A stretch of DNA of 64,000 nucleotides from Ferruginibacter sp. (GTDB taxonomy: Bacteria; Bacteroidota; Bacteroidia; Chitinophagales; Chitinophagaceae), in assembly GCA_019638575.1 (NCBI GenBank), contig JAHBTN010000003.1:155254-219253 (forward strand), read 5' to 3'. The position numbers and the translations under genes were made by a program. The notes under the pieces were generated by a model that saw only the letters and a program-made list of their open reading frames with translations, did not search any database and was not told the DNA's origin. Positions 1 through 64,000 of this stretch are shown here, piece after piece (position 1 is the stretch's first letter; every line of letters begins with the position of its first letter).

Positions 1-819
1 AAAATACGGTCTTAATGCAGCTTCGCTTTTTTCCTTCATACCAAAAATGGTATATACTTTACTAAAACTTGCGTACAAGGCCGGTAAAACCATCTGAATG
101 GGGCCAGCCTTGGGGTTGCCTTCAAAATATTGGATAATCTTAATTGCTTTGGCCAAATCTTTTTTGGCTATGGCAGCCTGCAGTTCAAAAACATTGTATT
201 CTTTGCTGATACCGATAAATTTTTCTATCTCATCTTCTGTAATATCTTTTTTGCCTTTTAGGTTCAATGCCAGTTTATCAATTTCATTCACAATGCGGTT
301 AAGGTCGTTGCCTATGTGTTCGTCTAAAAGGCTGATGGCTTTTGCATTTATCTTATAACCCTGGCTGCGTACATATTCACCAATCCATTCCTGCAACTTA
401 TAATCCTTTATTTTTTCAGAAGTAAAAATCTCGGCAGATTTTTTTAGCAGCTTATATAACCTACTTCGTTTATCAAGTGTTTTTGTTTTATAGGCTACTA
501 CAAATATGGTTGATGACAATGGATTTTCTATATAACTTTCCAGCTTGTCGATGTCTTTCATCTGTTGGGCCTCCTTTAATAAAACTACTTGCCGTTCGGC
601 AAACATTGGGTATCGTTTACATGCATTCAGCACTGTGGCCCATTCAGCATCTTTGCCATAAAACACCGTTAAATTAAACCCGGCTTCAGCTTCATCCAAT
701 ATCTTATGCTCGGCATAATCCATTACCAAATTAATATAATAATCCTCTTCGCCTTCCAGCCAGTAAACATTTTTAAAGTTCTTTTTATTCCAGTCTCCAA
801 TGATTTTTTCTGCACTCAT
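1..819 (-). CDS. holA: DNA polymerase III subunit delta (partial, C-terminus beyond window)
   Basis: Clamp-loader delta subunit, which opens the sliding clamp in the replicative polymerase complex. The reading frame begins at an ATG at 819 and stays open for 273 codons to the window edge, so the C-terminal domain is missing. The N-terminal half has the delta pattern: an opening KIIGDWNKKNFKNVYWLEG stretch, then a segment around residues 95-130 typical of the Rossmann-like/AAA+ fold without a P-loop, then a helical lid-like region containing NDLNRIVNEIDKLAL. The family normally has about 330-345 residues, so roughly 70 residues are lost at the edge. The neighbour at 1049 is divergently transcribed. 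Assignment rests on recognition of the translated sequence. Confidence 0.85.
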   Translation of the reverse strand, partial: MSAEKIIGDWNKKNFKNVYWLEGEEDYYINLVMDYAEHKILDEAEAGFNLTVFYGKDAEWATVLNACKRYPMFAERQVVLLKEAQQMKDIDKLESYIENPLSSTIFVVAYKTKTLDKRSRLYKLLKKSAEIFTSEKIKDYKLQEWIGEYVRSQGYKINAKAISLLDEHIGNDLNRIVNEIDKLALNLKGKKDITEDEIEKFIGISKEYNVFELQAAIAKKDLAKAIKIIQYFEGNPKAGPIQMVLPALYASFSKVYTIFGMKEKSEAALRPYF

Positions 820-925
820 ATATTCAAAGATAGAAGTTACTATACGGTAGCCATATAGTTATGGCCAATTATTTTTTAACACAGCAATAACGGCCTTTTT
901 ACTTCGTTTTTAAATGAAGAAAAGT

Positions 926-933
926 TAACTTTG
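926..933 (+). promoter_or_regulatory. Candidate -7 promoter element for the 1049 gene
   Basis: TAACTTTG at 926-933 matches the Bacteroidota -7 consensus TAnnTTTG. TTCG at 903-906 lies exactly 19 bp upstream, a one-mismatch match to the -33 TTTG. A start near 940 would give a leader of about 110 nt. Seen by eye; no transcription data. Confidence 0.45.
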
Positions 934-1048
934 CTACAGTTTTGTATTTCAAAAATATTGTTAGGATTATTTAGTTAGTCACAATAAAAAAGGCAAAGAT
1001 AAATGTTCTTTTCATCACCCATAAACCTGATAACCAGAAACCAAAATA

Positions 1049-2053
1049 ATGAGTTACGAAAATTTTCCAGGAAAGGAATTACATCCTGAACCTGCATCAA
1101 TGCAACAACCCGGTAAATGGCGTAATTATTTAACTGCCGGTTTAATTATTGCTTTGCTGGGCACCTGGGCTTATATCATTTGGGATAAAAGCAAGGCCAG
1201 GGAAATTATCCAGAAAAAGGATATAGTTATTGGCACTACTTCGGCACAGCGAGACCAGTTACAAAAAGAACTGGAAGATGCCACTATGCGTTACGATATG
1301 ATTAAAACCAGCAATGCCAACATGCTGCATAGCAAAGACAGCACTATTGCCAGGCGTGACCGTGAAATAGCAGAAAAGAAAGAAAGGATTCAGCTATTGC
1401 TGTCAAAAGTTGATGCCACACAGGAAGAACTGGCACAGGCCAAAGGGTTGATAACATCTTTAAACGCTGATATCAATGGTTATAAGAACAGGGTTGAAAA
1501 ACTGGAAGCGGAAAAAGTAGCTTTAACAAAAGAAAAAAATATTGTAATACAAGAACGCAACAAAGTACTTAAAGATTTAGACTCGGCCAATAATGTAATT
1601 GCACAAAAAGAAAATGTAATTGATGTAGCTTCAACTTTAAGCGCTTCTAATTTCTCAATACAAGGTATCAATGAAAAAAGTAACGGAAAAGAAAAAGAAA
1701 CCAACGTTGCCAAAAGAGTAGATAAACTGCGTATTTCATTTGACCTGGATGAAAACAGGGTAGCCCAATCGGGGATAAAAGATATTTATGTATGCATTAC
1801 AGCGCCCGATGGCAAAGAACTTACTGAAGAAAAGTTGGGATCAGGACAATTCAACACCAGGGATGGTGAAATAAAAAACTATACACAAAAAATTGATGTA
1901 AATTATATACAAGGCAAACGTCAAACCTTAAGTATCGACTGGAAACAAAACACTAATTTTTCTATAGGCGATTATAAAATAGAAGTTTATAACAACGGGT
2001 TTAAAATTGGCGAAGGCGTACGCAGCCTTAAAAAAGGAGGATTATTCAGTTAA
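1049..2053 (+). CDS. Membrane-anchored coiled-coil protein of unknown function
   Basis: No confident family. The 334-residue product has a short cytoplasmic-looking N-terminus, a single transmembrane segment at about residues 27-46 (NYLTAGLIIALLGTWAYII), then a long charged coiled coil at about 50-215, rich in K, E, Q and heptad-spaced L/I. The C-terminal 110 residues are non-coiled and look like a beta domain (contains YVCITAPDGKELTEE). This arrangement of membrane tether, rod and globular tip is seen in envelope scaffolds and division-related proteins of Bacteroidota, but no function can be assigned from sequence. It stands alone, has a good candidate promoter at 926-933, and ends in a clear terminator hairpin. 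Confidence 0.8.
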   Translation: MSYENFPGKELHPEPASMQQPGKWRNYLTAGLIIALLGTWAYIIWDKSKAREIIQKKDIVIGTTSAQRDQLQKELEDATMRYDMIKTSNANMLHSKDSTIARRDREIAEKKERIQLLLSKVDATQEELAQAKGLITSLNADINGYKNRVEKLEAEKVALTKEKNIVIQERNKVLKDLDSANNVIAQKENVIDVASTLSASNFSIQGINEKSNGKEKETNVAKRVDKLRISFDLDENRVAQSGIKDIYVCITAPDGKELTEEKLGSGQFNTRDGEIKNYTQKIDVNYIQGKRQTLSIDWKQNTNFSIGDYKIEVYNNGFKIGEGVRSLKKGGLFS

Positions 2054-2073
2054 TTTTTATCATTGGTTTATAA

Positions 2074-2105
2074 AAAAACACCTGCAAGTTTGCAGGTGTT
2101 TTTGT
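2074..2105 (+). terminator. Intrinsic terminator after the coiled-coil gene
   Basis: Arms AAAACACCTGC and GCAGGTGTTTT flank a six-base loop, and a T-run follows. The AT-rich flanks make it potentially bidirectional, also serving the convergent L,D-transpeptidase gene at 2133. Confidence 0.85.
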
Positions 2106-2132
2106 TTCATTTTAAAATATTTATTTAAAAGT

Positions 2133-2900
2133 TCAGGCGTTTATGACGCCTGATTTTTTTAAGTAGAACTTATCAGGACTGTAAATAAAAAGACAGGTTC
2201 CGTTTTTAATAGTATTAATGATTGGCTTATATAATTTTACAGGTAAAGCCGGGCAGCCCCAACTGCGGCCAATATATCCCTGCATCCTGATAAAATTTTC
2301 ATCAACATAATCGGCACCATGTATAACTATACCCCTGCGCTTTGCATTATCATTAATTCCTTTTTCTAATCCCTGTAGCCTTAATGAATAGCCATGCCCT
2401 CCCATATACGTTTCAAGAGTTTGATAAAAACCAAGGCTGCTTTTATAACTCTCGGGACTGTTTGAAAACTTATTAGCCTTAAGCTTTCCCGAATTTATCC
2501 CATGCGCCACATATGTATTAAACAATACTTCTTTCTTATTAAGATTTATTACAAACAGCCTTTTTTGGGTTGATGGCAAACTAAAATCAACAATTGTAAT
2601 GATATCATCATTTTTTAACCTGCCTTCATTAAGCAGTTTATAAAACCCTTTAATAGCATAATTAAAAGCATTCTGCGACAATCCTTTTACCGAAAGTTGC
2701 ATACTATCGTATAATGCCGAAGAAAAAATTTCAAGATTTGTATTAGCATTATTGCCCGATACTGATACAGAAGTTACAGGTTCATCAATTGATTTAGTAT
2801 TATCAAAAATGGTAGTTGCAAAAACCAAAGGGAGATTAAGAATACAAGAAAATACAATAACAAAAATTATAGTAACCTTCTTAAGAACGGCGTTTTTCAT
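2133..2900 (-). CDS. Murein L,D-transpeptidase catalytic domain (YkuD_2-type) protein
   Basis: Predicted periplasmic peptidoglycan cross-linking or remodelling enzyme. The first ~28 residues form a signal peptide (hydrophobic VTIIFVIVFSCILNLPLVFA). The catalytic signature lies in the C-terminal part: HGADYV with His about 194, then GRSWGCPALP with the nucleophile Cys about 216, the pattern of the Bacteroidota-type L,D-transpeptidase family. At 255 residues it has the usual length. It converges on the coiled-coil gene and is followed upstream by small secreted proteins; no operon partner is obvious. Family assignment is firm, substrate specificity is not. Confidence 0.85.
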   Translation of the reverse strand: MKNAVLKKVTIIFVIVFSCILNLPLVFATTIFDNTKSIDEPVTSVSVSGNNANTNLEIFSSALYDSMQLSVKGLSQNAFNYAIKGFYKLLNEGRLKNDDIITIVDFSLPSTQKRLFVINLNKKEVLFNTYVAHGINSGKLKANKFSNSPESYKSSLGFYQTLETYMGGHGYSLRLQGLEKGINDNAKRRGIVIHGADYVDENFIRMQGYIGRSWGCPALPVKLYKPIINTIKNGTCLFIYSPDKFYLKKSGVINA

Positions 2901-3072
2901 AAATGATATTTAAAATACCCGGTACGGATTAAAATATAAAAGCATTAGCTATTTATAATAATACATAACGGGGCAAAACAGGATTTAGTATGTTTTTAAA
3001 CGGATGGCAAAATTCGCAACTTAAACCCAATAATAATGTTAAAATTATAAGATAGATATTTGGATGTGAGTA

Positions 3073-3378
3073 TTATTGCTTAACAGGGCTTTTAAAGTCT
3101 TCATCATCAAACATAGATTTATGAAAGAGATAATATTTACCATCCCTGTTATTACGCCAATAGCGATGCCCCTGCAAATCATAATAATAACGGCCATCTA
3201 CACTTCGTTTAGCAACATTATCATTAACTATAATAACTTTTGGTATTGTAGTTACTACCTTACGTTTTTTAACCATCGCATTCTCGGTGGTTTTAGCTGT
3301 TGACGTTGGTTGAGTCTTTTTACTGCAACTACTGAAAAAAACTATAAATAATAATATGATGGCATATAACCTTTTCAT
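3073..3378 (-). CDS. Small lipoprotein of unknown function
   Basis: The 101-residue product has a lipoprotein signal peptide ending in FFSSC with the lipidated Cys at 18. The mature part is basic and low complexity, then carries an aromatic-rich tail (DGRYYYDLQGHRYWRNN) with a repeated D/N-G-K/R-YY pattern that could be a small beta hairpin. No family recognised. The start ATG at 3378 is the only one that keeps the signal peptide. The spacing of about 100 nt to the next minus-strand gene suggests its own promoter. Confidence 0.7.
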   Translation of the reverse strand: MKRLYAIILLFIVFFSSCSKKTQPTSTAKTTENAMVKKRKVVTTIPKVIIVNDNVAKRSVDGRYYYDLQGHRYWRNNRDGKYYLFHKSMFDDEDFKSPVKQ

Positions 3379-3480
3379 AGGCTTTTTAGTGATAGTAACA
3401 ACAATGCTGCCACGATTTTGGATAATGCCACTTACTTGTGATTTTTTATAATTGATAAAAATTTATATAAACAAACTTAC

Positions 3481-3678
3481 TTAGCCCATAAGTTGTTTAG
3501 CGGCATCTTTATCCTTTTCAAATATTTTAATTTCATAGCCACTAACAGGATCAAGCCCGATAGTATTTTCATCATTCATAAATGCCGGGATTCCTGCTTC
3601 AATCAATTTATCCCTTAAAATTGTGGCTTCCATCAACTCTGATAATGTTACCAGTGTAATTGTCTTTTCCTGGTTCAT
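3481..3678 (-). CDS. DUF2007-type putative signal-transducing small protein
   Basis: A 65-residue protein with the compact beta-alpha-beta pattern of DUF2007 (PII-like fold): ITLVTLSELMEATILRDKL, a central Gly/Pro hinge (IEAGIPAFM), and a final YEIKIFEKDKDAAKQLMG in which the strand is followed by a helix. The family has no established biochemical role. It begins 27 nt after the stop of the FMN reductase gene at 3706 on the same strand, so the two probably form a small operon. Confidence 0.75.
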   Translation of the reverse strand: MNQEKTITLVTLSELMEATILRDKLIEAGIPAFMNDENTIGLDPVSGYEIKIFEKDKDAAKQLMG

Positions 3679-3705
3679 GATTTATTTTTTTATGTTGAAC
3701 AATTA

Positions 3706-4284
3706 TTATTCTTTCATCTTTTTTATCGCCGTTACTGCCCACATCAGTTCAGCAATAAAATTCTCCGCTCTTTTTTCGGTTTCCATATCTGCCGGCACCC
3801 CGTTTTCAGAAAATGCCGTATCCACTTTTGGTACAGGAAACATAGCAGGCACCATCCAGGCGCCAATCTTCCAAAGAGAAAACAGTAAGGATGTTATTAC
3901 CTGTGTACCGCCAAAAATACCGTCAGATACCATCGATATGGCAACAGGCTTACGTTTCCATTCATCATACAAAAGGTCGGTTACATTTTTTAGGCTGGCA
4001 GGATAACCGCCATTATATTCAGGTGTTACAATAATCACTGCATCAGACAACTTTACCTGTTGAGCAAATTGTATAACGTTTTCAGCAGGATTTTTTTGAT
4101 AACGAAGCCGTTCTTCAAAAATGGGGAACTTATATTGCCACAGGTCGAGAATTTCAACATCAGCAATTTTGTTATCAATCAAGAACTTTTTAAAAAACAA
4201 AGCCACCCTGTGGCTTTTACGTCCTGTTCTCACACTTGCCGATATAATAACAACTTGTGGTAAAATATTTTCAATTGCAGGCAT
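3706..4284 (-). CDS. NADPH-dependent FMN reductase family protein
   Basis: Flavodoxin-fold oxidoreductase of the NADPH-dependent FMN reductase family. The N-terminal loop VVIISASVRTGRKSHRVAL (about residues 11-29) has the S-x-R-x-x-R/S phosphate-binding pattern. The TPEYNGGYPASLKN segment (about residue 90) is the flavin-contacting signature. Length 192 residues is normal. Likely substrates are quinones, azo compounds or free FMN, but this cannot be decided from sequence. A distant paralogue lies at 16274-16834. DUF2007 follows 27 nt downstream. Confidence 0.85.
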   Translation of the reverse strand: MPAIENILPQVVIISASVRTGRKSHRVALFFKKFLIDNKIADVEILDLWQYKFPIFEERLRYQKNPAENVIQFAQQVKLSDAVIIVTPEYNGGYPASLKNVTDLLYDEWKRKPVAISMVSDGIFGGTQVITSLLFSLWKIGAWMVPAMFPVPKVDTAFSENGVPADMETEKRAENFIAELMWAVTAIKKMKE

Positions 4285-4390
4285 TGCACTATAAAGTTAA
4301 TGAAAAAGCTGCCTTTATAAACATTACCGTTTGTAAAAAAAGTAGAAAAGTAATTCTATAAAAAAATTAACTTTAGTGAAAACAACTGCC

Positions 4391-5980
4391 ATGAGAACCT
4401 TTTCATTCTTATTCTTTATATTTTTTTCAATTGCTTTACAAGCACAGGATTTAAAATCGGGAGGCGTACTTAAACCAGAACAGGCCATAATGGATATACG
4501 GCATTATACCATTGCGCTTGATGTGGATCCCAAAACAGAAAGCATAAACGGTTTTACAGAAATTACCCTTAACCTGCTGCAGCCTTCTGCAGGTTTGCTT
4601 TTCGATTTCTGGTATGGGCTTACCATCAGCAATATTTGGGTGAACGGGAAAAGAAAAAATTTTACTCATACAACTGATGATCTTGTAAAAATAGATTTAC
4701 AGGAACAGGTGCAAGGAAAACAAATAGTTAAGATTGCTTATGGAGGAAAGCCTGCTGTTGCAATAAGGCCGCCATGGACAGGAGGTTTTCAATGGTCGAA
4801 AGACAGTAATGGTAACCCCTGGATTGCAATCACCTGCCAGGGCGAAGGAGCCAAAATTTATTTCCCCTGTAAAGATCATCCAAGCGATGAACCCAACGAA
4901 GGTGCAGATATGATTATAACAGTACCAAAAGGCCTTGTGGTGGCTGCGCCGGGTTTATTACAAAAAGTTACCAACAGGAAAAACAAATCAACCTATCACT
5001 GGAAAACCAATTATTCCATCAGTAATTATTGCCTTGTATTTAATGTGGCAAAGTATAAAGTGGTAAGCAGGATATATACAACAGTGAATGGAAATAAAGT
5101 GCCGATGGAATATTATGTATTGGAAGAAAATGTTGACAAAGCAGAAAAACTGCTTGATCTTTTTGAACAATCCTGCCACATTCATGAAAAATATTTTGGT
5201 GAGTATCCCTGGGTGAAAGAACGCATAGCTGCATCGGAAACACCACACCTGGGCATGGAACATCAAACCAATATTGCTTATGGCAATAATTATCATTATC
5301 AAAAATTGGGCGATAAGGATTTTGACTGGTTATTGCATCATGAATTTGGACATGAATGGTGGGCCAATAAAGTTACCAACCGAGATTGGGCGCACATGTG
5401 GATACAGGAAGGCATTTGTGTATTTGGAGATGCAATGGCCACCCGTGAACTGGCTGGTGAAGCGGCATATATAAAAAGGATGCAACAAACTGCCAGGAAC
5501 ATACAAAACAAATACCCTGTTGTAAGAGGCGAACAGGTGGACTCTGACAGCGCTTACCAAACTGATATTTATGGCAAAGGCGCTTTCTTTATGCATACAT
5601 TACGTTTTGTAATGGGCGATGAAATATTTTTTCCTACATTAAAGAAATTGGCAACTGCGCCTGAATATACTTATGATAACACAGTAGTAACCGCCGATGT
5701 TGAAAAACTTTTCAGTGCCGCCTATGGTAAAAGCCTGCAGCAGTTGTTCAGGCTTTATTTATATACAACAGATAAGCTAATAATTAATGTGAAGCAGACT
5801 GATGATGATGAATACAAAATTAAAATTGTAAATATTGATATGCCTTTACCGGTGGATATTGTAATAAATACAGGATTAAAAAGGATGATGATAGATAAAA
5901 ATGGCGTAACTGTTAAAAGTGATACCTATCCGCAAGTAGACCCATCGGTATATTATTTTAAGAAAGTGATTTTGGATTAG
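4391..5980 (+). CDS. Secreted M1 family metallopeptidase (aminopeptidase)
   Basis: Zinc aminopeptidase exported by a signal peptide (MRTFSFLFFIFFSIALQAQ). The zinc site is complete: HEFGH at about residues 317-321 with the third ligand Glu about 340 in WIQEG, the M1 HExxH-(18)-E spacing. The substrate-binding GAMEN motif appears as GMEHQ, a common variant in bacterial M1 enzymes. A catalytic Tyr is plausible in the later YGKGAFF region. The product is 529 residues, short for M1 because it lacks the large C-terminal helical domain. A GTG at 4376 would add five residues; the ATG at 4391 is preferred because it starts directly at the signal peptide. It stands alone. Confidence 0.88.
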   Translation: MRTFSFLFFIFFSIALQAQDLKSGGVLKPEQAIMDIRHYTIALDVDPKTESINGFTEITLNLLQPSAGLLFDFWYGLTISNIWVNGKRKNFTHTTDDLVKIDLQEQVQGKQIVKIAYGGKPAVAIRPPWTGGFQWSKDSNGNPWIAITCQGEGAKIYFPCKDHPSDEPNEGADMIITVPKGLVVAAPGLLQKVTNRKNKSTYHWKTNYSISNYCLVFNVAKYKVVSRIYTTVNGNKVPMEYYVLEENVDKAEKLLDLFEQSCHIHEKYFGEYPWVKERIAASETPHLGMEHQTNIAYGNNYHYQKLGDKDFDWLLHHEFGHEWWANKVTNRDWAHMWIQEGICVFGDAMATRELAGEAAYIKRMQQTARNIQNKYPVVRGEQVDSDSAYQTDIYGKGAFFMHTLRFVMGDEIFFPTLKKLATAPEYTYDNTVVTADVEKLFSAAYGKSLQQLFRLYLYTTDKLIINVKQTDDDEYKIKIVNIDMPLPVDIVINTGLKRMMIDKNGVTVKSDTYPQVDPSVYYFKKVILD

Positions 5981-6001
5981 CTACTGTTCGGGCTTTGAAA
6001 A

Positions 6002-6511
6002 TTATTTCAAAACGGTAACATAGTTTTCGCCATTGGTTTTATTCAAATATTGCATCAGGCTGCTTTCACGGTAACTTTCAGTTTTTTTCATGCTTACATG
6101 CCCGGTGAGACCAACATAAGATTTTGAACTGTTAGTTACAAAAATACCATCCAGCATGGTTTCGTTTTGCTGTGGCAACAGGTTCAATACATTTAACTGT
6201 ATCACATTTTTTGCCGGCGATTGCGGATAATTGTTTTCGAGCAAGGCTCCATCCTGCATAACAATCTTACCATCTTTTGCAATCCTTATGTTCAGCTTTT
6301 TAATGCCGTAATAAGTTTTATTGTTTACTACAAACCATGTTTGCGAATAACCCGAAAATTTATTCCGGGTTTTATTGATGAAGATTTCGTATTTAAGTGT
6401 TTCCTGTGTTGAATCGTTTTTGATGGTGCCCGTCCAAAGGCCGGTGATGTCCTGGCAAAATACAGTTAAGGGAAAACATGCTATAATAATAGCAACTAAG
6501 ATCGTTCTCAT
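6002..6511 (-). CDS. Secreted protein of unknown function
   Basis: With the ATG at 6511, the product begins with a clean signal peptide (MRTILVAIIIACFPLTVFCQ); an upstream ATG at 6535 would add eight residues ahead of it. The mature part is about 150 residues, starting with DITGLWTGTIKNDS, a W-x-G-x-I opening common in lipocalin-like or small beta-barrel secreted proteins of Bacteroidota. No catalytic motif is visible. It converges on the M1 peptidase gene with 21 nt between stops. Confidence 0.7.
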   Translation of the reverse strand: MRTILVAIIIACFPLTVFCQDITGLWTGTIKNDSTQETLKYEIFINKTRNKFSGYSQTWFVVNNKTYYGIKKLNIRIAKDGKIVMQDGALLENNYPQSPAKNVIQLNVLNLLPQQNETMLDGIFVTNSSKSYVGLTGHVSMKKTESYRESSLMQYLNKTNGENYVTVLK

Positions 6512-6727
6512 AAGGAGGGTTTTATTAGGGTACAACCAATAACGCTATAATTGACATAATATTTTAAACCCTTTTATATTTTTTGGTGATTGCCGGTTTA
6601 TGGTTTTTAATAACACAAGTTGAAGAGAAAAATAAATCGGTAGTTTTTGAATTAAAATGCCAACCAAGAGCAAAAGAAACACTTAGCCATGATGGCTGAA
6701 AGCTATATCTGGAAGTAGTATCTTAAG

Positions 6728-7261
6728 TTAATTATCGGGTTTAAAACCTATTCTTTTCCTTGGTGCAGTTGGCGGATGTAACAATTGTTTCAGGGCTTCA
6801 AAAATCATTTGTATGTTTTCATCATGACTGCTTACTTTATTTTCAAGTTGCTCTAATTTTAATAAGATATCCTTTTGGGTAAGTAACATTTCCCTGAGTT
6901 TTACAAAAATTTCTATCAAGCGTAAACTAACTTCTATTGCCCTGTTACTTTTTAATACATTTGCCAACATCAATACTCCGTGTTCTGTGAATGCATAAGG
7001 CAATGCACCGCCTAAATGTTGCGTGGAAGGTATCGCATTTTGCGATACCATAGTCTCGACTTCTTTGGTTGTTAACCTGAACATGAAATGAGTGGGGAAT
7101 CGGTTTAAATTTCTTTTCACCTGTTCCCTTAAACGTATGGCTTTAACTCCATACAATACGGCAAGGTCCCTGTCCAACATCACTTTCTGCTTACGTATGT
7201 AATATATTTTACTGATTACTGACTCTTCAATAACTGTTATTGATTTTGCAGATTTAGCCAT
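6728..7261 (-). CDS. ORF6N domain-containing protein
   Basis: The N-terminal ~90 residues match the ORF6N (KilA-N-related) DNA-binding domain: VISKIYYIRKQKVMLDRDLA, LYGVKAIRLREQVKRN, FPTHFMFRLT and PYAFTEHGVLMLANVL are the diagnostic blocks. The C-terminal half is a coiled coil (LLKLEQLENKVSSHDE). Such proteins occur in phages and also singly in many Bacteroidota chromosomes, where their role is unknown. It lies 160 bp from tRNA-Leu on the same strand with no other phage gene nearby. Confidence 0.88.
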   Translation of the reverse strand: MAKSAKSITVIEESVISKIYYIRKQKVMLDRDLAVLYGVKAIRLREQVKRNLNRFPTHFMFRLTTKEVETMVSQNAIPSTQHLGGALPYAFTEHGVLMLANVLKSNRAIEVSLRLIEIFVKLREMLLTQKDILLKLEQLENKVSSHDENIQMIFEALKQLLHPPTAPRKRIGFKPDN

Positions 7262-7387
7262 AATCTAATTTTAAGATTGTACAAAACTTAATTTATCCAA
7301 ACGTATGTTATTTTTTATGAATGATTATTAAATCACCTGTACTTTTTTACAATCCAAAAAAAAGAACTAAGGTGCAGGCAAAAAAAT

Positions 7388-7409
7388 ACCCGGTAAAAAA
7401 CTTACCGGG
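7388..7409 (-). terminator. Terminator downstream of tRNA-Leu
   Basis: Arms CCCGGTA and TACCGGG (7389-7395 and 7403-7409) with an 7-base loop. On the minus strand the hairpin is followed by a T-rich run, placed 12 bp past the tRNA CCA end. Confidence 0.8.
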
Positions 7410-7420
7410 AGTTAATTTTT

Positions 7421-7507
7421 TGGTGCCCAGAACAGGATTCGAACCTGCACATTCTTGCGAACGCTGCCACCTGAAGACAGTGCGTCTACCAATTTCGCCA
7501 TCTGGGC
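7421..7507 (-). tRNA. tRNA-Leu (anticodon CAG)
   Basis: Minus-strand gene of 87 nt with encoded CCA. Acceptor arms GCCCAGA and TCTGGGC pair fully, followed by discriminator A and CCA. The D-arm (GCGAAATTGGTAGACGC), anticodon arm (CTGTC, loop TTCAGGT, GGCAG), a long class II variable arm and the T-loop GTTCGAATC are all present. Anticodon CAG reads CUG. Confidence 0.95.
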
Positions 7508-7564
7508 AAATGCCAAATACAAATCAGGAACGCAAATGTAAAATCAAAAATGTTTTAAAAAAAA

Positions 7565-8479
7565 CTAAATATCACGGTTGCGCCAGCCGGTAAGTAAAAC
7601 ACCAGCTATCACCAAAAAAGTACCGCCAATTTGTGTTGCAGTTAAAGGTTCGCCCAGTATAAAATGCGCTTGCAAGATGGTTGATACCGGGCCAATACTG
7701 CTTATGATGGCAACATTATTGGAACCTATTTTTTTTAAACCGTTTGAGATAAGGAAAGTTGGTATTACGGTGGCGATGATTGCCAGCAAAACACCGTACT
7801 GCAATAATGTGGGTTCAAAATGATGCAGCTTGTTACCGGATAAAAAGTAATGGCTTATAACGCCTACAGATGCGGCCGTCATGGCATAAGCAGTAAATTT
7901 TGTGGCACCCACCATCGGTATCAGCTTACCGCTGCCTACCAGGTAAACCGAAAAAGTTAAAGCACATAAAAAAATAAGAAACGAACCCAGCAAAAAATCG
8001 GGATTGGATGCATCCAGTTTCAGTTCGCCATAAAATGCAATGCCAATACCTATATAAGTAAGTACCAGCGCCAGCATCTGCATCCTGCTTATTTTATGTT
8101 TAAATACTGCAGCATTTAGCAAAACCGCAAATGTGGGATATAAAAAAAGAATCAACCGCTCTAACCCTGCCGAAATAAATTGAAGCCCCATAAAATCGAA
8201 AAGGCTGCTGAGGTAATACCCCGTAAGGCCCATTGCAATTACAATAATCCATTGCCTGTTTGTAAATTTTACGTTAGTATCCCTGCTGCTGTAAAAAAAT
8301 GCAATGGCCAGGTAAAAAGGCAATGCAAAAACCATCCTTAATGCAAGCAATGTTATAGCATCAGTATGAGTGGCTGCAAAGGCAAGTTTTACAAAAATGG
8401 CCTTGGTGCTGAAGAGAATGGCGCCTGCAAAAGTTATCAGGGAACCCGTGATATAAATTTTCCTGGCAGCATCTTTCAT
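7565..8479 (-). CDS. EamA/DMT superfamily transporter
   Basis: Inner-membrane exporter-like protein with two tandem EamA repeats and about ten hydrophobic segments across 304 residues. Typical features are the GYYLSSLFDFMGLQFISAGLE region in repeat one and the C-terminal block SSIGPVSTILQAHFILGEPLT, the usual EamA repeat-two signature. Substrate (amino acid, metabolite or other) cannot be read from sequence. An ATG at 8479 is chosen over an adjacent TTG at 8482. It is separated from dapD by a terminator-like hairpin, so it likely has its own promoter. Confidence 0.88.
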   Translation of the reverse strand: MKDAARKIYITGSLITFAGAILFSTKAIFVKLAFAATHTDAITLLALRMVFALPFYLAIAFFYSSRDTNVKFTNRQWIIVIAMGLTGYYLSSLFDFMGLQFISAGLERLILFLYPTFAVLLNAAVFKHKISRMQMLALVLTYIGIGIAFYGELKLDASNPDFLLGSFLIFLCALTFSVYLVGSGKLIPMVGATKFTAYAMTAASVGVISHYFLSGNKLHHFEPTLLQYGVLLAIIATVIPTFLISNGLKKIGSNNVAIISSIGPVSTILQAHFILGEPLTATQIGGTFLVIAGVLLTGWRNRDI

Positions 8480-8504
8480 CAAACTAAATAATTACAGTAG
8501 ATTA

Positions 8505-8549
8505 ACAAAAAAACTACACTTTTCAATTTACTTTGTTGTAGTTTTTTTT
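8505..8549 (-). terminator. Terminator downstream of dapD
   Basis: An inverted repeat with arms AAAAAACTACA and TGTAGTTTTTT lies between the dapD stop and the EamA gene start. Its A/T tracts supply a U-run in either direction; position fits termination of dapD. Confidence 0.65.
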
Positions 8550-8602
8550 AAAGACTTAAAAAAATTAAAAAATTGAAGTTTTAACTATTTTTGAAATTCT
8601 AT

Positions 8603-9418
8603 TTACACACTTACATTAAAATCACGCAGTGCATCGTTCAAACTTGTTTTTAAGTCGGTAGATGGTTTGCGTTGCCCAATTATTAATGCACAGCCTACGC
8701 CATACTCGCCTGCTGCAAATTTTTTGGTATAGCTGCCCGGTATCACCACCGATCTTGCAGGCACTATGCCTTTCATTTCTTTAGGCTCGCTGCCGCTTAC
8801 ATCAATTATTTTTGTTGATTGCGTTAGCACCACGTTAGCGCCTAGCACTGCTTCTTTTTCTACCCTTACACCTTCCACTACAATGCATCTGCTGCCTATG
8901 AAACAGCCGTCTTCTATAATTACCGGGCTTGCCTGTAAAGGCTCAAGCACACCACCAATACCCACGCCACCACTCAGGTGTACGCCCTTGCCTATTTGTG
9001 CACAACTACCCACCGTTGCCCATGTATCAACCATGGTACCTTCATCTACATAAGCGCCAATATTTACATAACTCGGCATCAGCACTACATTTTTTGCCAG
9101 GTAAGCGCCATATCTTGCCACTGCATGCGGCACCGCCCTCACTCCCATTGATGCATAGTTTGATTTTAATTTCATCTTATCATAAAACTCAAATGGTGGC
9201 AATGTGTATGTTTCCATTTGCTGAATGGCAAAGTACATGAGTATGGCTTGTTTCACCCATTCGTTAACCTGCCATCCACCGCCGTCTTTAGGCGATGCCG
9301 TACGCAACAATCCTTTATCCACCTGCTCTATTACAGCCCTCACAGCATCGGCATATATTTCTTCTTTAAGTAGTTGCCTGTTTTGCCAGGCAGCCAATAT
9401 TTGTTCTTTTAGTTCCAT
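8603..9418 (-). CDS. dapD: 2,3,4,5-tetrahydropyridine-2,6-dicarboxylate N-succinyltransferase
   Basis: Succinyl-CoA dependent step of the lysine/diaminopimelate pathway, feeding peptidoglycan and lysine. The 271-residue product starts at MELKEQILAAW; an upstream in-frame extension lacks family similarity. An N-terminal helical domain precedes a left-handed beta-helix of hexapeptide repeats (about residues 105-225: GAYVDEGTMVDTWATVGSCA, then VGIGGVLEPL and EDGCFIGSRCIVVEG). A TAAGTTTG -7-like element sits at 9433-9440 on the minus strand, a few bases before the start. dapB, for the next-but-earlier step, is at 20236, not linked. Confidence 0.95.
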   Translation of the reverse strand: MELKEQILAAWQNRQLLKEEIYADAVRAVIEQVDKGLLRTASPKDGGGWQVNEWVKQAILMYFAIQQMETYTLPPFEFYDKMKLKSNYASMGVRAVPHAVARYGAYLAKNVVLMPSYVNIGAYVDEGTMVDTWATVGSCAQIGKGVHLSGGVGIGGVLEPLQASPVIIEDGCFIGSRCIVVEGVRVEKEAVLGANVVLTQSTKIIDVSGSEPKEMKGIVPARSVVIPGSYTKKFAAGEYGVGCALIIGQRKPSTDLKTSLNDALRDFNVSV

Positions 9419-9493
9419 TATGAAGTTTTTTGCAAACTTACATGGTTGATACAAGAAAGAAAAAAGCATTTTAATTGATAACTTGCATTTTGT

Positions 9494-10507
9494 ATGCAAA
9501 AGATATTGGTGATACAAACAGCATTTATTGGCGATGTAGTGCTTGCAACTGCATTGGTAGAAAAGTTGGTAAAATTTTTTCCGGAAGCTGAAATTGATTT
9601 CCTTGTACGCAAAGGCAATGAAAGCTTATTGCAAAACAATCCGCACATTAATGAAATACTTATATGGAATAAAAAAGAAAATAAAATCAGGAACCTGCTA
9701 AAAATGCTTTTCAGCATCAGGAAAAAGAAATACGATTTACTGGTTAATACACAACGTTTTTTTGCCACCGGTTTACTCACTGCTTTTTCAGGCGCCAAAC
9801 AAACTTTTGGTTTTGATAAAAATCCTTTAAGCTTTTTATTTACGCACAGTATTAAACATATCATTAGTAAACAAAACGGAATTAAACATGAAGTAGAGCG
9901 TAATAACGACCTGGTTAGTTCTTTTACCGATGAAACTTTTACCAGGCCAAAATTATATCCTTCGGATAATGATTTTATGGCAGTGCAGGCTTACAGTAAA
10001 CAAGCCTTTGTTACTATGACGCCGGGCAGCGTATGGTTCACAAAAAAATATCCTGTTGAGAAATGGATTGAACTGATACATAATTTTCCGGCTAACTATA
10101 AAATATTTTTATTGGGTGGTAAAGAAAACACCGCTGAATGTGAAGACATAAAAAACAGAGCAGCCAATTTGAATGTGGAAGTGCTTGCCGGTAAATTATC
10201 TTTTTTACAATCGGCAGCATTGATGAAAAATGCAACCATGAATTATGTAAACGATTCGGCACCGCTTCATTTTGCATCGGCTGTAAATGCACCTGTAACA
10301 GCTATATTTTGTTCTACAGTGCCGGCATTTGGGTTTACGCCACTTTCAGATAATTCGTTCATTATAGAAACTACAGAAAAACTTAGTTGCCGCCCCTGTG
10401 GGCTGCATGGATACAAAGCTTGTCCGCAAAAACATTTTAAATGTGCCTTAACCATTGATAGTAACCGTTTATTGGAACCTCTTAAAAAAATGCAGCAGCA
10501 TGTATGA
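9494..10507 (+). CDS. Glycosyltransferase family 9 (heptosyltransferase-like)
   Basis: ADP-heptose:LPS heptosyltransferase family enzyme, acting on lipopolysaccharide core at the inner membrane. Evidence: the N-terminal ILVIQTAFIGDVVLATAL motif, the donor-binding loop VNDSAPLHFASAVNAPV at about residue 250, and a C-terminal Cys cluster (CRPCGLHGYKACP). 337 residues is the normal length. The stop overlaps the next gene's start by 8 bp, so the two are translationally coupled. The exact sugar is inferred only from family. Confidence 0.9.
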   Translation: MQKILVIQTAFIGDVVLATALVEKLVKFFPEAEIDFLVRKGNESLLQNNPHINEILIWNKKENKIRNLLKMLFSIRKKKYDLLVNTQRFFATGLLTAFSGAKQTFGFDKNPLSFLFTHSIKHIISKQNGIKHEVERNNDLVSSFTDETFTRPKLYPSDNDFMAVQAYSKQAFVTMTPGSVWFTKKYPVEKWIELIHNFPANYKIFLLGGKENTAECEDIKNRAANLNVEVLAGKLSFLQSAALMKNATMNYVNDSAPLHFASAVNAPVTAIFCSTVPAFGFTPLSDNSFIIETTEKLSCRPCGLHGYKACPQKHFKCALTIDSNRLLEPLKKMQQHV

Positions 10508-11072
10508 ATATAAAAACGATATGGAAGCGTGCCTGTCTGTTTTGCGACAAGGTGGTTTAATATTGTATCCAACAGATACGGTTTGGGGAATAGGTTGCGA
10601 TGCTACAGATGAAAATGCTGTAAGCAACATTTTTAAGTTAAAGAATAGAAAGGATGAAAAAAGTATGATTATTTTACTGGCCGATGAAAAAGATATTTCA
10701 AATTATGTAACGCAGGCCAATCCCAAGGTTTTTGATTATGTAAAAGGAATAAAAAAACCAACAACCGTTATTTATGAAGGCGCAAAGGGGCTGGCAAAAA
10801 ACCTCATCAACATAAACGGAAGTATTGCTATTAGGATTGTAAAAGATGAGTTTTGCAGAAAGCTTATCCGTAGTTTTGGCAAACCCATCGTTTCTACATC
10901 AGCTAACCTTTCGGGTTATCCTGCACCTTCTATTTTCAATGATATTGATACTGCCATAAAAAACGGTGTAGATTATATTGTGCAGTACCGGCAAAACGAT
11001 CTTACAGAAGCTTTACCATCGGCCATAGTAAAATTAAATGCCGATGGCTCCCTCAATATCATCAGGCCATAA
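10500..11072 (+). CDS. L-threonylcarbamoyladenylate synthase (Sua5/YciO/YrdC family)
   Basis: Makes threonylcarbamoyl-AMP for the t6A37 modification of ANN-decoding tRNAs. The YrdC fold is shown by the N-terminal GGLILYPTDTVWGIGCDA block, KLKNRKDEKSMIILL, and later KPIVSTSANLSGYPAP. The 190-residue length fits a YrdC-only protein lacking the Sua5 C-terminal domain. Start chosen at ATG 10500, which overlaps the stop of the GT9 gene; an in-frame ATG at 10455 lies inside GT9 and adds unrelated residues. A terminator follows. Confidence 0.9.
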   Translation: MYEYKNDMEACLSVLRQGGLILYPTDTVWGIGCDATDENAVSNIFKLKNRKDEKSMIILLADEKDISNYVTQANPKVFDYVKGIKKPTTVIYEGAKGLAKNLININGSIAIRIVKDEFCRKLIRSFGKPIVSTSANLSGYPAPSIFNDIDTAIKNGVDYIVQYRQNDLTEALPSAIVKLNADGSLNIIRP

Positions 11073-11076
11073 AAAA

Positions 11077-11110
11077 ATTTGCCAGCGTTTTTTCGCACTG
11101 GCAAACAAAA
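11077..11110 (+). terminator. Terminator after the Sua5/YrdC gene
   Basis: Arms TTTGCCAG and CTGGCAAA with a T-rich interior loop immediately follow the stop codon; A-rich sequence lies on both sides. Confidence 0.7.
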
Positions 11111-11169
11111 TATGTTGCAGAAAATAGTTTTATAAAAACTTCCCAGTGTGTAAAATCAAAAATATCTGC

Positions 11170-11748
11170 TTATAATGTAAAACCAAGCCCCACCTGGAAA
11201 CCCTGGCTCTTCCATTTCTCCTGGTTATCTATATCATTTAGGTTATTAAGTCCAATGGCATAACGGCCATATATTTTTAAATGCCCAATGTTAACCTGTG
11301 CACCGCCAAGCATACTAAAATCGCCTGCTTTAAATGCATCACGTCCATTTTCAAGAAGTGTTTTGCTTTTGTTCATTAAAACACTAAACTGCGGGCCTAC
11401 TTGCAGGGTAATAAATTTTACAGGCTTGTAATTTAAAAGGATGGGGATACTTAAATATTTAAGCTGCACCTTATCTACCTGGTTAAATTTATACACCTGG
11501 CTAAATGTGCTGGATGTATCTACATTAATTTGATTAAATAAAACTTCGGGTTGGATGGCAAATTTATTTCCAAATCCTACCGAGAAAAAACCACCCAGGT
11601 GGTAACCATAAGTAAACTGATCGCTGAAAGATTTTCCATCAATCTTGTTGATGTTAACACCTGCTTTAGCGCCGATGCTGAATTTTTGTGCTGTGGCTGT
11701 ACTTCCTATGATACAGAAAATTGCCAGGATTAAGAGTTTTGTTTTCAT
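11170..11748 (-). CDS. Outer-membrane beta-barrel protein (PorT-like porin family)
   Basis: A 192-residue secreted protein beginning at MKTKLLILAIFCIIGSTATAQ, a signal peptide ending in A-Q. The mature protein has alternating amphipathic strands with Gly/aromatic turns and the opening KFSIGAKAGVNINKIDG, typical of the outer-membrane beta-barrel (PorT/porin_2) family. It ends in an aromatic-terminated strand (FQVGLGFTL), the beta-barrel insertion signal. Specific role unknown. The ATG at 11748 is favoured over one 24 nt upstream. Confidence 0.82.
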   Translation of the reverse strand: MKTKLLILAIFCIIGSTATAQKFSIGAKAGVNINKIDGKSFSDQFTYGYHLGGFFSVGFGNKFAIQPEVLFNQINVDTSSTFSQVYKFNQVDKVQLKYLSIPILLNYKPVKFITLQVGPQFSVLMNKSKTLLENGRDAFKAGDFSMLGGAQVNIGHLKIYGRYAIGLNNLNDIDNQEKWKSQGFQVGLGFTL

Positions 11749-11865
11749 AAATAAATTTTTAGTTAGCAACAAAGCCCCAAGTTATATGCCAACGATATAA
11801 AAAATACTACAATCTTTTGTTAAGAGAAAAAACATACAAATGTTATGTTAAAGGTCAATTATAAA

Positions 11866-12852
11866 TTAATAAAAAGAAACTCCTGCCGTTATTGAAAATA
11901 AAGAAGTAAGTCTTTTTTCGTCTGTTGAAGGCAGGTAGTAATCGAAATAAATTTGTGGCTGCAGGTAAAACCTGCCATAGTAATAAACAAAGTTTGTTAA
12001 AAAAGCCAATGATTGAACATTAAAGGAAGTAGATGTAGCGCCATTTCCAAAGCGTCTTTTAAGAATTGTTTGAATGATGGGCCGCCGGTTAACCAGGTTG
12101 CTTGAATGAGATATATTCCATTTTTGTATACCTGTATTTAAAAGAAAAAAAGTACGAACCTGCAGCGCATCTTTTTTATTAATTATCCTGTTAAAATTAA
12201 ATTGATGCGAAGCTGATAATGTTAATGAAAAACTGCTTAACCTTGTTGTTATTGTATCTCTCAAATGCACTGCAATATTATTAAACCAAAATGCTGTATC
12301 ATAATATTCCACTTGCTTTCCAAATGAATATCCCGCTGCCAAACCCGGTTCAATAAAAGTTTTATTATAGATAACATTGACATAAATATCATTTTTGTAT
12401 GGATTCATTTGGTACTTGGTTTTAGCTCCATCAATATACCTGGTATAAGAAACCCCCAATTCAAAACTCTTGTTTTTAAACCCATAGTATGGAGTAATGG
12501 CATATTGATACATTTTTAAACTACCATCATCATTTGCTAAAGTGCCACTAACCGAAACCCCCACCCCGCTTTTATGATTGTAACTTACAGAGGGCGTGTA
12601 ATATAACTTGTTTGTAGTAGCCTGGCTGGCATTCAATCCATTGTTTTTAAAACTAAAAACACCATTACTCATCTTAAGGTTCACATCAAAATAACTTTTA
12701 TCTTTTTCAAGCATAAGTTGTATAAACTCATCGTTTTTAAACATAGAGTCAAGCAAACGCATTTCCTCTTTGCTAAACGTAAGGGAATCAGTTTGTGCAA
12801 TTGCATTTGAACAAATGCACAACGCCATCAGCAATGATAAAATCTTATACAT
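11866..12852 (-). CDS. Secreted beta-barrel protein of unknown function
   Basis: The 328-residue product has a signal peptide (MYKILSLLMALCICSNAIAQ). After a charged stretch it continues as repeated amphipathic strands rich in Y, N, F and G (TPSVSYNHKSGVGVSVSGTL), and the C-terminus is ITAGVSFY, an aromatic-ended strand as expected for an outer-membrane barrel. No family was recognised. It is divergent from the DEAD-box helicase gene across a 352-bp gap. Confidence 0.7.
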   Translation of the reverse strand: MYKILSLLMALCICSNAIAQTDSLTFSKEEMRLLDSMFKNDEFIQLMLEKDKSYFDVNLKMSNGVFSFKNNGLNASQATTNKLYYTPSVSYNHKSGVGVSVSGTLANDDGSLKMYQYAITPYYGFKNKSFELGVSYTRYIDGAKTKYQMNPYKNDIYVNVIYNKTFIEPGLAAGYSFGKQVEYYDTAFWFNNIAVHLRDTITTRLSSFSLTLSASHQFNFNRIINKKDALQVRTFFLLNTGIQKWNISHSSNLVNRRPIIQTILKRRFGNGATSTSFNVQSLAFLTNFVYYYGRFYLQPQIYFDYYLPSTDEKRLTSLFSITAGVSFY

Positions 12853-13204
12853 ACAGGTTGAGACTAACTATTGATTTGAAAAAACAAAATTAGTTTAATC
12901 GGCAGGCAATTATTACATCAAAACTTTTTCAAACAAACATCTGTTTTTAAATACTTTTCACTTTATGCCAATTATGTTTACGAAAGCATTACCTTTGCGT
13001 CCATTATTTTAAAACTGAGAATTACATGACATGCTCAGTTGCTGTTGAATATTAGATGTTATTGGTTAAAAAACAAACCTCTTATAAGGCGTATGTTAGC
13101 GCCCACAGGGATTAAGAAAGCCTTGCTTATTGCAACAGCCCACAGCATGGCAACGGTGTTTTTTTAAACCCGTATTACATGTGGCTATCGCAAAACAAAT
13201 TTCA
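12853..13204 (+). promoter_or_regulatory. Long leader and promoter region of the DEAD-box helicase gene
   Basis: A 352-bp gap between divergent genes. TACCTTTG at 12990-12997 matches the Bacteroidota -7 consensus; no convincing -33 TTTG sits 19 bp upstream. A start near 13004 would leave a leader of about 200 nt. Within it, arms AACTGAG and CTCAGTT (about 13014-13041) can pair, as can GGCG and CGCC near 13097-13112, and a T7 run lies at about 13159-13165. Long structured leaders are typical of cold-inducible helicase mRNAs; regulation here is inference. Confidence 0.4.
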
Positions 13205-14944
13205 ATGAATGCATTTGAGGCCTTAGGCCTGAACGAAAAACTGGTACAATCAGTTACCGAACTTGGATTTGAGAATCCAACAGAAATACAACAAAAAGCA
13301 ATCCCTATTTTATTATCGGGCACCACCGATTTTATTGGCCTTGCACAAACAGGTACCGGCAAAACCGCCGCTTTCGGTTTGCCCTTATTACAATTGATTG
13401 ATGAAGACCAGCGCCATCCGCAGGCTTTAATTGTATGCCCCACCCGTGAACTGTGTTTGCAAATCACAAACGACCTGGAAACTTTTAAAAAACACAATCG
13501 CAAAATAGCAACCGAAGCTGTTTATGGCGGCGCCTCAATCATGATGCAGATACGCAACCTTAAAAAAGGTGTGCATATTGTTGTGGCCACTCCTGGCCGA
13601 TTGATTGACCTGATTGAAAGAAAAGCTATCGACCTGCAAAAAGTAAAATATGTGGTTTTAGATGAGGCCGATGAAATGCTGAACATGGGCTTTAGGGATG
13701 ATATTGATTTTGTTTTGAAGAATACCATCAACCGTGAAAGCACCTGGCTTTTCAGCGCCACCATGCCGCCTGAGGTAAGGGCTATTTCTCGCAATTACAT
13801 GGATACACCCAAGGAAGTTACAGTTGGCCGTAAAAACAGCGGTAATGTAAATATTGATCACCAGTATTACATCGTATCTGCACATCACCGTTATGAGGCA
13901 TTAAAACGCCTGATAGATTTTAACCCCGGCATGTATGGTATCATTTTTACCCGTACCAAGGCCGATGCTCATAATATTTCTGAAAAACTTTCAAAAGCAG
14001 GTTACGAAATTGAAGCATTGCATGGCGACCTAAGCCAGCAACAGCGTGATGCTGTGATGGGTAGGTTTCGCAGTAAACATCTTCAATTACTTATTGCCAC
14101 CGATGTGGCAGCAAGAGGTATTGATGTGGATGGAATTACCCATGTTATCAATTATGAATTACCCGATGATATGGAAGTGTATACACACCGCAGCGGCCGT
14201 ACAGGGCGTGCCGGAAAAACAGGCATCTGCCTTTCTATCTGCCACAGTAAGGAATCGTACAAGATTCGTTCGCTGGAAAAAATGATTAATTCTAAATTTC
14301 ATAAGTTAGATGTACCATCCGGTAAAGATGTATGCCGCAAACAGTTTTTTTATTTTATGGAAAAACTAATGCAGGCCGATGTTAGCCAGGGCGATTATGA
14401 AACTTATATGCCCGACCTTGTTAAAAAATTTGCCGACGTAAGCAAGGAAGAAGTATTGCAACGGGTAGCATCTTTAGAGTTTAGCCATTTTTTAAAATAT
14501 TACGAAAACGCCGAAGACCTTAACAGGAATGAAAGCCGCAGCGATAGAAAAACCGGTAACAGGTTTGAACAAAACATGAATGGAAGCAGAAAGGAACGTA
14601 CATCGTTTAATAGTCGTAACAATGGCTATACAAGGTTATTCATTAACCTGGGTACCAAGGATGGATTTTATAAAGCCAGCTTTTTACAATTTATTTTAGA
14701 TGAAAGCAACCTTAAAAAAGAAGTGCTTGGTAAAATAGATATGAGGGAAATGAATAGCTGGGTAGAGATTGACCAGGATGCTGCAGGCAAAATGATACAT
14801 GCCATTGATGGCAAACGATATAATAACCGTACAATTAGAATGAATGAAGCCGATGGTGGTTTTAAAAGACCTAATGACGAACGTGGCAGAAACGAGAGAA
14901 GCGAAGGAAGAAAAAGGATTTATACTTCAAGGGAGAGAAAGTAA
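13205..14944 (+). CDS. deaD: DEAD/DEAH-box RNA helicase with DbpA RNA-binding domain
   Basis: ATP-dependent RNA helicase for ribosome assembly and cold-stress RNA unwinding. All motifs are present: Q-motif GFENPTEIQQKAIP, Walker A AQTGTGKT, PTREL, TPGRL, DEAD within VLDEADEML, SAT, and the second domain IIFTRTKADA, LLIATDVAARGIDVD and HRSGRTGRAG. After a linker rich in N, R and S, a DbpA-type RNA-binding domain follows (about residues 475-555, YTRLFINLGTKDGFYKASFL) and then a basic tail. 579 residues. Start at ATG 13205; an upstream in-frame ATG adds a non-family N-terminus. Substrate specificity is not deducible. Confidence 0.93.
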   Translation: MNAFEALGLNEKLVQSVTELGFENPTEIQQKAIPILLSGTTDFIGLAQTGTGKTAAFGLPLLQLIDEDQRHPQALIVCPTRELCLQITNDLETFKKHNRKIATEAVYGGASIMMQIRNLKKGVHIVVATPGRLIDLIERKAIDLQKVKYVVLDEADEMLNMGFRDDIDFVLKNTINRESTWLFSATMPPEVRAISRNYMDTPKEVTVGRKNSGNVNIDHQYYIVSAHHRYEALKRLIDFNPGMYGIIFTRTKADAHNISEKLSKAGYEIEALHGDLSQQQRDAVMGRFRSKHLQLLIATDVAARGIDVDGITHVINYELPDDMEVYTHRSGRTGRAGKTGICLSICHSKESYKIRSLEKMINSKFHKLDVPSGKDVCRKQFFYFMEKLMQADVSQGDYETYMPDLVKKFADVSKEEVLQRVASLEFSHFLKYYENAEDLNRNESRSDRKTGNRFEQNMNGSRKERTSFNSRNNGYTRLFINLGTKDGFYKASFLQFILDESNLKKEVLGKIDMREMNSWVEIDQDAAGKMIHAIDGKRYNNRTIRMNEADGGFKRPNDERGRNERSEGRKRIYTSRERK

Positions 14945-15015
14945 AATTTAATTTTATCAAGTTGATATTGTTATAAGTACTAAAACATATAAAACCTGTT
15001 TTGGTACATATTTTT

Positions 15016-16266
15016 TTATACCAGTTCTATAACTGTAATCTCAGGTAATATACCTACCCTGCCGGGATAACCAATAAAACCATAACCGGGATTTACATAA
15101 AGTTTTTGTTTGCCTTCTTCATACAAGCCATCCCATTGTTTGTACATGTATTGTACGGGGCTCCATTTAAAGCCGGGTATATCTACACCAAACTGCATAC
15201 CGTGTGTGTGGCCGCTAAGCATAAGGTCTACATCGGCATATTGCGGCCTTACCTGTGCATCCCAATGGCTGGGGTCGTGACTCATCAAAATTTTGAATGG
15301 ATATTTTTCAGTGCCAGCGTAGGCAAGGTCCATACGGCCATGCTTAGGAAAACGGGCCTTGCTGCTCCAGTTTTCTATGCCCAGCAAAGCAATTGTATCA
15401 TCTCCTTTTTGTAATACCACATGTTCATTCATCAACAAACGCCAGCCAATATCTGCATGCACTTGCTTTACCATTTCAAGGTTTTGCTCTTTGCTGATGC
15501 CCTTGTATGGCCAATGAACGTAATCGCCATAATCATGATTGCCCAGTGTACTGTATACACCCATGGGCGCTTTTAAACGGTTAAATACATCTTTATAATC
15601 ATCCATCTCACCGGCACGGTCATTAACTATATCACCGGTAAACAAAATTATATCTGCATTTTCTTTTAAAATTTTTTCAACACCTTTAAGTACTGCTTTT
15701 TTATCTGTAAAACTGCCGCTGTGAATATCGCTGATATGAATAATTTTAAAGCCTTTAAAAGAAGCAGGTAAATTATCAAAAGCCAGTTTTACCCTTTTCA
15801 ACTGGTAATTATATTTATTGCCAAAACCATAAACAAAACTTCCAAATAATGTACCACCGGCTGCTAACCCAAGCCAGCTAAGGAATGCCGATCGGCTGAT
15901 GCCATCACTGGCCATATCATTCACTTCGGGATTATTAAAAAAAACCTTTCCGGCAAACCATTGAATACCCCTGCGTACATCATCTACCAATAAAAACACA
16001 ATGGCAACCATCTTGGCCAAAAAAAGGCCAATAGCTGTTGCAAAAAGGTAAGTGCGGATTTTTTTGCCAAGGAAATTATGATCGGTAAAAACAAAAATTA
16101 AAAAACTAACAATGGCAAGAACAGATAAAGACCAATAAATAACGTAAATGATGGTACGGGTTTTTGGAGATGCCGACTGGCTTACAGTTTTTATTGCCTG
16201 GAAAATATATGTATCCATCAGGAAAGCGATGGCTATAAATATGAAAGCTCCTATTGGTGTACGCAT
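15016..16266 (-). CDS. Membrane-bound calcineurin-like metallophosphoesterase
   Basis: The N-terminal ~150 residues hold about four transmembrane helices; the C-terminal part is a metallophosphoesterase domain. The metal-binding motifs appear in order: HISDIHSGS (about 175), FTGDIVND, TLGNHDYG, MSHDPSHW and SGHTHGMQ. This is the YkuE-like architecture, active on phosphoesters possibly including lipid pyrophosphates; the true substrate is unknown. It starts 7 bp past the stop of the FMN reductase gene upstream, so they form an operon. Confidence 0.9.
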   Translation of the reverse strand: MRTPIGAFIFIAIAFLMDTYIFQAIKTVSQSASPKTRTIIYVIYWSLSVLAIVSFLIFVFTDHNFLGKKIRTYLFATAIGLFLAKMVAIVFLLVDDVRRGIQWFAGKVFFNNPEVNDMASDGISRSAFLSWLGLAAGGTLFGSFVYGFGNKYNYQLKRVKLAFDNLPASFKGFKIIHISDIHSGSFTDKKAVLKGVEKILKENADIILFTGDIVNDRAGEMDDYKDVFNRLKAPMGVYSTLGNHDYGDYVHWPYKGISKEQNLEMVKQVHADIGWRLLMNEHVVLQKGDDTIALLGIENWSSKARFPKHGRMDLAYAGTEKYPFKILMSHDPSHWDAQVRPQYADVDLMLSGHTHGMQFGVDIPGFKWSPVQYMYKQWDGLYEEGKQKLYVNPGYGFIGYPGRVGILPEITVIELV

Positions 16267-16273
16267 TTAAAAA

Positions 16274-16834
16274 TTATAAGTTTAAAGGTTTATGTACTGC
16301 AGATGGGTTAACGGCAAAGCCCGGTTGCAGGTTACCCCAAAAAATAAATTCATCTAACTGCTGGTTAATAGCTCTCAAAGTGTTTTCATCTGTTATCTCT
16401 CCTTCTTTTGAAACCAGGTTGTTCACCATCGAAATGGGTAATTTGTTGGGGTGAACGGTTATCTTTAAAAAATTAAGTACATCAGCCAGGTGGTCCATCC
16501 CACGCAAATTGCCTGCCCGCCCCGATGCTACGCCGGTGAGCAGCGCTTTTTTATGATACCAAATTTCGTGTGAACGGCTGTTATCGAACAACATTTTTAA
16601 TACACCCGGGAAACTCCCATTATACTCAGGCGATACAATAATTAAATGAGTGGATGGTATCAGCACTTCATTTTCTATCTTTTTAAAATTTTCATCGTAA
16701 TGCAGTACATCAAGCCCTTCAAGTGATAAAACCCCTGCTTCAAATCCTTTTGCATGCAATAGCTGCTTATATTGGTTTGATATTTTTAGGCTGTTACTGT
16801 TTTTACGGTTTGTTCCCGATATAATTGTTATCAT
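16274..16834 (-). CDS. NADPH-dependent FMN reductase family protein
   Basis: Second flavodoxin-fold reductase in the window (compare 3706-4284). The 186-residue product opens with MITIISGTNRKNSNSLKIS, giving the S-G-T-x-R phosphate-binding loop, and has SPEYNGSFPGVLKML as the flavin contact. First gene of a two-gene operon with the membrane metallophosphoesterase. Electron acceptor unknown. Confidence 0.85.
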   Translation of the reverse strand: MITIISGTNRKNSNSLKISNQYKQLLHAKGFEAGVLSLEGLDVLHYDENFKKIENEVLIPSTHLIIVSPEYNGSFPGVLKMLFDNSRSHEIWYHKKALLTGVASGRAGNLRGMDHLADVLNFLKITVHPNKLPISMVNNLVSKEGEITDENTLRAINQQLDEFIFWGNLQPGFAVNPSAVHKPLNL

Positions 16835-16892
16835 TAGTACTTATTAAGGTTTACTGCTTAATTTATCAATATTACAATTAAGATGCATTATT

Positions 16893-16925
16893 GTTGTACA
16901 ATTTTATGCCGATTGGTTAAATTTG
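16893..16925 (+). promoter_or_regulatory. Candidate promoter for the UPF0173 hydrolase
   Basis: TAAATTTG at 16918-16925 fits TAnnTTTG, with GTTG at 16893-16896 as a weak -33 element 21 bp upstream. It would give a leader of about 65 nt for the gene at 16997. Confidence 0.4.
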
Positions 16926-16996
16926 CCAACCTAACAGGCTTTTAGACAAAAGAACAGGTTTTTTCTAAGACGTTTTGAATAAAAAAATATTTTAAC

Positions 16997-17686
16997 ATGC
17001 AACTTACATATTACGGACACTCCTGTTTTAGTGTGGTAGTAAACAATAAAAAATTATTGTTCGATCCCTTTATTACACCCAACGAACTGGCAAAAGATAT
17101 TGATATTAACAATATACAAGCCGATTATATATTACTGAGCCATGCCCATTCCGATCATGTAGCCGATGCAGAAGCTATTGCCAAAAGTACCGGGGCCTGC
17201 ATAGTTGCTAATTATGAGATTGCCATGTGGTATGCCGCCAAAGGCATCAATAATTATCACCCAATGAATACCGGTGGTAAAAAGAGTTTTGACTTTGGAA
17301 CGGTTAAATGTGTAAATGCCATCCATTCTTCCTGTTTGCCCGATGGCAGCAATGGCGGAAACCCTATGGGCTTCATCATCACCAGCGATGAAATAAATTT
17401 TTATTATGCCGGCGATACTGCATTAACATTAGACATGCAGCTAATACCCATGTTTGCCAATATTGATTTTGCCGTTTTGCCCATTGGTGATAATTTCACC
17501 ATGGGTATGGATGATGCGGTACAGGCAGCAAAAATGGTACAAACTAAAATGGTTATTGGTGTACATTACGATACCTTTGGCTTTATAAAAATTGATACAC
17601 AAAAAGCAAAAGAACTGTTTAAACAAAACGAACTGGAATTAAGGCTCCCGGCAATTGGCGAAACAATTGAAATAGCCGGCAGTTGA
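16997..17686 (+). CDS. Metal-dependent hydrolase, UPF0173 (beta-lactamase fold)
   Basis: Metallo-beta-lactamase superfamily protein of the UPF0173/YtkL type, 229 residues. Metal ligands: HSCFSV near the N-terminus, the HAHSDH signature at about residues 50-55, a later His in [11 protein letters not shown], Asp in [13 protein letters not shown], and a C-terminal His in [10 protein letters not shown]. The family is widespread without an agreed substrate. It precedes parA on the same strand by 43 nt. Confidence 0.9.
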
Positions 17687-17729
17687 TTGTTGTACAAACT
17701 TCAATCAACCATCAACAACAAAAACAATT

Positions 17730-18530
17730 ATGGCGAAGATAATAGGCGTAGCAAATCAAAAAGGCGGAGTAGGTAAAACAACAACAGCCATCAACCTGGC
17801 GGCAAGCCTGGCAGTGCTTGAATTTAAAACCTTACTGGTTGATGCCGATCCGCAGGCCAACAGCACTACCGGTACGGGGTTCGACTTACATAATATTACC
17901 CAAAGCCTGTACGACTGCATGGTGAATGATGCTGCTGCAAAGGATATGATTTTAAAATCTGAAATTCCTTTTCTTGATGTACTTCCTTCGCATATCGACC
18001 TGGTAGGAGCCGAAATTGAAATGATTAATTATCCCAACAGGGAGATGGTTTTAAAAAAAATACTTGAACCGGTAAAAGACAACTATGATTTTATAATCAT
18101 CGATTGCTCACCATCTTTGGGCCTGATAACCGTAAATGCATTAACCGCTGCAGATAGTGTAGTAGTGCCTGTACAAACTGAGTTTTTTGCATTGGAAGGT
18201 TTGGGCAAATTATTAAACACCATTAAAATTGTACAACATCGCTTAAACACATCATTAAAAATTGAAGGCATTTTAATGACCATGTACGATGGCCGCCTGC
18301 GCCTGTGTAACCAGGTTGTAAGCGAAGTGCGCCGTCATTTTGATGACCTTGTATTTAACAGCATCATTCACCGTAATACAAGGCTTAGTGAAGCGCCAAG
18401 TTTTGGTAAGCCGGTAATTTTATATGATTCAGATAGTAAAGGAGCTGTTAACTATTTAAATCTTGCCAAAGAAATTTTACAAAAAAACGGTATGACAAAA
18501 ATTAAAGAAGAAGACCGGGTATTAAACTGA
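17730..18530 (+). CDS. parA: Chromosome-partitioning ATPase ParA (Soj)
   Basis: Walker-type ATPase driving origin segregation with ParB. The deviant Walker A is at residues 11-17 (KGGVGKTT), Walker A' in [14 protein letters not shown], and Walker B in [18 protein letters not shown]. Length 266 matches chromosomal Soj proteins. It is the first of a same-strand run parA-parB-DUF5683-dapB, an order common in Bacteroidota. Confidence 0.95.
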
Positions 18531-18623
18531 TAAGAAACAGGCTGAGGAAACTAAAAATAATTAAATACTTTTTACAATCAACAAACAGGCGCCACTGCAA
18601 TTTTGCATAGCAACACAAACAAC

Positions 18624-19550
18624 ATGAGCACCCCCAATAAAAAAGACGCATTAGGTAAAGGTATCCGTAGTTTATTGCAAAACATAGATACCGATCTTAA
18701 ACATACCAGTGGCAACTTAACTTCTGCAACAGGCGATAAGCCCGAAGGATTGGATCAGCATGCCGCATCTATGCGTATTAAATTAGACCAGATTGAAGTA
18801 AATCCCAAACAACCCCGCCGTGATTTTGATGATGATGCAATGCAGGAATTAGCTGCTTCCATTAAGATTCATAATATTATACAACCGCTCACTGTAAGCA
18901 AACTATCCAATGGCAAATACAGGCTGATAGCCGGTGAACGCCGTTTCAGGGCCTCAAAAATTGCTGGCCTAAAAGATGTACCGGTTTATATAAGACAAGC
19001 CAATGATACCGAACTTTTAGAACTTTCTCTTTTAGAAAACTTACAGCGCAAAGACCTTAATGCCATTGAAATTGCATTAAGCTACAAACGCCTGATGGAT
19101 GAATTGGAATATACACAGGAACAAGTAGCAGAACGCATGGGTAAAGAAAGAAGTACGGTGGCCAATTATATACGCTTATTAAAACTACCACCCGATATAC
19201 AGGTAGCCGTACGTACCGGCGAAATAAGTATGGGCCATGCAAGAGCTTTGATAAACATTGATGCAGTAGATAAACAATTATTTATTTTTAAAGAAATAAA
19301 AAAGAATGGCCTATCGGTAAGGCAAACCGAAGAACTGGTACGCAAGCAATACATTGCCCCTGTTAAAGTTGCTGTAAAACCAGGCCTGCCGGCCAATTTT
19401 AAAAAGATTGAAGATAATTTAGCATCAAGTTTTAATACACGTGTTAAAATGAAACACGGCAAAAAAGGTAAAGGAAGCATATTGTTTGAATACTACTCGG
19501 TAGAAGAACTGAATGCTTTGCTTGAAAAATTTAATATTAATGTAAGCTGA
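18624..19550 (+). CDS. parB: Chromosome-partitioning protein ParB (Spo0J)
   Basis: CTP-dependent parS-binding clamp. The ParB/Srx domain covers about residues 50-140 (IEVNPKQPRRDFDDDAMQEL, IAGERRFRASKIAGL), followed by a helix-turn-helix (YTQEQVAERMGKERSTVAN) and a C-terminal dimerisation region. ATG 18624 is preferred to a TTG at 18603. The stop codon overlaps the next gene's ATG by one base. No parS-like 16-mer was seen in the region. Confidence 0.95.
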   Translation: MSTPNKKDALGKGIRSLLQNIDTDLKHTSGNLTSATGDKPEGLDQHAASMRIKLDQIEVNPKQPRRDFDDDAMQELAASIKIHNIIQPLTVSKLSNGKYRLIAGERRFRASKIAGLKDVPVYIRQANDTELLELSLLENLQRKDLNAIEIALSYKRLMDELEYTQEQVAERMGKERSTVANYIRLLKLPPDIQVAVRTGEISMGHARALINIDAVDKQLFIFKEIKKNGLSVRQTEELVRKQYIAPVKVAVKPGLPANFKKIEDNLASSFNTRVKMKHGKKGKGSILFEYYSVEELNALLEKFNINVS

Positions 19551-20161
19551 TGGCCAGGAGTCTTTTCTCTTTTCTTTTTATTACTTGTATTTTCATCTGT
19601 TATAATGCTGTTGCACAAAAAACAAATGCAAAAGACAGTACTATTAAAAAGAATAAAGGCATTTTTTCCAGGTACGATTCTACCAAAGCATACAACCCAC
19701 GCATTGCTACCATCCGCTCAGCCATCATTCCGGGATGGGGACAGGCTACCAACAAAAAATATTGGAAAATACCCATAGTATATGCTGCATTAGGTACAAC
19801 TGCATATATTTTTATAAGGAATGTAAAGCAGTTTAATGAAGCTAAAGCGGCTTATATAAATGCAACCGACAACAACCCATTAAACGATACATTGATACCA
19901 CAGCCTTATTACTCTGTAAAAGACCAGCCAGAAAGGATTAGGAATTTTAGAAACGAAGTACGACAAAATGTTGATTATACAGTATTATTTTTTATTGCAT
20001 TTTGGGGGCTTAACGTGGTGGATGCTACTGTAGATGCACACCTTAAAACTTTTGATGTTAGCGACGACCTGAGCTTACAAATAAAACCCGGCTACAGCCA
20101 GCTTGCCAATACCAATGGCATCAGCCTTGTATTGCATATAGGCAAAAAATACAACCGCTGA
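19550..20161 (+). CDS. DUF5683 domain-containing secreted/membrane protein
   Basis: The 203-residue product has a signal-like N-terminus (LFSFLFITCIFICYNAVAQ), then the DUF5683 core: IRSAIIPGWGQATNKKYWKI, a hydrophobic helix (VYAALGTTAYIFI), and a second hydrophobic stretch (YTVLFFIAFWGLNVVDATVDAH). Function unknown, but the gene sits between parB and dapB in many Bacteroidota. It starts inside the parB stop (1-bp overlap), indicating coupling. Confidence 0.85.
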   Translation: MARSLFSFLFITCIFICYNAVAQKTNAKDSTIKKNKGIFSRYDSTKAYNPRIATIRSAIIPGWGQATNKKYWKIPIVYAALGTTAYIFIRNVKQFNEAKAAYINATDNNPLNDTLIPQPYYSVKDQPERIRNFRNEVRQNVDYTVLFFIAFWGLNVVDATVDAHLKTFDVSDDLSLQIKPGYSQLANTNGISLVLHIGKKYNR

Positions 20162-20235
20162 CATCGCCGCTAATACCAGTATATTTGTTATTATTTCTTC
20201 TTTAAAAAATCAGCATAAAAAAAGAAAAGTCCGAA

Positions 20236-20967
20236 ATGGAAAGTAAAAAACTCAATATTGCATTGATAGGTTATGGCAAAATGGGAAAAGCCATTGAAGC
20301 CATTGCTTTGCAACGGGGGCATGAAACAAAATTGAAAATTGATATAGACAGTATTGCACAATTCACAAAAAATAATTTACAACAGTGTGATGTTGCCATA
20401 GAATTTACCGGGCCGCACAGCGCTAAAGAAAATATATTACAATGCCTTGATGCAGGCATACCGGTAGTGAGCGGAAGCACCGGCTGGTTAAACAGTTGGA
20501 AGGAAGTGGAATTGTTGTGTAAAGAAAAAAACGGCAGCCTGTTGTATGCAAGCAATTTTAGCGTAGGTGTAAATATTTTTTTTGAGTTGAATAAAAAGCT
20601 TGCACAGCTTATGAAAAACCATGCAGACTATAATATAAGTATGGAAGAAATACACCATACGCAAAAAAAAGATGCACCCAGCGGCACAGCCATTACATTA
20701 GCCGAACAAATACTTGCAGAAATACCCCGTAAAAAAAAATGGGTGAATAATAATTCTGAAAATACAGATGAACTTGTTATCATCAGTAAAAGAGAAGATC
20801 CGGCACCGGGTACACACAGCATAAGGTATAGCTCGCTAGTTGATGACATAGAAATAATACATACCGCACATAACAGGCAGGGTTTTGCAACAGGCGCTGT
20901 ACTGGCAGCCGAATTTATTTTTAATAAAAAAGGAGTATTTAGCATGAAGGATGTGCTTGGTATTTAA
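20236..20967 (+). CDS. dapB: 4-hydroxy-tetrahydrodipicolinate reductase
   Basis: NAD(P)H-dependent reductase of the lysine/diaminopimelate pathway. Dinucleotide-binding loop IALIGYGKMGKAIE at about residues 8-21; catalytic region EEIHHTQKKDAPSGTAITL, where His-His and the Lys of KDAPSGTA are the conserved catalytic and substrate-binding residues. 243 residues, slightly short but typical of Bacteroidota. 74 nt after the DUF5683 gene. The customary next gene, lepB, is not here; a sensor kinase follows 19 nt later. Confidence 0.93.
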   Translation: MESKKLNIALIGYGKMGKAIEAIALQRGHETKLKIDIDSIAQFTKNNLQQCDVAIEFTGPHSAKENILQCLDAGIPVVSGSTGWLNSWKEVELLCKEKNGSLLYASNFSVGVNIFFELNKKLAQLMKNHADYNISMEEIHHTQKKDAPSGTAITLAEQILAEIPRKKKWVNNNSENTDELVIISKREDPAPGTHSIRYSSLVDDIEIIHTAHNRQGFATGAVLAAEFIFNKKGVFSMKDVLGI

Positions 20968-20986
20968 TTCCCGTAAGTTTTCCAAT

Positions 20987-22810
20987 ATGCAGTTATTTAA
21001 AAAGTGGATGTTTTTTCTTTTAATGTTATTTGCTGTAAAAGCAAAGGCTCAATATGCCAATATTGACAGTCTTGAGTTTATTGTAAAATTTAATGCTGAT
21101 AACAATGAAAAGCTGAATGCTTACAAAGAACTTTCAATGGCATTAATTTATAAAGACTTTGATGAATGCCAGGCTACAGCAAAAGCCGGTGCTGCCTTAG
21201 CTGAAAAATTAAAAAATAAAGATGCATTAAGCAATCTATTATTAACAACCGGGCTTTCGTGGTATTTTAAAGGTGTTTATGACAGCGCCGCTGTGTATTA
21301 TTACAAGGCACTTGATATTTCTAAAAACTTAAATAATCCTTTAACCAAAGCAGCCATTTTAAATGAACTGGGCAAATTATACCGTAAAACAAAAGATCTT
21401 GACAGGGCATTGCAAATGTATGATGAAGCGTACAACATATATAAGAATCAAAATGATGAAACCGGGATGGGTACCATCTTAAATGAATCCGGTGTTGTGT
21501 TCGAATACAAAGGCAATTATGATGAAGCCATTAAAAGATATAAAGCTTCGTTAGCCATTCGTGAAAAAATGAATGACCTTGTGGGCATAGGATACAGTTA
21601 TAATTTCCTGGGAGGTGTTTACACTTTACAAAAAAACTATGCAGCCGCAGAAGAAAACTTATTAAAATCGCTGGAGATACGCAAGCAGTTAAAAGATAGT
21701 TTTTCAATAGCATTAAGTTATGGCGATTTAGGTTATATGTATAAAGACCAGCACAGGTACGACAAAGCAATTGAGCAATATAATTTAAGTAACAGCATTG
21801 CCATTGATATGAATTTTGCTGATCTGATGCTTTCAAATTATAAAGAATTATCAGCAATAGCAGAAAAACAGGGCAACTATGGGATGGCACTCTCCTATCA
21901 AAAAAAATATTCAGCTATCAAAGATTCTGTTTATACCAATAATAAGATGAAAGAGATTGAACATCTTAATGTAAAATATCAAACAGAAAAAAAAGAACAA
22001 CAACTGAAACTACAAGAACTGCAAATAAGCAGGAAAAATTTTATGCTATGGGGAATAATTGGTCTTGTTATATTATTATTAATTGCCGGCATTAGTTTTT
22101 TCCGCAAACGCCAGATACAAAATAAAATGAACCTTCAATCGGTAGTGATGAAACAGCAAGACCTGGCAACAAAAGCTGTAATTACAGCCGAAGAAAACGA
22201 ACGCAAACGTATTGCAGCCGACCTGCATGATGGTGTAGGACAAATGATGAGCGCTGCAAAAATGAATTTATCGGCATTTGAAAATGAAATCACTTTCAAA
22301 AATATTGAGCAAAAATTATCATTTGAAAAATTAATAAACCTGGTAGATGAAAGTTGCAGGGAGATAAGAAGCGTAAGTCACCAAATGATGCCCAATGCCT
22401 TGCTTAAAAGCGGGCTGGCCAGTGCTGTAAAGGAATTCATTGATAAGATAGACAACCGAATCATAAAAATTAATTTATATACCGAAGGTTTACATGAACG
22501 ATTAGACAGCAATACTGAAACCATATTATACCGTGTTATACAGGAATGTGTTAACAATGTAATTAAACATTCGGGCGCCAGTACACTTGATATTTCATTG
22601 ATAAAAGACGCTGATGGTATTTCGGCAACCGTGGAAGACAATGGAAGAGGATTTGATACAACTGACCAACAGAAATTTGAAGGCATTGGTTTAAAAAACA
22701 TCAGTTCAAGAATTGAATTTTTAAAAGGTACAGTTGATTTTGACAGTTCGCCCGGAAAAGGTACATTGGTGGCTGTTCATGTACCTTTGGATGATAAACA
22801 GATTATGTAA
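20987..22810 (+). CDS. TPR sensor histidine kinase (HisKA_3 type)
   Basis: Two-component sensor. Signal peptide at 1-20, about six tetratricopeptide repeats (residues ~40-320) placed outside the cytoplasm, a transmembrane helix at about 352-372 (LWGIIGLVILLLIAGISFF), then a HisKA_3 dimerisation helix with phospho-His about 414 in IAADLHDGVGQMMSA, and a HATPase domain with EDNGRGFD and SPGKGTLV. 607 residues from ATG 20987. The cognate regulator begins 30 nt downstream. The signal sensed by the repeats is unknown. Confidence 0.92.
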   Translation: MQLFKKWMFFLLMLFAVKAKAQYANIDSLEFIVKFNADNNEKLNAYKELSMALIYKDFDECQATAKAGAALAEKLKNKDALSNLLLTTGLSWYFKGVYDSAAVYYYKALDISKNLNNPLTKAAILNELGKLYRKTKDLDRALQMYDEAYNIYKNQNDETGMGTILNESGVVFEYKGNYDEAIKRYKASLAIREKMNDLVGIGYSYNFLGGVYTLQKNYAAAEENLLKSLEIRKQLKDSFSIALSYGDLGYMYKDQHRYDKAIEQYNLSNSIAIDMNFADLMLSNYKELSAIAEKQGNYGMALSYQKKYSAIKDSVYTNNKMKEIEHLNVKYQTEKKEQQLKLQELQISRKNFMLWGIIGLVILLLIAGISFFRKRQIQNKMNLQSVVMKQQDLATKAVITAEENERKRIAADLHDGVGQMMSAAKMNLSAFENEITFKNIEQKLSFEKLINLVDESCREIRSVSHQMMPNALLKSGLASAVKEFIDKIDNRIIKINLYTEGLHERLDSNTETILYRVIQECVNNVIKHSGASTLDISLIKDADGISATVEDNGRGFDTTDQQKFEGIGLKNISSRIEFLKGTVDFDSSPGKGTLVAVHVPLDDKQIM

Positions 22811-22840
22811 TTTTGATAAAAAAGTATCTTTAAAATCCTG

Positions 22841-23482
22841 ATGAAAGACAAAAAGATAATATTAGGAATTGTTGACGACCACCAGATAGTGATTGACGGG
22901 TTGAAAGCTTTGTTGCAAGGGCATCATCAATTTAAAGTAGCCATTGAATGTACTCATTCGCCCGATATGCTTTCACTTATTAAGCAAACCCCCATCGATA
23001 TTTTACTTACAGATGTAATGATGCCGCAAATGAATGGCGCACAGCTTGCAAAAGCTGTACACCAGCAATTTCCACAAATAAAAATACTGGCGCTTTCTAT
23101 GAGTGGCCAGGGCGATTTGGTAAACCAGATGATTGAAGATGCAGACATTTCGGGATATGTTTTAAAAAATATTGGTAAGCAGGAATTAGTAAAAGCACTT
23201 GAAAAAATATCGGCAGGCGGTATTTATTTCAGCGACGAAGTTTTACAGGAAATGACAAAAGCCAGTGAAATAAAAAAAGAAAAAACAGAGGTTCCATTAA
23301 CAACCCGTGAAATAGAAATTATACAGCTTATTGAAAAAGAGATGAGCAACAGGCAAATTGCAGAAACCTTGTTTCTTAGCGAACGTACGGTTGAAACACA
23401 CCGTAAAAATATCTTTAGAAAAACAAATACCAGCAGCGTTATAGGCCTTGTAAAATATGCCTACGAGCATAAATTGATTTAA
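22841..23482 (+). CDS. LuxR/NarL-family response regulator
   Basis: DNA-binding partner of the upstream kinase. Receiver domain at 1-125 with the acidic pair in GIVDDHQ (residues 10-15), phosphoacceptor Asp58 in ILLTDVMMPQMNG, and a Lys in GYVLKNIGKQEL. The C-terminal LuxR helix-turn-helix covers about 148-213 (LTTREIEIIQLIEKEMSNRQ, SERTVETHRKNIF). 213 residues. Target genes cannot be read from the window. Confidence 0.93.
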   Translation: MKDKKIILGIVDDHQIVIDGLKALLQGHHQFKVAIECTHSPDMLSLIKQTPIDILLTDVMMPQMNGAQLAKAVHQQFPQIKILALSMSGQGDLVNQMIEDADISGYVLKNIGKQELVKALEKISAGGIYFSDEVLQEMTKASEIKKEKTEVPLTTREIEIIQLIEKEMSNRQIAETLFLSERTVETHRKNIFRKTNTSSVIGLVKYAYEHKLI

Positions 23483-23530
23483 CAAAAACTATTGCTTATA
23501 CAACAAATGTAACCCTGGTTAATTGCAACA

Positions 23531-24475
23531 TCACTTCTCAAGGTTCTTCAGCATATCTTCCGTCATAGCATCTAATGCAAACTCTTCTTTCCAGCCCCAG
23601 TCTTTACGGGCAACAGAGTCATCAATACTTTTTGGCCAGCTATCGGCAATGGGTTGCCGGTAATCGGGTTGGTAACTGATTGAAAAGCCGGGAATATGTT
23701 TTTGAATGGCAGCAGCAATTTCTTTTGGTGAAAAACTCATACCCGAAATATTATACGATGTACGCACAGAAATTTTTGATGCATCTGCTTCCATCAGTTC
23801 GATGGTGGCCCTGATAGCATCGGGCATGTACATCATGGGCAGGTAAGTATCTTCTCTTAAAAAACAATTGTATTTTTTTTCTTCCAATGCTTCATGAAAA
23901 ATTTCAACCGCATAATCGGTGGTGCCGCCGCCGGGTTCGCTTTTATAACTGATAAGGCCCGGGTATCGCAGGCTGCGTACATCAACCTGGTATCGCTGGT
24001 TAAAATAATTACACCAAAACTCGCCGGCATATTTGCTGATGCCATACACAGTAATTGGCTCTATAATGGTTTGCTGCGGGCAATTATCTTTTGGTGAAGT
24101 GGGGCCAAAAACCGCAATGCTGCTTGGCCAAAAAACCTTGTGAAGGTTTTCTTCTTTTGCAATATCAAGCACATTCAGCAGGCTTTGCATATTAAGGCTC
24201 CATGCCAGGTTAGGATTTTTTTCGCCGGTGGCAGAAAGGATAGCAGCTAACAAATAAATTTGAGTGATGCCCTGCCTGATAACCTGCACATGCAACATCT
24301 CTTTGTTCATCACATCAAGGCTTACATAAGGGCCGGTACCTTTCAGCAATGCATTCTCTTCTCTTAAATCAGAAGCAATAACATTTGAATTGCCATAGAT
24401 TTTACGCAATGCCATGGTAAGTTCCACACCTATTTGTCCGCTTGCACCAATAACTAAAATCCTTTCTTTAATCAT
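23531..24475 (-). CDS. NAD-dependent L-threonine 3-dehydrogenase (SDR type)
   Basis: Extended short-chain dehydrogenase/epimerase-type protein, 314 residues, of the SDR threonine dehydrogenase group found in Bacteroidota; oxidises threonine to 2-amino-3-ketobutyrate. NAD-binding GASGQIG at 10-16; catalytic Tyr144 and Lys148 in VYGISKYAGEF; Ser in FWPSSIAVFGP. A GGGTTDYAVEIF block is characteristic of this subgroup rather than of sugar epimerases. The partner glycine C-acetyltransferase is not in the window. Confidence 0.85.
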   Translation of the reverse strand: MIKERILVIGASGQIGVELTMALRKIYGNSNVIASDLREENALLKGTGPYVSLDVMNKEMLHVQVIRQGITQIYLLAAILSATGEKNPNLAWSLNMQSLLNVLDIAKEENLHKVFWPSSIAVFGPTSPKDNCPQQTIIEPITVYGISKYAGEFWCNYFNQRYQVDVRSLRYPGLISYKSEPGGGTTDYAVEIFHEALEEKKYNCFLREDTYLPMMYMPDAIRATIELMEADASKISVRTSYNISGMSFSPKEIAAAIQKHIPGFSISYQPDYRQPIADSWPKSIDDSVARKDWGWKEEFALDAMTEDMLKNLEK

Positions 24476-24536
24476 AACAGTTTGTTTACTGAATTGTAAA
24501 AGTAAAATTCAATATTGAATAATGTAACTTTGCGGC

Positions 24537-25358
24537 ATGGAAAAATATTTAACCAACCTGTTCAGCAATCAGCAATACGGTAACAACAATTTCTTCCTTA
24601 TTGCAGGGCCATGTGTAGTAGAAAGCGAAGAATTAGTGATGGGCATTGCCGAAAAAGTTTCAGCTACCTGCAAAAGACTGCAGGTTCCGTATATCTTTAA
24701 GGCATCTTACCGTAAAGCCAACCGCACAAGCGCCCATTCTTTTACCGGTATTGGCGATGAAAAAGCTTTACGCTTAGTTAAGGAAGTTGGTAAACGTTTC
24801 GGCATACCCACCACTTCAGATATACATACTGCTGCCGAAGCTGCCATGGCTGCCGAATATGTAGATATTTTACAGATACCGGCTTTTTTATGCAGGCAAA
24901 CAGATTTACTGATAGCTGCTGCAAAAACAGGTAAGATTGTGAATGTAAAAAAAGGACAGTTCCTGAGTGGGCCATCTATGAAATTTGCCGTTGAAAAAAT
25001 TAAAAATGAGGGAAATGATAAAGTAGGATTAATTGAAAGGGGCAACAGTTTTGGCTATACCGACCTGGTGGTTGATTACCGCAATATTACCTGGATGAAA
25101 GAAATTAATGTACCGGTGATAATGGATTGCACCCATGCATTGCAACAACCCAATCAAACGGCAGGTGTTACCGGCGGTAATCCCGAACTGATTGAAACTA
25201 TTGCCAAAGCCGCTATTGCAACCGGCGCCGATGGGTTATTTATTGAAACTCACCCCAACCCTGCTGTTGCTAAAAGCGATGGCGCCAATATGCTACGACT
25301 TGAACTGCTTGAACCATTACTGGAAAAACTTGTAAAAATAAGGGCAGCAATTATATAA
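24537..25358 (+). CDS. kdsA: 3-deoxy-8-phosphooctulonate synthase (KDO8P synthase)
   Basis: Condenses arabinose 5-phosphate with phosphoenolpyruvate to make the KDO precursor of lipopolysaccharide. The N-terminal FFLIAGPCVVESEE, IFKASYRKANRTS, GIPTTSDIHTAAEA, KKGQFLSGPSM and the C-terminal VMDCTHALQQPN and FIETHPNPAVAKSDG blocks are all diagnostic. 273 residues. A TAACTTTG -7-like element ends 4 bp before the ATG, which would place the transcript start at or very near the start codon. Confidence 0.95.
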   Translation: MEKYLTNLFSNQQYGNNNFFLIAGPCVVESEELVMGIAEKVSATCKRLQVPYIFKASYRKANRTSAHSFTGIGDEKALRLVKEVGKRFGIPTTSDIHTAAEAAMAAEYVDILQIPAFLCRQTDLLIAAAKTGKIVNVKKGQFLSGPSMKFAVEKIKNEGNDKVGLIERGNSFGYTDLVVDYRNITWMKEINVPVIMDCTHALQQPNQTAGVTGGNPELIETIAKAAIATGADGLFIETHPNPAVAKSDGANMLRLELLEPLLEKLVKIRAAII

Positions 25359-25434
25359 TTATCACCATCGGTTTATTATTACCGCTTTCGTAAAATTTGA
25401 TGGCTTACCCGTTTTATTTTTGTAAAAAAAATTA

Positions 25435-26016
25435 ATGAAGGCACCACAATTAAACGAACTAATCAGATCTAGACGTTCGGTTTTTCCTGCGCAATTTATA
25501 CCCGGCAAGCCTGTGGATAAAGAAATAATAGAACAGGTTATTACTAATGCTACCTGGGCGCCTAATCATGGACAGGCCGAGCCCTGGCAGTTTACTGTTT
25601 TTAGTGGAAAAGGGTTAGTAAAATTATCAACTTTTCAAAGTGAATTATACAAACAAAAAGCCGGTGAAAAATTTAACCCAATCAAATTTGAGAAACTGAA
25701 AAATAATCCCCTGCTTGCATCTCATGTAATAGCTATTGGCATGAGGCGTACAACCACCAAAAACATTCCCGAAATAGAAGACATAGAAGCGGTAGCCTGT
25801 GCAGTGCAAAACATTTACCTTACGGTAAGTGCTTATGGCCTTGGTGGATACTGGACAACCGGTGGTGTTACTTATTACGATGAAGCAAAATCCTTTTTTG
25901 GATTAAACGGCCCCGATAAGTTGCTTGGCTTTTTTTATATTGGCCATGTAGGCATACAGCCGGGTGCAGCTAAAAGAAGCCCATTGCACGAAAAAGTTAA
26001 TTGGGTAGATGTTTAA
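25435..26016 (+). CDS. Nitroreductase family protein
   Basis: FMN-dependent nitroreductase-fold oxidoreductase of 193 residues. The phosphate-binding IRSRRSVFPAQF at about 10-21 and NATWAPNHGQAEPWQF at about 38-53 are the family signature for the YdjA-like subgroup; VSAYGLGGYWTTGG and FFYIGHVG lie toward the C-terminus. Substrate unknown. TATTTTTG at 25415-25422 resembles a -7 element. The last 4 bp overlap the convergent PspC gene. Confidence 0.85.
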   Translation: MKAPQLNELIRSRRSVFPAQFIPGKPVDKEIIEQVITNATWAPNHGQAEPWQFTVFSGKGLVKLSTFQSELYKQKAGEKFNPIKFEKLKNNPLLASHVIAIGMRRTTTKNIPEIEDIEAVACAVQNIYLTVSAYGLGGYWTTGGVTYYDEAKSFFGLNGPDKLLGFFYIGHVGIQPGAAKRSPLHEKVNWVDV

Positions 26017-26234
26017 AGATAGCGTAAGGGATTGCGTCTTGCATTTAAAATATAGCGCTTGATGTTAAGCCAGAAAGCAACAAAAAGATATACAATTATT
26101 GGAGAGCCAAATGTCATGAACGACATATAAATAAAGTACTTTCTGATGGTGGATGTGGCGATGCCCATTTTTTCACCGATGGCTGAGCATACGCCAAAAA
26201 CCTGCCACTCTATATATTGTTTAAAGCGGTTCAT
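26013..26234 (-). CDS. PspC domain-containing protein
   Basis: A 73-residue membrane protein with the PspC pattern: an amphipathic FKQYIEWQVFGVCSAIGEKM, IATSTIRKYFIYMSFM and a transmembrane helix SPIIVYLFVAFWL. It converges on the nitroreductase gene with a 4-bp overlap of stops. PspC domains occur in phage-shock/envelope-stress regulation, but single small PspC proteins have no firm role. Confidence 0.8.
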   Translation of the reverse strand: MNRFKQYIEWQVFGVCSAIGEKMGIATSTIRKYFIYMSFMTFGSPIIVYLFVAFWLNIKRYILNARRNPLRYL

Positions 26235-26555
26235 TCTGCTAAATTAAACAATCCCTCCATTATTTATAAAAAAACTGTAAAGGGTTGTGCATAAATTAAC
26301 GGATGGTTTACATGAAATATTACCCTTTTACATTTTAATTGTAAATACATATTAAAACAAACACATTAAATAATGCCTTTGTTTCCGTAAATTTGTAATC
26401 CGTTAATCAGCTAATAAAATAATGCCGGTTAGCCTTTCAATAAATCACTTTTTAAAAGTAAAGTGAAAACATGGGGTAAGCCTGCTTATGTTTTTTTCGG
26501 AAAACCTCGTTAGCAAATTAGCACAATAGCAAATCAGCACTTTAAACAAATTACC
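26235..26555. other. Gap upstream of aconitase with imperfect heptad repeat
   Basis: A 321-bp divergent spacer. TAAATTTG at 26388-26395 is a -7-like match without a clear -33. Near the aconitase start, TAGCAAATTAGCAC (26511-26524) is repeated as TAGCAAATCAGCAC (26527-26540), i.e. 7-bp units TAGCAAA/TyAGCAC in tandem. No gene seen. Confidence 0.6.
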
Positions 26556-28823
26556 ATGGCCTTCGACATTGACATGATTAAAAAGTTGTACAACAACTTT
26601 AGCAGCCGTATTGATGCTGCCCGTAAAGCAACAGGTAAACCCCTTACTTTAACCGAAAAAATATTATATGCCCACCTTTGGCAGGGAGCGGCTACCACCG
26701 CTTATGTAAGAGGGAAAGATTATGTAGAGTTTGCCCCAGACCGTGTGGCCATGCAGGATGCAACGGCACAAATGGCATTGCTGCAATTTATGCAGGCAGG
26801 CAGGGCAAAAGTTGCGGTACCATCTACCGTGCATTGCGACCACCTGATACAGGCTGAAGTTGGTGCAGCGGCTGACCTAACAAAAGCTAAATCTCAAAAC
26901 AAGGAAGTATATGATTTTCTTGCTTCTGTTTCTAATAAATATGGTATAGGTTTTTGGAAACCCGGTGCTGGCATCATTCACCAGGTGGTTTTAGAACAAT
27001 ATGCTTTCCCCGGGGGTATGATGATAGGCACCGATAGTCATACTGTAAACGCTGGCGGGCTTGGTGTAGTGGCTATTGGTGTTGGTGGTGCCGATGCTTG
27101 TGATGTGATGGCAGGGCTGCCCTGGGAACTTAAATTTCCAAAACTGATTGGTGTAAAACTTACCGGTAAATTAAATGGTTGGACCGCTTCTAAAGACATT
27201 ATACTTAAAGTGGCTGGCATATTAACGGTAAAAGGCGGAACCGGCGCCATACTTGAATATTTTGGCGATGGCGCCACTTCATTATCATGTACCGGAAAAG
27301 GAACTATTTGTAACATGGGAGCCGAGATTGGCGCCACCACTTCTATTTTTGGTTATGATACAAAGATGGATGAATATTTAAGAGGAACCGGCAGAGCCGA
27401 AGTTGCAGACGGAGCCAATGCTATTGCTGAACACCTAACCGGCGATGCCGAAGTGTATGCCAACCCCGAAAAATATTTTGACCAGGTAATTGAAATTAAT
27501 TTAAGTGAGCTGGAACCACATATCAACGGGCCCTTTACCCCCGACCTGGCATGGCCTATCTCAAAATTTGCCGAAGCAGTGAAAACCAATGGCTGGCCCG
27601 AAAAACTGGAAGTAGGTTTAATAGGCTCCTGCACCAATTCATCTTACGAAGATATTACCCGTGCAGCTTCTATTGCCAAACAAGCAACAGATAATGGAAT
27701 AAAAGCAAATTCCGAATTTACAGTTACACCAGGTTCGGAACAGGTTCGCTATACCGTAGCAAGAGATGGTTACCTGGATACATTTGAAAAAATGGGAGCA
27801 TTGGTTTTAGCCAATGCCTGTGGCCCTTGTATTGGCCAGTGGGCAAGGCATACAACAGATCCCAACAAAAAGAATTCAATCGTTACATCGTATAACCGCA
27901 ATTTCAGTAAAAGAAACGACGGTAACCCTAATACACATGCATTTGTGGCTTCGCCCGAAATTACAACCGCATTGGCTATTGCCGGTACTCTTACTTTTAA
28001 TCCACTTACCGATTACCTTACCAATGCCAAAGGCGAAAAATTTAAACTGGCCGAACCGCTTGGTATAGAAATGCCGCAAAAAGGATTTGCAGTAGAAGAT
28101 GCAGGGTTTCAACCCCCTGCAGCCGATGGCAGTAAAGTGGAAGTAATTGTTTCTCCTACATCCGACCGATTGCAATTACTTGAACCATTTAAAGAATGGG
28201 AAGGCACCGATTTAAAAGGATTGAAACTTTTAATAAAAGCTAAAGGTAAATGCACCACCGATCATATTTCAATGGCTGGACCCTGGTTAAAGTTTCGTGG
28301 CCATTTAGATAATATCAGCAATAATATGCTGATTGGTGCAATCAATTTCTTTAATGATAAAACAGATACCGTAAAAAATCAACTCACAGGAGAATATGGA
28401 ACAGTGCCTGGCACCCAAAGAGCTTATAAAGCTGCTGGTGTTGGTTCAATTGTAGTTGGAGATGAAAACTATGGTGAGGGCTCATCAAGAGAGCATGCAG
28501 CTATGGAGCCAAGATTCCTGGGTGTACGGGCAGTGTTGGTGAAATCTTTTGCCCGTATTCATGAAACCAATTTAAAAAAACAGGGAATGTTGGGCCTTAC
28601 TTTTGCTGATAAAGAAGATTATAACAAAATACAGGAAGACGACAGTATCGATATCATTGGCTTAACCACTTTTGCTCCCGGAAAACAATTGCAGATGGTA
28701 TTTAACCACGCCGATGGAACATCTGATACCATTAATGTAAACCATACTTACAACGAACAACAGATTGAATGGTTTAAAGCCGGTGCAGCACTCAATATTA
28801 TCCGTAAGCAACACGGAAACTAA
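26556..28823 (+). CDS. Aconitate hydratase
   Basis: TCA-cycle enzyme interconverting citrate and isocitrate via a [4Fe-4S] cluster. The cluster ligands are Cys359 in [12 protein letters not shown] and Cys422/Cys425 in [11 protein letters not shown]. The swivel domain contains [17 protein letters not shown]. At 755 residues it has the length and character of the mitochondrial-type aconitase common in Bacteroidota, rather than the ~900-residue AcnA or the AcnB arrangement. A terminator hairpin and then a GT-rich repeat follow. Confidence 0.95.
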
Positions 28824-28852
28824 CAATAAACATCATAAACAAAATTTGTTTT

Positions 28853-28886
28853 AATACCTGCCAATTTACTGGTGGGTATTTTTTTA
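28853..28886 (+). terminator. Terminator after aconitase
   Basis: Arms AATACCTGCCA and TGGTGGGTATT (one G-T wobble) with a six-base loop, followed by a seven-T run. Confidence 0.75.
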
Positions 28887-28897
28887 TAGTCTGAAAT

Positions 28898-29003
28898 GGT
28901 TGGGGTTGGGGGTTGGTGATTGGTGGATGTTTGTTTGTGGTTGGTGGTTGGGGGGGCCTTTGTTCGTTGGTGGTTGGCCGTTGTTGGTCGCCTGACCAAC
29001 AAC
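28898..29003 (+). repeat. GT-rich heptad repeat with terminal hairpin, copy 1
   Basis: Tandem 7-bp units such as TTGGGGG, TTGGTGA, TTGGTGG, TTTGTGG run in phase from 28906 to 28947 and again from 28967 to 28994. The last 30 bases (28974-29003) are identical to the end of copy 2 at 33691-33720. They contain perfect 10-bp arms GTTGTTGGTC and GACCAACAAC around a GCCT loop (28980-29003). G-runs could also form G-quadruplexes. Not coding: the 7-bp period breaks any frame. The remaining ~125 bp before the S9 peptidase gene show nothing further. Confidence 0.85.
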
Positions 29004-29128
29004 TTGGCTGTTGTAATAAGCTGTGATTATTTTTCAGCATCGTTTACTATCACATTATATGCATTGTAAAACATTCTCCGTAAATTACCTGCTGTTATCC
29101 ATTTTCAATTTCCATCAAAATCAATTGT

Positions 29129-31945
29129 ATGTATAAACAACTGCTGGTATTTTGCATTTTAATAATTGTATTAATTGCCCCTGTAAATGCACAAAAGAAA
29201 AACCTTACTCCTGATGACTATATAAAATGGCAGAGCATTGGCGCCTTGAATATTTCTGATAACGGAGAATGGGTTGCCTACCAAATTACTGTACAGGAAG
29301 GCAATGATAGCATGTATGTTGTTAATCGAAATACAAAGAAAGTGTACAAGCTGGAGTTTGCTTCTTCCCCCGAATTCAGTAAGGACAATCAATGGATTGC
29401 TTACCGGGTTGGCCTGCCTTTTAAGGAAGTCGAAAAGCTACGAGAAGATGGCAAACCTATAGAATATAAAATGGGTTTGCTCAATTTACAAACCGGCAAA
29501 AAGGAAACCATACAAAATGTGAGGCAATTCGGGTTTTCACGCAATGGAAAATTTATAGCGGTAAGTCTGGCCCCACCTAAAGAAAACAAGGATAAAGGAT
29601 ATGTTTTACTACTTAAAAATTTAAGCGATAGCAGTACACATACCATTGGCAATGTTACTGAATACGCATTCAATAAAAAAAGCGACTACCTTGTTTATAT
29701 TGTTGAAAGCGCCAATACTGCTGGCAATTCGGTAGAACTTTTTAACCTGGCTAATTATTCACTCAAAATAATTGCAAGTGATACACTGAAGTTTTCGAAA
29801 TTAGTCTGGCAAAAAGAAGGTGATGGCTTTGCTTTTTATAAAACCTTTACCAAAGATGATTTTGAAGAAGAAAATGCCGTAGTTTATTCTTACATCAATT
29901 TATACAAAAACCCGGCACTGAAAATATTTAACCCTGTTGAAACATCAGACTTCCCTGCAGGCATGAGGGTATTTAATAAATCGGGGTTAAGTTTAAGTGA
30001 TGATATGAGTTCGGTATTTTTTGGCATAAAAAGCTGTACAGCCAAACCCAAAAAAGATGAAAAAAAGGCCGGTTCAGATTCAACAAAAGTAAAAAGCGAT
30101 TCTCTTGCTAATAAAACGGGAGTAACAAAAGAAAAATCAGACTCCACAAAAACAGGTATCGCCAAAAAAGAAAACAAAGATGAAAAACTACCTGCCGTGG
30201 ATGTTTGGCATTGGAAAGACCCTGAAATACAGCCCCGGCAAAAGATAACTTATAACCAGGACAAAGATGCCAGCTATCTTTCTGTTTGGAATATAGATAA
30301 TAATAAATTCTTTCTAATGGCCAATGATTCATTGCGTGGCGCTATGTTAACAGGAAATATGAAGTATTGTATTATTTACAGCACCCAAAAATATAAACCT
30401 GCATTTAAAGAAGACAATGCCGATTTCTACCTGTTTAATGTAAAAACCGGTGAAAGCAAATTGCTCTTGAAAAAAAATAATACGGCACTCAGGGCATCGC
30501 CCAACGGAAAATATATTGCCTACTTTAAAGACAATCAATGGTGGAGTTACAATATTGCCACACAGCAGCATATAAATCTTACACAAAATATTGGCACCAG
30601 TTTTTGGAACACCCGGGATGATCATCCGGGCATCAGGCCTGCCGTAGGTTTTGGCGGTTGGACAAAAGGTGATAAAGAAATGTTTGTGTATGATGAGTAC
30701 AATACCTGGGCTTTTAAACCCGATGGTAAAGGCTCCCGTAAAATAACAGATGGAGAAAAAGAAGAAATCATATTCAGGATAAACAGGCTTGACTTTGAAG
30801 ATCCGTTCATAGACGATAGCAAGCCCATTTATTTTTCTGCTTATGGCGATAAATCAAAAAAGACAGGTTATTATAAGTATGAAAAGAATAAACTTGAAAA
30901 ATTAATTTTTGACGATTATGCAATAGGCAGGCTTGCAAAAGCAAAAGATGCCGGCACTTTTATATATACAAAATCAGATTATAATATTTCGCCTGAATTA
31001 TATGTTACCGGCAATTTTGTTCAGGCAGATAAATTAGTAGCAACTAATCCGCAACAACAGGATTATTACTGGGGCAAAAGCCAACTGGTAAGTTTCACCA
31101 ATACAAAAGGAAAAAAAATGCAGGGAGCACTTTTTTATCCTGCCAATTATGAACCTGGTAAAAAATATCCAATGATTGTTTATATCTACGAGATACTTTC
31201 CAACACGGTACATGGATATATCAATCCTTCTTCAAGAAGCGCTTATAATACCAGTAATTATACAACCAACGGATATTTTATTTTCAGACCCGATATTGTA
31301 TATGATATTAATGACCCGGGCATGAGTGCCGTAAATTGTGTGGTTCCGGCCGTGGAAGAAGTGCTGAAAACTGGCATGATAGATAAAGACAAAATTGGTT
31401 TGATGGGGCATAGTTGGGGCGCTTACCAAACTTCTTTTATAATTACCCAAACCGATTTGTTTAAAGCAGCCTGTGCCGGCGCTCCGCTAACCGATCTCAT
31501 CAGTATGTCTATGTCTATATACTGGAACAGTGGTACCCCAGATCAAAAAATATTTGAAACCAGCCAGGGCAGGTTTGACGGCCCCTGGTACGACAGGCTG
31601 GAAGAACATAAAAGAAATTCGCCCATGTTTAATGCTACCAATATAAAAGCGCCGCTGTTGGTTGCCTTTGGTGATAAAGACGGAGCGGTAGATTGGCACC
31701 AGGGTATTGAAATGTATGGCACCATGCGCCGTATGCAAAAGCCACATGTAATGCTTGTATATGCCGATGAAAACCACGGCTTGGCTAAAAAAGAAAACCA
31801 GATAGATTACCAGAAACGGCAAAAGGCATGGTTTGATTATTACCTGCTGGGCAAACCTGCCGAGCAATGGATAACAGATGGAACAAGCTACCTGGATAAA
31901 ATGAAAGAAAGGGAAAAACAAACAAATCAAAAATCAAAGAAATAA
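29129..31945 (+). CDS. Secreted S9 family serine peptidase
   Basis: Prolyl-oligopeptidase-type enzyme with a signal peptide (LLVFCILIIVLIAPVNAQ). The long N-terminal part has repeated beta-propeller-like blades (DNGEWVAYQIT, DNQWIAYRV, NGKYIAYFKDNQWW) and a low-complexity K/S/D-rich insert at about 310-350. The C-terminal alpha/beta hydrolase has nucleophile Ser762 in GLMGHSWGAYQ, Asp849 or Asp851 in FGDKDGAVDWHQ, and His883 in ADENHGLA. 938 residues. Stands alone between two heptad-repeat spacers. Confidence 0.88.
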   Translation: MYKQLLVFCILIIVLIAPVNAQKKNLTPDDYIKWQSIGALNISDNGEWVAYQITVQEGNDSMYVVNRNTKKVYKLEFASSPEFSKDNQWIAYRVGLPFKEVEKLREDGKPIEYKMGLLNLQTGKKETIQNVRQFGFSRNGKFIAVSLAPPKENKDKGYVLLLKNLSDSSTHTIGNVTEYAFNKKSDYLVYIVESANTAGNSVELFNLANYSLKIIASDTLKFSKLVWQKEGDGFAFYKTFTKDDFEEENAVVYSYINLYKNPALKIFNPVETSDFPAGMRVFNKSGLSLSDDMSSVFFGIKSCTAKPKKDEKKAGSDSTKVKSDSLANKTGVTKEKSDSTKTGIAKKENKDEKLPAVDVWHWKDPEIQPRQKITYNQDKDASYLSVWNIDNNKFFLMANDSLRGAMLTGNMKYCIIYSTQKYKPAFKEDNADFYLFNVKTGESKLLLKKNNTALRASPNGKYIAYFKDNQWWSYNIATQQHINLTQNIGTSFWNTRDDHPGIRPAVGFGGWTKGDKEMFVYDEYNTWAFKPDGKGSRKITDGEKEEIIFRINRLDFEDPFIDDSKPIYFSAYGDKSKKTGYYKYEKNKLEKLIFDDYAIGRLAKAKDAGTFIYTKSDYNISPELYVTGNFVQADKLVATNPQQQDYYWGKSQLVSFTNTKGKKMQGALFYPANYEPGKKYPMIVYIYEILSNTVHGYINPSSRSAYNTSNYTTNGYFIFRPDIVYDINDPGMSAVNCVVPAVEEVLKTGMIDKDKIGLMGHSWGAYQTSFIITQTDLFKAACAGAPLTDLISMSMSIYWNSGTPDQKIFETSQGRFDGPWYDRLEEHKRNSPMFNATNIKAPLLVAFGDKDGAVDWHQGIEMYGTMRRMQKPHVMLVYADENHGLAKKENQIDYQKRQKAWFDYYLLGKPAEQWITDGTSYLDKMKEREKQTNQKSKK

Positions 31946-32303
31946 TTTTTTATCAATGTAAACACTATCAAATAATGGATTTAATTTTTAGTTTTTGAAT
32001 TGAAAACTGTAAACACTTATATGTTATGTTTATCATTAACCGGTTATGCATTTGATATAACAAACTGAAAGAAAAGAAGTATTACTGTAATGTTATAAAA
32101 GAGAATATCAAAATATAATTGAAAATTAAGTTGCTTAAAAAACAACAGTAACATCTTGATATTTGAAGAGTATTTAAAAGATAATAGTGAAATATTTCCA
32201 TAAAAAAATGAATACCATCACTTGCAAGTGCGCCTGTTCATTATTGAACATTAAAATAAGCAGGAAAATTAATAACTATTCTGATAAATCATAAAGAAAG
32301 TAA
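31946..32303. other. 358-bp AT-rich gap with no convincing gene
   Basis: Very AT-rich spacer. A 28-codon ATG frame at 32208-32294 contains Cys-Lys-Cys-Ala-Cys but has no supporting signal. CACTTGCAAGTG at about 32219-32230 is a 12-bp palindrome. No terminator is obvious. Confidence 0.5.
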
Positions 32304-33536
32304 ATGAAACATTTTATTATTTGCCTGGCAGTAATTTTTTTGAGTCAAATTTCAATTGCACAACCAAATAAGAAAGCCCTTTTTGTAATTGTGGATGGTA
32401 TCCCTGCAGATGTTGTTGAAAAAGTAAATACACCCAACCTTGATGCCATTGCCAAAGTTGGCGGATATACAAGGGCACATGTGGGTGGAGAAAAAGGAGG
32501 TTATTCAGAAACACCTACCATTTCTGCAGTAGGCTACAACAGTTTGCTTACAGGAACCTGGGTAAACAAACACAATGTATGGGATAATGATATAGCCGCA
32601 CCTAATTATAACTACTGGACCATCTTTCGGCTTTTTAAAGAACAATATCCGGGCAGGAAAGCGGCGGTATTTTCCAGTTGGGAGGATAACAGGACGAAAT
32701 TGGTGGGTGAACACCTTGCTGCTACAGGCAACCTTAAACTGGATTATCATTTTGACGGACTGGAACTGGATACAGTGAATTATCCGCACGATAAGAAAAG
32801 AGATTTTATGCACCGTATTGATGAAGCTGTAGTGAGTAATGCAGAGAACTATATAAAGAAAGAAGCGCCAGATCTTTCCTGGGTATATCTTGAATATACA
32901 GATGACATGGGGCATGCGCATGGAGATAGTCCTGAATTTTATAAAGCAGTGGAAATGATGGATAACCAGGTGGGGAGATTATGGTCGGCTATACAATACC
33001 GTGAAAAAAAATTTAATGAAGACTGGGTGATTTATATTACCACCGATCATGGAAGAACGGCCAGCAATGGAAAGGGACATGGCGGTCAATCGGATCGTGA
33101 ACGAAATACCTGGATTGTTTCCAATGCAAAAGGATTGAATGAATATTTTAAAACCGGCAATCCGGGCATTGTAGATATTATGCCTTCCATTGCAAAGCAC
33201 CTTAATATTACTATACCCCGTGAAAGATTAATGGAAGTTGATGGAATTCCGCTGACCGGAAATATTTCGGCTACTTCTGCAAATGCTGCCCTTTATGATG
33301 GAAAGATTCATGTAAGCTGGATAGCTATTGCTAAAAAAGGAAATGCAAAAATTTGGCTGGCAACCACCAATCATTTTAAAGAAGGTGGCACGGATGAATA
33401 TAAGCTGATGGCAACTGTGCCGCTTGCAAAACAGGAAGCCGATATTGATATAATGAAAAATCCTTCATCCTTTTATAAAATTGTTATTGAAGCTCCTGGT
33501 AATATGCTTAATCGCTGGATAGTGGAGAAGAAATAA
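32304..33536 (+). CDS. Secreted alkaline phosphatase/nucleotide phosphodiesterase family protein
   Basis: Signal peptide MKHFIICLAVIFLSQISIAQ, then an alkaline-phosphatase superfamily catalytic domain. Metal and nucleophile positions are recognisable: VIVDGIPADVV (Asp), the Thr nucleophile region YSETPTISAVGYNSLLTG, EYTDDMGHAHG, and the paired site YITTDHGRTA followed by GKGHGG. It belongs to the type I phosphodiesterase/nucleotide pyrophosphatase group; substrate unknown. 410 residues; the C-terminal ~90 residues are a beta extension. A second GT-rich repeat follows. Confidence 0.85.
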   Translation: MKHFIICLAVIFLSQISIAQPNKKALFVIVDGIPADVVEKVNTPNLDAIAKVGGYTRAHVGGEKGGYSETPTISAVGYNSLLTGTWVNKHNVWDNDIAAPNYNYWTIFRLFKEQYPGRKAAVFSSWEDNRTKLVGEHLAATGNLKLDYHFDGLELDTVNYPHDKKRDFMHRIDEAVVSNAENYIKKEAPDLSWVYLEYTDDMGHAHGDSPEFYKAVEMMDNQVGRLWSAIQYREKKFNEDWVIYITTDHGRTASNGKGHGGQSDRERNTWIVSNAKGLNEYFKTGNPGIVDIMPSIAKHLNITIPRERLMEVDGIPLTGNISATSANAALYDGKIHVSWIAIAKKGNAKIWLATTNHFKEGGTDEYKLMATVPLAKQEADIDIMKNPSSFYKIVIEAPGNMLNRWIVEKK

Positions 33537-33592
33537 AAATCCTTCATTTTCTTTTATTGTTCCCCTTTGCTTTTAATGTAAAACCTATATCG

Positions 33593-33720
33593 TTGGCGGT
33601 TGGCGGTGGTCGGTGGCCGTTGATGGTTGGCGGTTGATGGGTGGTGGGTGTTGGTTGGCCGTTGTTGGTTGGCAGCTGGGCCGTAGGCTGTTGGCCGTTG
33701 TTGGTCGCCTGACCAACAAC
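33593..33720 (+). repeat. GT-rich heptad repeat with terminal hairpin, copy 2
   Basis: Seventeen consecutive 7-bp units run without a break from 33593 to 33711, every unit starting with T (for example TTGGCGG, TGGTCGG, TGATGGT, TGGCCGT, TTGTTGG). The final 30 bases (33691-33720) are identical to copy 1, including 10-bp arms GTTGTTGGTC and GACCAACAAC with a GCCT loop. It lies between the phosphodiesterase stop and the yceI-like promoter. The only open frames in it are proline/threonine-rich shadows. Confidence 0.88.
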
Positions 33721-33769
33721 AATAGCAATCAACAATAAATTTTATTAACAATAAGTTTAAATAATTAAT

Positions 33770-33800
33770 TTTGATGTTTAAACATTAATTATTATCTTTG
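33770..33800 (+). promoter_or_regulatory. Bacteroidota-type promoter of the YceI gene
   Basis: TTTG at 33770-33773 (-33) and TATCTTTG at 33793-33800 (-7) are separated by exactly 19 bp, a full match to TTTG-N19-TAnnTTTG. Transcription would start about 33805-33807, leaving a very short leader before the ATG at 33820. Confidence 0.8.
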
Positions 33801-33819
33801 CATTCTAAATACAAAAATC

Positions 33820-34356
33820 ATGGCAACTAAAACATGGGCATTAGACCCCACTCACAGTGAAGTTCAGTTTAAGATTAAGCACCTGATGATTACAAATGTT
33901 ACTGGCAGTTTCGACATTTTTAATGTATCTGCCCAAACCCAGGACGAAGATTTTACTAAGGCTAAAATCAGTTTTACTGCTGACGTAAATTCAATCTCCA
34001 CCAATAACGATCAAAGGGATGGCCATTTAAAAAGCGTTGATTTCTTTGATGCGGAAAAATATCCGCAAATTAAATTTACTGCAAAGAAAGCCGATGCGGT
34101 TGATAACGACGGTTCTTTTGACCTGTATGGTGATTTAACCATCAAAGACGTAACAAAAAATGTAAAATTGGCTGTTGAATTTGGTGGCGTAGTTAAAGAT
34201 GCATACGGCAATACAAAAGCTGGATTTACAATTAACGGCAAAATAAACCGTAAAGATTTTGGGCTTACCTGGAATGCGGTAACCGAAGCCGGCGGCGTAG
34301 TGGTTAGTGATGATGTTCGCATTATGGCCGAGATACAATTGTTAGAAAAAAATTAA
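33820..34356 (+). CDS. YceI family protein
   Basis: Lipocalin-like beta-barrel of the YceI family, which binds isoprenoid-type hydrophobic ligands. The 178-residue product begins TWALDPTHSEVQFKIKHLMI and has the core DGHLKSVDFFDAEKYPQIKF and DLYGDLTIKDVTKNV, then GFTINGKINRKDFGLTW. Unlike many YceI proteins it lacks a signal peptide, as the sequence starts directly with the domain, so a cytoplasmic location is likely. It has the best-scoring promoter in the window. Confidence 0.9.
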   Translation: MATKTWALDPTHSEVQFKIKHLMITNVTGSFDIFNVSAQTQDEDFTKAKISFTADVNSISTNNDQRDGHLKSVDFFDAEKYPQIKFTAKKADAVDNDGSFDLYGDLTIKDVTKNVKLAVEFGGVVKDAYGNTKAGFTINGKINRKDFGLTWNAVTEAGGVVVSDDVRIMAEIQLLEKN

Positions 34357-34405
34357 TACCTGTATTTTTTCCAGGTTTAAAATATACAGCAGAAACCCGA
34401 ATAAC

Positions 34406-34492
34406 GAGGTTACCTCAGAAGAAAATTGTTTCATGTACTGCTTAGAAAATAATTCTCAGCTAAAAAGCATGAAAAGTTTTTGAGGTTACCTC
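34406..34492. terminator. Large inverted repeat with twin GAGGTTACCTC palindromes
   Basis: GAGGTTACCTC occurs at 34406-34416 and 34482-34492; each copy is nearly self-complementary. Inside, TTTCATG near 34430 and CATGAAA near 34470 can also pair, so the whole 87-bp block folds as a nested hairpin. It lies between the convergent YceI and SET genes and is followed by T-rich sequence on the plus strand, so a bidirectional terminator is the simplest reading; a pair of operator sites is an alternative. Confidence 0.55.
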
Positions 34493-34514
34493 ATTTTCTT
34501 TTACAACCAGCAGT

Positions 34515-34898
34515 TCACTTCACGTCAAACCAAACCTTTTTCTCATCATTCCAATCGCCATTATAATTAATGGTTAGTTCTTCTCCGTTCTCTATTGCCC
34601 TTACAGTTTTTACCATAATGGTATCATCTTCAAAATCCATAAAATACTCACAGTTGCTTTTATAGCTATGGTTATAGATGGGTATCAGCCCCAGTGCCAT
34701 ACAGCACCGGTCCTTATTTTTGCCCCATTCAAAAATATAATCGTGCAGCAAAGTTTTATCAATATACTCCCTGTCTTTAGCCGGTATACTGATAACCGGC
34801 GCCACTTCAACAACCGTATTGGCAGGTATCCTTTCATGTGTAAATACACCCCTCCCCTTTTCAGGAATTTTATCTACAAATAAATAAGGCTTCAGCAT
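34515..34898 (-). CDS. SET domain-containing protein
   Basis: A 127-residue minimal SET domain, potentially a lysine methyltransferase. Key blocks: the opening IPEKGRGVFTHERIPANTVV, a central GLIPIYNHSYKSNCEYF (the N-H motif of the pseudoknot, with SNCEY), and the terminal GEELTINYNGDW (the conserved Tyr-containing ELTxxY motif). Bacterial SET proteins of this size have no established substrate. Divergent from mgtE, 70 bp upstream. Confidence 0.88.
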   Translation of the reverse strand: MLKPYLFVDKIPEKGRGVFTHERIPANTVVEVAPVISIPAKDREYIDKTLLHDYIFEWGKNKDRCCMALGLIPIYNHSYKSNCEYFMDFEDDTIMVKTVRAIENGEELTINYNGDWNDEKKVWFDVK

Positions 34899-34968
34899 AA
34901 CATTTGGTTAATATTATTTGATTTAAATTGCGAAACTATAATACTTCGGTGTAATAAAAAAAGTACAG

Positions 34969-36360
34969 ATGCCAACCGAACTGGATGAAATATCAATACA
35001 GCAACAATTTGAAGAAGTAATTGCTTCTGAAGATAAACTGGCTATTCAAAATTTTTTGAATGACCAGAATATCACTGATGTGGCCGAACTGATTTATGAA
35101 AATGAAATGTACGAAACACAGATTATTTCATTACTTTCCATCCACCGGGCATCCAGTGTTTTTAAAATTCTTGAGTTATCAGCTCAAAAAAGAATTATAA
35201 AGAACCTGCCATCCATTAAAACCACCGAGTTGCTGAATGAACTGCCCGTGGATGACCGTGTGGCCTTTTTAGAAGAGCTGCCTACCAGCATTGTTAGGGA
35301 TCTTATCAAACGGCTTGACCCCGATGAACGAAGGGATACATTGAAATTACTGGGATATCCCGAAAACAGCATGGGCCGTATCATGACTCCCGATTATGTA
35401 TATGTGTACGAAGAAAATACCGTAGCTGAGGTTTTTGAAACCATTCGTAAACATGCAAGGGGCAGCGAAACCATCGATGTAATTTATGTGATAAATGAAA
35501 AAGGCGAACTGCAGGACCACATCAGGATCAGGGATTTTATCCTGGCCGAACCGCAAACCAAAGTAAACGAGATAATGGACAGGAGGTTTATCTCTTTGAA
35601 CGTACACGACGACCAGGAAAGCGCCAGCGAAGTGTTTAAAATGAATAACAGGGTGGCCTTACCCGTTATTGACGACAATAATATCTTACTGGGCATTGTT
35701 ACCATTGATGATATATTGTGGGTGGCCGAAGAAGAATTTAGTGAAGATATACAAAAGATTGGTGGTACTGAAGCGCTTGATGCACCTTACCTGGATATGC
35801 CCTTTTGGAAACTCATCAGTAAAAGGGCGCCCTGGCTTATCATTTTATTTGTTGGCGAATTGTTTACCGCAAGCGCCATGAGTTTTTTTGAAGATGAAAT
35901 AAAAAAAGTATTGGTGTTGAATATGCTGGTGCCGCTTATTATTTCAAGCGGCGGTAATTCAGGCAGCCAGGCATCCACACTTATCATTCAAGCCATGGCT
36001 AAAGCCGAGATAACCATTGCCGACTGGTTTTCTATTTTAAAAAGAGAATTAAAAAGTGGTTTTGTTTTGGGGGGTATTTTAGGCAGTGTAGGTTTTTTAA
36101 GAACTTATTTATGGAGCTTTATAGAACCACACCTTTATGGTTCACATACTTTTTTGTTAGCAATGGTTACTGCATTTGCTGTATTGGGTGTTGTTTTATG
36201 GGGAACCCTCGCCGGCTCTATGCTGCCCATCATTTTAAAGCGTCTTAAATTTGACCCTGCTACATCTTCTGCCCCGTTTGTTGCTACATTGGTAGATGTT
36301 ACCGGTATTGTAATTTATTTTTCAGTGGCTTACCTTTTCTTATCAGGAGTGTTGTTGTAA
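34969..36360 (+). CDS. mgtE: Magnesium transporter MgtE
   Basis: Mg2+ channel with the standard architecture: N-terminal superhelical domain (about 20-130), two CBS domains (about 130-255, including GRIMTPDYVYVYEENTVAEV and VNEIMDRRFISLNV), a plug helix, and five transmembrane helices (about 285-463) with PLIISSGGNSGSQASTLII carrying the pore signature. 463 residues. No Mg2+ riboswitch was recognised in the 70-bp upstream gap. Confidence 0.93.
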   Translation: MPTELDEISIQQQFEEVIASEDKLAIQNFLNDQNITDVAELIYENEMYETQIISLLSIHRASSVFKILELSAQKRIIKNLPSIKTTELLNELPVDDRVAFLEELPTSIVRDLIKRLDPDERRDTLKLLGYPENSMGRIMTPDYVYVYEENTVAEVFETIRKHARGSETIDVIYVINEKGELQDHIRIRDFILAEPQTKVNEIMDRRFISLNVHDDQESASEVFKMNNRVALPVIDDNNILLGIVTIDDILWVAEEEFSEDIQKIGGTEALDAPYLDMPFWKLISKRAPWLIILFVGELFTASAMSFFEDEIKKVLVLNMLVPLIISSGGNSGSQASTLIIQAMAKAEITIADWFSILKRELKSGFVLGGILGSVGFLRTYLWSFIEPHLYGSHTFLLAMVTAFAVLGVVLWGTLAGSMLPIILKRLKFDPATSSAPFVATLVDVTGIVIYFSVAYLFLSGVLL

Positions 36361-36431
36361 AAATGTTTACCTATTGTAATTAGCATTAAAATCTCTTACA
36401 CTTACAGTTTACTAATCAATAAAAAAAATCA

Positions 36432-36968
36432 TTATTGCATAGGTGATGAAGCTCCCGGCTTTGCACCATACTTCATTATTTTAAGCCTGGCTTTTTCGTT
36501 TTTATAAGTTATCAAAAAAATATTATCAAACTCGTTATCGGGTATATCGCCATAAGGATAATCCTTTACTCCAAATTTTCTTATGATTTGCGGAATGGTA
36601 TTGCTATGTGCAATAATTAAGATTGTCTTGCCAAAATCGCTGTGCTGTATAATGGCATTAACCAATTTGTCGCACAAGGTATCGGCAATATAATGCACCG
36701 TATCAATATTAAGTTGAATACGCATGCTATCGCCGGTGTTTTGAGACCGCCTTGTATTGCTTACATATATCTTAGCAATACCTTCATGCTGCAATTTACG
36801 CAAAAGGTCGCCGGCTCTTTTGTTGCCGGCATCCGTTAATAAAGGATTATTGCCGGCCCCTTTTTCGGCATGGCGCACAATAAAAATCTTTGTTTGAGGT
36901 TTATCTTGTTGAGCAAAAACAAAACCAGCAAAAAATAATAGTGATAAAAAAATCAATGCATATTTCAT
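36432..36968 (-). CDS. Secreted histidine phosphatase family protein
   Basis: Phosphoglycerate mutase-like phosphatase with a signal peptide (MKYALIFLSLLFFAGFVFA). The catalytic RHAEKG motif is at about residues 29-34, with phospho-His at 30; the second catalytic His is in ILIIAHSNTIPQII. Length 178 is typical of the exported single-domain branch. Substrate unknown. Convergent with mgtE. Confidence 0.85.
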   Translation of the reverse strand: MKYALIFLSLLFFAGFVFAQQDKPQTKIFIVRHAEKGAGNNPLLTDAGNKRAGDLLRKLQHEGIAKIYVSNTRRSQNTGDSMRIQLNIDTVHYIADTLCDKLVNAIIQHSDFGKTILIIAHSNTIPQIIRKFGVKDYPYGDIPDNEFDNIFLITYKNEKARLKIMKYGAKPGASSPMQ

Positions 36969-37137
36969 ACATAATAATTTAGTAACCCTAATATAAGCTA
37001 ATAACCTATAAATAACCAGTTACCCCCGCTATGTATGGTAAAATGGAAACATTTTTACTAAATTGCGGCGATATGATTGCCAATGCCCCGGCAAAAATCT
37101 TAATTTTCAAGATTGTAAAAACAAAACTCATAACCAT

Positions 37138-38973
37138 ATGTGTGGAATTGTAGGATATACCGGCCCTAAAGAAGCTTACCCGATTGTAATAACGGGATTA
37201 AAGAGATTAGAATATCGTGGTTACGATAGTACAGGCGTGGCATTATTAAACAGTGGTTTAAAAGTTTATAAAAAGAAAGGACGTGTAGCCGAACTGGAAG
37301 AAGCAATTATTGGAAAAGACCTTCACTCCAATACCGGCATAGGCCATACAAGATGGGCCACACATGGCGAGCCAAGTGATGTAAATGCACATCCGCATAC
37401 ATCATCGAGTGGCAAATTAGCCATGATACATAATGGCATTATTGAAAATTATGCTCAGCTAAAAAACGAACTCATCAAAAAAGGATATCACTTCTCCAGC
37501 GAAACAGATACAGAAGTTTTATTGAATTTTATTGAAGACATACAAAAAAACAATGAATGTGATTTGGAAGAAGCCGTAAGGGTTGCATTAAAAAGGGTAA
37601 CCGGCGCCTATGTAATTCTTTTATTGGATGCCGAACATCCGGATACTATTATTGCTGCAAGAAAAGGAAGCCCATTGGTGATTGGTGTAGGCAAAGGCGA
37701 ACATTTCCTCGGCTCTGATGCATCGCCCATGCTTGAATACACAAAGGAAGTAGTGTATGTAAATGACTATGAACTGGCCATTGTAAAACCAAATGAACTT
37801 ATTTTAAAAAACCTGGGTAACGAAAAACTCACACCCTTTGTTACCAAACTTGACATGGAACTAGCCGCTATTGAAAAAGGCGGTTACGACCATTTTATGC
37901 TGAAAGAAATTTTTGAACAGCCAAGCACCATTCATGATTGCCTGCGTGGCAGGCTTGATGCTGCTGCAGGCACTATCACCATGAGCGGCATCCAAAACAA
38001 TATTGACCATTTCAGAAATGCAAACCGCATCATCATAGTGGCATGCGGTACCAGTTGGCATGCTGCTTTGCTGGCCGAATATATAATTGAAGAGCTTTGC
38101 CGTATACCGGTTGAGGTAGAATATGCATCCGAATTCAGGTACCGTAACCCTATAATCAATAAAGGCGATATCATTATAGCCATATCGCAAAGCGGCGAAA
38201 CTGCCGATACCTTGGTAGCTATAGAAAAAGCAAAGGAAAACGGTGCCATCATTTTTGGTGTGGTAAACGTGGTGGGCTCATCCATTGCACGTGTTAGCGA
38301 TGGCGGCGCATATACACATGCCGGGCCCGAAATTGGTGTAGCCTCCACAAAAGCATTTACAGGTCAGTTAGCAGTATTGTGCATGATGGCTTTTAAGATT
38401 GCCAAAGAAAAAGGTACCATCAGCAATGAACGCTACAGTAATTTATTATTTGAACTGGAAGCTGTACCCGAAAAGGTTCAAGCCATTTTAAAAAATGCCG
38501 AGTCGCTAAAATCAATTGCCCAAAAATATAAATCAGCATCAGATGCATTGTTCCTGGGCAGGGGATATAATTTCCCTATTGCTTTGGAAGGTGCTTTAAA
38601 ATTAAAGGAGATATCGTACATACATGCCGAAGGCTATCCTGCAGCAGAAATGAAACATGGACCTATAGCGCTTGTTGATGAAAAACTACCGGTGATATTT
38701 GTTGCTACAAAAGATTCGTACCACGAAAAAATTGTAAGCAACATACAAGAAATAAAAGCACGCAAGGGTAAGGTGATTGCAGTTGTTACCGAAGGTGATG
38801 AAATTATTCCCGGTATGGCCGATGATGTTTTTTATGTTCCTGAAGCTGATGAAATTATTGCACCCTTGCTAAGCACCATCCCTATGCAGTTGCTGAGTTA
38901 TTACGTAGGCATTGCAAAAGGAGTGGATGTAGATAAGCCAAGGAACCTTGCAAAAAGTGTAACGGTAGAGTAG
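37138..38973 (+). CDS. glmS: Glutamine-fructose-6-phosphate aminotransferase (isomerizing)
   Basis: Makes glucosamine 6-phosphate, the entry to UDP-GlcNAc for peptidoglycan and LPS. Start ATG 37138 puts the catalytic Cys directly after Met (MCGIVGYTG), required for the class II glutaminase. Glutaminase domain ~1-230 (GHTRWATHGEPSD, SETDTEVLLNF); two SIS domains follow (VACGTSWHAALLAEY, ISQSGETADTL, FLGRGYNFPIALEGALKLKE). 611 residues, full length. An in-frame ATG at 37063 lacks the catalytic start and is rejected. Confidence 0.95.
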   Translation: MCGIVGYTGPKEAYPIVITGLKRLEYRGYDSTGVALLNSGLKVYKKKGRVAELEEAIIGKDLHSNTGIGHTRWATHGEPSDVNAHPHTSSSGKLAMIHNGIIENYAQLKNELIKKGYHFSSETDTEVLLNFIEDIQKNNECDLEEAVRVALKRVTGAYVILLLDAEHPDTIIAARKGSPLVIGVGKGEHFLGSDASPMLEYTKEVVYVNDYELAIVKPNELILKNLGNEKLTPFVTKLDMELAAIEKGGYDHFMLKEIFEQPSTIHDCLRGRLDAAAGTITMSGIQNNIDHFRNANRIIIVACGTSWHAALLAEYIIEELCRIPVEVEYASEFRYRNPIINKGDIIIAISQSGETADTLVAIEKAKENGAIIFGVVNVVGSSIARVSDGGAYTHAGPEIGVASTKAFTGQLAVLCMMAFKIAKEKGTISNERYSNLLFELEAVPEKVQAILKNAESLKSIAQKYKSASDALFLGRGYNFPIALEGALKLKEISYIHAEGYPAAEMKHGPIALVDEKLPVIFVATKDSYHEKIVSNIQEIKARKGKVIAVVTEGDEIIPGMADDVFYVPEADEIIAPLLSTIPMQLLSYYVGIAKGVDVDKPRNLAKSVTVE

Positions 38974-39075
38974 TTAGAAAAAAAAACATAAAACCTTCAT
39001 AATCTCCCGGTTTATTTAGCTGAATTTATTTTACTGCAAAAATATTTTTATATTGTAGAAGCAAATCTACTGCAG

Positions 39076-40623
39076 TTGAAAATTTTCCTCATCATATTGC
39101 TATTTCCATTGGCTGTTCATGCACAACTATGCCGGTATAATGAAAGGATATTTACCGGTTTTGATAAAACTGCCAGTGTTATTTATGGAAATGCACCGGC
39201 CCTTAACTCGCCTTACCTTTTCGAAAACAGCACTACAAACCAAAACCTGCAGCTTGATATATTTGAACCATCGGGCGATACTGCACAAAAGAGGGCATTA
39301 ATCATATTTGCACATTCGGGTGGTTTTTTAAACGGCACAAAAGATAACCAGGATATGCAAGCATTGTGCGACTCTTTCAGCAAACGTGGTTATGTAACTG
39401 CTTCACTCAATTACAGGTTAGGTTTTAATCTCCTTAGCAGTAATGCCTCTGAACGTGCAGTTTGGCGTGCTGTTCAGGATGCAAGTGCTGCCGTAAGATT
39501 CTTTAAACACAATGCCACACTTTATCGCATAGATACTGCAAATATTTTTTTATGGGGTAGCAGCGCCGGTTCTTTTATGGCGCTTGGCCTTGCCTATGTT
39601 GATGATGCAGAAAGGCCGGCAAGTACTTATGCCGCTTTCCTTAGGCCCGATCTTGGTTGTAAAGATTGTACCGGTAATAATTATGGTAATTCATCGCTTG
39701 TAACAGGAATCATATCATGCTGGGGCGCTACAAAAGATACTGCATGGATTCAAAACAATAACAACATTCCTGTTCAGCTTTTTCATGGCACGGCCGATGG
39801 CACTGTACCTTATACCGAAGGTTATCCCTTTGGCTTGTCAACTATAACTTATGTTCGTGGCTCGCAGGAAATAAATGAACAGCTTAACCGAACATCCATT
39901 TATCATGAACTTTATGCCGAGCCGGGATTAGGACATGAATATTGGGGCACCAGTAATGGAACATTTAACCCCGGCGGGCCAACAGTTTACTGGCAGGATA
40001 TTATTACCAAAGCAAAAAATTTTATGCTTGACAGGTTGGTTTCACCACCGGCTTGTGGCGTGGTACCCATTACGCTTACCCGTTTTTACGGTCAATTTAA
40101 AAATGATACTGTTAACCTATACTGGAACACCGCCATCGAGCTAAATGTAAAAGAAATCATAATTGAAAGAAGTGCCGATGCAATACATTTTAACCCCTTA
40201 CTTACCACTGCAGCTAAAGGTATTAACGGTAATGGGGCTGCCTATTCTGTTATAGACAGTCAACCAAATCAAGGCATAAATTATTACCGCCTGAAAATAG
40301 TTGACCTTGATGGAACATACAATTATTCTGATATAATTAAAATTAAAACAACAATACCCGGCAACCTGCTTATTACACAATCATATCCCAACCCGGTACA
40401 AAATAATTTTAATATCCAATTACAGTCAGGAAAAACCCGGCAAGTTGCTGTTGCGGTGTATGATTATACAGGCAAACAGTTTTTAATAAAAAATATACAG
40501 CTTCATAAAGGCATCAATAACACAAGTATCTCCATGCAAAATGCCGCCGCCGGAATTTACTTTGTACAGGTAACAAATTACCAGGAAGGATTTACAACCA
40601 CATTAAAAATTGTAAAACAATAA
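39076..40623 (+). CDS. Secreted alpha/beta-hydrolase esterase with T9SS sorting domain
   Basis: A 515-residue exported protein starting at a TTG that begins a clean signal peptide (MKIFLIILLFPLAVHAQ); no ATG alternative keeps it. Residues ~55-330 form a carboxylesterase-like alpha/beta hydrolase with an oxyanion-type FAHSGGFLNG and Ser163 in LWGSSAGSF; a later His lies in GLGHEYWG. After a fibronectin-like linker, the last ~80 residues are a type IX secretion sorting domain (SYPNPVQNNFNIQL to TLKIVKQ). Substrate unknown. Confidence 0.88.
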   Translation: MKIFLIILLFPLAVHAQLCRYNERIFTGFDKTASVIYGNAPALNSPYLFENSTTNQNLQLDIFEPSGDTAQKRALIIFAHSGGFLNGTKDNQDMQALCDSFSKRGYVTASLNYRLGFNLLSSNASERAVWRAVQDASAAVRFFKHNATLYRIDTANIFLWGSSAGSFMALGLAYVDDAERPASTYAAFLRPDLGCKDCTGNNYGNSSLVTGIISCWGATKDTAWIQNNNNIPVQLFHGTADGTVPYTEGYPFGLSTITYVRGSQEINEQLNRTSIYHELYAEPGLGHEYWGTSNGTFNPGGPTVYWQDIITKAKNFMLDRLVSPPACGVVPITLTRFYGQFKNDTVNLYWNTAIELNVKEIIIERSADAIHFNPLLTTAAKGINGNGAAYSVIDSQPNQGINYYRLKIVDLDGTYNYSDIIKIKTTIPGNLLITQSYPNPVQNNFNIQLQSGKTRQVAVAVYDYTGKQFLIKNIQLHKGINNTSISMQNAAAGIYFVQVTNYQEGFTTTLKIVKQ

Positions 40624-40766
40624 GGTTTGTACATTAAAATTTAAACTACTCACTTTTTATTTTTGCCGGTATATCCTTAACTTGAGGTATATTAAATGAT
40701 ACTTTATAAACAACTCCCGGAAATTAAACAGGTGTACATCTCCTGTTCCGGTTATCCTTACAGTGC

Positions 40767-42881
40767 ATGAACATAATTAAAAAACACCCGGTAAATAACC
40801 TGGGATATAATTTTATAGATAAAAAATTTATCCCTGCAGGTAAAGATGAATACCATTTACGTTACAAGCATAATAAAACCGGTATCGAGTATCGAAAATT
40901 ATCTGCACACGATATTGAGGCCCTCATAAAAAACCGTAATACATCCGACGACTGGAACAAAATTTTAGTATCGGAAAAGTTTAATGCCGAGTTGGTGCGT
41001 AACTGCAAATTTAATGGCCTTGTACGCATCGGCAAACTGGAGCCATACTATTTAGAATTTCATAACCTGCGCATGCCTGTTGGCTTATACAACAGTACCA
41101 TCATAAGCAGCGATATAGGCAACAATGTGTGTATTGATAATGTAACTTATTTAAGCCACTATATCATTGGCAACGAAGTAATGATTGCCAATGTAAATGA
41201 ACTGGCCACCACCGATATTGCAAAATTTGGTAACGGCATTTTAAAAGATGGCGAAGATGAGAAGACGAGGGTTTGGATGGAGTTGTGTAACGAAGCCGGT
41301 GGCAGGAGTGTGATACCTTTTAATGGCATGCTGGCCGGGGATGCATGGCTGTGGAGCAAATACAGGGATGATGAAGAACTGATGCGGAAGTTTAAAGAAT
41401 TTACCGACGATCGGTATGGTAAACTGCGTGGTTATTATGGAAAAATTGGCGACCGCACCGTAATCAAAAACTGTAAAATAATAAAAGATGTTTGGGTGGG
41501 CACCGATGCTTATTTTAAAGGCGCCAATAAATTAAAAAACATTACTGTTAACAGCGATGAAAACCGTACATCTCAAATTGGTGAAGGCTGCGAATTGGTG
41601 AACGGTATTGTAGGCTATGGCTGCAGGGTTTTTTATGGCGTTAAGGCAGTACGCTTTGTTTTGTCATCGCATTCGCAATTGAAATATGGCGCAAGGCTAA
41701 TCAATTCTTTTTTGGGCAACAACTCCACTATTTCCTGCTGCGAAGTGCTAAACTCACTTATTTTTCCTGCGCATGAACAACACCACAACAATTCGTTTTT
41801 GTGTGCAGCCGTTGTAATGGGGCAAAGCAATATGGCTGCCGGCGCCACTATTGGCAGTAACCATAACAGCCGGGCCGCCGATGGTGAAATTGTAGCCGGC
41901 CGGGGCTTTTGGCCGGGGCTTTGTGTTAGCCTCAAACACAATTCTAAATTTGCATCATTTACTATCATTGCTAAATCCGATTTTCCAGCCGAGCTAAATA
42001 TACCAATCCCTTTTTGCCTGGTAAGCAATGATGTAGCTAACGACAAACTGGTTGTAATGCCCGGCTATTGGTTTATGTACAATATGTATGCGCTGGCACG
42101 CAACGAGTGGAAATATATTACCCGTGATAAACGAACAGAAAAAATACAACGCATAGAATACGATTACCTGGCCCCCGACACCATCAATGAATTATTTGAC
42201 GCATTGAAGATTTTAGAGAAATTAAAATGTAATGCCGAAGGAACAGCAATTATTAGCAATTGGGAGAACACACATCGTAAAACAGAACTTCATAAAGTGC
42301 CACAGGCCATCCTTATTTTTAAAGAACTTATCCGTTATTATGGTACCATACAGTTATTAAACCATATCAACCAAAATAAGGTAAAAGATTTTAATGCTCT
42401 TAAAAAATCCTTATCGGCCAAAATACAAAGAAGCGAATGGTTAAATATTGGCGGGCAACTTGTACAAAAGACCGAAGTAGAAAAATTAAAACGGGATGTA
42501 AAAAGTGGTAAAATAAAAAATTGGGTTGAACTGCATAATTTTTACCGGCAGCAGGGCACAGCTTATGATACATATAAACTGAACCATGCCTATACATCAC
42601 TGCTTGAAATTTGCGGTATTACCCCAAAACAGTTCACCCCTGCCCTGTTTAAGCAAATGCTGCAACAGGCGGCAGATACAAAAGAATGGATGTGCAAATC
42701 AATTTTCGATTCAAGAGCCAAAGATTACAATAGCCCTTTTCGTAAAATGGTATATGATACCAACGAAGAGATGAATAAGGTGTTGGGCCGTTTAGAAGAC
42801 AATAGTTTTATACAACAACAGCTTGCTGATTTGGATGATTTAAAGAAAACCGTAAAAGCTGTAATAAAAAAAATGAAATAA
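40767..42881 (+). CDS. DUF4954 protein (left-handed beta-helix)
   Basis: A 704-residue Bacteroidota protein of the DUF4954 family. The first ~420 residues include hexapeptide-like beta-helix coils (NSTIISSDIGNNVCIDNV, NGIVGYGCRVFYGVKA, GAGATIGSN-like AAGATIGSNHNSRAADGEI), similar to acyl/nucleotidyl transferase helices, and the C-terminal ~250 are helical. Function not established. The following parvulin gene begins 3 bp after the stop, so they form an operon. Confidence 0.85.
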   Translation: MNIIKKHPVNNLGYNFIDKKFIPAGKDEYHLRYKHNKTGIEYRKLSAHDIEALIKNRNTSDDWNKILVSEKFNAELVRNCKFNGLVRIGKLEPYYLEFHNLRMPVGLYNSTIISSDIGNNVCIDNVTYLSHYIIGNEVMIANVNELATTDIAKFGNGILKDGEDEKTRVWMELCNEAGGRSVIPFNGMLAGDAWLWSKYRDDEELMRKFKEFTDDRYGKLRGYYGKIGDRTVIKNCKIIKDVWVGTDAYFKGANKLKNITVNSDENRTSQIGEGCELVNGIVGYGCRVFYGVKAVRFVLSSHSQLKYGARLINSFLGNNSTISCCEVLNSLIFPAHEQHHNNSFLCAAVVMGQSNMAAGATIGSNHNSRAADGEIVAGRGFWPGLCVSLKHNSKFASFTIIAKSDFPAELNIPIPFCLVSNDVANDKLVVMPGYWFMYNMYALARNEWKYITRDKRTEKIQRIEYDYLAPDTINELFDALKILEKLKCNAEGTAIISNWENTHRKTELHKVPQAILIFKELIRYYGTIQLLNHINQNKVKDFNALKKSLSAKIQRSEWLNIGGQLVQKTEVEKLKRDVKSGKIKNWVELHNFYRQQGTAYDTYKLNHAYTSLLEICGITPKQFTPALFKQMLQQAADTKEWMCKSIFDSRAKDYNSPFRKMVYDTNEEMNKVLGRLEDNSFIQQQLADLDDLKKTVKAVIKKMK

Positions 42882-42884
42882 ATT

Positions 42885-43514
42885 TTGAAAAAAATTATAG
42901 TACTGATACTTTTTAGCACTTCAATATTTTCTGCAAAAAGCCAATCCATTGCCCAAATAAAAAAAATACTGGATACTACCTCTAACCCTATTGGTTATGT
43001 GAAATATGTTTTAAAGAAAAAATTTTATATTGACACAGTAGCAGTTTACAGCACCGACCAGTTTTTAGGAAAAGCCGACAGCATTGCTTATAAAGGAAAA
43101 ATTGGAAAAGTATATGGCCCTTTTAAAAAAGACAATATTTTAGTAAAAGTATTATCAAAAGCGCCAAATACATTTTATCATATTAAGCATATATTATTGG
43201 ATACTTCTGTATTTGATAAAAGTTTTGCCGAATCACTTGCCGATACAATTATTAAGAGAATAATCAATGGCAACAGTACTTTTGAAGCTCAGGCAGGCAT
43301 TTACAGCGGCGATTATCAATCGGCTGCAAAGGGCGGCGACCTTGGTTGGTTTGTAAAAGGTGTAATGCTACCTCAATTAGATAAGGAAATGGTAAAGCAT
43401 AAAAAGGGCGATCTTTTTAAAGTATGGTCACCTTCGGGCCTGCATATTGTAAGTATAGCAGATAATCCAAAAGAAGATACGGGGTTTGCCTTAGTGCTGA
43501 GGGTTATTTTGTAA
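42885..43514 (+). CDS. Secreted parvulin-type peptidyl-prolyl isomerase
   Basis: Exported 209-residue protein with a signal peptide directly after a TTG start (MKKIIVLILFSTSIFSAKSQ). The PpiC/parvulin domain covers about 90-205: YHIKHILLDTS gives the first conserved His, then STFEAQAGIYSGDYQSAAKG, GDLGWFVKGVMLPQLD and PSGLHIVSIAD. Likely a periplasmic folding factor for envelope proteins. Starts 3 bp after the DUF4954 stop; its 3' end overlaps convergent aroQ by 24 bp. Confidence 0.88.
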   Translation: MKKIIVLILFSTSIFSAKSQSIAQIKKILDTTSNPIGYVKYVLKKKFYIDTVAVYSTDQFLGKADSIAYKGKIGKVYGPFKKDNILVKVLSKAPNTFYHIKHILLDTSVFDKSFAESLADTIIKRIINGNSTFEAQAGIYSGDYQSAAKGGDLGWFVKGVMLPQLDKEMVKHKKGDLFKVWSPSGLHIVSIADNPKEDTGFALVLRVIL

Positions 43515-43919
43515 ATATTCCAAAGCCAGTTCATAACCTTTCAATCCCAATCCGCTGATAACACCTCTTGCTTTTGCTGAAACATGCGACAGTTTACGAA
43601 AATCTTCACGGCCAAAAATATTGGAGATATGCACTTCTACAACCGGTGCGGTAATAGCAGCAATGGCATCACCAATGGCTACAGAGGTATGGGTGTACCC
43701 CCCGGGATTAAATATGATGCCATCAACATGAAAGCCCACCCGCTGAATTTCATTTATCAATTCGCCTTCTATATTGCTTTGGTAAAATGAAATTTCAACA
43801 GCCGCATATTTTTCTTTTAAAGTATTAAGGTAGCTGTCGAACGACTGACCGCCATAAATATCCACTTCACGTTTGCCGAGAAGGTTGAGGTTTGGGCCAT
43901 TGATAATTGCAATTTTCAT
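43491..43919 (-). CDS. aroQ: Type II 3-dehydroquinate dehydratase
   Basis: Shikimate pathway step removing water from 3-dehydroquinate. The family blocks are all present: IINGPNLNLLGKREVDIYGG (active-site Arg17 and Tyr22), FYQSNIEGELINEI, IIFNPGGYTHTSVA, VEVHISNIFGREDFR. 142 residues from ATG 43919; a GTG two codons earlier is less likely. Its 3' end overlaps the convergent parvulin gene by 24 bp. Confidence 0.95.
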   Translation of the reverse strand: MKIAIINGPNLNLLGKREVDIYGGQSFDSYLNTLKEKYAAVEISFYQSNIEGELINEIQRVGFHVDGIIFNPGGYTHTSVAIGDAIAAITAPVVEVHISNIFGREDFRKLSHVSAKARGVISGLGLKGYELALEYLQNNPQH

Positions 43920-43981
43920 AACCACAAATTAAACTATTTGTAGCAAAATATACAGATAAACAAAAAGCCCGGTATCCAAAC

Positions 43982-45085
43982 TCAGTTATTACGGATAAGT
44001 GATATAAACTCGTCGAAAAGATACCTGCTGTCGTGTGGGCCGGGAGTGGCTTCGGGGTGATATTGCACAGAAAAAGCTTTCTTGTCTTTTAACCGTATGC
44101 CCTCGATACTTTCGTCGTTTAAATTGATATGCGTTATCTCTATATTTTTATTGGCTCTTACTGCATCGGGGTTAATACCAAAACCATGGTTTTGCGTTGT
44201 AATCTCCGACTTGCCACTGATAACATTTTTAACAGGATGGTTAAGCCCCCTGTGGCCATGGTGCATTTTAAAAGTAGGTATATTGTTTGCAAGCGCCAAT
44301 AACTGGTGGCCTAGGCAGATACCAAACAAGGGTTTGTTAGCAGCTAAAATTTGTTTAACAGTTTTAATGGCATAATCCATCGGTGCAGGGTCGCCGGGGC
44401 CGTTACTGATAAAATAACCATGTGGTTTAAACTGCTCAGCTTCTTCAAAACTTGTTTTTGCATGATGCACTTTTACATAAGCGCCTCTTTCAACAAGGCA
44501 GTTTAAAATATTTTTCTTGATACCAAAATCAAACACTGCAATTCTTATATCGCTGTTTTCATCTCCTATACAATACGACTCAGCGGTACTAACGGCCGAT
44601 GCAAGTTCAAGCCCATCCATTGATGGCACCTGTGCAAGCAATTTATTCAATTGTGCTACATCAGTAATTTCAGATGAGATGATACAGTTCATAGCGCCCT
44701 GCGTACGAATATGTGCTACCAAGGCCCTTGTATCAATACCATCAATGGCCACTACCTGTTGTGCTTCAAAATATTCCTGCAACGAAGTATCGGCCATAAA
44801 TCGGCTGTACCTGTCTTCGAGGTTACGGCCAATAACTGCTTTCACTTTTACGCTATCGCTTTCTACATCCACTGCTTTTACACCGTAATTGCCAATATGC
44901 ACATTGTTCATGATAAGTACCTGCCCATAATAGCTGGGGTCGGTAAATACTTCCTGGTAACCCGTCATACCGGTATTAAAACATATTTCACCGGTGGCAG
45001 TGCCTATTTTGCCAAAGGCAGTACCGTTAAATATAGTTCCGTCTTGTAAAATTAAAATGGCAGGGGTTGTATTTTTTTCAGGCAT
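43982..45085 (-). CDS. carA: Carbamoyl-phosphate synthase small subunit
   Basis: Glutaminase subunit that feeds ammonia to CarB for arginine and pyrimidine synthesis. N-terminal CPSase domain (ILQDGTIFNGTAFG, CFNTGMTGYQEVFTDPSY), C-terminal class I glutamine amidotransferase with Cys257 in FGICLGHQLLALA, His343 and Glu345 in QYHPEATPGP. 367 residues. Located just after rplQ in the same direction but beyond a strong terminator. carB is not in the window. Confidence 0.95.
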   Translation of the reverse strand: MPEKNTTPAILILQDGTIFNGTAFGKIGTATGEICFNTGMTGYQEVFTDPSYYGQVLIMNNVHIGNYGVKAVDVESDSVKVKAVIGRNLEDRYSRFMADTSLQEYFEAQQVVAIDGIDTRALVAHIRTQGAMNCIISSEITDVAQLNKLLAQVPSMDGLELASAVSTAESYCIGDENSDIRIAVFDFGIKKNILNCLVERGAYVKVHHAKTSFEEAEQFKPHGYFISNGPGDPAPMDYAIKTVKQILAANKPLFGICLGHQLLALANNIPTFKMHHGHRGLNHPVKNVISGKSEITTQNHGFGINPDAVRANKNIEITHINLNDESIEGIRLKDKKAFSVQYHPEATPGPHDSRYLFDEFISLIRNN

Positions 45086-45166
45086 GTATTAAAATGGTTT
45101 TGCAAAGAAACAAATAGAAAAGTGTTTTAAACAAATAAAATTTCTCACAAAATTAGCACGCAAATA

Positions 45167-45198
45167 AAAAGCCCCGATATTATAACCGGGGCTTTTAT
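45167..45198 (-). terminator. Terminator of the infA-rplQ operon
   Basis: Arms AAAGCCCCG and CGGGGCTTT around a ten-base AT loop, with T-rich sequence beyond on the minus strand, 20 bp past the rplQ stop. Confidence 0.88.
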
Positions 45199-45218
45199 AT
45201 AAACTGTTAGTTTCAATC

Positions 45219-45749
45219 TTATGCTTTTGTTTCTTCTGATGATTCTGTTTTTTCTTCATTAGTAGTTTCGGCAACTTTTTCAGTTGTATCAGCATTGGCT
45301 TTTTTCTTAGCTCCTCCTCTCCTACGTGTTTTCTTAGCAGGCTCTGCAGCGGTGCCAATTCCTTTACCATAAATTTCATTAAAGTCAACCAGTTCAATCA
45401 ATGCTAATTCGGCATTATCTCCGGTTCTTGCACCTAACTTAATAATACGGGTGTATCCGCCGGGGCGGCCTGCAACTTTTGGGGCTACTACTGTAAATAA
45501 TTCTTTAACGGCAGCTTTATCGTTAAGGTAGCTAAACACAATGCGGTGATTGTGCATGATGGCTTCCTTACTGGCATTGCTTTTTGTTTTTGTAATCAAT
45601 GGCTCAATGTAAGTGCGTAAAGCCTTAGCCTTAGCCAATGTGGTTGTAATTCTTTTGTGGGTTATTAACTGGCAACCCAGGTTCATCAACAGCGCCCTGC
45701 GGTGAGAGGCCGTTCTGCTTAAATTGTTTACTTTGTTTCCGTGACGCAT
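45219..45749 (-). CDS. rplQ: 50S ribosomal protein L17
   Basis: Large-subunit protein near the exit tunnel. The N-terminal [20 protein letters not shown] and [16 protein letters not shown] blocks are diagnostic. At 176 residues it is ~50 longer than E. coli L17, due to a C-terminal K-rich then acidic tail ([17 protein letters not shown]), a Bacteroidota feature. Last gene of the operon. Confidence 0.97.
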
Positions 45750-45818
45750 GACATTTTAGTTTTTATTTCGCCTGTACCGTGTCAGGAATTACAGGCTACT
45801 TGTTATTGTTTTATTGGA

Positions 45819-45883
45819 TGGTTTGTTGGTTTAATGATGAAATATTTTGAAAAAAAACAATATTTCATCAAATTTTCAAACCA
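45819..45883. repeat. Nested inverted repeat in the rpoA-rplQ spacer
   Basis: Inner arms TGATGAAATATT (45835-45846) and AATATTTCATCA (45859-45870) pair perfectly over 12 bp with a 12-base loop; outer arms TGGTTTG (45819-45825) and CAAACCA (45877-45883) add 7 bp. It begins 5 bp past the rpoA stop on the transcribed minus strand. Confidence 0.8.
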
Positions 45884-45888
45884 CTTGT

Positions 45889-46884
45889 TTACTCATCATC
45901 TAATTTCAGCTTGCTTAAATCCATTCCAAAGCTTAAGCCTCTTTCGTTAAGCACCTGTTCAATTTCACTTAAAGATTTTTGGCCAAAGTTCCTGAACTTC
46001 ATCAGGTCTTCCTGTTCGTACTGTACCAGTTCGCTTAAAGAATTAATTTTAGCGGCTTTTAAACAGTTGAAGGCACGAACAGATAAGTCAAGATCTTCTA
46101 ATGGTGTTTTCAATACTTTACGTAACTGTAATGTTTGTTCATCCACCAGGTCTTCTTTCTTATCTTCTTTGGTATCAAAAGTGATATTCTCGTCGGTAAT
46201 AATCATCAGGTGCTGTATTAAAATACGGCTTGCCTGCTTTACAGCATCTTCGGGGTGAATGGTACCATCGGTAATCACTTCCATAATCAGCTTTTCAAAA
46301 TCAGTGCGTTGCTCCACACGGGTGTTTTCAATTGAATATTTTACATTCTTAATTGGTGTGTAAATAGCATCCACAGCAATATATCCAAAGTGGTTATTTT
46401 TTTCTTTGTTCTCTTCGGCAGGCACATAACCACGGCCTTTGCCAATGGTGATTTCAATATCAAGCTTAGCGCTATTGTCCATTGTGCAAATCAGCAAATC
46501 GGGGTTCATGATTTCAAAAGTTGGAGAAGCTTCTCCAATCATACCTGCTGTAAATTCGGTTTTGTTTTTTATTGAAAGTGTAACCTTTTCAACACTTACA
46601 TCATGCTCCACTTTCTTTTTTATACGTACCTGCTTCAGGTTAAGTATTATTTCGGTAACGTCTTCAGTAATACCTTTAAGAGTGGCAAACTCGTGGTCGG
46701 CACCGGCAATGTTGATACCGATAATTGCATACCCTTCTAAAGAGTTAAGCAGCACCCTGCGAAGAGAGTTTCCGATGGTTACGCCATATCCCGGCTCAAG
46801 CGGGCGGAATTCGAAGATGGCTTCAAATTCGGTTGCTTTTTGAAGAACGATTTTATCTGGTTTAACAAAATTTAAAATGGCCAT
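45889..46884 (-). CDS. rpoA: DNA-directed RNA polymerase subunit alpha
   Basis: Core polymerase assembly subunit. N-terminal dimerisation domain (ATEFEAIFEFRPLEPGYGVT, LRRVLLNSLEGYAI) and C-terminal domain with ELVQYEQEDLMKFRNFGQKS and SEIEQVLNERGLSFGMDL. 331 residues, normal length. Flanked by inverted-repeat spacers on both sides. Confidence 0.97.
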   Translation of the reverse strand: MAILNFVKPDKIVLQKATEFEAIFEFRPLEPGYGVTIGNSLRRVLLNSLEGYAIIGINIAGADHEFATLKGITEDVTEIILNLKQVRIKKKVEHDVSVEKVTLSIKNKTEFTAGMIGEASPTFEIMNPDLLICTMDNSAKLDIEITIGKGRGYVPAEENKEKNNHFGYIAVDAIYTPIKNVKYSIENTRVEQRTDFEKLIMEVITDGTIHPEDAVKQASRILIQHLMIITDENITFDTKEDKKEDLVDEQTLQLRKVLKTPLEDLDLSVRAFNCLKAAKINSLSELVQYEQEDLMKFRNFGQKSLSEIEQVLNERGLSFGMDLSKLKLDDE

Positions 46885-46913
46885 ATTAAATTTTTATTTT
46901 TTAAATGTTTATG

Positions 46914-46975
46914 AAAAATCAAAAGTCAAATCCAAAAATCAAATTGTATTGGTTTTTGAATTGTAAGTTTTTAAT
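46914..46975. repeat. Heptad-period A/T tract in the rpsD-rpoA spacer
   Basis: Units of about 7 bp, such as AAAAATC, AAAAGTC, AAATTGT, TTTGAAT, TTTTAAT, fill the 93-bp spacer (one unit is 6 bp). The left half is A-rich and the right half T-rich, so CAAAAA (46933-46938) can pair with TTTTTG (46953-46958). Confidence 0.6.
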
Positions 46976-46977
46976 TT

Positions 46978-47583
46978 TTACTTAGAATATAATTCCACAA
47001 TCAATTGCTCCTTTATGTTTTCAGGAACACTCTCCCGCTCAGGGTAAGTGATAAACGTACCTTTCATTTCGGCTTCGTTCCACTCTAACCAGTTAAACTT
47101 GGCGTTCTTACCACGCAGGTTAGTTGTAATATTTGTATTAGCTGCCGCTTTATTTTTTAATCCTACTACATCACCTGCTTTGCAACTGAATGACGGGATA
47201 TTCACTATCTCTCCATTTACAGTGATATGCTTGTGCGATACCAATTGGCGTGCAGCCTGGCGGCTTGGTGCAATTCCTAAACGGAATACGGTGTTATCTA
47301 AACGGGCTTCTAATAACTTAATAAGGTTTTCGCCGGTTACCCCTTTGCGGCGTGCAGCTTCATCAAAAGTTTTGCGGAACTGCTTTTCAAGCAAACCATA
47401 AGTGTACTTGGCTTTTTGCTTTTCTCTTAACTGCAAAGCGTATTCGCCTAAAGTTTTACGCTTACGGTTAGCGCCATGCATACCCGGAGGGTTGCTGTTT
47501 TTGGTTAACCATTTTCCATTACCTGTAATGGGTTCTCCAAATATCCTGGAGATTTTTGTTTTGGGGCCTGTGTAACGTGCCAT
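46978..47583 (-). CDS. rpsD: 30S ribosomal protein S4
   Basis: Primary 16S rRNA-binding protein. Begins MARYTGPKTKISRIFGEPIT; the S4 RNA-binding motif is LDNTVFRLGIAPSRQAARQL with SHKHITVNGEIVNIPS. 201 residues. In E. coli S4 represses its operon; here the spacers have unusual hairpins that could be involved, but this is untested. Confidence 0.97.
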   Translation of the reverse strand: MARYTGPKTKISRIFGEPITGNGKWLTKNSNPPGMHGANRKRKTLGEYALQLREKQKAKYTYGLLEKQFRKTFDEAARRKGVTGENLIKLLEARLDNTVFRLGIAPSRQAARQLVSHKHITVNGEIVNIPSFSCKAGDVVGLKNKAAANTNITTNLRGKNAKFNWLEWNEAEMKGTFITYPERESVPENIKEQLIVELYSK

Positions 47584-47663
47584 AATTGTAGTGTAGGTCT
47601 TTTAGTGACGATGCATCATTATAAAGACCATTTAAAATGAATAATGCACCCTTTTATTTATTT

Positions 47664-47714
47664 TGTATGTTGAATGCTAAATGTTTTAATCCAACATTTA
47701 GCATTCAACATACA
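47664..47714. repeat. Perfect 22-bp stem hairpin in the rpsK-rpsD spacer
   Basis: Left arm 47664-47685 and right arm 47693-47714 are exact reverse complements of 22 bases around the 7-base loop TTAATCC. The arms read as 7-bp units (TGTATGT, TGAATGC, TAAATGT). On the transcribed strand it begins 6 bp past the rpsK stop. No T-run follows on either strand, so it is not a standard terminator. Confidence 0.9.
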
Positions 47715-47720
47715 GTATAA

Positions 47721-48119
47721 TTATACTCTTCTTTTCTTTGGAGGACGGCAGCCATTGTGTGGTAAAGGCGTTACGTCTTTAATCATCGAAATTTCAATTC
47801 CGCTTTGTGATAATGAACGGATGGCTCCTTCACGGCCGCTTCCAGGGCCTTTTACATAAACATCCACCCTTTTTAAACCTGCATCCAAAGCAGTTTTAGC
47901 TGCATCGGCTGCTGCCATTTGGGCTGCATAAGGTGTGTTCTTTTTTGAACCCCTGAAACCCATTTTACCTGCACTGCTCCAGCTTATTACCTGGCCCTGC
48001 TTGTTGGTTAAACTGATAATGATGTTGTTGAAACTTGCTGTAATGTGAGCATCTCCGTAGCTGTCAACTTTTACTACTCTTTTTTTAGCGGCTGCTTTTG
48101 CGCCTTGTGCTTTTGCCAT
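47721..48119 (-). CDS. rpsK: 30S ribosomal protein S11
   Basis: Platform protein at the mRNA exit. Begins [14 protein letters not shown]; diagnostic [36 protein letters not shown] and the C-terminal [19 protein letters not shown]. 132 residues. Confidence 0.97.
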
Positions 48120-48151
48120 AATTAATTCTAAATAGGTAATCTTTTAAAAAA

Positions 48152-48230
48152 TGTTTCAAGCTTTAAGCCTGACTGAAACAACCCTCCTGCGGCTTCCTGC
48201 TATCTGGTATTGTTTCAAAAAATTTTTGAA
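48152..48230. repeat. Three-way alternative hairpin in the rpsM-rpsK spacer
   Basis: TGTTTCA at 48152-48158, TGAAACA at 48174-48180 and TGTTTCA at 48211-48217 allow the middle element to pair with either neighbour. The last overlaps a further palindrome, arms TTCAAAAA (48214-48221) and TTTTTGAA (48223-48230). The spacer is 155 bp. Confidence 0.65.
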
Positions 48231-48274
48231 GCCTTATAATCGGCATAGTTGCTTTTTAGCAAATATGCATATTA

Positions 48275-48652
48275 TTACTTAGTCACTTTTTTCTTACCGG
48301 CAACAGTTTTACGCTTACCTTTTTTGGTACGGCTGTTGGTACGTGTACGCTGGCCACGTAAAGGCAATCCTTTACGATGACGTAAACCACGGTAACAGGC
48401 TATATCAAGCAAACGCTTAATGTTTAACTGTGTTTCGCTGCGTAAAGCGCCTTCGGTTTTAAACTCGTTATTGATAATGTTACGGATAGCTGTTTGTTCA
48501 TCATCGTTCCATTCATGCACTTTTTTGTTATAGTCAATACCTGCTTTGTTTAAGATATACTGTGCAGATGAACGGCCAATTCCGTAAATATAAGTAAGGC
48601 CAACTTCGCCTCTTTTGTTTTTTGGTAAATCTATACCGGCAATACGAGCCAT
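48275..48652 (-). CDS. rpsM: 30S ribosomal protein S13
   Basis: Head protein contacting the P-site tRNA. Opens [20 protein letters not shown]; contains [17 protein letters not shown] and the C-terminal basic [20 protein letters not shown]. 125 residues. Confidence 0.97.
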
Positions 48653-48658
48653 AATATG

Positions 48659-48686
48659 AATTAAAAATTAAAAATTTAAAATTAAA
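48659..48686. repeat. AATTAAA heptad array in the rpmJ-rpsM spacer
   Basis: Four 7-bp units in phase: AATTAAA, AATTAAA, AATTTAA, AATTAAA. It begins just upstream of the rpsM start codon. Confidence 0.65.
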
Positions 48687-48713
48687 AAATATCTCCCCTG
48701 GCTAATTAAAGGG

Positions 48714-48830
48714 TTAACCTTGCTTTTGCTTAAAGCGTGGATTTTTTTTATTGATTACATACAGCTTACCTTTTCTTCTCACAATCTTGCAATCTGCGCT
48801 GCGTTTTTTAATGGATGCCCTTACTTTCAT
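48714..48830 (-). CDS. rpmJ: 50S ribosomal protein L36
   Basis: A 38-residue protein: [17 protein letters not shown] followed by [18 protein letters not shown]. It has a Cys14 but the later zinc-ligand cysteines of the C+ form are replaced (RRKGK...), i.e. the C-minus-like form, while still matching L36. Sits between infA and rpsM in the normal order. Confidence 0.93.
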
Positions 48831-48856
48831 AAAACTTGTTTTTTTCTTTATGCAAA

Positions 48857-48899
48857 TTGTAAATCCCGAATCGTGAAAAAAATTGTTTACGATTTACAA
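48857..48899. repeat. Inverted repeat in the infA-rpmJ spacer
   Basis: Arms TTGTAAATC (48857-48865) and GATTTACAA (48891-48899) pair over 9 bp; an alternative inner pairing is AATCGT (48869-48874) with ACGATT (48889-48894). The sequence reads in approximate 7-bp units. Confidence 0.65.
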
Positions 48900-48912
48900 C
48901 TAACAATTATTT

Positions 48913-49131
48913 TTATTTATACCTGAAAATGATTCTTCCCCTTGTTAAATCATAAGGACTCATCTCTACACCTACTTTATCGCCCGGCAAAATGCGTATA
49001 TAATGCATCCTCATTTTTCCAGAAATAGTGGCTAAAATTTCATGGTCATTTTCCAGTTTTACCTTAAACATAGCATTGCTTAACGCCTCAATAATTACTC
49101 CATCTTGTTTAATAAGTGCCTGTTTAGCCAT
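48913..49131 (-). CDS. infA: Translation initiation factor IF-1
   Basis: OB-fold factor that occupies the ribosomal A site during initiation. The 72-residue product begins [20 protein letters not shown] and contains [20 protein letters not shown] and [15 protein letters not shown]. An in-frame upstream extension lacks family similarity. It heads the minus-strand operon and has a -7 element directly upstream. Confidence 0.97.
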
Positions 49132-49144
49132 AATTTTTGGAGCG

Positions 49145-49152
49145 CAAAGATA
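49145..49152 (-). promoter_or_regulatory. -7 promoter element of the infA-rplQ operon
   Basis: On the minus strand the sequence is TATCTTTG, a full match to TAnnTTTG, 13 bp before the infA ATG. The nearest TTTG is 22 bp upstream (plus 49175-49178), a little farther than the ideal 19. A very short leader is implied. Confidence 0.65.
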
Positions 49153-49344
49153 GGAGGATTTATTTAAATAACAGCAAAAAACAGTTCTAATTACCAACAA
49201 TTGAGGGGTTTTTCCACAAAATACTGACCATATAATATTATTATTTAATTTAAAAAAGAGTTTTTTGTTTAAAATTGTGAAAACCGGTGTTTGATATCAA
49301 AATAAAAGAAATCACATTTTTATATCAAAAACAATCTTTTATAC

Positions 49345-49374
49345 AAATGGCTCCTATTAATATAGGAGCCATTT
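49345..49374 (-). terminator. Hairpin downstream of the 49397 gene
   Basis: Perfect 13-bp arms AAATGGCTCCTAT (49345-49357) and ATAGGAGCCATTT (49362-49374) around TAAT. Position fits termination of the minus-strand gene; the T-run is weak. Confidence 0.75.
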
Positions 49375-49396
49375 ATTTTATAGTTTATTAACTGGG

Positions 49397-49804
49397 TTAA
49401 TCAAACTTTTCGTCATTCAAATGAACCTTGGTCATTTCGTAATAATGATTTTGAAGCTGGTGTACGTTGATGGGTTGCATAATCTTACGATGCTCATCCC
49501 GGTACCAAATTTCAAATTTTGAAAAATCATTTTTTGCAGGCAGCATCATCCTAAAAGCCCCCTTCATATATTTCACTGTTCCATCTTCATTTTCCTGTTT
49601 TTGAAATTGCAATTTCATCAACTGGCTATCATCTAAAGGTATCGGGCTCAGTTGCTCTACTTCGTACCAAAATTCCTGTACACCGTTGTCAACACAAACC
49701 TGTTTTGACCCTAGTTCAAGGTTGGTTACTTCTCCTTGCTTTTTATCGCCGTCGTTATCTACTATTAAATAATCTCCTACTTTAATTTCATGAAATTGTA
49801 TCAT
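49397..49804 (-). CDS. Conserved protein of unknown function
   Basis: A 135-residue cytoplasmic-looking protein. The N-terminal half resembles a small beta-barrel (FHEIKVGDYLIVDNDGDKKQ, VTNLELGSKQVCVDNGVQEF), as in proteins that bind nucleic acid or adapt translation; the C-terminal half is amphipathic (LQNHYYEMTKVHLNDEKFD). No family name is certain. It stands between hmgA and infA with its own terminator. Confidence 0.65.
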   Translation of the reverse strand: MIQFHEIKVGDYLIVDNDGDKKQGEVTNLELGSKQVCVDNGVQEFWYEVEQLSPIPLDDSQLMKLQFQKQENEDGTVKYMKGAFRMMLPAKNDFSKFEIWYRDEHRKIMQPINVHQLQNHYYEMTKVHLNDEKFD

Positions 49805-49891
49805 AGTTTTTTAATTTAAGTAAAAGCAATATAATATTTTTTAAGCAAGAGAACAAAATAGAATAATTGGTTCTTTCATAATAAAATCCTT

Positions 49892-51049
49892 TTATTCTGC
49901 CCAACTCATTACATAGCCCTCATTTTCTATATCCAGCGCTTCTTTTGTTAACTGTAATGGGTGAAAAGTATCTACCATAACTGCCAGTTCTTTGGTTTCC
50001 TTAGCACCAATACTTTTTAAAACAGCACCGGGATGAGGCCCATGCGGAATGCCCGCCGGATGCAGTGTTATCATGCCACGGGTTACATGCTTGCGGCTCA
50101 TAAAATCACCATCTACATAATATAACACTTCATCGCTGTCGATATTGCTGTGGTTATACGGCGCCGGGATGGCCTGTGGGTGATAATCGTACAGGCGTGG
50201 GCAAAAAGAACAAACCACAAAATTATTTGCCTCAAAGGTTTGATGCACAGGCGGCGGCTGGTGCACCCTTCCGGTGATAGGCTCAAAATCATGTATGGAG
50301 AATGCAAATGGATAGCAACATCCATCCCATCCCACCACATCAAACGGATGATGGGCATAATGCAATCCGTACATAATTCCTTTCTTTTTTGTTTGTATCA
50401 GGAAATCGCCGGCTTCATCAGTAGTTTGCAGGTTTTTGGGCTGCCTGATATCTCTTTCACAAAAAGGTGAATGCTCAAGCAACTGCCCCAACTTGCTCAT
50501 ATATCTTTTTGGATAACGAATGGGGCTAAAAGATTCAACTATAAACAAACGGTTGTTTTCTGTTGTAAATTCCACCTGGTAAATAGATCCCCGTGGAATT
50601 ACAAGGTAATCGCCATAAGAAAAATCAAGGTTACCGTATTGCGTTTTTAAAACACCTGAACCTTCGTGTACAAAAATCATTTCATCGGCATCGGCATTTT
50701 TATAAAAATACCCGTCCATACTTTGTTGTGGCGCAGCCAGTACAATATGGCAATCGTTGTTAACCAGTACTGCCTTCCGGCTTTTTAAATAATCTATTTC
50801 GGGTTTGATGTTAAACCCTTCAAAACTGCGGTGCTTCAGCATTTTTTCTTCGGCAACTTTTGGTTGTACATTTACCGGTTCATCGGTTTTAATTATTTCT
50901 GTTGGCGGATGACAATGATAAAGGATTGAATAATCGTTGCTGAAACCTTCGGTAGAAAATAATTGTTCGGAATATAATTCCCCATCGGGCTTGCGAAATT
51001 GAATATGCCGTTTGTGGGGGATGGAACCTAAAGTATGATAGTGTGGCAT
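49892..51049 (-). CDS. hmgA: Homogentisate 1,2-dioxygenase
   Basis: Fe(II) ring-cleavage enzyme of tyrosine/phenylalanine catabolism, producing maleylacetoacetate. The cupin core shows VHEGSGVLKTQYGNLDFSYG, PRGSIYQVEF and the iron-binding region HPAGIPHGPHPG. 385 residues, in the bacterial range. Other pathway genes (hppD, maiA, fahA) are not in the window. Upstream is a heptad ATAATGT array. Confidence 0.88.
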   Translation of the reverse strand: MPHYHTLGSIPHKRHIQFRKPDGELYSEQLFSTEGFSNDYSILYHCHPPTEIIKTDEPVNVQPKVAEEKMLKHRSFEGFNIKPEIDYLKSRKAVLVNNDCHIVLAAPQQSMDGYFYKNADADEMIFVHEGSGVLKTQYGNLDFSYGDYLVIPRGSIYQVEFTTENNRLFIVESFSPIRYPKRYMSKLGQLLEHSPFCERDIRQPKNLQTTDEAGDFLIQTKKKGIMYGLHYAHHPFDVVGWDGCCYPFAFSIHDFEPITGRVHQPPPVHQTFEANNFVVCSFCPRLYDYHPQAIPAPYNHSNIDSDEVLYYVDGDFMSRKHVTRGMITLHPAGIPHGPHPGAVLKSIGAKETKELAVMVDTFHPLQLTKEALDIENEGYVMSWAE

Positions 51050-51062
51050 GATAATTTATTTT

Positions 51063-51104
51063 ATAATTGATAATGTATAATGTATAATGTATAATGTATA
51101 ATTG
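51063..51104 (+). repeat. ATAATGT heptad array
   Basis: Six exact 7-bp units: ATAATTG, then ATAATGT four times (51070-51097), then ATAATTG. It lies 14 bp upstream of the minus-strand hmgA start codon, in the 236-bp gap to the next gene. Confidence 0.9.
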
Positions 51105-51246
51105 AAAAGGCAGAATTATTATAAAACAGTAAAGCTGAAATCAATTTACGAAATACAAAGTTCCAGGGAAGCAAGCAGGAAAATATATTTCCAGTTACGC
51201 TTGTCGATATGATATGTAAAGTTGCGATGAAAAGGCATTCGCTTAT

Positions 51247-51277
51247 TTTGTTACTGTAAATTTACAGCTAAATATTG
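51247..51277 (+). promoter_or_regulatory. Promoter with embedded palindrome upstream of the phosphodiesterase
   Basis: TTTG (51247-51250) and the -7-like AAATATTG (51270-51277, six of eight positions) are 19 bp apart. The spacer holds a perfect 14-bp palindrome with arms CTGTAAA and TTTACAG (51254-51267), a good position for a repressor site. Confidence 0.5.
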
Positions 51278-51285
51278 TACAATTC

Positions 51286-51813
51286 ATGACAAGGATTGGA
51301 TTAATTTCTGACACACATGGTTACTTAGACGAATCAGTTTTTGAACATTTTAAAAACTGCGACGAAGTTTGGCATATTGGTGATTTTGGCAATATTCATC
51401 TTGTACATGAACTTTTAAATGGTTTAAAAAACAATGCTGCATCAACCGGCCGGCAGGTTGCGTTAAAAGGCGTTTATGGGAATATTGACGGACAAGATAT
51501 TCGGAAAGTATTTGGTGAGCAAATGGTTTTTATGTGCGAAGGCGTGAAAGTGATGATGAGGCATATTGGAGGCTACCCGCCAAAATATAACCCGTCAACA
51601 AAAAAAGAGTTGGATATCCATAAACCTCAGCTTTTCATCAGTGGTCATTCGCACATTTTAAAAATTATGTACGATGATAAAATTAACTGCCTGCATATTA
51701 ACCCCGGCGCTGCCGGTAAACATGGCTGGCAAAAAGTTCGCACTATTGTACGTTTTGTTATAGATGGAAGCAATATAAAAGATGCTGAAGTAATTGAACT
51801 TGGACCCAGGTAA
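51286..51813 (+). CDS. YfcE/MJ0936-type metallophosphodiesterase
   Basis: Small calcineurin-like phosphoesterase of 175 residues. Metal-binding motifs in order: LISDTHGYLD, HIGDFGNI, GVYGNIDGQD (the N-x-D of the family), and FISGHSHILKIM. Family members cleave phosphodiesters such as cyclic nucleotides, but the substrate is not set by sequence. The upstream promoter has an embedded palindrome. Confidence 0.9.
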   Translation: MTRIGLISDTHGYLDESVFEHFKNCDEVWHIGDFGNIHLVHELLNGLKNNAASTGRQVALKGVYGNIDGQDIRKVFGEQMVFMCEGVKVMMRHIGGYPPKYNPSTKKELDIHKPQLFISGHSHILKIMYDDKINCLHINPGAAGKHGWQKVRTIVRFVIDGSNIKDAEVIELGPR

Positions 51814-51914
51814 TAATAATAATACTTTGATACCCGGTATTTAAAAATTACATGTAACAAAAAAGGTTTACAACTTTTAAAAATTTTAAACCTTTTAAAT
51901 GATATTTTAAATGA

Positions 51915-53024
51915 TTACTCCACCCAATCGGCAATAAAAATATTGGTATCCCTGGTACCGCCGTTATTTCGGTTGCTGCAAAAAATAATTTTCTTTCCAT
52001 CGGGGCTAAACATAGGGAATGCATCAAAACCCTTATCTCTGCTTATTTTTTCCATGCCTTTACCATCAATATCGGTTATATACATGTTGAAGGGAAAACC
52101 TCTTTTATACTCGTGGTTGCTGCAAAAAATAATATGTTTACCATCGGGTGTAAAGTTAGGCGCCCAGTTTGCTTTCTCTAAAAAAGTTACCTGGTGTGCA
52201 TCAGAGCCATCTGCATTGGCAATCCAAACTTCCATATTGGTAGGGGCAACTAGGTTTTCTTTCAACAGGTCTTTATATTCTTTAATTTCTTCGGGAGTTG
52301 AGGGCCTTGATGCACGCCATAATATTTTTGTTCCATCCGGGCTAAACCAAGCACCCCCATCGTAACCTAAAGTATTGGTGATGCGTTTTACATTTTTTCC
52401 GTTTAAATCCATAGTATAAAGATCTAAATCACCATCCCTCATTGATGTAAAAACTATTTTATCGCCTTTGGGTGATATGGTTGCCTCTGCATCATAGCCT
52501 TTTGTTTTGGTTAATTGTTTAACAATCTTACCATTTAAATCGGCTTTAAAAATGTCGAAACTTTCATAAATGGGCCAAATGTATTTATTGCCATGCTTAC
52601 TGCGGTCGGGTACCGGAGGGCAATCGGCGCTGCCCAAATGTGTAGAGCCATACAATATATGTTTTCCATCAGGATAAAAATAGGCACAGGTTGTTCTTCC
52701 GGTACCGGTACTTACTAATTTGGGTTCAAAATTTTCGCCTGGTGCAGGCACTTTACCCATCCATATCTGGTCGCACATAATGCCTTCTTTAGCATTGGTG
52801 CGCTGGTAAATAATATACTTTCCATCAAAACTAAAATATGCTTCAGCATTATCGCCTCCAAATGTAAGCTGGCGAATGTTTGCAAAATGTTTTTCACCTT
52901 CAAAATGAATGGTATCATTAACAGGATTTGGTTTTGCTATTTGCTGATGGTTATACTTGCCGGTAAACGCAAACAAAGCAACAATAAAAACGGAAACTGT
53001 AATTATAAAAAATATTCTCTTCAT
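51915..53024 (-). CDS. Secreted TolB-like beta-propeller protein
   Basis: A 369-residue exported protein with an N-terminal membrane/signal segment (FFIITVSVFIVALFAFTG). It contains at least six WD40-like PD40 repeats of the form G-x-x-x-x-x-SPDG-K-I-F: AYFSFDGKYIIYQ, AYFYPDGKHILYG, ATISPKGDKIVFT, AWFSPDGTKILWR, PNFTPDGKHIIFC, PMFSPDGKKIIFC. Likely periplasmic; partner unknown. Divergent from the TPR lipoprotein. Confidence 0.85.
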   Translation of the reverse strand: MKRIFFIITVSVFIVALFAFTGKYNHQQIAKPNPVNDTIHFEGEKHFANIRQLTFGGDNAEAYFSFDGKYIIYQRTNAKEGIMCDQIWMGKVPAPGENFEPKLVSTGTGRTTCAYFYPDGKHILYGSTHLGSADCPPVPDRSKHGNKYIWPIYESFDIFKADLNGKIVKQLTKTKGYDAEATISPKGDKIVFTSMRDGDLDLYTMDLNGKNVKRITNTLGYDGGAWFSPDGTKILWRASRPSTPEEIKEYKDLLKENLVAPTNMEVWIANADGSDAHQVTFLEKANWAPNFTPDGKHIIFCSNHEYKRGFPFNMYITDIDGKGMEKISRDKGFDAFPMFSPDGKKIIFCSNRNNGGTRDTNIFIADWVE

Positions 53025-53122
53025 GAATCTATAATTTAATCTTGCAAAATTAAAAAATGGTTGTTTGCATATTGTCAGAAAATTGTCATCTGCTTAACAG
53101 TACAGTACTTAATTTTGCAAAT
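53025..53122. promoter_or_regulatory. Divergent promoter region with opposed TAATTTTG elements
   Basis: Plus-strand TAATTTTG at 53110-53117 (for the TPR lipoprotein) and minus-strand TAATTTTG at 53044-53051 (for the beta-propeller gene) both fit TAnnTTTG. No TTTG lies at the ideal distance for either. A direct ATTGTCA repeat occurs between them. Confidence 0.4.
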
Positions 53123-53923
53123 ATGCTTAAATCATTTTTACTGCCGTTGATATTTTTATGTTTAGCTGCTTCCTGCAATAATAATTCAAATGAAAACACA
53201 GGTAATGCTGCTAAAGCCAATGATACTGAAAAAAACCTGCTTGATGCAGTGGCAAAATTCCCCGATTCGCTTTTATTGAGAGAAGAACTGATACAATATT
53301 ACCGTGATAGCGCCGATTACGATAAAGCCATTGCAGCTACTGAGGCTGCTTTGAAGAAAGACAGCCTTAACGACCGGCTTTGGAACATTAAAGCCAACCT
53401 GTATTTTGAAAATTATGATACCCTAAATGCCATAGCTGCTTTAAACCGGGCAGCCAATATCAATCCTTTGCCGCAATACATCCTCACACTGGGTTCTATG
53501 TATGCACAAAAAAGAGATAGCACCGCTTTACACATAGCTGATTTTTTATTAAAAAAACAACTTACTGATAATGCCAAAGATGCATATTTTATAAAAGGTT
53601 TGTATTATAATTTCTCCGGTGATAAGCTGAAAGCAATCAGTTTTTTTGACAAATGCCTTAGCATGGATTATAATTATATGTTTGCTTACCGGGAAAAAGC
53701 CATCGCCCTGTATGATTTGGGAAGATACAATGATGCCATCACTGTTTTAGATAAAGCAGTTACCGTACAAACAAAGTTTGATGAAGGTTATTACTGGCTT
53801 GGCCGTTGCCTTGAAAAAACCGGTAAAACTACTGATGCCATTGAAGAATATAAAAACGCTTTAGCCATATCTCCTGATTATGTAGAAGCAAAGGATGCAC
53901 TGGCAAGGTTAGGCGTAAAATAA
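53123..53923 (+). CDS. Tetratricopeptide-repeat lipoprotein
   Basis: Starts at ATG 53123 with a lipoprotein signal (LLPLIFLCLAASC, lipidated Cys18). Several TPRs follow, e.g. KFPDSLLLREELIQYYRDS, ALKKDSLNDRLWNIKANLY, KCLSMDYNYMFAYREKAIAL and GYYWLGRCLEKTGKTTDAIE. 266 residues. The upstream in-frame ATG at 53057 would hide the signal peptide. Scaffold role in the envelope is inference. Confidence 0.85.
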   Translation: MLKSFLLPLIFLCLAASCNNNSNENTGNAAKANDTEKNLLDAVAKFPDSLLLREELIQYYRDSADYDKAIAATEAALKKDSLNDRLWNIKANLYFENYDTLNAIAALNRAANINPLPQYILTLGSMYAQKRDSTALHIADFLLKKQLTDNAKDAYFIKGLYYNFSGDKLKAISFFDKCLSMDYNYMFAYREKAIALYDLGRYNDAITVLDKAVTVQTKFDEGYYWLGRCLEKTGKTTDAIEEYKNALAISPDYVEAKDALARLGVK

Positions 53924-53988
53924 TTTATCTGTTAACTTTACAAAAAGCATTTCAACCAAATTAAATTCCATCTATAAAAATAAAATTC

Positions 53989-54636
53989 ATGGCTCTCATT
54001 GCACCATCATTATTATCAAGTAATTTTTTAAACCTGCAAGCCGAGTGTAAAATGCTGAATGAAAGTGCTGCCGATTGGTACCACCTTGATGTGATGGATG
54101 GCAGGTTTGTGCCCAATATAAGTTTTGGCCCAATGCTGGTTGAGTTTTTCAGAAAAGCAACTAACAAAGTTTGCGATGTGCACCTGATGATTGAAGAACC
54201 GGGTAATTATGCCGAAGCTTTTAAAAAAGCCGGTGCCGATAATTTAACTGTACATATAGAAGCCTGCCCCCACCTGCACCGCAACATACAACAAATAAAA
54301 AGTTTGGGTATGAAGGCCGGTGTAGCCATTAATCCACACACGCCGGTTGTAGCTTTGCAGGATATACTTGCCGATATTGACCTTGTTTGCATGATGAGTG
54401 TGAACCCGGGTTTTGGTGGCCAATCTTTTATACCACATACTATTCAAAAAATAAAACAACTGCGTGAAATGATTGATGAACAATTATTAAAAGTGAAGAT
54501 AGAAGTTGACGGAGGCGTTACTTTAGAAAATGCCAAATCAATCATAGAGGCTGGCGCCGATGTGCTGGTGGCTGGTAATACGGTTTTTAAATCGGACAAC
54601 CCGATGGCTACCATTGCAGCATTAAAAAGTTTATAA
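53989..54636 (+). CDS. rpe: Ribulose-phosphate 3-epimerase
   Basis: Pentose phosphate/Calvin-type epimerase. TIM-barrel with IAPSLLSSNFLNLQAE, YHLDVMDGRFVPNISFGP (catalytic His/Asp), VCDVHLMIEEP, CMMSVNPGFGGQSF, and VDGGVTLENAKSII. 215 residues, full length. A strong terminator follows. Confidence 0.95.
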   Translation: MALIAPSLLSSNFLNLQAECKMLNESAADWYHLDVMDGRFVPNISFGPMLVEFFRKATNKVCDVHLMIEEPGNYAEAFKKAGADNLTVHIEACPHLHRNIQQIKSLGMKAGVAINPHTPVVALQDILADIDLVCMMSVNPGFGGQSFIPHTIQKIKQLREMIDEQLLKVKIEVDGGVTLENAKSIIEAGADVLVAGNTVFKSDNPMATIAALKSL

Positions 54637-54656
54637 ACTTTCTTTTCTTATAACAT

Positions 54657-54688
54657 AAAAAAAGTTGCGGTTCATTCCGCAACTTTTA
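54657..54688 (+). terminator. Terminator after rpe
   Basis: Arms AAAAGTTGCGG and CCGCAACTTTT around TTCATT, with a T-rich end on the plus strand. Confidence 0.88.
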
Positions 54689-54718
54689 TATTTAATCAAT
54701 CTTTAATTGTTTTTAAAA

Positions 54719-54790
54719 TCACAATGCATGTATCATGCCTAATAAGGAAGCAAGCATCAATACACATTTCCAACAATAAGTCTTGTTCAT
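54719..54790 (-). CDS. Possible short hydrophobic peptide
   Basis: A 23-codon frame from ATG 54790 to TGA at 54719. It starts MNKTYCWKCVLMLASLL: two lysines, then a C-x-x-C and a hydrophobic core like a short membrane or signal peptide. The ATG is preceded by an A-rich tract typical of Bacteroidota starts. No family recognised; could be chance. Confidence 0.25.
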   Translation of the reverse strand: MNKTYCWKCVLMLASLLGMIHAL

Positions 54791-54850
54791 TTTTTAATTT
54801 TTATAAAAACAAAAATATCGTTTACCATGTTGTTAACTTGTTAAAGATTT

Positions 54851-57031
54851 CTACAACCTTATCTTGATACCGCCATTGGTTACAAAGCCTTCGGTATGGT
54901 TCCATATCTGGTCAAAACCGGGATTATTGTGTGGCGGGTTAACCACAGTTTTATAATTACTCTGCCGTTGGTTGGTAAAGTTTTCAAAATTTATAAATAC
55001 AGTTACTTTCCTGAAAGTTTTTTGTGCCATAAAACCAAACTCCCAGTATGATGGCGTTCTGGTTCCATTATCAAGATATTGCCTGTCGGTGAAATAACCT
55101 TCAAGCCCTAATTTAAAATTATCTTCCTTTTCATACATCAATGTAAGGTTAAGTTTATTTTTTGGAACCAGGCTTAAAAATTGGTTACCTGTAAGATATT
55201 TTGCATTAGCATCAGTAAAGGTATAACCAACAAACAGTTTCAGGTCTTCTTTAAAAATAAGTTTCAGGTTTGTTTCAAAACCGCTGCTGATAACAGGTTT
55301 GGCGGCATTGGCAAAATAATGGTTACCTAAAACATCGGTATGTAATACCAATGGCCTATTAATTCTTGTATAAAAAAACATTTGATTAATACTAAATACA
55401 AAATGTTCATTTATGTTAGTTTTGAAGTTAACATCAGCCGTACCACCAATACTTCGTTCGGCTTGCACATTATTTAATGCCTGTAAGTTTTGGTATTGCA
55501 GGTTTTCTGTTTCTTCTGTAAAAGAAGTTGGTATCTTATACCCCAACCCGCCGCCGATTCTTGAACTAAGTTTATGATTTATTTTAAACAAAGCTGATAA
55601 TCTTGGCAAGACAAAAGTTTGATTTTTTGAAAAATTATTGTTCTTATATTTTACATAATCGGCCCTTAGCCCACTTTCTAAAATCACACGGTTAGTAATA
55701 TCCCAGGTATCCTGTAAATAGACTCCGGTAGTAAATGACTGGGCAGATAATATCCGCATATTACGATGAGTGAATTTATCGCTAACCAGGTTTAATCCGC
55801 CAATGAAAGTATGTTTTTGCTTTGTGGCCATCACCGACAGGTCGGTAAAACTATTGATATTGTACCCCGAAAAAAAGAAGTTTGAAAGGCTGATAACACG
55901 GTCAAAATATGCAAGGCTTTGCTTTAGCTTTATCTTATTACCGCTGGCAAATGTTTTATCAATTTCCAGTGTGGTAGTATTTCTTACTGTATTGTTTTCT
56001 TCAAAATAAGTATGCAACGAATCGGCTTTGTATTTTATAACTTCCATATCGCCGCCCCTGTTATCGCCCCAGGTATAACTATTGCCCAGCATGATGCTTA
56101 TGGATGGTGATGGATAAAAAAACAAGCGTGGGTTTATGGTGAAATTCCTGTTCTTAGGCAGTTCCGAAAAACCATCTTTATCCACATCGTAAGCTTTTTG
56201 AAAATTTACAAGCGCCAACATGCTGTAGCCTATTTTTTTAAATTTTTGTGAAGCATACCCGCCGATATTTGTTTGCCCTATATGCGATTGATTAAAAAGA
56301 AAATCATACTCAGCTTTTTCTTTAGGAAGTTTTGAGATGAAGTTAACTACGCCTGCAATGGCGCCACCACCATATAATGTAGATGCAGGGCCTTTAATTA
56401 CTTCTACCTGTTTAAGATCGAGTGGTGGAATTTCAAGCACACTTAAACCGCTTGCAAAATTTCCAAAATTAGGATAACCATCTTTCAGCAATTGTGTGTA
56501 ACGGCCATCGAGCCCTTGCACCCTAATGCTGGCATTGCCGCTGGTAGCCGATGTTTGCTGCACTTGTATTCCAGTGCTCTCATGCAATAACATACTAACA
56601 TTTGCAGGCCGCATATTATTTTTTTCATCCAGTTCCTCACCATCTATTGTTTCAACCCTTGATGCTGTGTTGCCAATGGTGCGGCTGGTTCGGGTGCTTT
56701 GCACAATAACTTCATCCATCTCATCATCTGCAGGGTTTAGGAGGACGATGATTGGGTTATTGTTAGCCAGGGGAAAAGTATAATGACGGCTTACTGTTTG
56801 GTAACCGGTAAAACTAAAAGCTATTAGTTGCTTACCGTTGGGGATATTAAAAAGTTTTGCCTGGCCAAGCGGATCTGCATGGCCGCCAATATTGGATGAT
56901 GTAACCATAACTGATGCTCCATGCAGCGGAGCCAAAGTTTTTTCATCTTTAATGATTACATTAAAAGTGTTTTGTGCCTTTGCGGCATATATCAATATTG
57001 TTGCAATAAGCAACAAGCAAATTTTTTTCAT
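54851..57031 (-). CDS. TonB-dependent outer-membrane receptor
   Basis: 726-residue receptor: signal peptide, N-terminal carboxypeptidase-like regulatory domain (FNVIIKDEKTLAPLHGASVM), TonB box region (DEMDEVIVQST), plug domain (SGNASIRVQGLDGRYTQLL, KQVEVIKGPASTLYGGGAIA), and a beta-barrel ending in VTNGGIKIRL. The DUF6660-like gene precedes it by 39 nt in the same direction, hinting at metal uptake. Ligand not deducible. Confidence 0.9.
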   Translation of the reverse strand: MKKICLLLIATILIYAAKAQNTFNVIIKDEKTLAPLHGASVMVTSSNIGGHADPLGQAKLFNIPNGKQLIAFSFTGYQTVSRHYTFPLANNNPIIVLLNPADDEMDEVIVQSTRTSRTIGNTASRVETIDGEELDEKNNMRPANVSMLLHESTGIQVQQTSATSGNASIRVQGLDGRYTQLLKDGYPNFGNFASGLSVLEIPPLDLKQVEVIKGPASTLYGGGAIAGVVNFISKLPKEKAEYDFLFNQSHIGQTNIGGYASQKFKKIGYSMLALVNFQKAYDVDKDGFSELPKNRNFTINPRLFFYPSPSISIMLGNSYTWGDNRGGDMEVIKYKADSLHTYFEENNTVRNTTTLEIDKTFASGNKIKLKQSLAYFDRVISLSNFFFSGYNINSFTDLSVMATKQKHTFIGGLNLVSDKFTHRNMRILSAQSFTTGVYLQDTWDITNRVILESGLRADYVKYKNNNFSKNQTFVLPRLSALFKINHKLSSRIGGGLGYKIPTSFTEETENLQYQNLQALNNVQAERSIGGTADVNFKTNINEHFVFSINQMFFYTRINRPLVLHTDVLGNHYFANAAKPVISSGFETNLKLIFKEDLKLFVGYTFTDANAKYLTGNQFLSLVPKNKLNLTLMYEKEDNFKLGLEGYFTDRQYLDNGTRTPSYWEFGFMAQKTFRKVTVFINFENFTNQRQSNYKTVVNPPHNNPGFDQIWNHTEGFVTNGGIKIRL

Positions 57032-57070
57032 TAAAATTAAATTAGAAGTTGATCAATAGTATTATAAAAG

Positions 57071-57388
57071 CTAACTGATCCTGGGCGGCTGCCAGATATT
57101 TCCAAAATAATTTGAAGGAATTGTGTGATTGGAGTAGTTAAAATAATTATGGCGATTACCTGTGTTATTTATAATTACAGTATGCGATAAAAACTGGTTA
57201 ACCGTAACCACATGAACACAACAGGTACAGGTACAAAACGAGCCACAGTCTTCATCCTGGTGTTGTTTATCGTTTTCAGCTTTTGAAGTGTTGCTTTGTA
57301 TTTCATTGGCACAGCCAATAGTTTGTGCACAACTTATGCCGGGCAGTGCAAGTAAATACAAACTGAAAAGGAATACTATTATTTTCAC
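57071..57388 (-). CDS. Cys-rich secreted protein, DUF6660-like
   Basis: 105-residue exported protein (FLFSLYLLALPGISCAQ). The mature region is H/N/D-rich and has a cluster EDCGSFCTCTCCVHVV, resembling the DUF6660 family placed next to TonB receptors in Bacteroidota. The Cys/His-rich pattern suggests metal binding. First gene of a likely two-gene operon with the receptor. Confidence 0.7.
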   Translation of the reverse strand: MKIIVFLFSLYLLALPGISCAQTIGCANEIQSNTSKAENDKQHQDEDCGSFCTCTCCVHVVTVNQFLSHTVIINNTGNRHNYFNYSNHTIPSNYFGNIWQPPRIS

Positions 57389-57466
57389 GCTGCAAAAATA
57401 AATGAATGGCAGCTTCTATAGAAAAAGTTTTACAGATATTAACACAACATAGTTGCATCATTTTAT

Positions 57467-58360
57467 TCAATGTATCTCATCAATCTTATTATACATCTGT
57501 TCTAACACTGACAAGTTTAGTTTTAACCAGTTTTGTTCTCCCTTTGGCCAGGTGTATTTCACATCCATCAGTTTTTCGGCAATATGGTATGCCTGCATAG
57601 CCTGTTCTTTGTTGTAAAAACAATTAATCCAGTCTTCTTTCAGTTCTTTTTCTTTCTTTAAAAAGATACCTCCACCATACCATTTAAAGCATGATGGCAG
57701 GCCCCAAAATGATACAGATTTTTCATCCTTAGCCAAAACTGATTTGTAAAACAATAAAAAGAAATTCAAATTTTTTTTTAATCGTTGATGCACTTCCGGT
57801 TCAGTCTCTTTTTGTAAGGGCTTTATACGCCATTGGTTATTTTCTATGCAAAAAGGTTCATCATTAGCATTTTTTAAACGTAACCCTGCACCAATAAATT
57901 TTAAATTGGTTTTGCTGTTTACGCCTGTGTTTACCAGTACCAGTTCATCAAAAGCCAGCCTTGCAATCTTATACACATCTTTATTCCTGTCTATCAAATT
58001 TGTTAATGTTAATATTTTGGCAGCATCATCATAAATCCAGGTTCCATAATCAAAAGTGCTCCTCCAATTTTTAATAAAACTGCCTTTTGTTGAAAAACTA
58101 AAACTTCGGTAAGGTATTTCAAATGCAGAATTTTCATCCATTCCATCAAGGGCTCCTGCATCATCTTCCAATACCCAATCCTGGCATAAGATATTTTGTA
58201 TTGATTTTGATGTATCAAGATAAACAATATCCTTACTGATGTGCTGCTCCTGTTTTTGCACTGTCTTGTCTATACTGTTCTCAGCCTGTTTACTGTTGCT
58301 GTCATTACAGGCAGCAACGATAATGGCTATCATACCAACTGTAAAAATTATTCTTTTCAC
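57467..58360 (-). CDS. Lipoprotein of unknown function
   Basis: 297-residue lipoprotein (FTVGMIAIIVAAC, Cys18). Residues ~55-165 form a possible lipocalin-like region (CQDWVLEDDAGALDGMD, RSFSFSTKGSFIKNW, GTWIYDDAAKILTLTN). The C-terminal ~100 residues are helical and charged. No family named. Divergent from the 58514 receptor across 153 bp. Confidence 0.7.
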   Translation of the reverse strand: MKRIIFTVGMIAIIVAACNDSNSKQAENSIDKTVQKQEQHISKDIVYLDTSKSIQNILCQDWVLEDDAGALDGMDENSAFEIPYRSFSFSTKGSFIKNWRSTFDYGTWIYDDAAKILTLTNLIDRNKDVYKIARLAFDELVLVNTGVNSKTNLKFIGAGLRLKNANDEPFCIENNQWRIKPLQKETEPEVHQRLKKNLNFFLLFYKSVLAKDEKSVSFWGLPSCFKWYGGGIFLKKEKELKEDWINCFYNKEQAMQAYHIAEKLMDVKYTWPKGEQNWLKLNLSVLEQMYNKIDEIH

Positions 58361-58513
58361 CTTGTTTAAGTTTAAGCTGTAAATTTAGGGCAATGATATA
58401 TAAATTCAATACTGCAGCATTCCATCAATTTTCATCATTAAATAAAAAAATCCGTTGTTTAAATTCTGAATGAAATAATTTCGTTGACAGGTTAAAATAT
58501 TTATCTTCATACA

Positions 58514-61015
58514 ATGAGAGTTGCCTTTACATTTCTTTTACTGCTAAGTGCCCTGTCATTATTTTCCCAATCAAAATCGGCCAGCATTAGCGGAAAGCTG
58601 GTTGATGAAAATGACAACCCTGTTTCAAATGTATCGGTAATGATACTGGGAAAAACAAAAGGCATCACTACAAATGATAGCGGTTATTTTAAGATAAAAG
58701 TGGCGGCAGGCAGATCGTTTGCACTTGTTTTTTCGCATGCCGGGTATAATGAAGAGCAAAGAAATTTTTTTTTGAGCGAAGGTGAGGAAGAAAAAATAAC
58801 GGTAAAATTGGAACGTGGCAGCAAAACATTAACCACAGTTGTAGTTGGCGATGATAAAGAGCATACAGAAACCGGTCTTACAAAAATTAATCCCAAAACA
58901 GCCATCACCTTACCAAGCACCACAGGCGGCGTAGAAGCAATGATAAAAACATTGGTGGGCAGCAACAACGAACTCACATCGCAATACAGTGTACGTGGCG
59001 GCAATTACGATGAGAACCTGATTTATATAAACGACTTTGAAATCTTCAGGCCCTACCTGGTAAGGAGCGGCCAGCAGGAAGGCCTTAGCTTCATTAATCC
59101 CGAACTGGCAAAAAACGTAAATTTTTATACAGGGGGTTTCCAGGCAAAGTATGGCGATAAGATGAGCAGCGTTTTGGATATACAATACAAAAAGCCTACA
59201 ACTTTTGGAGGTTCAGTGTATATCAGTTTGCTTGAACAGGGCTTTCACCTGGAAGGTGCATCCAAAAAAGGAAAAATAACTTACCTGGCAGGTGTACGCA
59301 ACCGAAGCAATAAAAATCTTTTAAAAAGCCAGGAAACAACGGGTTCTTACATTCCATCTTCAACCGACGTACAGGGCTTAATCACATACAAGATTAATGA
59401 TAAAATACAATTGGAATTACTGGGCATTTATTCTGTAACAAAATTTTCGTTGTATCCCGAATCGGCCCAAAAAACAACTTCGGTGTTTTCGCCTTTGTTT
59501 ACTGCCAACCTGGGTTTGGATATATTATTTGAAGGACAGGAAAAGGATGGTTATAAAACCAACCTTGTTGGGCTCAGCATTGTACATACACCCAACAAAA
59601 GATTAAAACTTAAGTGGATGGCAAGCCGTTTTCAAAATAAAGAAAATGAAAACTTTGATATAGCGGGCAGTTATCTTTTTGGCGACCGTGATTTTGACCG
59701 TACCAGCAGTACATACGGGCAAATTATAAATCCGCTGGGCGCAGGTTATTATCAAAATTATGGCCGTAACCAATTAAATATTGATGTGTACAATGCATCG
59801 CTGAAAGGCTCTTATGCTGCCGGCAAACATTTTATACAGTTTGGCAACAGTTTTGAGCAAACCAATATCACCGACAAGCTTAAGGAATGGGAATACCAGG
59901 ACAGCGCCGGTTATTCGCTACCCTACAACCCGGCTAATTTGAATTTATTTAATTATTTAAATTCTAATGCAAACCTTAGCATTCAAAAATACAGCGGTTA
60001 TGTGCAGGATAACATCCGCCTTGGTAAAAATGGCAACGATATAAGTTTGCAGGCAGGCCTGCGTTACAATTATAATTCGCTTAACAAAGAATTTTTACTA
60101 AGTCCCCGCATGCAAATAAGCATTAAACCCAACTGGAAAAAAGATGTGGTGTTAAAACTTGCCGCAGGCATTTACGACCAACCACCATTTTACCGTGAGT
60201 TGAGGAGATACAATGGCACGCTGAACACTGATGTGAAGGCACAAAAAAGTTTCCAGATTGTGGCGGGAGTTGACTATAATTTTAAAGGCATTGAAGGCAG
60301 GCCTTTCCGCCTTTCAACCGAAGCATATTACAAAAGCATGAGCAGTGTGGATGTGTATGATATTGACAATGTAAAAATTCGTTATGCCGGTAACAACGAT
60401 GCCAAAGCCTATGCCACGGGTTTTGAAGCACGCTTGTTTGGCGAGCTGATTAAAGATGCACAAAGCTGGTTGAGCATAGGAATTATGCAAACAAAAGAAA
60501 ACCTCAACAATGATTTTTATTACCAGTATAAAAATGCTGCAGGAGAAATCATCACATCGCAAAGCACCGACCAGGTGGTAGTTGACAGCATAAAAAACGA
60601 AGTGGGTTATGTACGCCGCCCTACCGACCGCTTAATAACTGTAGGTTTATATTTAGAAGATTACTTGCCCACCAATAAAAATTTTAAGTTTCATTTAAAC
60701 ATGCTGTATGGCAGTAACATGAGTTACAACATACCTAACAGTGTAAAGTACCGTAATGCATTAACCATTGAACCATATTTAAGGGTTGATGCCGGTTTTA
60801 GTGCACAATTGCTGAGCGAAAAAAGCAAGCGCCGTAGCCACAGCCCTTTCAGAAGCTTTGAAAATATTTGGGCCAGTTTTGAAGTGTTTAATTTAATTGA
60901 CCGGCGCAACACCATCTCTTACCAGCTTATAAAAGATTTTGCAAACAATGTGTACAGCATCCCTAACAGGCTTACGCCGAGGCTGGTAAATTTTAAAATT
61001 GTAGGAAGGTTTTAG
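58514..61015 (+). CDS. TonB-dependent outer-membrane receptor
   Basis: 833-residue receptor with signal peptide (FLLLLSALSLFSQ), carboxypeptidase-regulatory-like domain (ISGKLVDENDNPVSNVSVMI), plug domain (QYSVRGGNYDENLIYINDF, GGFQAKYGDKMSSVLDIQYK) and a barrel ending RLVNFKIVGRF. Followed by a small gene 4 bp downstream. Transport substrate unknown. Confidence 0.9.
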   Translation: MRVAFTFLLLLSALSLFSQSKSASISGKLVDENDNPVSNVSVMILGKTKGITTNDSGYFKIKVAAGRSFALVFSHAGYNEEQRNFFLSEGEEEKITVKLERGSKTLTTVVVGDDKEHTETGLTKINPKTAITLPSTTGGVEAMIKTLVGSNNELTSQYSVRGGNYDENLIYINDFEIFRPYLVRSGQQEGLSFINPELAKNVNFYTGGFQAKYGDKMSSVLDIQYKKPTTFGGSVYISLLEQGFHLEGASKKGKITYLAGVRNRSNKNLLKSQETTGSYIPSSTDVQGLITYKINDKIQLELLGIYSVTKFSLYPESAQKTTSVFSPLFTANLGLDILFEGQEKDGYKTNLVGLSIVHTPNKRLKLKWMASRFQNKENENFDIAGSYLFGDRDFDRTSSTYGQIINPLGAGYYQNYGRNQLNIDVYNASLKGSYAAGKHFIQFGNSFEQTNITDKLKEWEYQDSAGYSLPYNPANLNLFNYLNSNANLSIQKYSGYVQDNIRLGKNGNDISLQAGLRYNYNSLNKEFLLSPRMQISIKPNWKKDVVLKLAAGIYDQPPFYRELRRYNGTLNTDVKAQKSFQIVAGVDYNFKGIEGRPFRLSTEAYYKSMSSVDVYDIDNVKIRYAGNNDAKAYATGFEARLFGELIKDAQSWLSIGIMQTKENLNNDFYYQYKNAAGEIITSQSTDQVVVDSIKNEVGYVRRPTDRLITVGLYLEDYLPTNKNFKFHLNMLYGSNMSYNIPNSVKYRNALTIEPYLRVDAGFSAQLLSEKSKRRSHSPFRSFENIWASFEVFNLIDRRNTISYQLIKDFANNVYSIPNRLTPRLVNFKIVGRF

Positions 61016-61019
61016 ATAA

Positions 61020-61424
61020 ATGAAAAGAGCTATTTTAGTAAGTTTCTTGCTGCTATACTTAGTATATGGTTTTGCGCAAAAAACCGGTGATAAAAAATTT
61101 GATAAGTTAATTCACAAATGGACTTTTTTGCAATTTGAACGAGTTGAAAAGAATGGGCTGTCTGTTACTGTGAATAAAACAAAATATGCCGATAGCATTA
61201 CATTTGAATTTAAACCTGACCAAACATTAACAGTGGTTTATCCTGCATCTAAAACAGAAAATTATAATTGGCGATTTAAAAGAAAATTTATTGTAATTAC
61301 TTCAACTGGAATTAACAATCCAGCAATACCGGGGATTTACGAAATTCATTTTTTAGATAAAATATCTCAACTTTTTTTACAAAGAAGAAGGCAACCTCAT
61401 AATGGAATAATGCTAAGATATTAA
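61020..61424 (+). CDS. Small secreted protein, lipocalin-like
   Basis: 134-residue exported protein (AILVSFLLLYLVYGFAQ). The mature part opens KLIHKWTFLQFERVEKNG and continues with beta-strand pattern (DSITFEFKPDQTLTVVYP), like a lipocalin-like (DUF4923/lipocalin_5-type) beta barrel; exact family not certain. Starts 4 bp after the TonB receptor stop, so it is likely cotranscribed. Confidence 0.7.
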   Translation: MKRAILVSFLLLYLVYGFAQKTGDKKFDKLIHKWTFLQFERVEKNGLSVTVNKTKYADSITFEFKPDQTLTVVYPASKTENYNWRFKRKFIVITSTGINNPAIPGIYEIHFLDKISQLFLQRRRQPHNGIMLRY

Positions 61425-61470
61425 ACTGATATTTGCTTCACTTTGCAATGTTCAGCAATACCTATGTATT

Positions 61471-61716
61471 TTAAGCTACTTTGTTTGTAAGATAAAAAAT
61501 GATTAATCCCAAAATGGAAGCAAGGTAAACAGCAGCAATCATCAAGCCTATTTTTTTTCTGTAAATGGTTCCTTTTAAATAATCGATAAGGCATACAATG
61601 ATAAATAATGGGATTAGCCAAAATGAAAATCCTATCAGCATAAATAAACAGAAAGGGAAAAGGCTTACAAGCAAGCAAAAAAGAAAAATATGAATATGAT
61701 TCAATCTTGTCAGCAT
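61471..61716 (-). CDS. Small membrane protein
   Basis: 81 residues with about three hydrophobic segments (HIFLFCLLVSLFPFCLFMLI, FWLIPLFIIVCLIDYL, IAAVYLASILGLIIFYL). No family recognised. A different frame over the same bases at 61421-61678 lacks this pattern and is rejected. Confidence 0.5.
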   Translation of the reverse strand: MLTRLNHIHIFLFCLLVSLFPFCLFMLIGFSFWLIPLFIIVCLIDYLKGTIYRKKIGLMIAAVYLASILGLIIFYLTNKVA

Positions 61717-61829
61717 CGTGTATTGTAAAATTTATAATCTTAAAACTAATATAAATTTCCTGTAATACAAAACATTTAAATAAAGAATTTCACAATGAAG
61801 GCAAAATATTAATCTTAGCAGAAATTCAA

Positions 61830-62486
61830 TTATTTTTTCTTTTTGTCTAATTGTTTTATGGTTCGTATCAATGGTAATTCTTCATATACACAATCTGTTA
61901 TAATTACTTCCTGTCTTCGTGTAACAGTGCCGCCCATTAAAGAGATTAATTGGTTGTGATAGATGGGGTTTATAATAAATCGTGGTGCATTTACGATATA
62001 ATTCCTCCTTTCCCAATCAGTAGGATACCTGTATGAAATCAATAGTTCCTGGATTGAATCATTTACCCCGATAAAAAAATGGTCTTTTACATCATGATAT
62101 TTATATAAATTAAATTTATTCCCTTTATAAAGCACTTTAATAGGAATTCGTTCTACATTGAAGCTATCCTTATACATTATTATAAAGTCCATTTTTGTTA
62201 CATAGGCCATTCCCCTTGCGCCAAACCAACTTATGTATTCATGATTTCCGAATGAAATAGATTTACAATTATCTAAAGGAAGGTATTCACTTTCGCTGTC
62301 TGCCAGGTTTGCTTTGAATTGGATATCCGAGAACACCTTCATATCCTTTATCTGGAAAAAGCCGGATATTGTATCACCGCTGTTATTAATATATGAACCT
62401 GGAGTAAAATCTTTATCCTGCGAAACACTTGTAAAACTTAAACCCATCAGTATCAGGGCAAGCAATAAGGGTGAAATTTTTTTCAT
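61830..62486 (-). CDS. Secreted protein of unknown function
   Basis: 218-residue exported protein (LLLALILMGLSFTSVSQ). The mature N-terminus, TPGSYINNSGDTISGFFQI, matches a widespread Bacteroidota opening for secreted beta proteins; the rest is beta-rich and ends in K-rich tail. No catalytic motif. Confidence 0.7.
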   Translation of the reverse strand: MKKISPLLLALILMGLSFTSVSQDKDFTPGSYINNSGDTISGFFQIKDMKVFSDIQFKANLADSESEYLPLDNCKSISFGNHEYISWFGARGMAYVTKMDFIIMYKDSFNVERIPIKVLYKGNKFNLYKYHDVKDHFFIGVNDSIQELLISYRYPTDWERRNYIVNAPRFIINPIYHNQLISLMGGTVTRRQEVIITDCVYEELPLIRTIKQLDKKKK

Positions 62487-62575
62487 AAAGAGGTAGATAT
62501 TGTTACAAAAATAATAAACTATATTTTAAAAAGGGTGCAAATTATATTGATTACATTGTTTGAACAATTAAGAAG

Positions 62576-62612
62576 TTAAGGGGCATTAAGGGTTATACTT
62601 AATGTTCCTTAA
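62576..62612. repeat. 15-bp-stem hairpin between divergent genes
   Basis: Arms TTAAGGGGCATTAAG (62576-62590) and CTTAATGTTCCTTAA (62598-62612) pair fully if two G-U pairs are allowed in RNA, around GGTTATA. It lies in the 214-bp gap before the DUF1801 gene. Confidence 0.7.
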
Positions 62613-62700
62613 TACTTTAATGGTTAAATTACAAACTGTTTTAGTTAATTTGTTGCCATTCATTTTAGAAAACTAAATTCCAAAATGAAAATGAATTAAT

Positions 62701-63120
62701 ATGCAACCAAAAAACAACCTTGAACTTTATTCACTACTTACCGAAGAGGAAAGAATCATGGTAGATGTGCTGCGTCAAATCATCCTCGAAGTTTTGCCGC
62801 CACATTGTTATGAAAAACTAACCAATAATGTTCCCTACTTTTTTGGCAACAGGCGTATTTGTTTAGTTTGGCCGGCAAGCATTAAAGGCGGAGGAGTAAA
62901 AAAGGGCGTGTTATTTGGCTTTAGCTACGGCAATCGCATAAATGATACAGACGGGTACCTTGAACATGGAACCAATAAAAGAATTTATTACAAAATATTT
63001 AAATCGGCTAATGAAATAAAGATAAGGCCCCTAAAAAAGATATTAAAAGAGGCTGTTGCATTGGATGCTACATTTAGCAAAGCCAAAAAAATATATTCTT
63101 CAAGGTATTATAATCATTAA
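62701..63120 (+). CDS. DUF1801 domain-containing protein
   Basis: 139-residue cytoplasmic protein matching the DUF1801/YdhG-like fold: LPPHCYEKLTNNVPYFFGNR, VWPASIKGGGVKKGVLFGFS, and TNKRIYYKIFKSANEIKI. Function unknown. Its stop overlaps the degenerate remnant on the other strand. Confidence 0.8.
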   Translation: MQPKNNLELYSLLTEEERIMVDVLRQIILEVLPPHCYEKLTNNVPYFFGNRRICLVWPASIKGGGVKKGVLFGFSYGNRINDTDGYLEHGTNKRIYYKIFKSANEIKIRPLKKILKEAVALDATFSKAKKIYSSRYYNH

Positions 63121-63278
63121 AACCTTGTGAGTGCTGCGTAGGTGAAAAATTCTTTAACTTCCTGTTCGCTTACTTCAAATCCTGGTATAAACTATACAGG
63201 TTCTGCAAAACTGATGTCGTTGAAATAACACTTTTGTTTACTAAACATAAAGGGTTGTATGGAAAATATTTTTAAATC
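63117..63278 (-). pseudogene. Possible remnant of a decayed gene
   Basis: On the minus strand 53 codons read in one frame with a single internal TAG: DLKIFSIQPFMFSKQKCYFN, then DISFAEPV, stop, then FIPGFEVSEQEVKEFFTYAA up to LTRF and a final stop. The composition looks protein-like (acidic amphipathic helix near the end). No start or family recognised; upstream frame closes at TAA. Confidence 0.35.
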
Positions 63279-63379
63279 TTAAACATTTCTCTTAATAAAA
63301 ATTTTAATGATTACATTTATACAGCCTGGTTAAACCTGCCCTTTAAACTGAAAACGAAATTGTTTTAAAAAAATTCAGT

Positions 63380-63862
63380 ATGAGCAACAATATCAACTTG
63401 TCTAAAGGCCCGGGTGTGTATATACCGCCGCCATTATTGTATGTCCTTATTTTCATCGCTGCAATTTTCATACAAAAACAAATCCCTATTGCCGATGAAA
63501 TTTTTAATACCACCTTGATTAAAATTACCGGCGGCGTTTTTTTAATAATTGCCCTGTTTTTTTTGGTAAGAAGCCTGCGACAGTTCTTTCTTACAAAAAA
63601 TACGGTGATATTGATAAAACCGGCAACATCTTTACAAACTACAGGCATTTATGCTATTACCTGTAACCCAATGTATGTTGGTTTGGCAATTGTTTATTTA
63701 GGCATTACCTGTTTCATTGGCAACTGGTGGAACATAATCTTATTTCCGATACTCTTACTAATTGTACAGGAATATGTGATTAAGCGTGAAGAAAAATACC
63801 TGGAAGCTGAATTTGGGAAACAATACCTAGAGTATAAAAATAAAGTGAGAAGATGGCTGTAA
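63380..63862 (+). CDS. Isoprenylcysteine carboxyl methyltransferase (ICMT)-like membrane protein
   Basis: 160-residue integral membrane protein with about four hydrophobic segments and the ICMT/PEMT-like C-terminal signature: GIYAITCNPMYVGLAIVYLG, then YVIKREEKYLEAEFGKQYLE and YKNKVRRWL. The family methylates diverse lipids or small molecules with SAM; specific role unknown. Stands alone with an inverted repeat following. Confidence 0.85.
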   Translation: MSNNINLSKGPGVYIPPPLLYVLIFIAAIFIQKQIPIADEIFNTTLIKITGGVFLIIALFFLVRSLRQFFLTKNTVILIKPATSLQTTGIYAITCNPMYVGLAIVYLGITCFIGNWWNIILFPILLLIVQEYVIKREEKYLEAEFGKQYLEYKNKVRRWL

Positions 63863-63881
63863 TTACACTTTCAAAATATAC

Positions 63882-63912
63882 TTTAATGATGTATCAAAAA
63901 ATCATCATTAAA
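63882..63912. terminator. 10-bp inverted repeat after the methyltransferase gene
   Basis: Arms TTTAATGATG (63882-63891) and CATCATTAAA (63903-63912) around an 11-base A-rich loop. AT-rich stem and no T-run, so termination is only likely. Confidence 0.5.
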
Positions 63913-63935
63913 TTTATACAGCAAAAATAAATAGC

Positions 63936-64000
63936 ATGAAAACAAACAAGCAGCAGTTAACAAAACAACAAAGTGAAATATTATTACAAACATTAAAAAG
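63936..64000 (+). CDS. DUF4256-like protein (partial, N-terminus only)
   Basis: ATG at 63936 opens a frame to the window edge with 21 codons, MKTNKQQLTKQQSEILLQTL.... The pattern of Q/K-rich start then LxxEQ-like helix is as in DUF4256 proteins, but too little remains for certainty. Confidence 0.45.
   Translation, partial: MKTNKQQLTKQQSEILLQTLK

What the first reader, a model, noticed from the sequence alone, without database searches (positions are those of the whole stretch)
26511..51104. Many spacers carry tandem arrays with a 7-bp period, each with its own unit
Seen directly: TAGCAAA/TyAGCAC (26511-26540), TTGGTGG-type (28906-28994), TTGGCGG-type, 17 units in exact phase (33593-33711), AAAAATC-type (46914-46975), TGAATGC-type (47664-47714), AATTAAA (48659-48686), ATAATGT x4 flanked by ATAATTG (51063-51104). 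The shared feature is the period, not the unit. This resembles the heptanucleotide STRR sequences of filamentous cyanobacteria, and suggests one generating process acting on unrelated seed words. A common mechanism (replication slippage tied to a 7-nt step, or a template-copying enzyme) is inference.
Basis: partly seen in the sequence, partly recalled or inferred. Interest (0 to 1): 0.72.

Follow-up and report, generated by a model that had tools for sequence, protein, structure and literature searches.

The report
Seven-base repeat arrays in gene spacers
Some of the gaps between this bacterium's genes hold short DNA words repeated every seven bases, sometimes as the two arms of a hairpin, and a sister species shows such words being gained and lost, often seven bases at a time; this is a known kind of bacterial repeat with some new features.

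Summary
The period-7 signal is real and specific. In 799 kb of this genome (near Ferruginibacter) 24 spacer arrays score >=13 at lag 7, against 0-4 at each of lags 4-6 and 8-13 and 0.5 in shuffles. A sister genome shows 44 against 0-6. Of the seven listed arrays six are best at lag 7; 26511-26540 is period 8, and the 33593 array is not in exact phase.

'Each with its own unit' is only partly right. Most AT-rich arrays share one drifting vocabulary, and TGAATKN arrays occur in 84 of 296 Bacteroidota genomes. The two TTGG-type arrays abut palindromes of one REP family that has its own RAYT gene.

Orthologous spacers turn over fast: one array is exactly 70 bp longer here, another is missing in the sister. 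Of 18 indel blocks at arrays 7 are multiples of seven, against 0 of 12 elsewhere. Neighbouring units are most alike, so units are copied locally.

Best reading: heptanucleotide repeats of the known STRR/GGGAATC kind, growing and shrinking by slippage or template switching, often at stem-loops. No RVT_1 reverse transcriptase was found in this genome. Why seven stays open.

The parts
26510..26540 (+). TTAGCAAA-type array, period 8 (not 7), just before the aconitase gene; unchanged in sister genome G340
   Evidence: TRF; lag identity; same array in G340
28902..28979 (+). TTGGNGG/CCAACNN array, period 7, between aconitase and S9 peptidase genes; missing in G340, where the neighbouring palindrome remains
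28980..29003 (.). REP palindrome GTTGTTGGTC-GCCT-GACCAACAAC at the end of the array
   Evidence: one of 17 copies in the genome with up to 2 mismatches
33592..33700 (+). TTGGCGG/CCAACNN array, period 7 with phase shifts; 70 bp (ten units) longer than in G340
33697..33720 (.). REP palindrome GTTGTTGGTC-GCCT-GACCAACAAC; in G340 GTAGTTGGTC-GCCT-GACCAACTAC (both arms changed, still pairing)
46886..46943 (+). weak AAARTCA-type period-7 stretch between rpsD and rpoA; one 1-base gap and one substitution against G340
47665..47713 (.). hairpin between rpsK and rpsD: arms 47665-47685 and 47693-47713 pair perfectly (21 bp) and are built of TGAATGC/TAAATGT words; G340 has one more 7-base unit and matching changes in both arms
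   Evidence: fold z -12.5; alignment
48659..48688 (+). AATTAAA array, period 7, upstream of rpsM
51062..51102 (+). ATAATGT/ATAATTG array, period 7; shorter and more varied in G340

Best explanation
These are heptanucleotide tandem arrays of the kind known from cyanobacteria and Xanthomonas. Shown: the 7-base period; its specificity; the shared drifting vocabulary; local copying of units; fast length change between sister species, often in multiples of 7; hairpin arms that stay complementary at some loci. Inferred: arrays start at short repeats or stem-loops in spacers (including a REP palindrome) and grow and shrink when the replication machinery slips or switches template by one or two units. 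Where two arms exist, copying between arms, or selection on a transcript hairpin, keeps them paired. Function is at most incidental (a hairpin or terminator-like structure at some loci). The cause of the preference for 7 is not shown; a polymerase-footprint effect has been proposed in print.
For: Lag-7 specificity in two genomes and in close relatives (21 arrays at lag 7, 0 at lags 4-6 and 8-13, 11 loci). Neighbouring units are more alike than in shuffled order (mean Hamming 1.74 against 2.51, z -12.5; two apart z -4.7; three apart z -0.6; 38 arrays). Array spacers differ by >=5 nt from the sister in 12 of 18, controls in 9 of 143. Indel blocks at arrays are multiples of 7 in 7 of 18 (27 and 43 in one array sum to 70), elsewhere 0 of 12. 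Examples of +70, -7, -42/+14/+7. Matching changes in both arms of the 47665 hairpin and of the 33697 palindrome. At rpsK-rpsD, 6 of 19 same-genus genomes carry period-7 stretches in different words, and these fold with z -2.5 to -7.3. No RVT_1 in this genome.
Against: 11 of 18 indel blocks at arrays are not multiples of 7. Gained or lost segments hold units that differ from each other, which plain slippage would not give at once; gain and loss could not be polarised. In this genome array windows do not fold better than other spacers (median z -1.03 against -0.84, p 0.60), so hairpins are not general. Slippage alone explains neither the preference for 7 nor the sharing of words across genera. 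Arrays are not biased to the stop-codon side (10 of 18).
Confidence: 0.55

Rival explanations
1. A dedicated copying enzyme (reverse transcriptase or RAYT/Y1 transposase) lays down the words with a 7-base step.
For: 7 of the 17 REP copies carry CCAACNN tails, on one side only, and a RAYT gene lies among REP copies (by eye). Y1_Tnp is commoner in genomes with TGAATKN arrays: 72 of 84 against 138 of 212, OR 3.2, p 3.5e-4, not corrected for kinship or genome size.
Against: RVT_1 is absent from this genome, which has the most hits, and is not associated (41 of 84 against 93 of 212, p 0.52). Four of the 20 genomes with >=10 hits have no Y1_Tnp match, including those with 71 and 42 hits; the Pfam model did miss the C8 RAYT here, so the test is not complete. 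Of 21 RAYT loci in the genus 6 have any lag-7 stretch nearby, none in the words of their palindrome.
Confidence: 0.1
2. Selection for stem-loops (terminators, mRNA 3' ends) makes and keeps the arrays; the 7-base words are only the material.
For: Strong species-specific hairpins after rpsK in several genomes (G000 z -12.5, L123 -8.8, L113 -7.3, L112 -6.5, L115 -6.4); matching changes in both arms; 0 of 30 arrays lie between convergent genes against 58 of 420 spacers, 23 tandem, 7 divergent.
Against: No general folding excess in this genome. Four of 19 genomes have only 18-21 nt and no stem at the rpsK site (L119, L122, L124, L128), so no hairpin is needed there. One-way arrays (ATAATGT) have no second arm. 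Selection for a stem gives no reason for period 7.
Confidence: 0.15
3. A dispersed satellite: existing arrays seed new ones elsewhere, so words and period are inherited together.
For: The same words at many loci and in 38 of 139 genera. The TTAGCAAA word keeps period 8 in this genome, in G340 and in a rotated form in L120. TGAATKN words keep period 7 in most genomes.
Against: CCAACNN, built from a REP arm, also has period 7 here. The spacer after the phosphodiesterase gene carries period-7 arrays in different words in L009, L012, L014, L015 and L016, though its downstream neighbour differs from the window's in all but L009. No shared flanks were seen around arrays, but this was not tested systematically.
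Confidence: 0.15
4. Chance or AT-rich composition.
For: Some listed items are weak (46914, 47664), and short AT-rich arrays are easy to see by eye.
Against: Dinucleotide shuffles give 0.5 arrays where 24 are seen, and no other lag of 4-13 exceeds 4. GC-rich arrays show it too. It is repeated in a sister genome.
Confidence: 0.01

Closest known systems
GGGAATC/GGGGA(C/T)T heptamer repeats of Xanthomonas and Nostoc (Rehm et al. 2015, PMC4692102; abstract, introduction, sections 10 and 16 and passages read)
   Same: Intergenic 7-base units with fixed and variable positions (GGGANTN); two arrays of opposite strand close together; length and sequence variation between sister species; other long unit sizes not enriched (their reading of Mrazek and Huang).
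   Different: There one G-rich, quadruplex-forming word; here AT-rich TGAATKN words and a CCAACNN family, no G4 bias tested, several words sharing the period in one genome.
TAACTGA and other heptamer direct repeats in Beggiatoaceae, Cyanobacteria and five Bacteroidetes (MacGregor 2015, PMC4679880; abstract and sections 11, 12 read)
   Same: Heptamer arrays in spacers, several heptamers mixed, also in Bacteroidetes; between two Cyanothece strains mostly indels in 7-nt increments.
   Different: Different main word; proposed there as sites upstream of start codons, which is not the pattern here.
STRR heptanucleotides of filamentous cyanobacteria (recalled; the Calothrix report was seen only as cited in PMC4692102)
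   Same: 7-base tandem units, several words in one genome.
   Different: Not compared directly here; no cyanobacterial sequence was searched.
REP/RAYT elements
   Same: 17 copies of GTTGTTGGTC-NNNN-GACCAACAAC; RAYT-like gene among them: NCBIfam NF047646, E 1.4e-20, 73.7 bits, under the cut-off of 80; PDB TnpArep 4er8, E 0.0016.
   Different: The 7-base tails are not a feature I know of REPs (recalled); most RAYT loci in the genus lack them.

Membership tests
Heptanucleotide spacer repeats (STRR/GGGAATC kind) | tandem 7-base units | tested here: met
   six of seven listed items
Heptanucleotide spacer repeats (STRR/GGGAATC kind) | mainly intergenic | tested here: met
   24 arrays in 64 kb of spacer against 4 in 734 kb of called ORFs
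Heptanucleotide spacer repeats (STRR/GGGAATC kind) | dispersed through the genome | tested here: met
   arrays on C1, C3, C12, C14, C23 of the stretches read
Heptanucleotide spacer repeats (STRR/GGGAATC kind) | variation in unit number between close relatives | tested here: met
   12 of 18 array spacers differ by >=5 nt
Heptanucleotide spacer repeats (STRR/GGGAATC kind) | G-quadruplex-forming unit (Xanthomonas/Nostoc subtype) | not tested
   most words here are AT-rich, so by inspection not of that subtype
REP element with RAYT | dispersed 20-40 bp palindrome in many copies | tested here: met
   17 copies at <=2 mismatches, reversed control 0
REP element with RAYT | cognate RAYT gene flanked by the palindrome | tested here: met
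   C8:43156-43680 has copies on both sides; RAYT model hit just under cut-off; the G015 relative has the same palindrome arms
REP element with RAYT | RAYT cleaves this palindrome | not testable with these tools
   needs biochemistry
Rho-independent terminator | stem-loop followed by T-run in the transcript | tested here: inconclusive
   47665 hairpin folds strongly, but no T-run test was made; array windows in general do not fold better than other spacers

The most novel reading that the evidence does not exclude
The step length is set by a trans-acting, lineage-specific ruler, not by the DNA words. One genome uses period 7 for unrelated words (TGAATKN, CCAACNN), while other Bacteroidota carry the same TGAAT word at period 8. 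In 296 genomes TGAATKN at period 7 gave 771 hits in 84 genomes and at period 8 170 hits in 24; of 23 genomes with >=10 hits 17 are purely 7, 2 purely 8 (G274 0/47, G254 0/31) and 4 mixed. A polymerase or accessory factor with a 7- or 8-base register at hairpins would then write spacer DNA. Against it: G274 period-8 units look like doubled 4-mers (5 arrays at lag 4); hits within one array are not independent; G204 is mixed; a 20-kb stretch of G137 gave 3 arrays at lag 7 and 1 at lag 8; the TTAGCAAA word has period 8 inside this period-7 genome.
Probability: 0.12. Interest if true: 0.85.

Novelty: new variant of a known kind. Interest (0 to 1): 0.5.

Why it matters
Why bacterial spacer repeats prefer seven bases has been noted since at least 2007 (as cited in PMC4692102) and not explained. 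This genome and its sister give many pairs of orthologous arrays in which the step, the copying direction and the pairing of arms can be measured, and the phylum offers lineages with the same word at 7 and at 8. That makes the question testable: is the step a property of the word, of the hairpin or of the replication machinery? If a lineage-specific factor sets it, that would be an unknown activity that shapes spacer DNA.

Tried and rejected
Whole spacer folding as a general explanation: rejected for this genome. Reverse transcriptase (RVT_1) as a needed factor: rejected for this genome, no match and no association. RAYT/Y1 as a needed factor for TGAATKN arrays: rejected, weak association only; the Y1 model misses some RAYTs, so not final. 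Stop-codon side preference: not seen (10 of 18). Polarising the 28906 array with outgroups: failed, the gene pair is not kept in L010-L018 or L027, and the S9 search found 2 of 30 genus genomes, one of them this one. Rfam on 46800-49200: nine hits, all far below gathering score, eight of them miRNA models on the 47665 hairpin; I read them as chance. Five other genomes (80 kb each): G208 has 6 lag-7 arrays, G204 2 (and 2 at lag 8), G071, G330 and G149 none, so TGAATKN hits elsewhere in a genome do not make every stretch periodic. Cytophagales loci showed no lag-7 preference (4 at lag 7, 4 at lag 10, 36 loci). The reversed-pattern control was useless (52 control hits against 43), because the reversed word is itself found in such arrays.

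Dropped before counts: segments with >=0.6 identity at lag 1, 2 or 3 (low complexity) in all array counts, which also drops some AT arrays such as 48659; ORF calls were a simple longest-first scheme, so some spacers are missed. Hits grouped by hand into ten CCAACNN loci; single weak hits (C13, C33, C34:68 kb, C35) and TCAACAT-type hits (C3:118888, C11, C24, C36) were left out.
Full report
What the window is. It is bases 155254-219253 of contig C23 of a 3.41-Mb genome whose phosphodiesterase gene (window 32304-33536) is 94% identical to Ferruginibacter sp. ACE_BAC2 (L009). Genes beside the listed arrays: aconitase, S9 peptidase, a phosphodiesterase, YceI, and the rpsM-rpsK-rpsD-rpoA cluster.

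Is period 7 real? In 426 spacers from 799 kb, self-identity exceeds dinucleotide shuffles at lags 7, 14, 21, 28 and 35 (z 7.1, 6.6, 6.0, 4.4, 3.4); lags 3, 4 and 6 are also raised (z 12.1, 7.4, 5.1), so the pure autocorrelation is less clean than the array count. Counting local arrays, 24 score >=13 at lag 7 against 0-4 at lags 4-6 and 8-13 and 0.5 in shuffles; at >=18, 17 against 0-1. The sister genome G340 (L009's genome) gives 44 against 0-6 and 28 against 0-1 in about 1.15 Mb. Eleven loci of close relatives give 21 against 0. Cytophagales loci give no lag-7 preference. The signal is carried by few spacers (24 of 335).

What are the words? Listed arrays in this genome fall mostly into one AT-rich network: TGAATTA, TGAATGT, TGAATTT, ATAATGT, ATAATTG, TGATTTT, TGACTTT. 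Single long arrays pass from one word to another in phase (ATCAAAA to GTCAAAA to TTCATAA to TTCACAA, G340 C32). Three exact TGAATKN units in a row occur 89 times here and in 84 of 296 Bacteroidota genomes, 38 of 139 genera; the reversed control pattern hits 12 of the 296 by my count of that table. So the words are not independent seeds. A second family, CCAACNN (TTGGNGG on the window's plus strand), is tied to a REP palindrome.

The REP link. GTTGTTGGTC-NNNN-GACCAACAAC occurs 17 times at <=2 mismatches. By eye 7 of the 17 carry a CCAACNN tail, on the same side each time, and 7 of 10 CCAACNN loci lie at a REP. Copies flank a RAYT-like gene at C8:43156-43680: NCBIfam NF047646 E 1.4e-20, just under cut-off. 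A relative in G015 (49% identity) is flanked by the same arms. In G340 the palindrome at the 28906 array is present while the array is not, so there REP and array are separable. A second RAYT in this genome (C14) has unrelated TTTCGTGA palindromes and no 7-base arrays. Of 21 RAYT loci looked at, 6 have some lag-7 stretch, none in its palindrome's words. RAYTs are therefore not general makers of arrays.

Turnover. I matched 161 of 426 spacers to G340. Those with an array in either genome differ by >=5 nt in 12 of 18, the rest in 9 of 143 (OR 30, p 9e-9; choosing spacers for arrays favours this somewhat). Length-changing blocks at arrays: 7 of 18 are multiples of 7 (binomial p 0.009; 27 and 43 in the 33593 array sum to 70, so 8 of 17 if merged, my arithmetic); elsewhere 0 of 12; Fisher p 0.024. 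The others at arrays are -120, -22, -22, -10, 6, 6, 16, 27, 33, 43, 74. Clear cases: the 33593 array is 70 bp longer here with flanks aligned without gaps; C23:128962 differs by 42, 14 and 7; the 47665 hairpin has one more 7-base unit in G340.

How are units copied? In 38 arrays of >=6 units from both genomes, adjacent units differ by 1.74 of 7 positions against 2.51 in shuffled order (z -12.5), units two apart 2.19 (z -4.7), three apart no different. That is local duplication of one or two units. In 19 of 38 arrays variation is concentrated in some unit positions (p < 0.05), though duplication of mutated units can inflate this.

Hairpins. The 47665 stem is perfect over 21 bp. G340 keeps a stem although both arms have changed (CTAAATG/CATTTAG to ATAAATG/CATTTAT; TGTTGA/TCAACA to TATTGA/TCAATA), the second together with the added unit. 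At the same site in 19 same-genus genomes, 6 show period-7 stretches in other words; L112, L113, L115 and L123 fold with z -6.4 to -8.8, L110, L114, L117 and L127 with -3.2 to -3.9, and L119, L122, L124, L128 have only 18-21 nt without a stem. Downstream of this variable part lies a conserved stretch before rpsD. But in this genome array windows as a class fold no better than others, so hairpins are a common form, not a rule.

Mechanism. Local copying, steps of 7, drift of words and paired arms fit replication slippage plus template switching between arms. Template switching at imperfect palindromes is recalled knowledge, not tested here. A reverse transcriptase of the RVT_1 family is not needed: none found in this genome. 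Y1_Tnp is weakly associated but dispensable. The cause of 7 is open. PMC4692102 cites a 2007 proposal that it reflects the stretch of DNA held by the polymerase.

Period 8. The same word at period 8 occurs in 24 of 296 genomes, 12 of which also have period 7, and in none of this genome's sequence. Counts are mostly one-sided (17 pure 7, 2 pure 8, 4 mixed among 23 genomes with >=10 hits). In three G274 stretches 6 arrays have lag 8 and none lag 7, but 5 also have lag 4. The period-8 word TTAGCAAA at window 26510 is unchanged in G340 and has the same period in L120. This hints that period is a heritable trait, of either word or lineage; I cannot tell which.

Against print. Papers in the held library describe heptamer arrays in Xanthomonas, Nostoc, Beggiatoaceae, Cyanobacteria and some Bacteroidetes, with inverted pairs and 7-nt indels (PMC4692102, PMC4679880; sections named under Closest known systems). 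My searches (open-licence papers only, 10-20 rows listed each) showed no account of TGAATKN arrays across Bacteroidota, of heptamer tails on REPs, or of one word at 7 in some lineages and 8 in others. Subscription papers were not searchable, so this is weak evidence of novelty.

Noticed in passing
window 47587-47660 (minus strand, before rpsD) and L110-L128: A conserved stretch with two complementary parts (GGGTGCATCATT..ATGATGCAYCG and AGACC..GGTC) lies before rpsD in most of 19 same-genus genomes and gave no Rfam hit there; it looks like a ribosomal-protein leader, perhaps for S4 (inference).
   Followed up: partly
L110-L128, rpsM-rpsK spacer: A second conserved element with CAGGAGGGTT lies before rpsK, preceded after the rpsM stop by a variable terminator-like hairpin (by eye).
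   Followed up: no
G000:C1:57146-57169 (L144): One copy of the REP palindrome seems to lie in frame inside a coding sequence that reads like orotidine-5'-phosphate decarboxylase (name recalled, no search run).
   Followed up: no
G000:C14:20344-20820 (L239, L143): A second RAYT family flanked by CTGTTTCGTGACTCACGAAACAG palindromes; relatives in the genus have GGTTCGTG..CACGAACC or GGTGCGTG..CACGCACC forms.
   Followed up: partly
L186 (G232:C19) and L192 (G311:C10): TGAATGA arrays sit inside longer repeated blocks of some hundred bases, so heptamer arrays are sometimes carried in larger repeats.
   Followed up: no
G000:C23:2356-2616 and its G340 counterpart: The sister spacer appears to hold a partly duplicated block including the REP palindrome and tail, perhaps a tandem duplication of the whole REP unit.
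   Followed up: no
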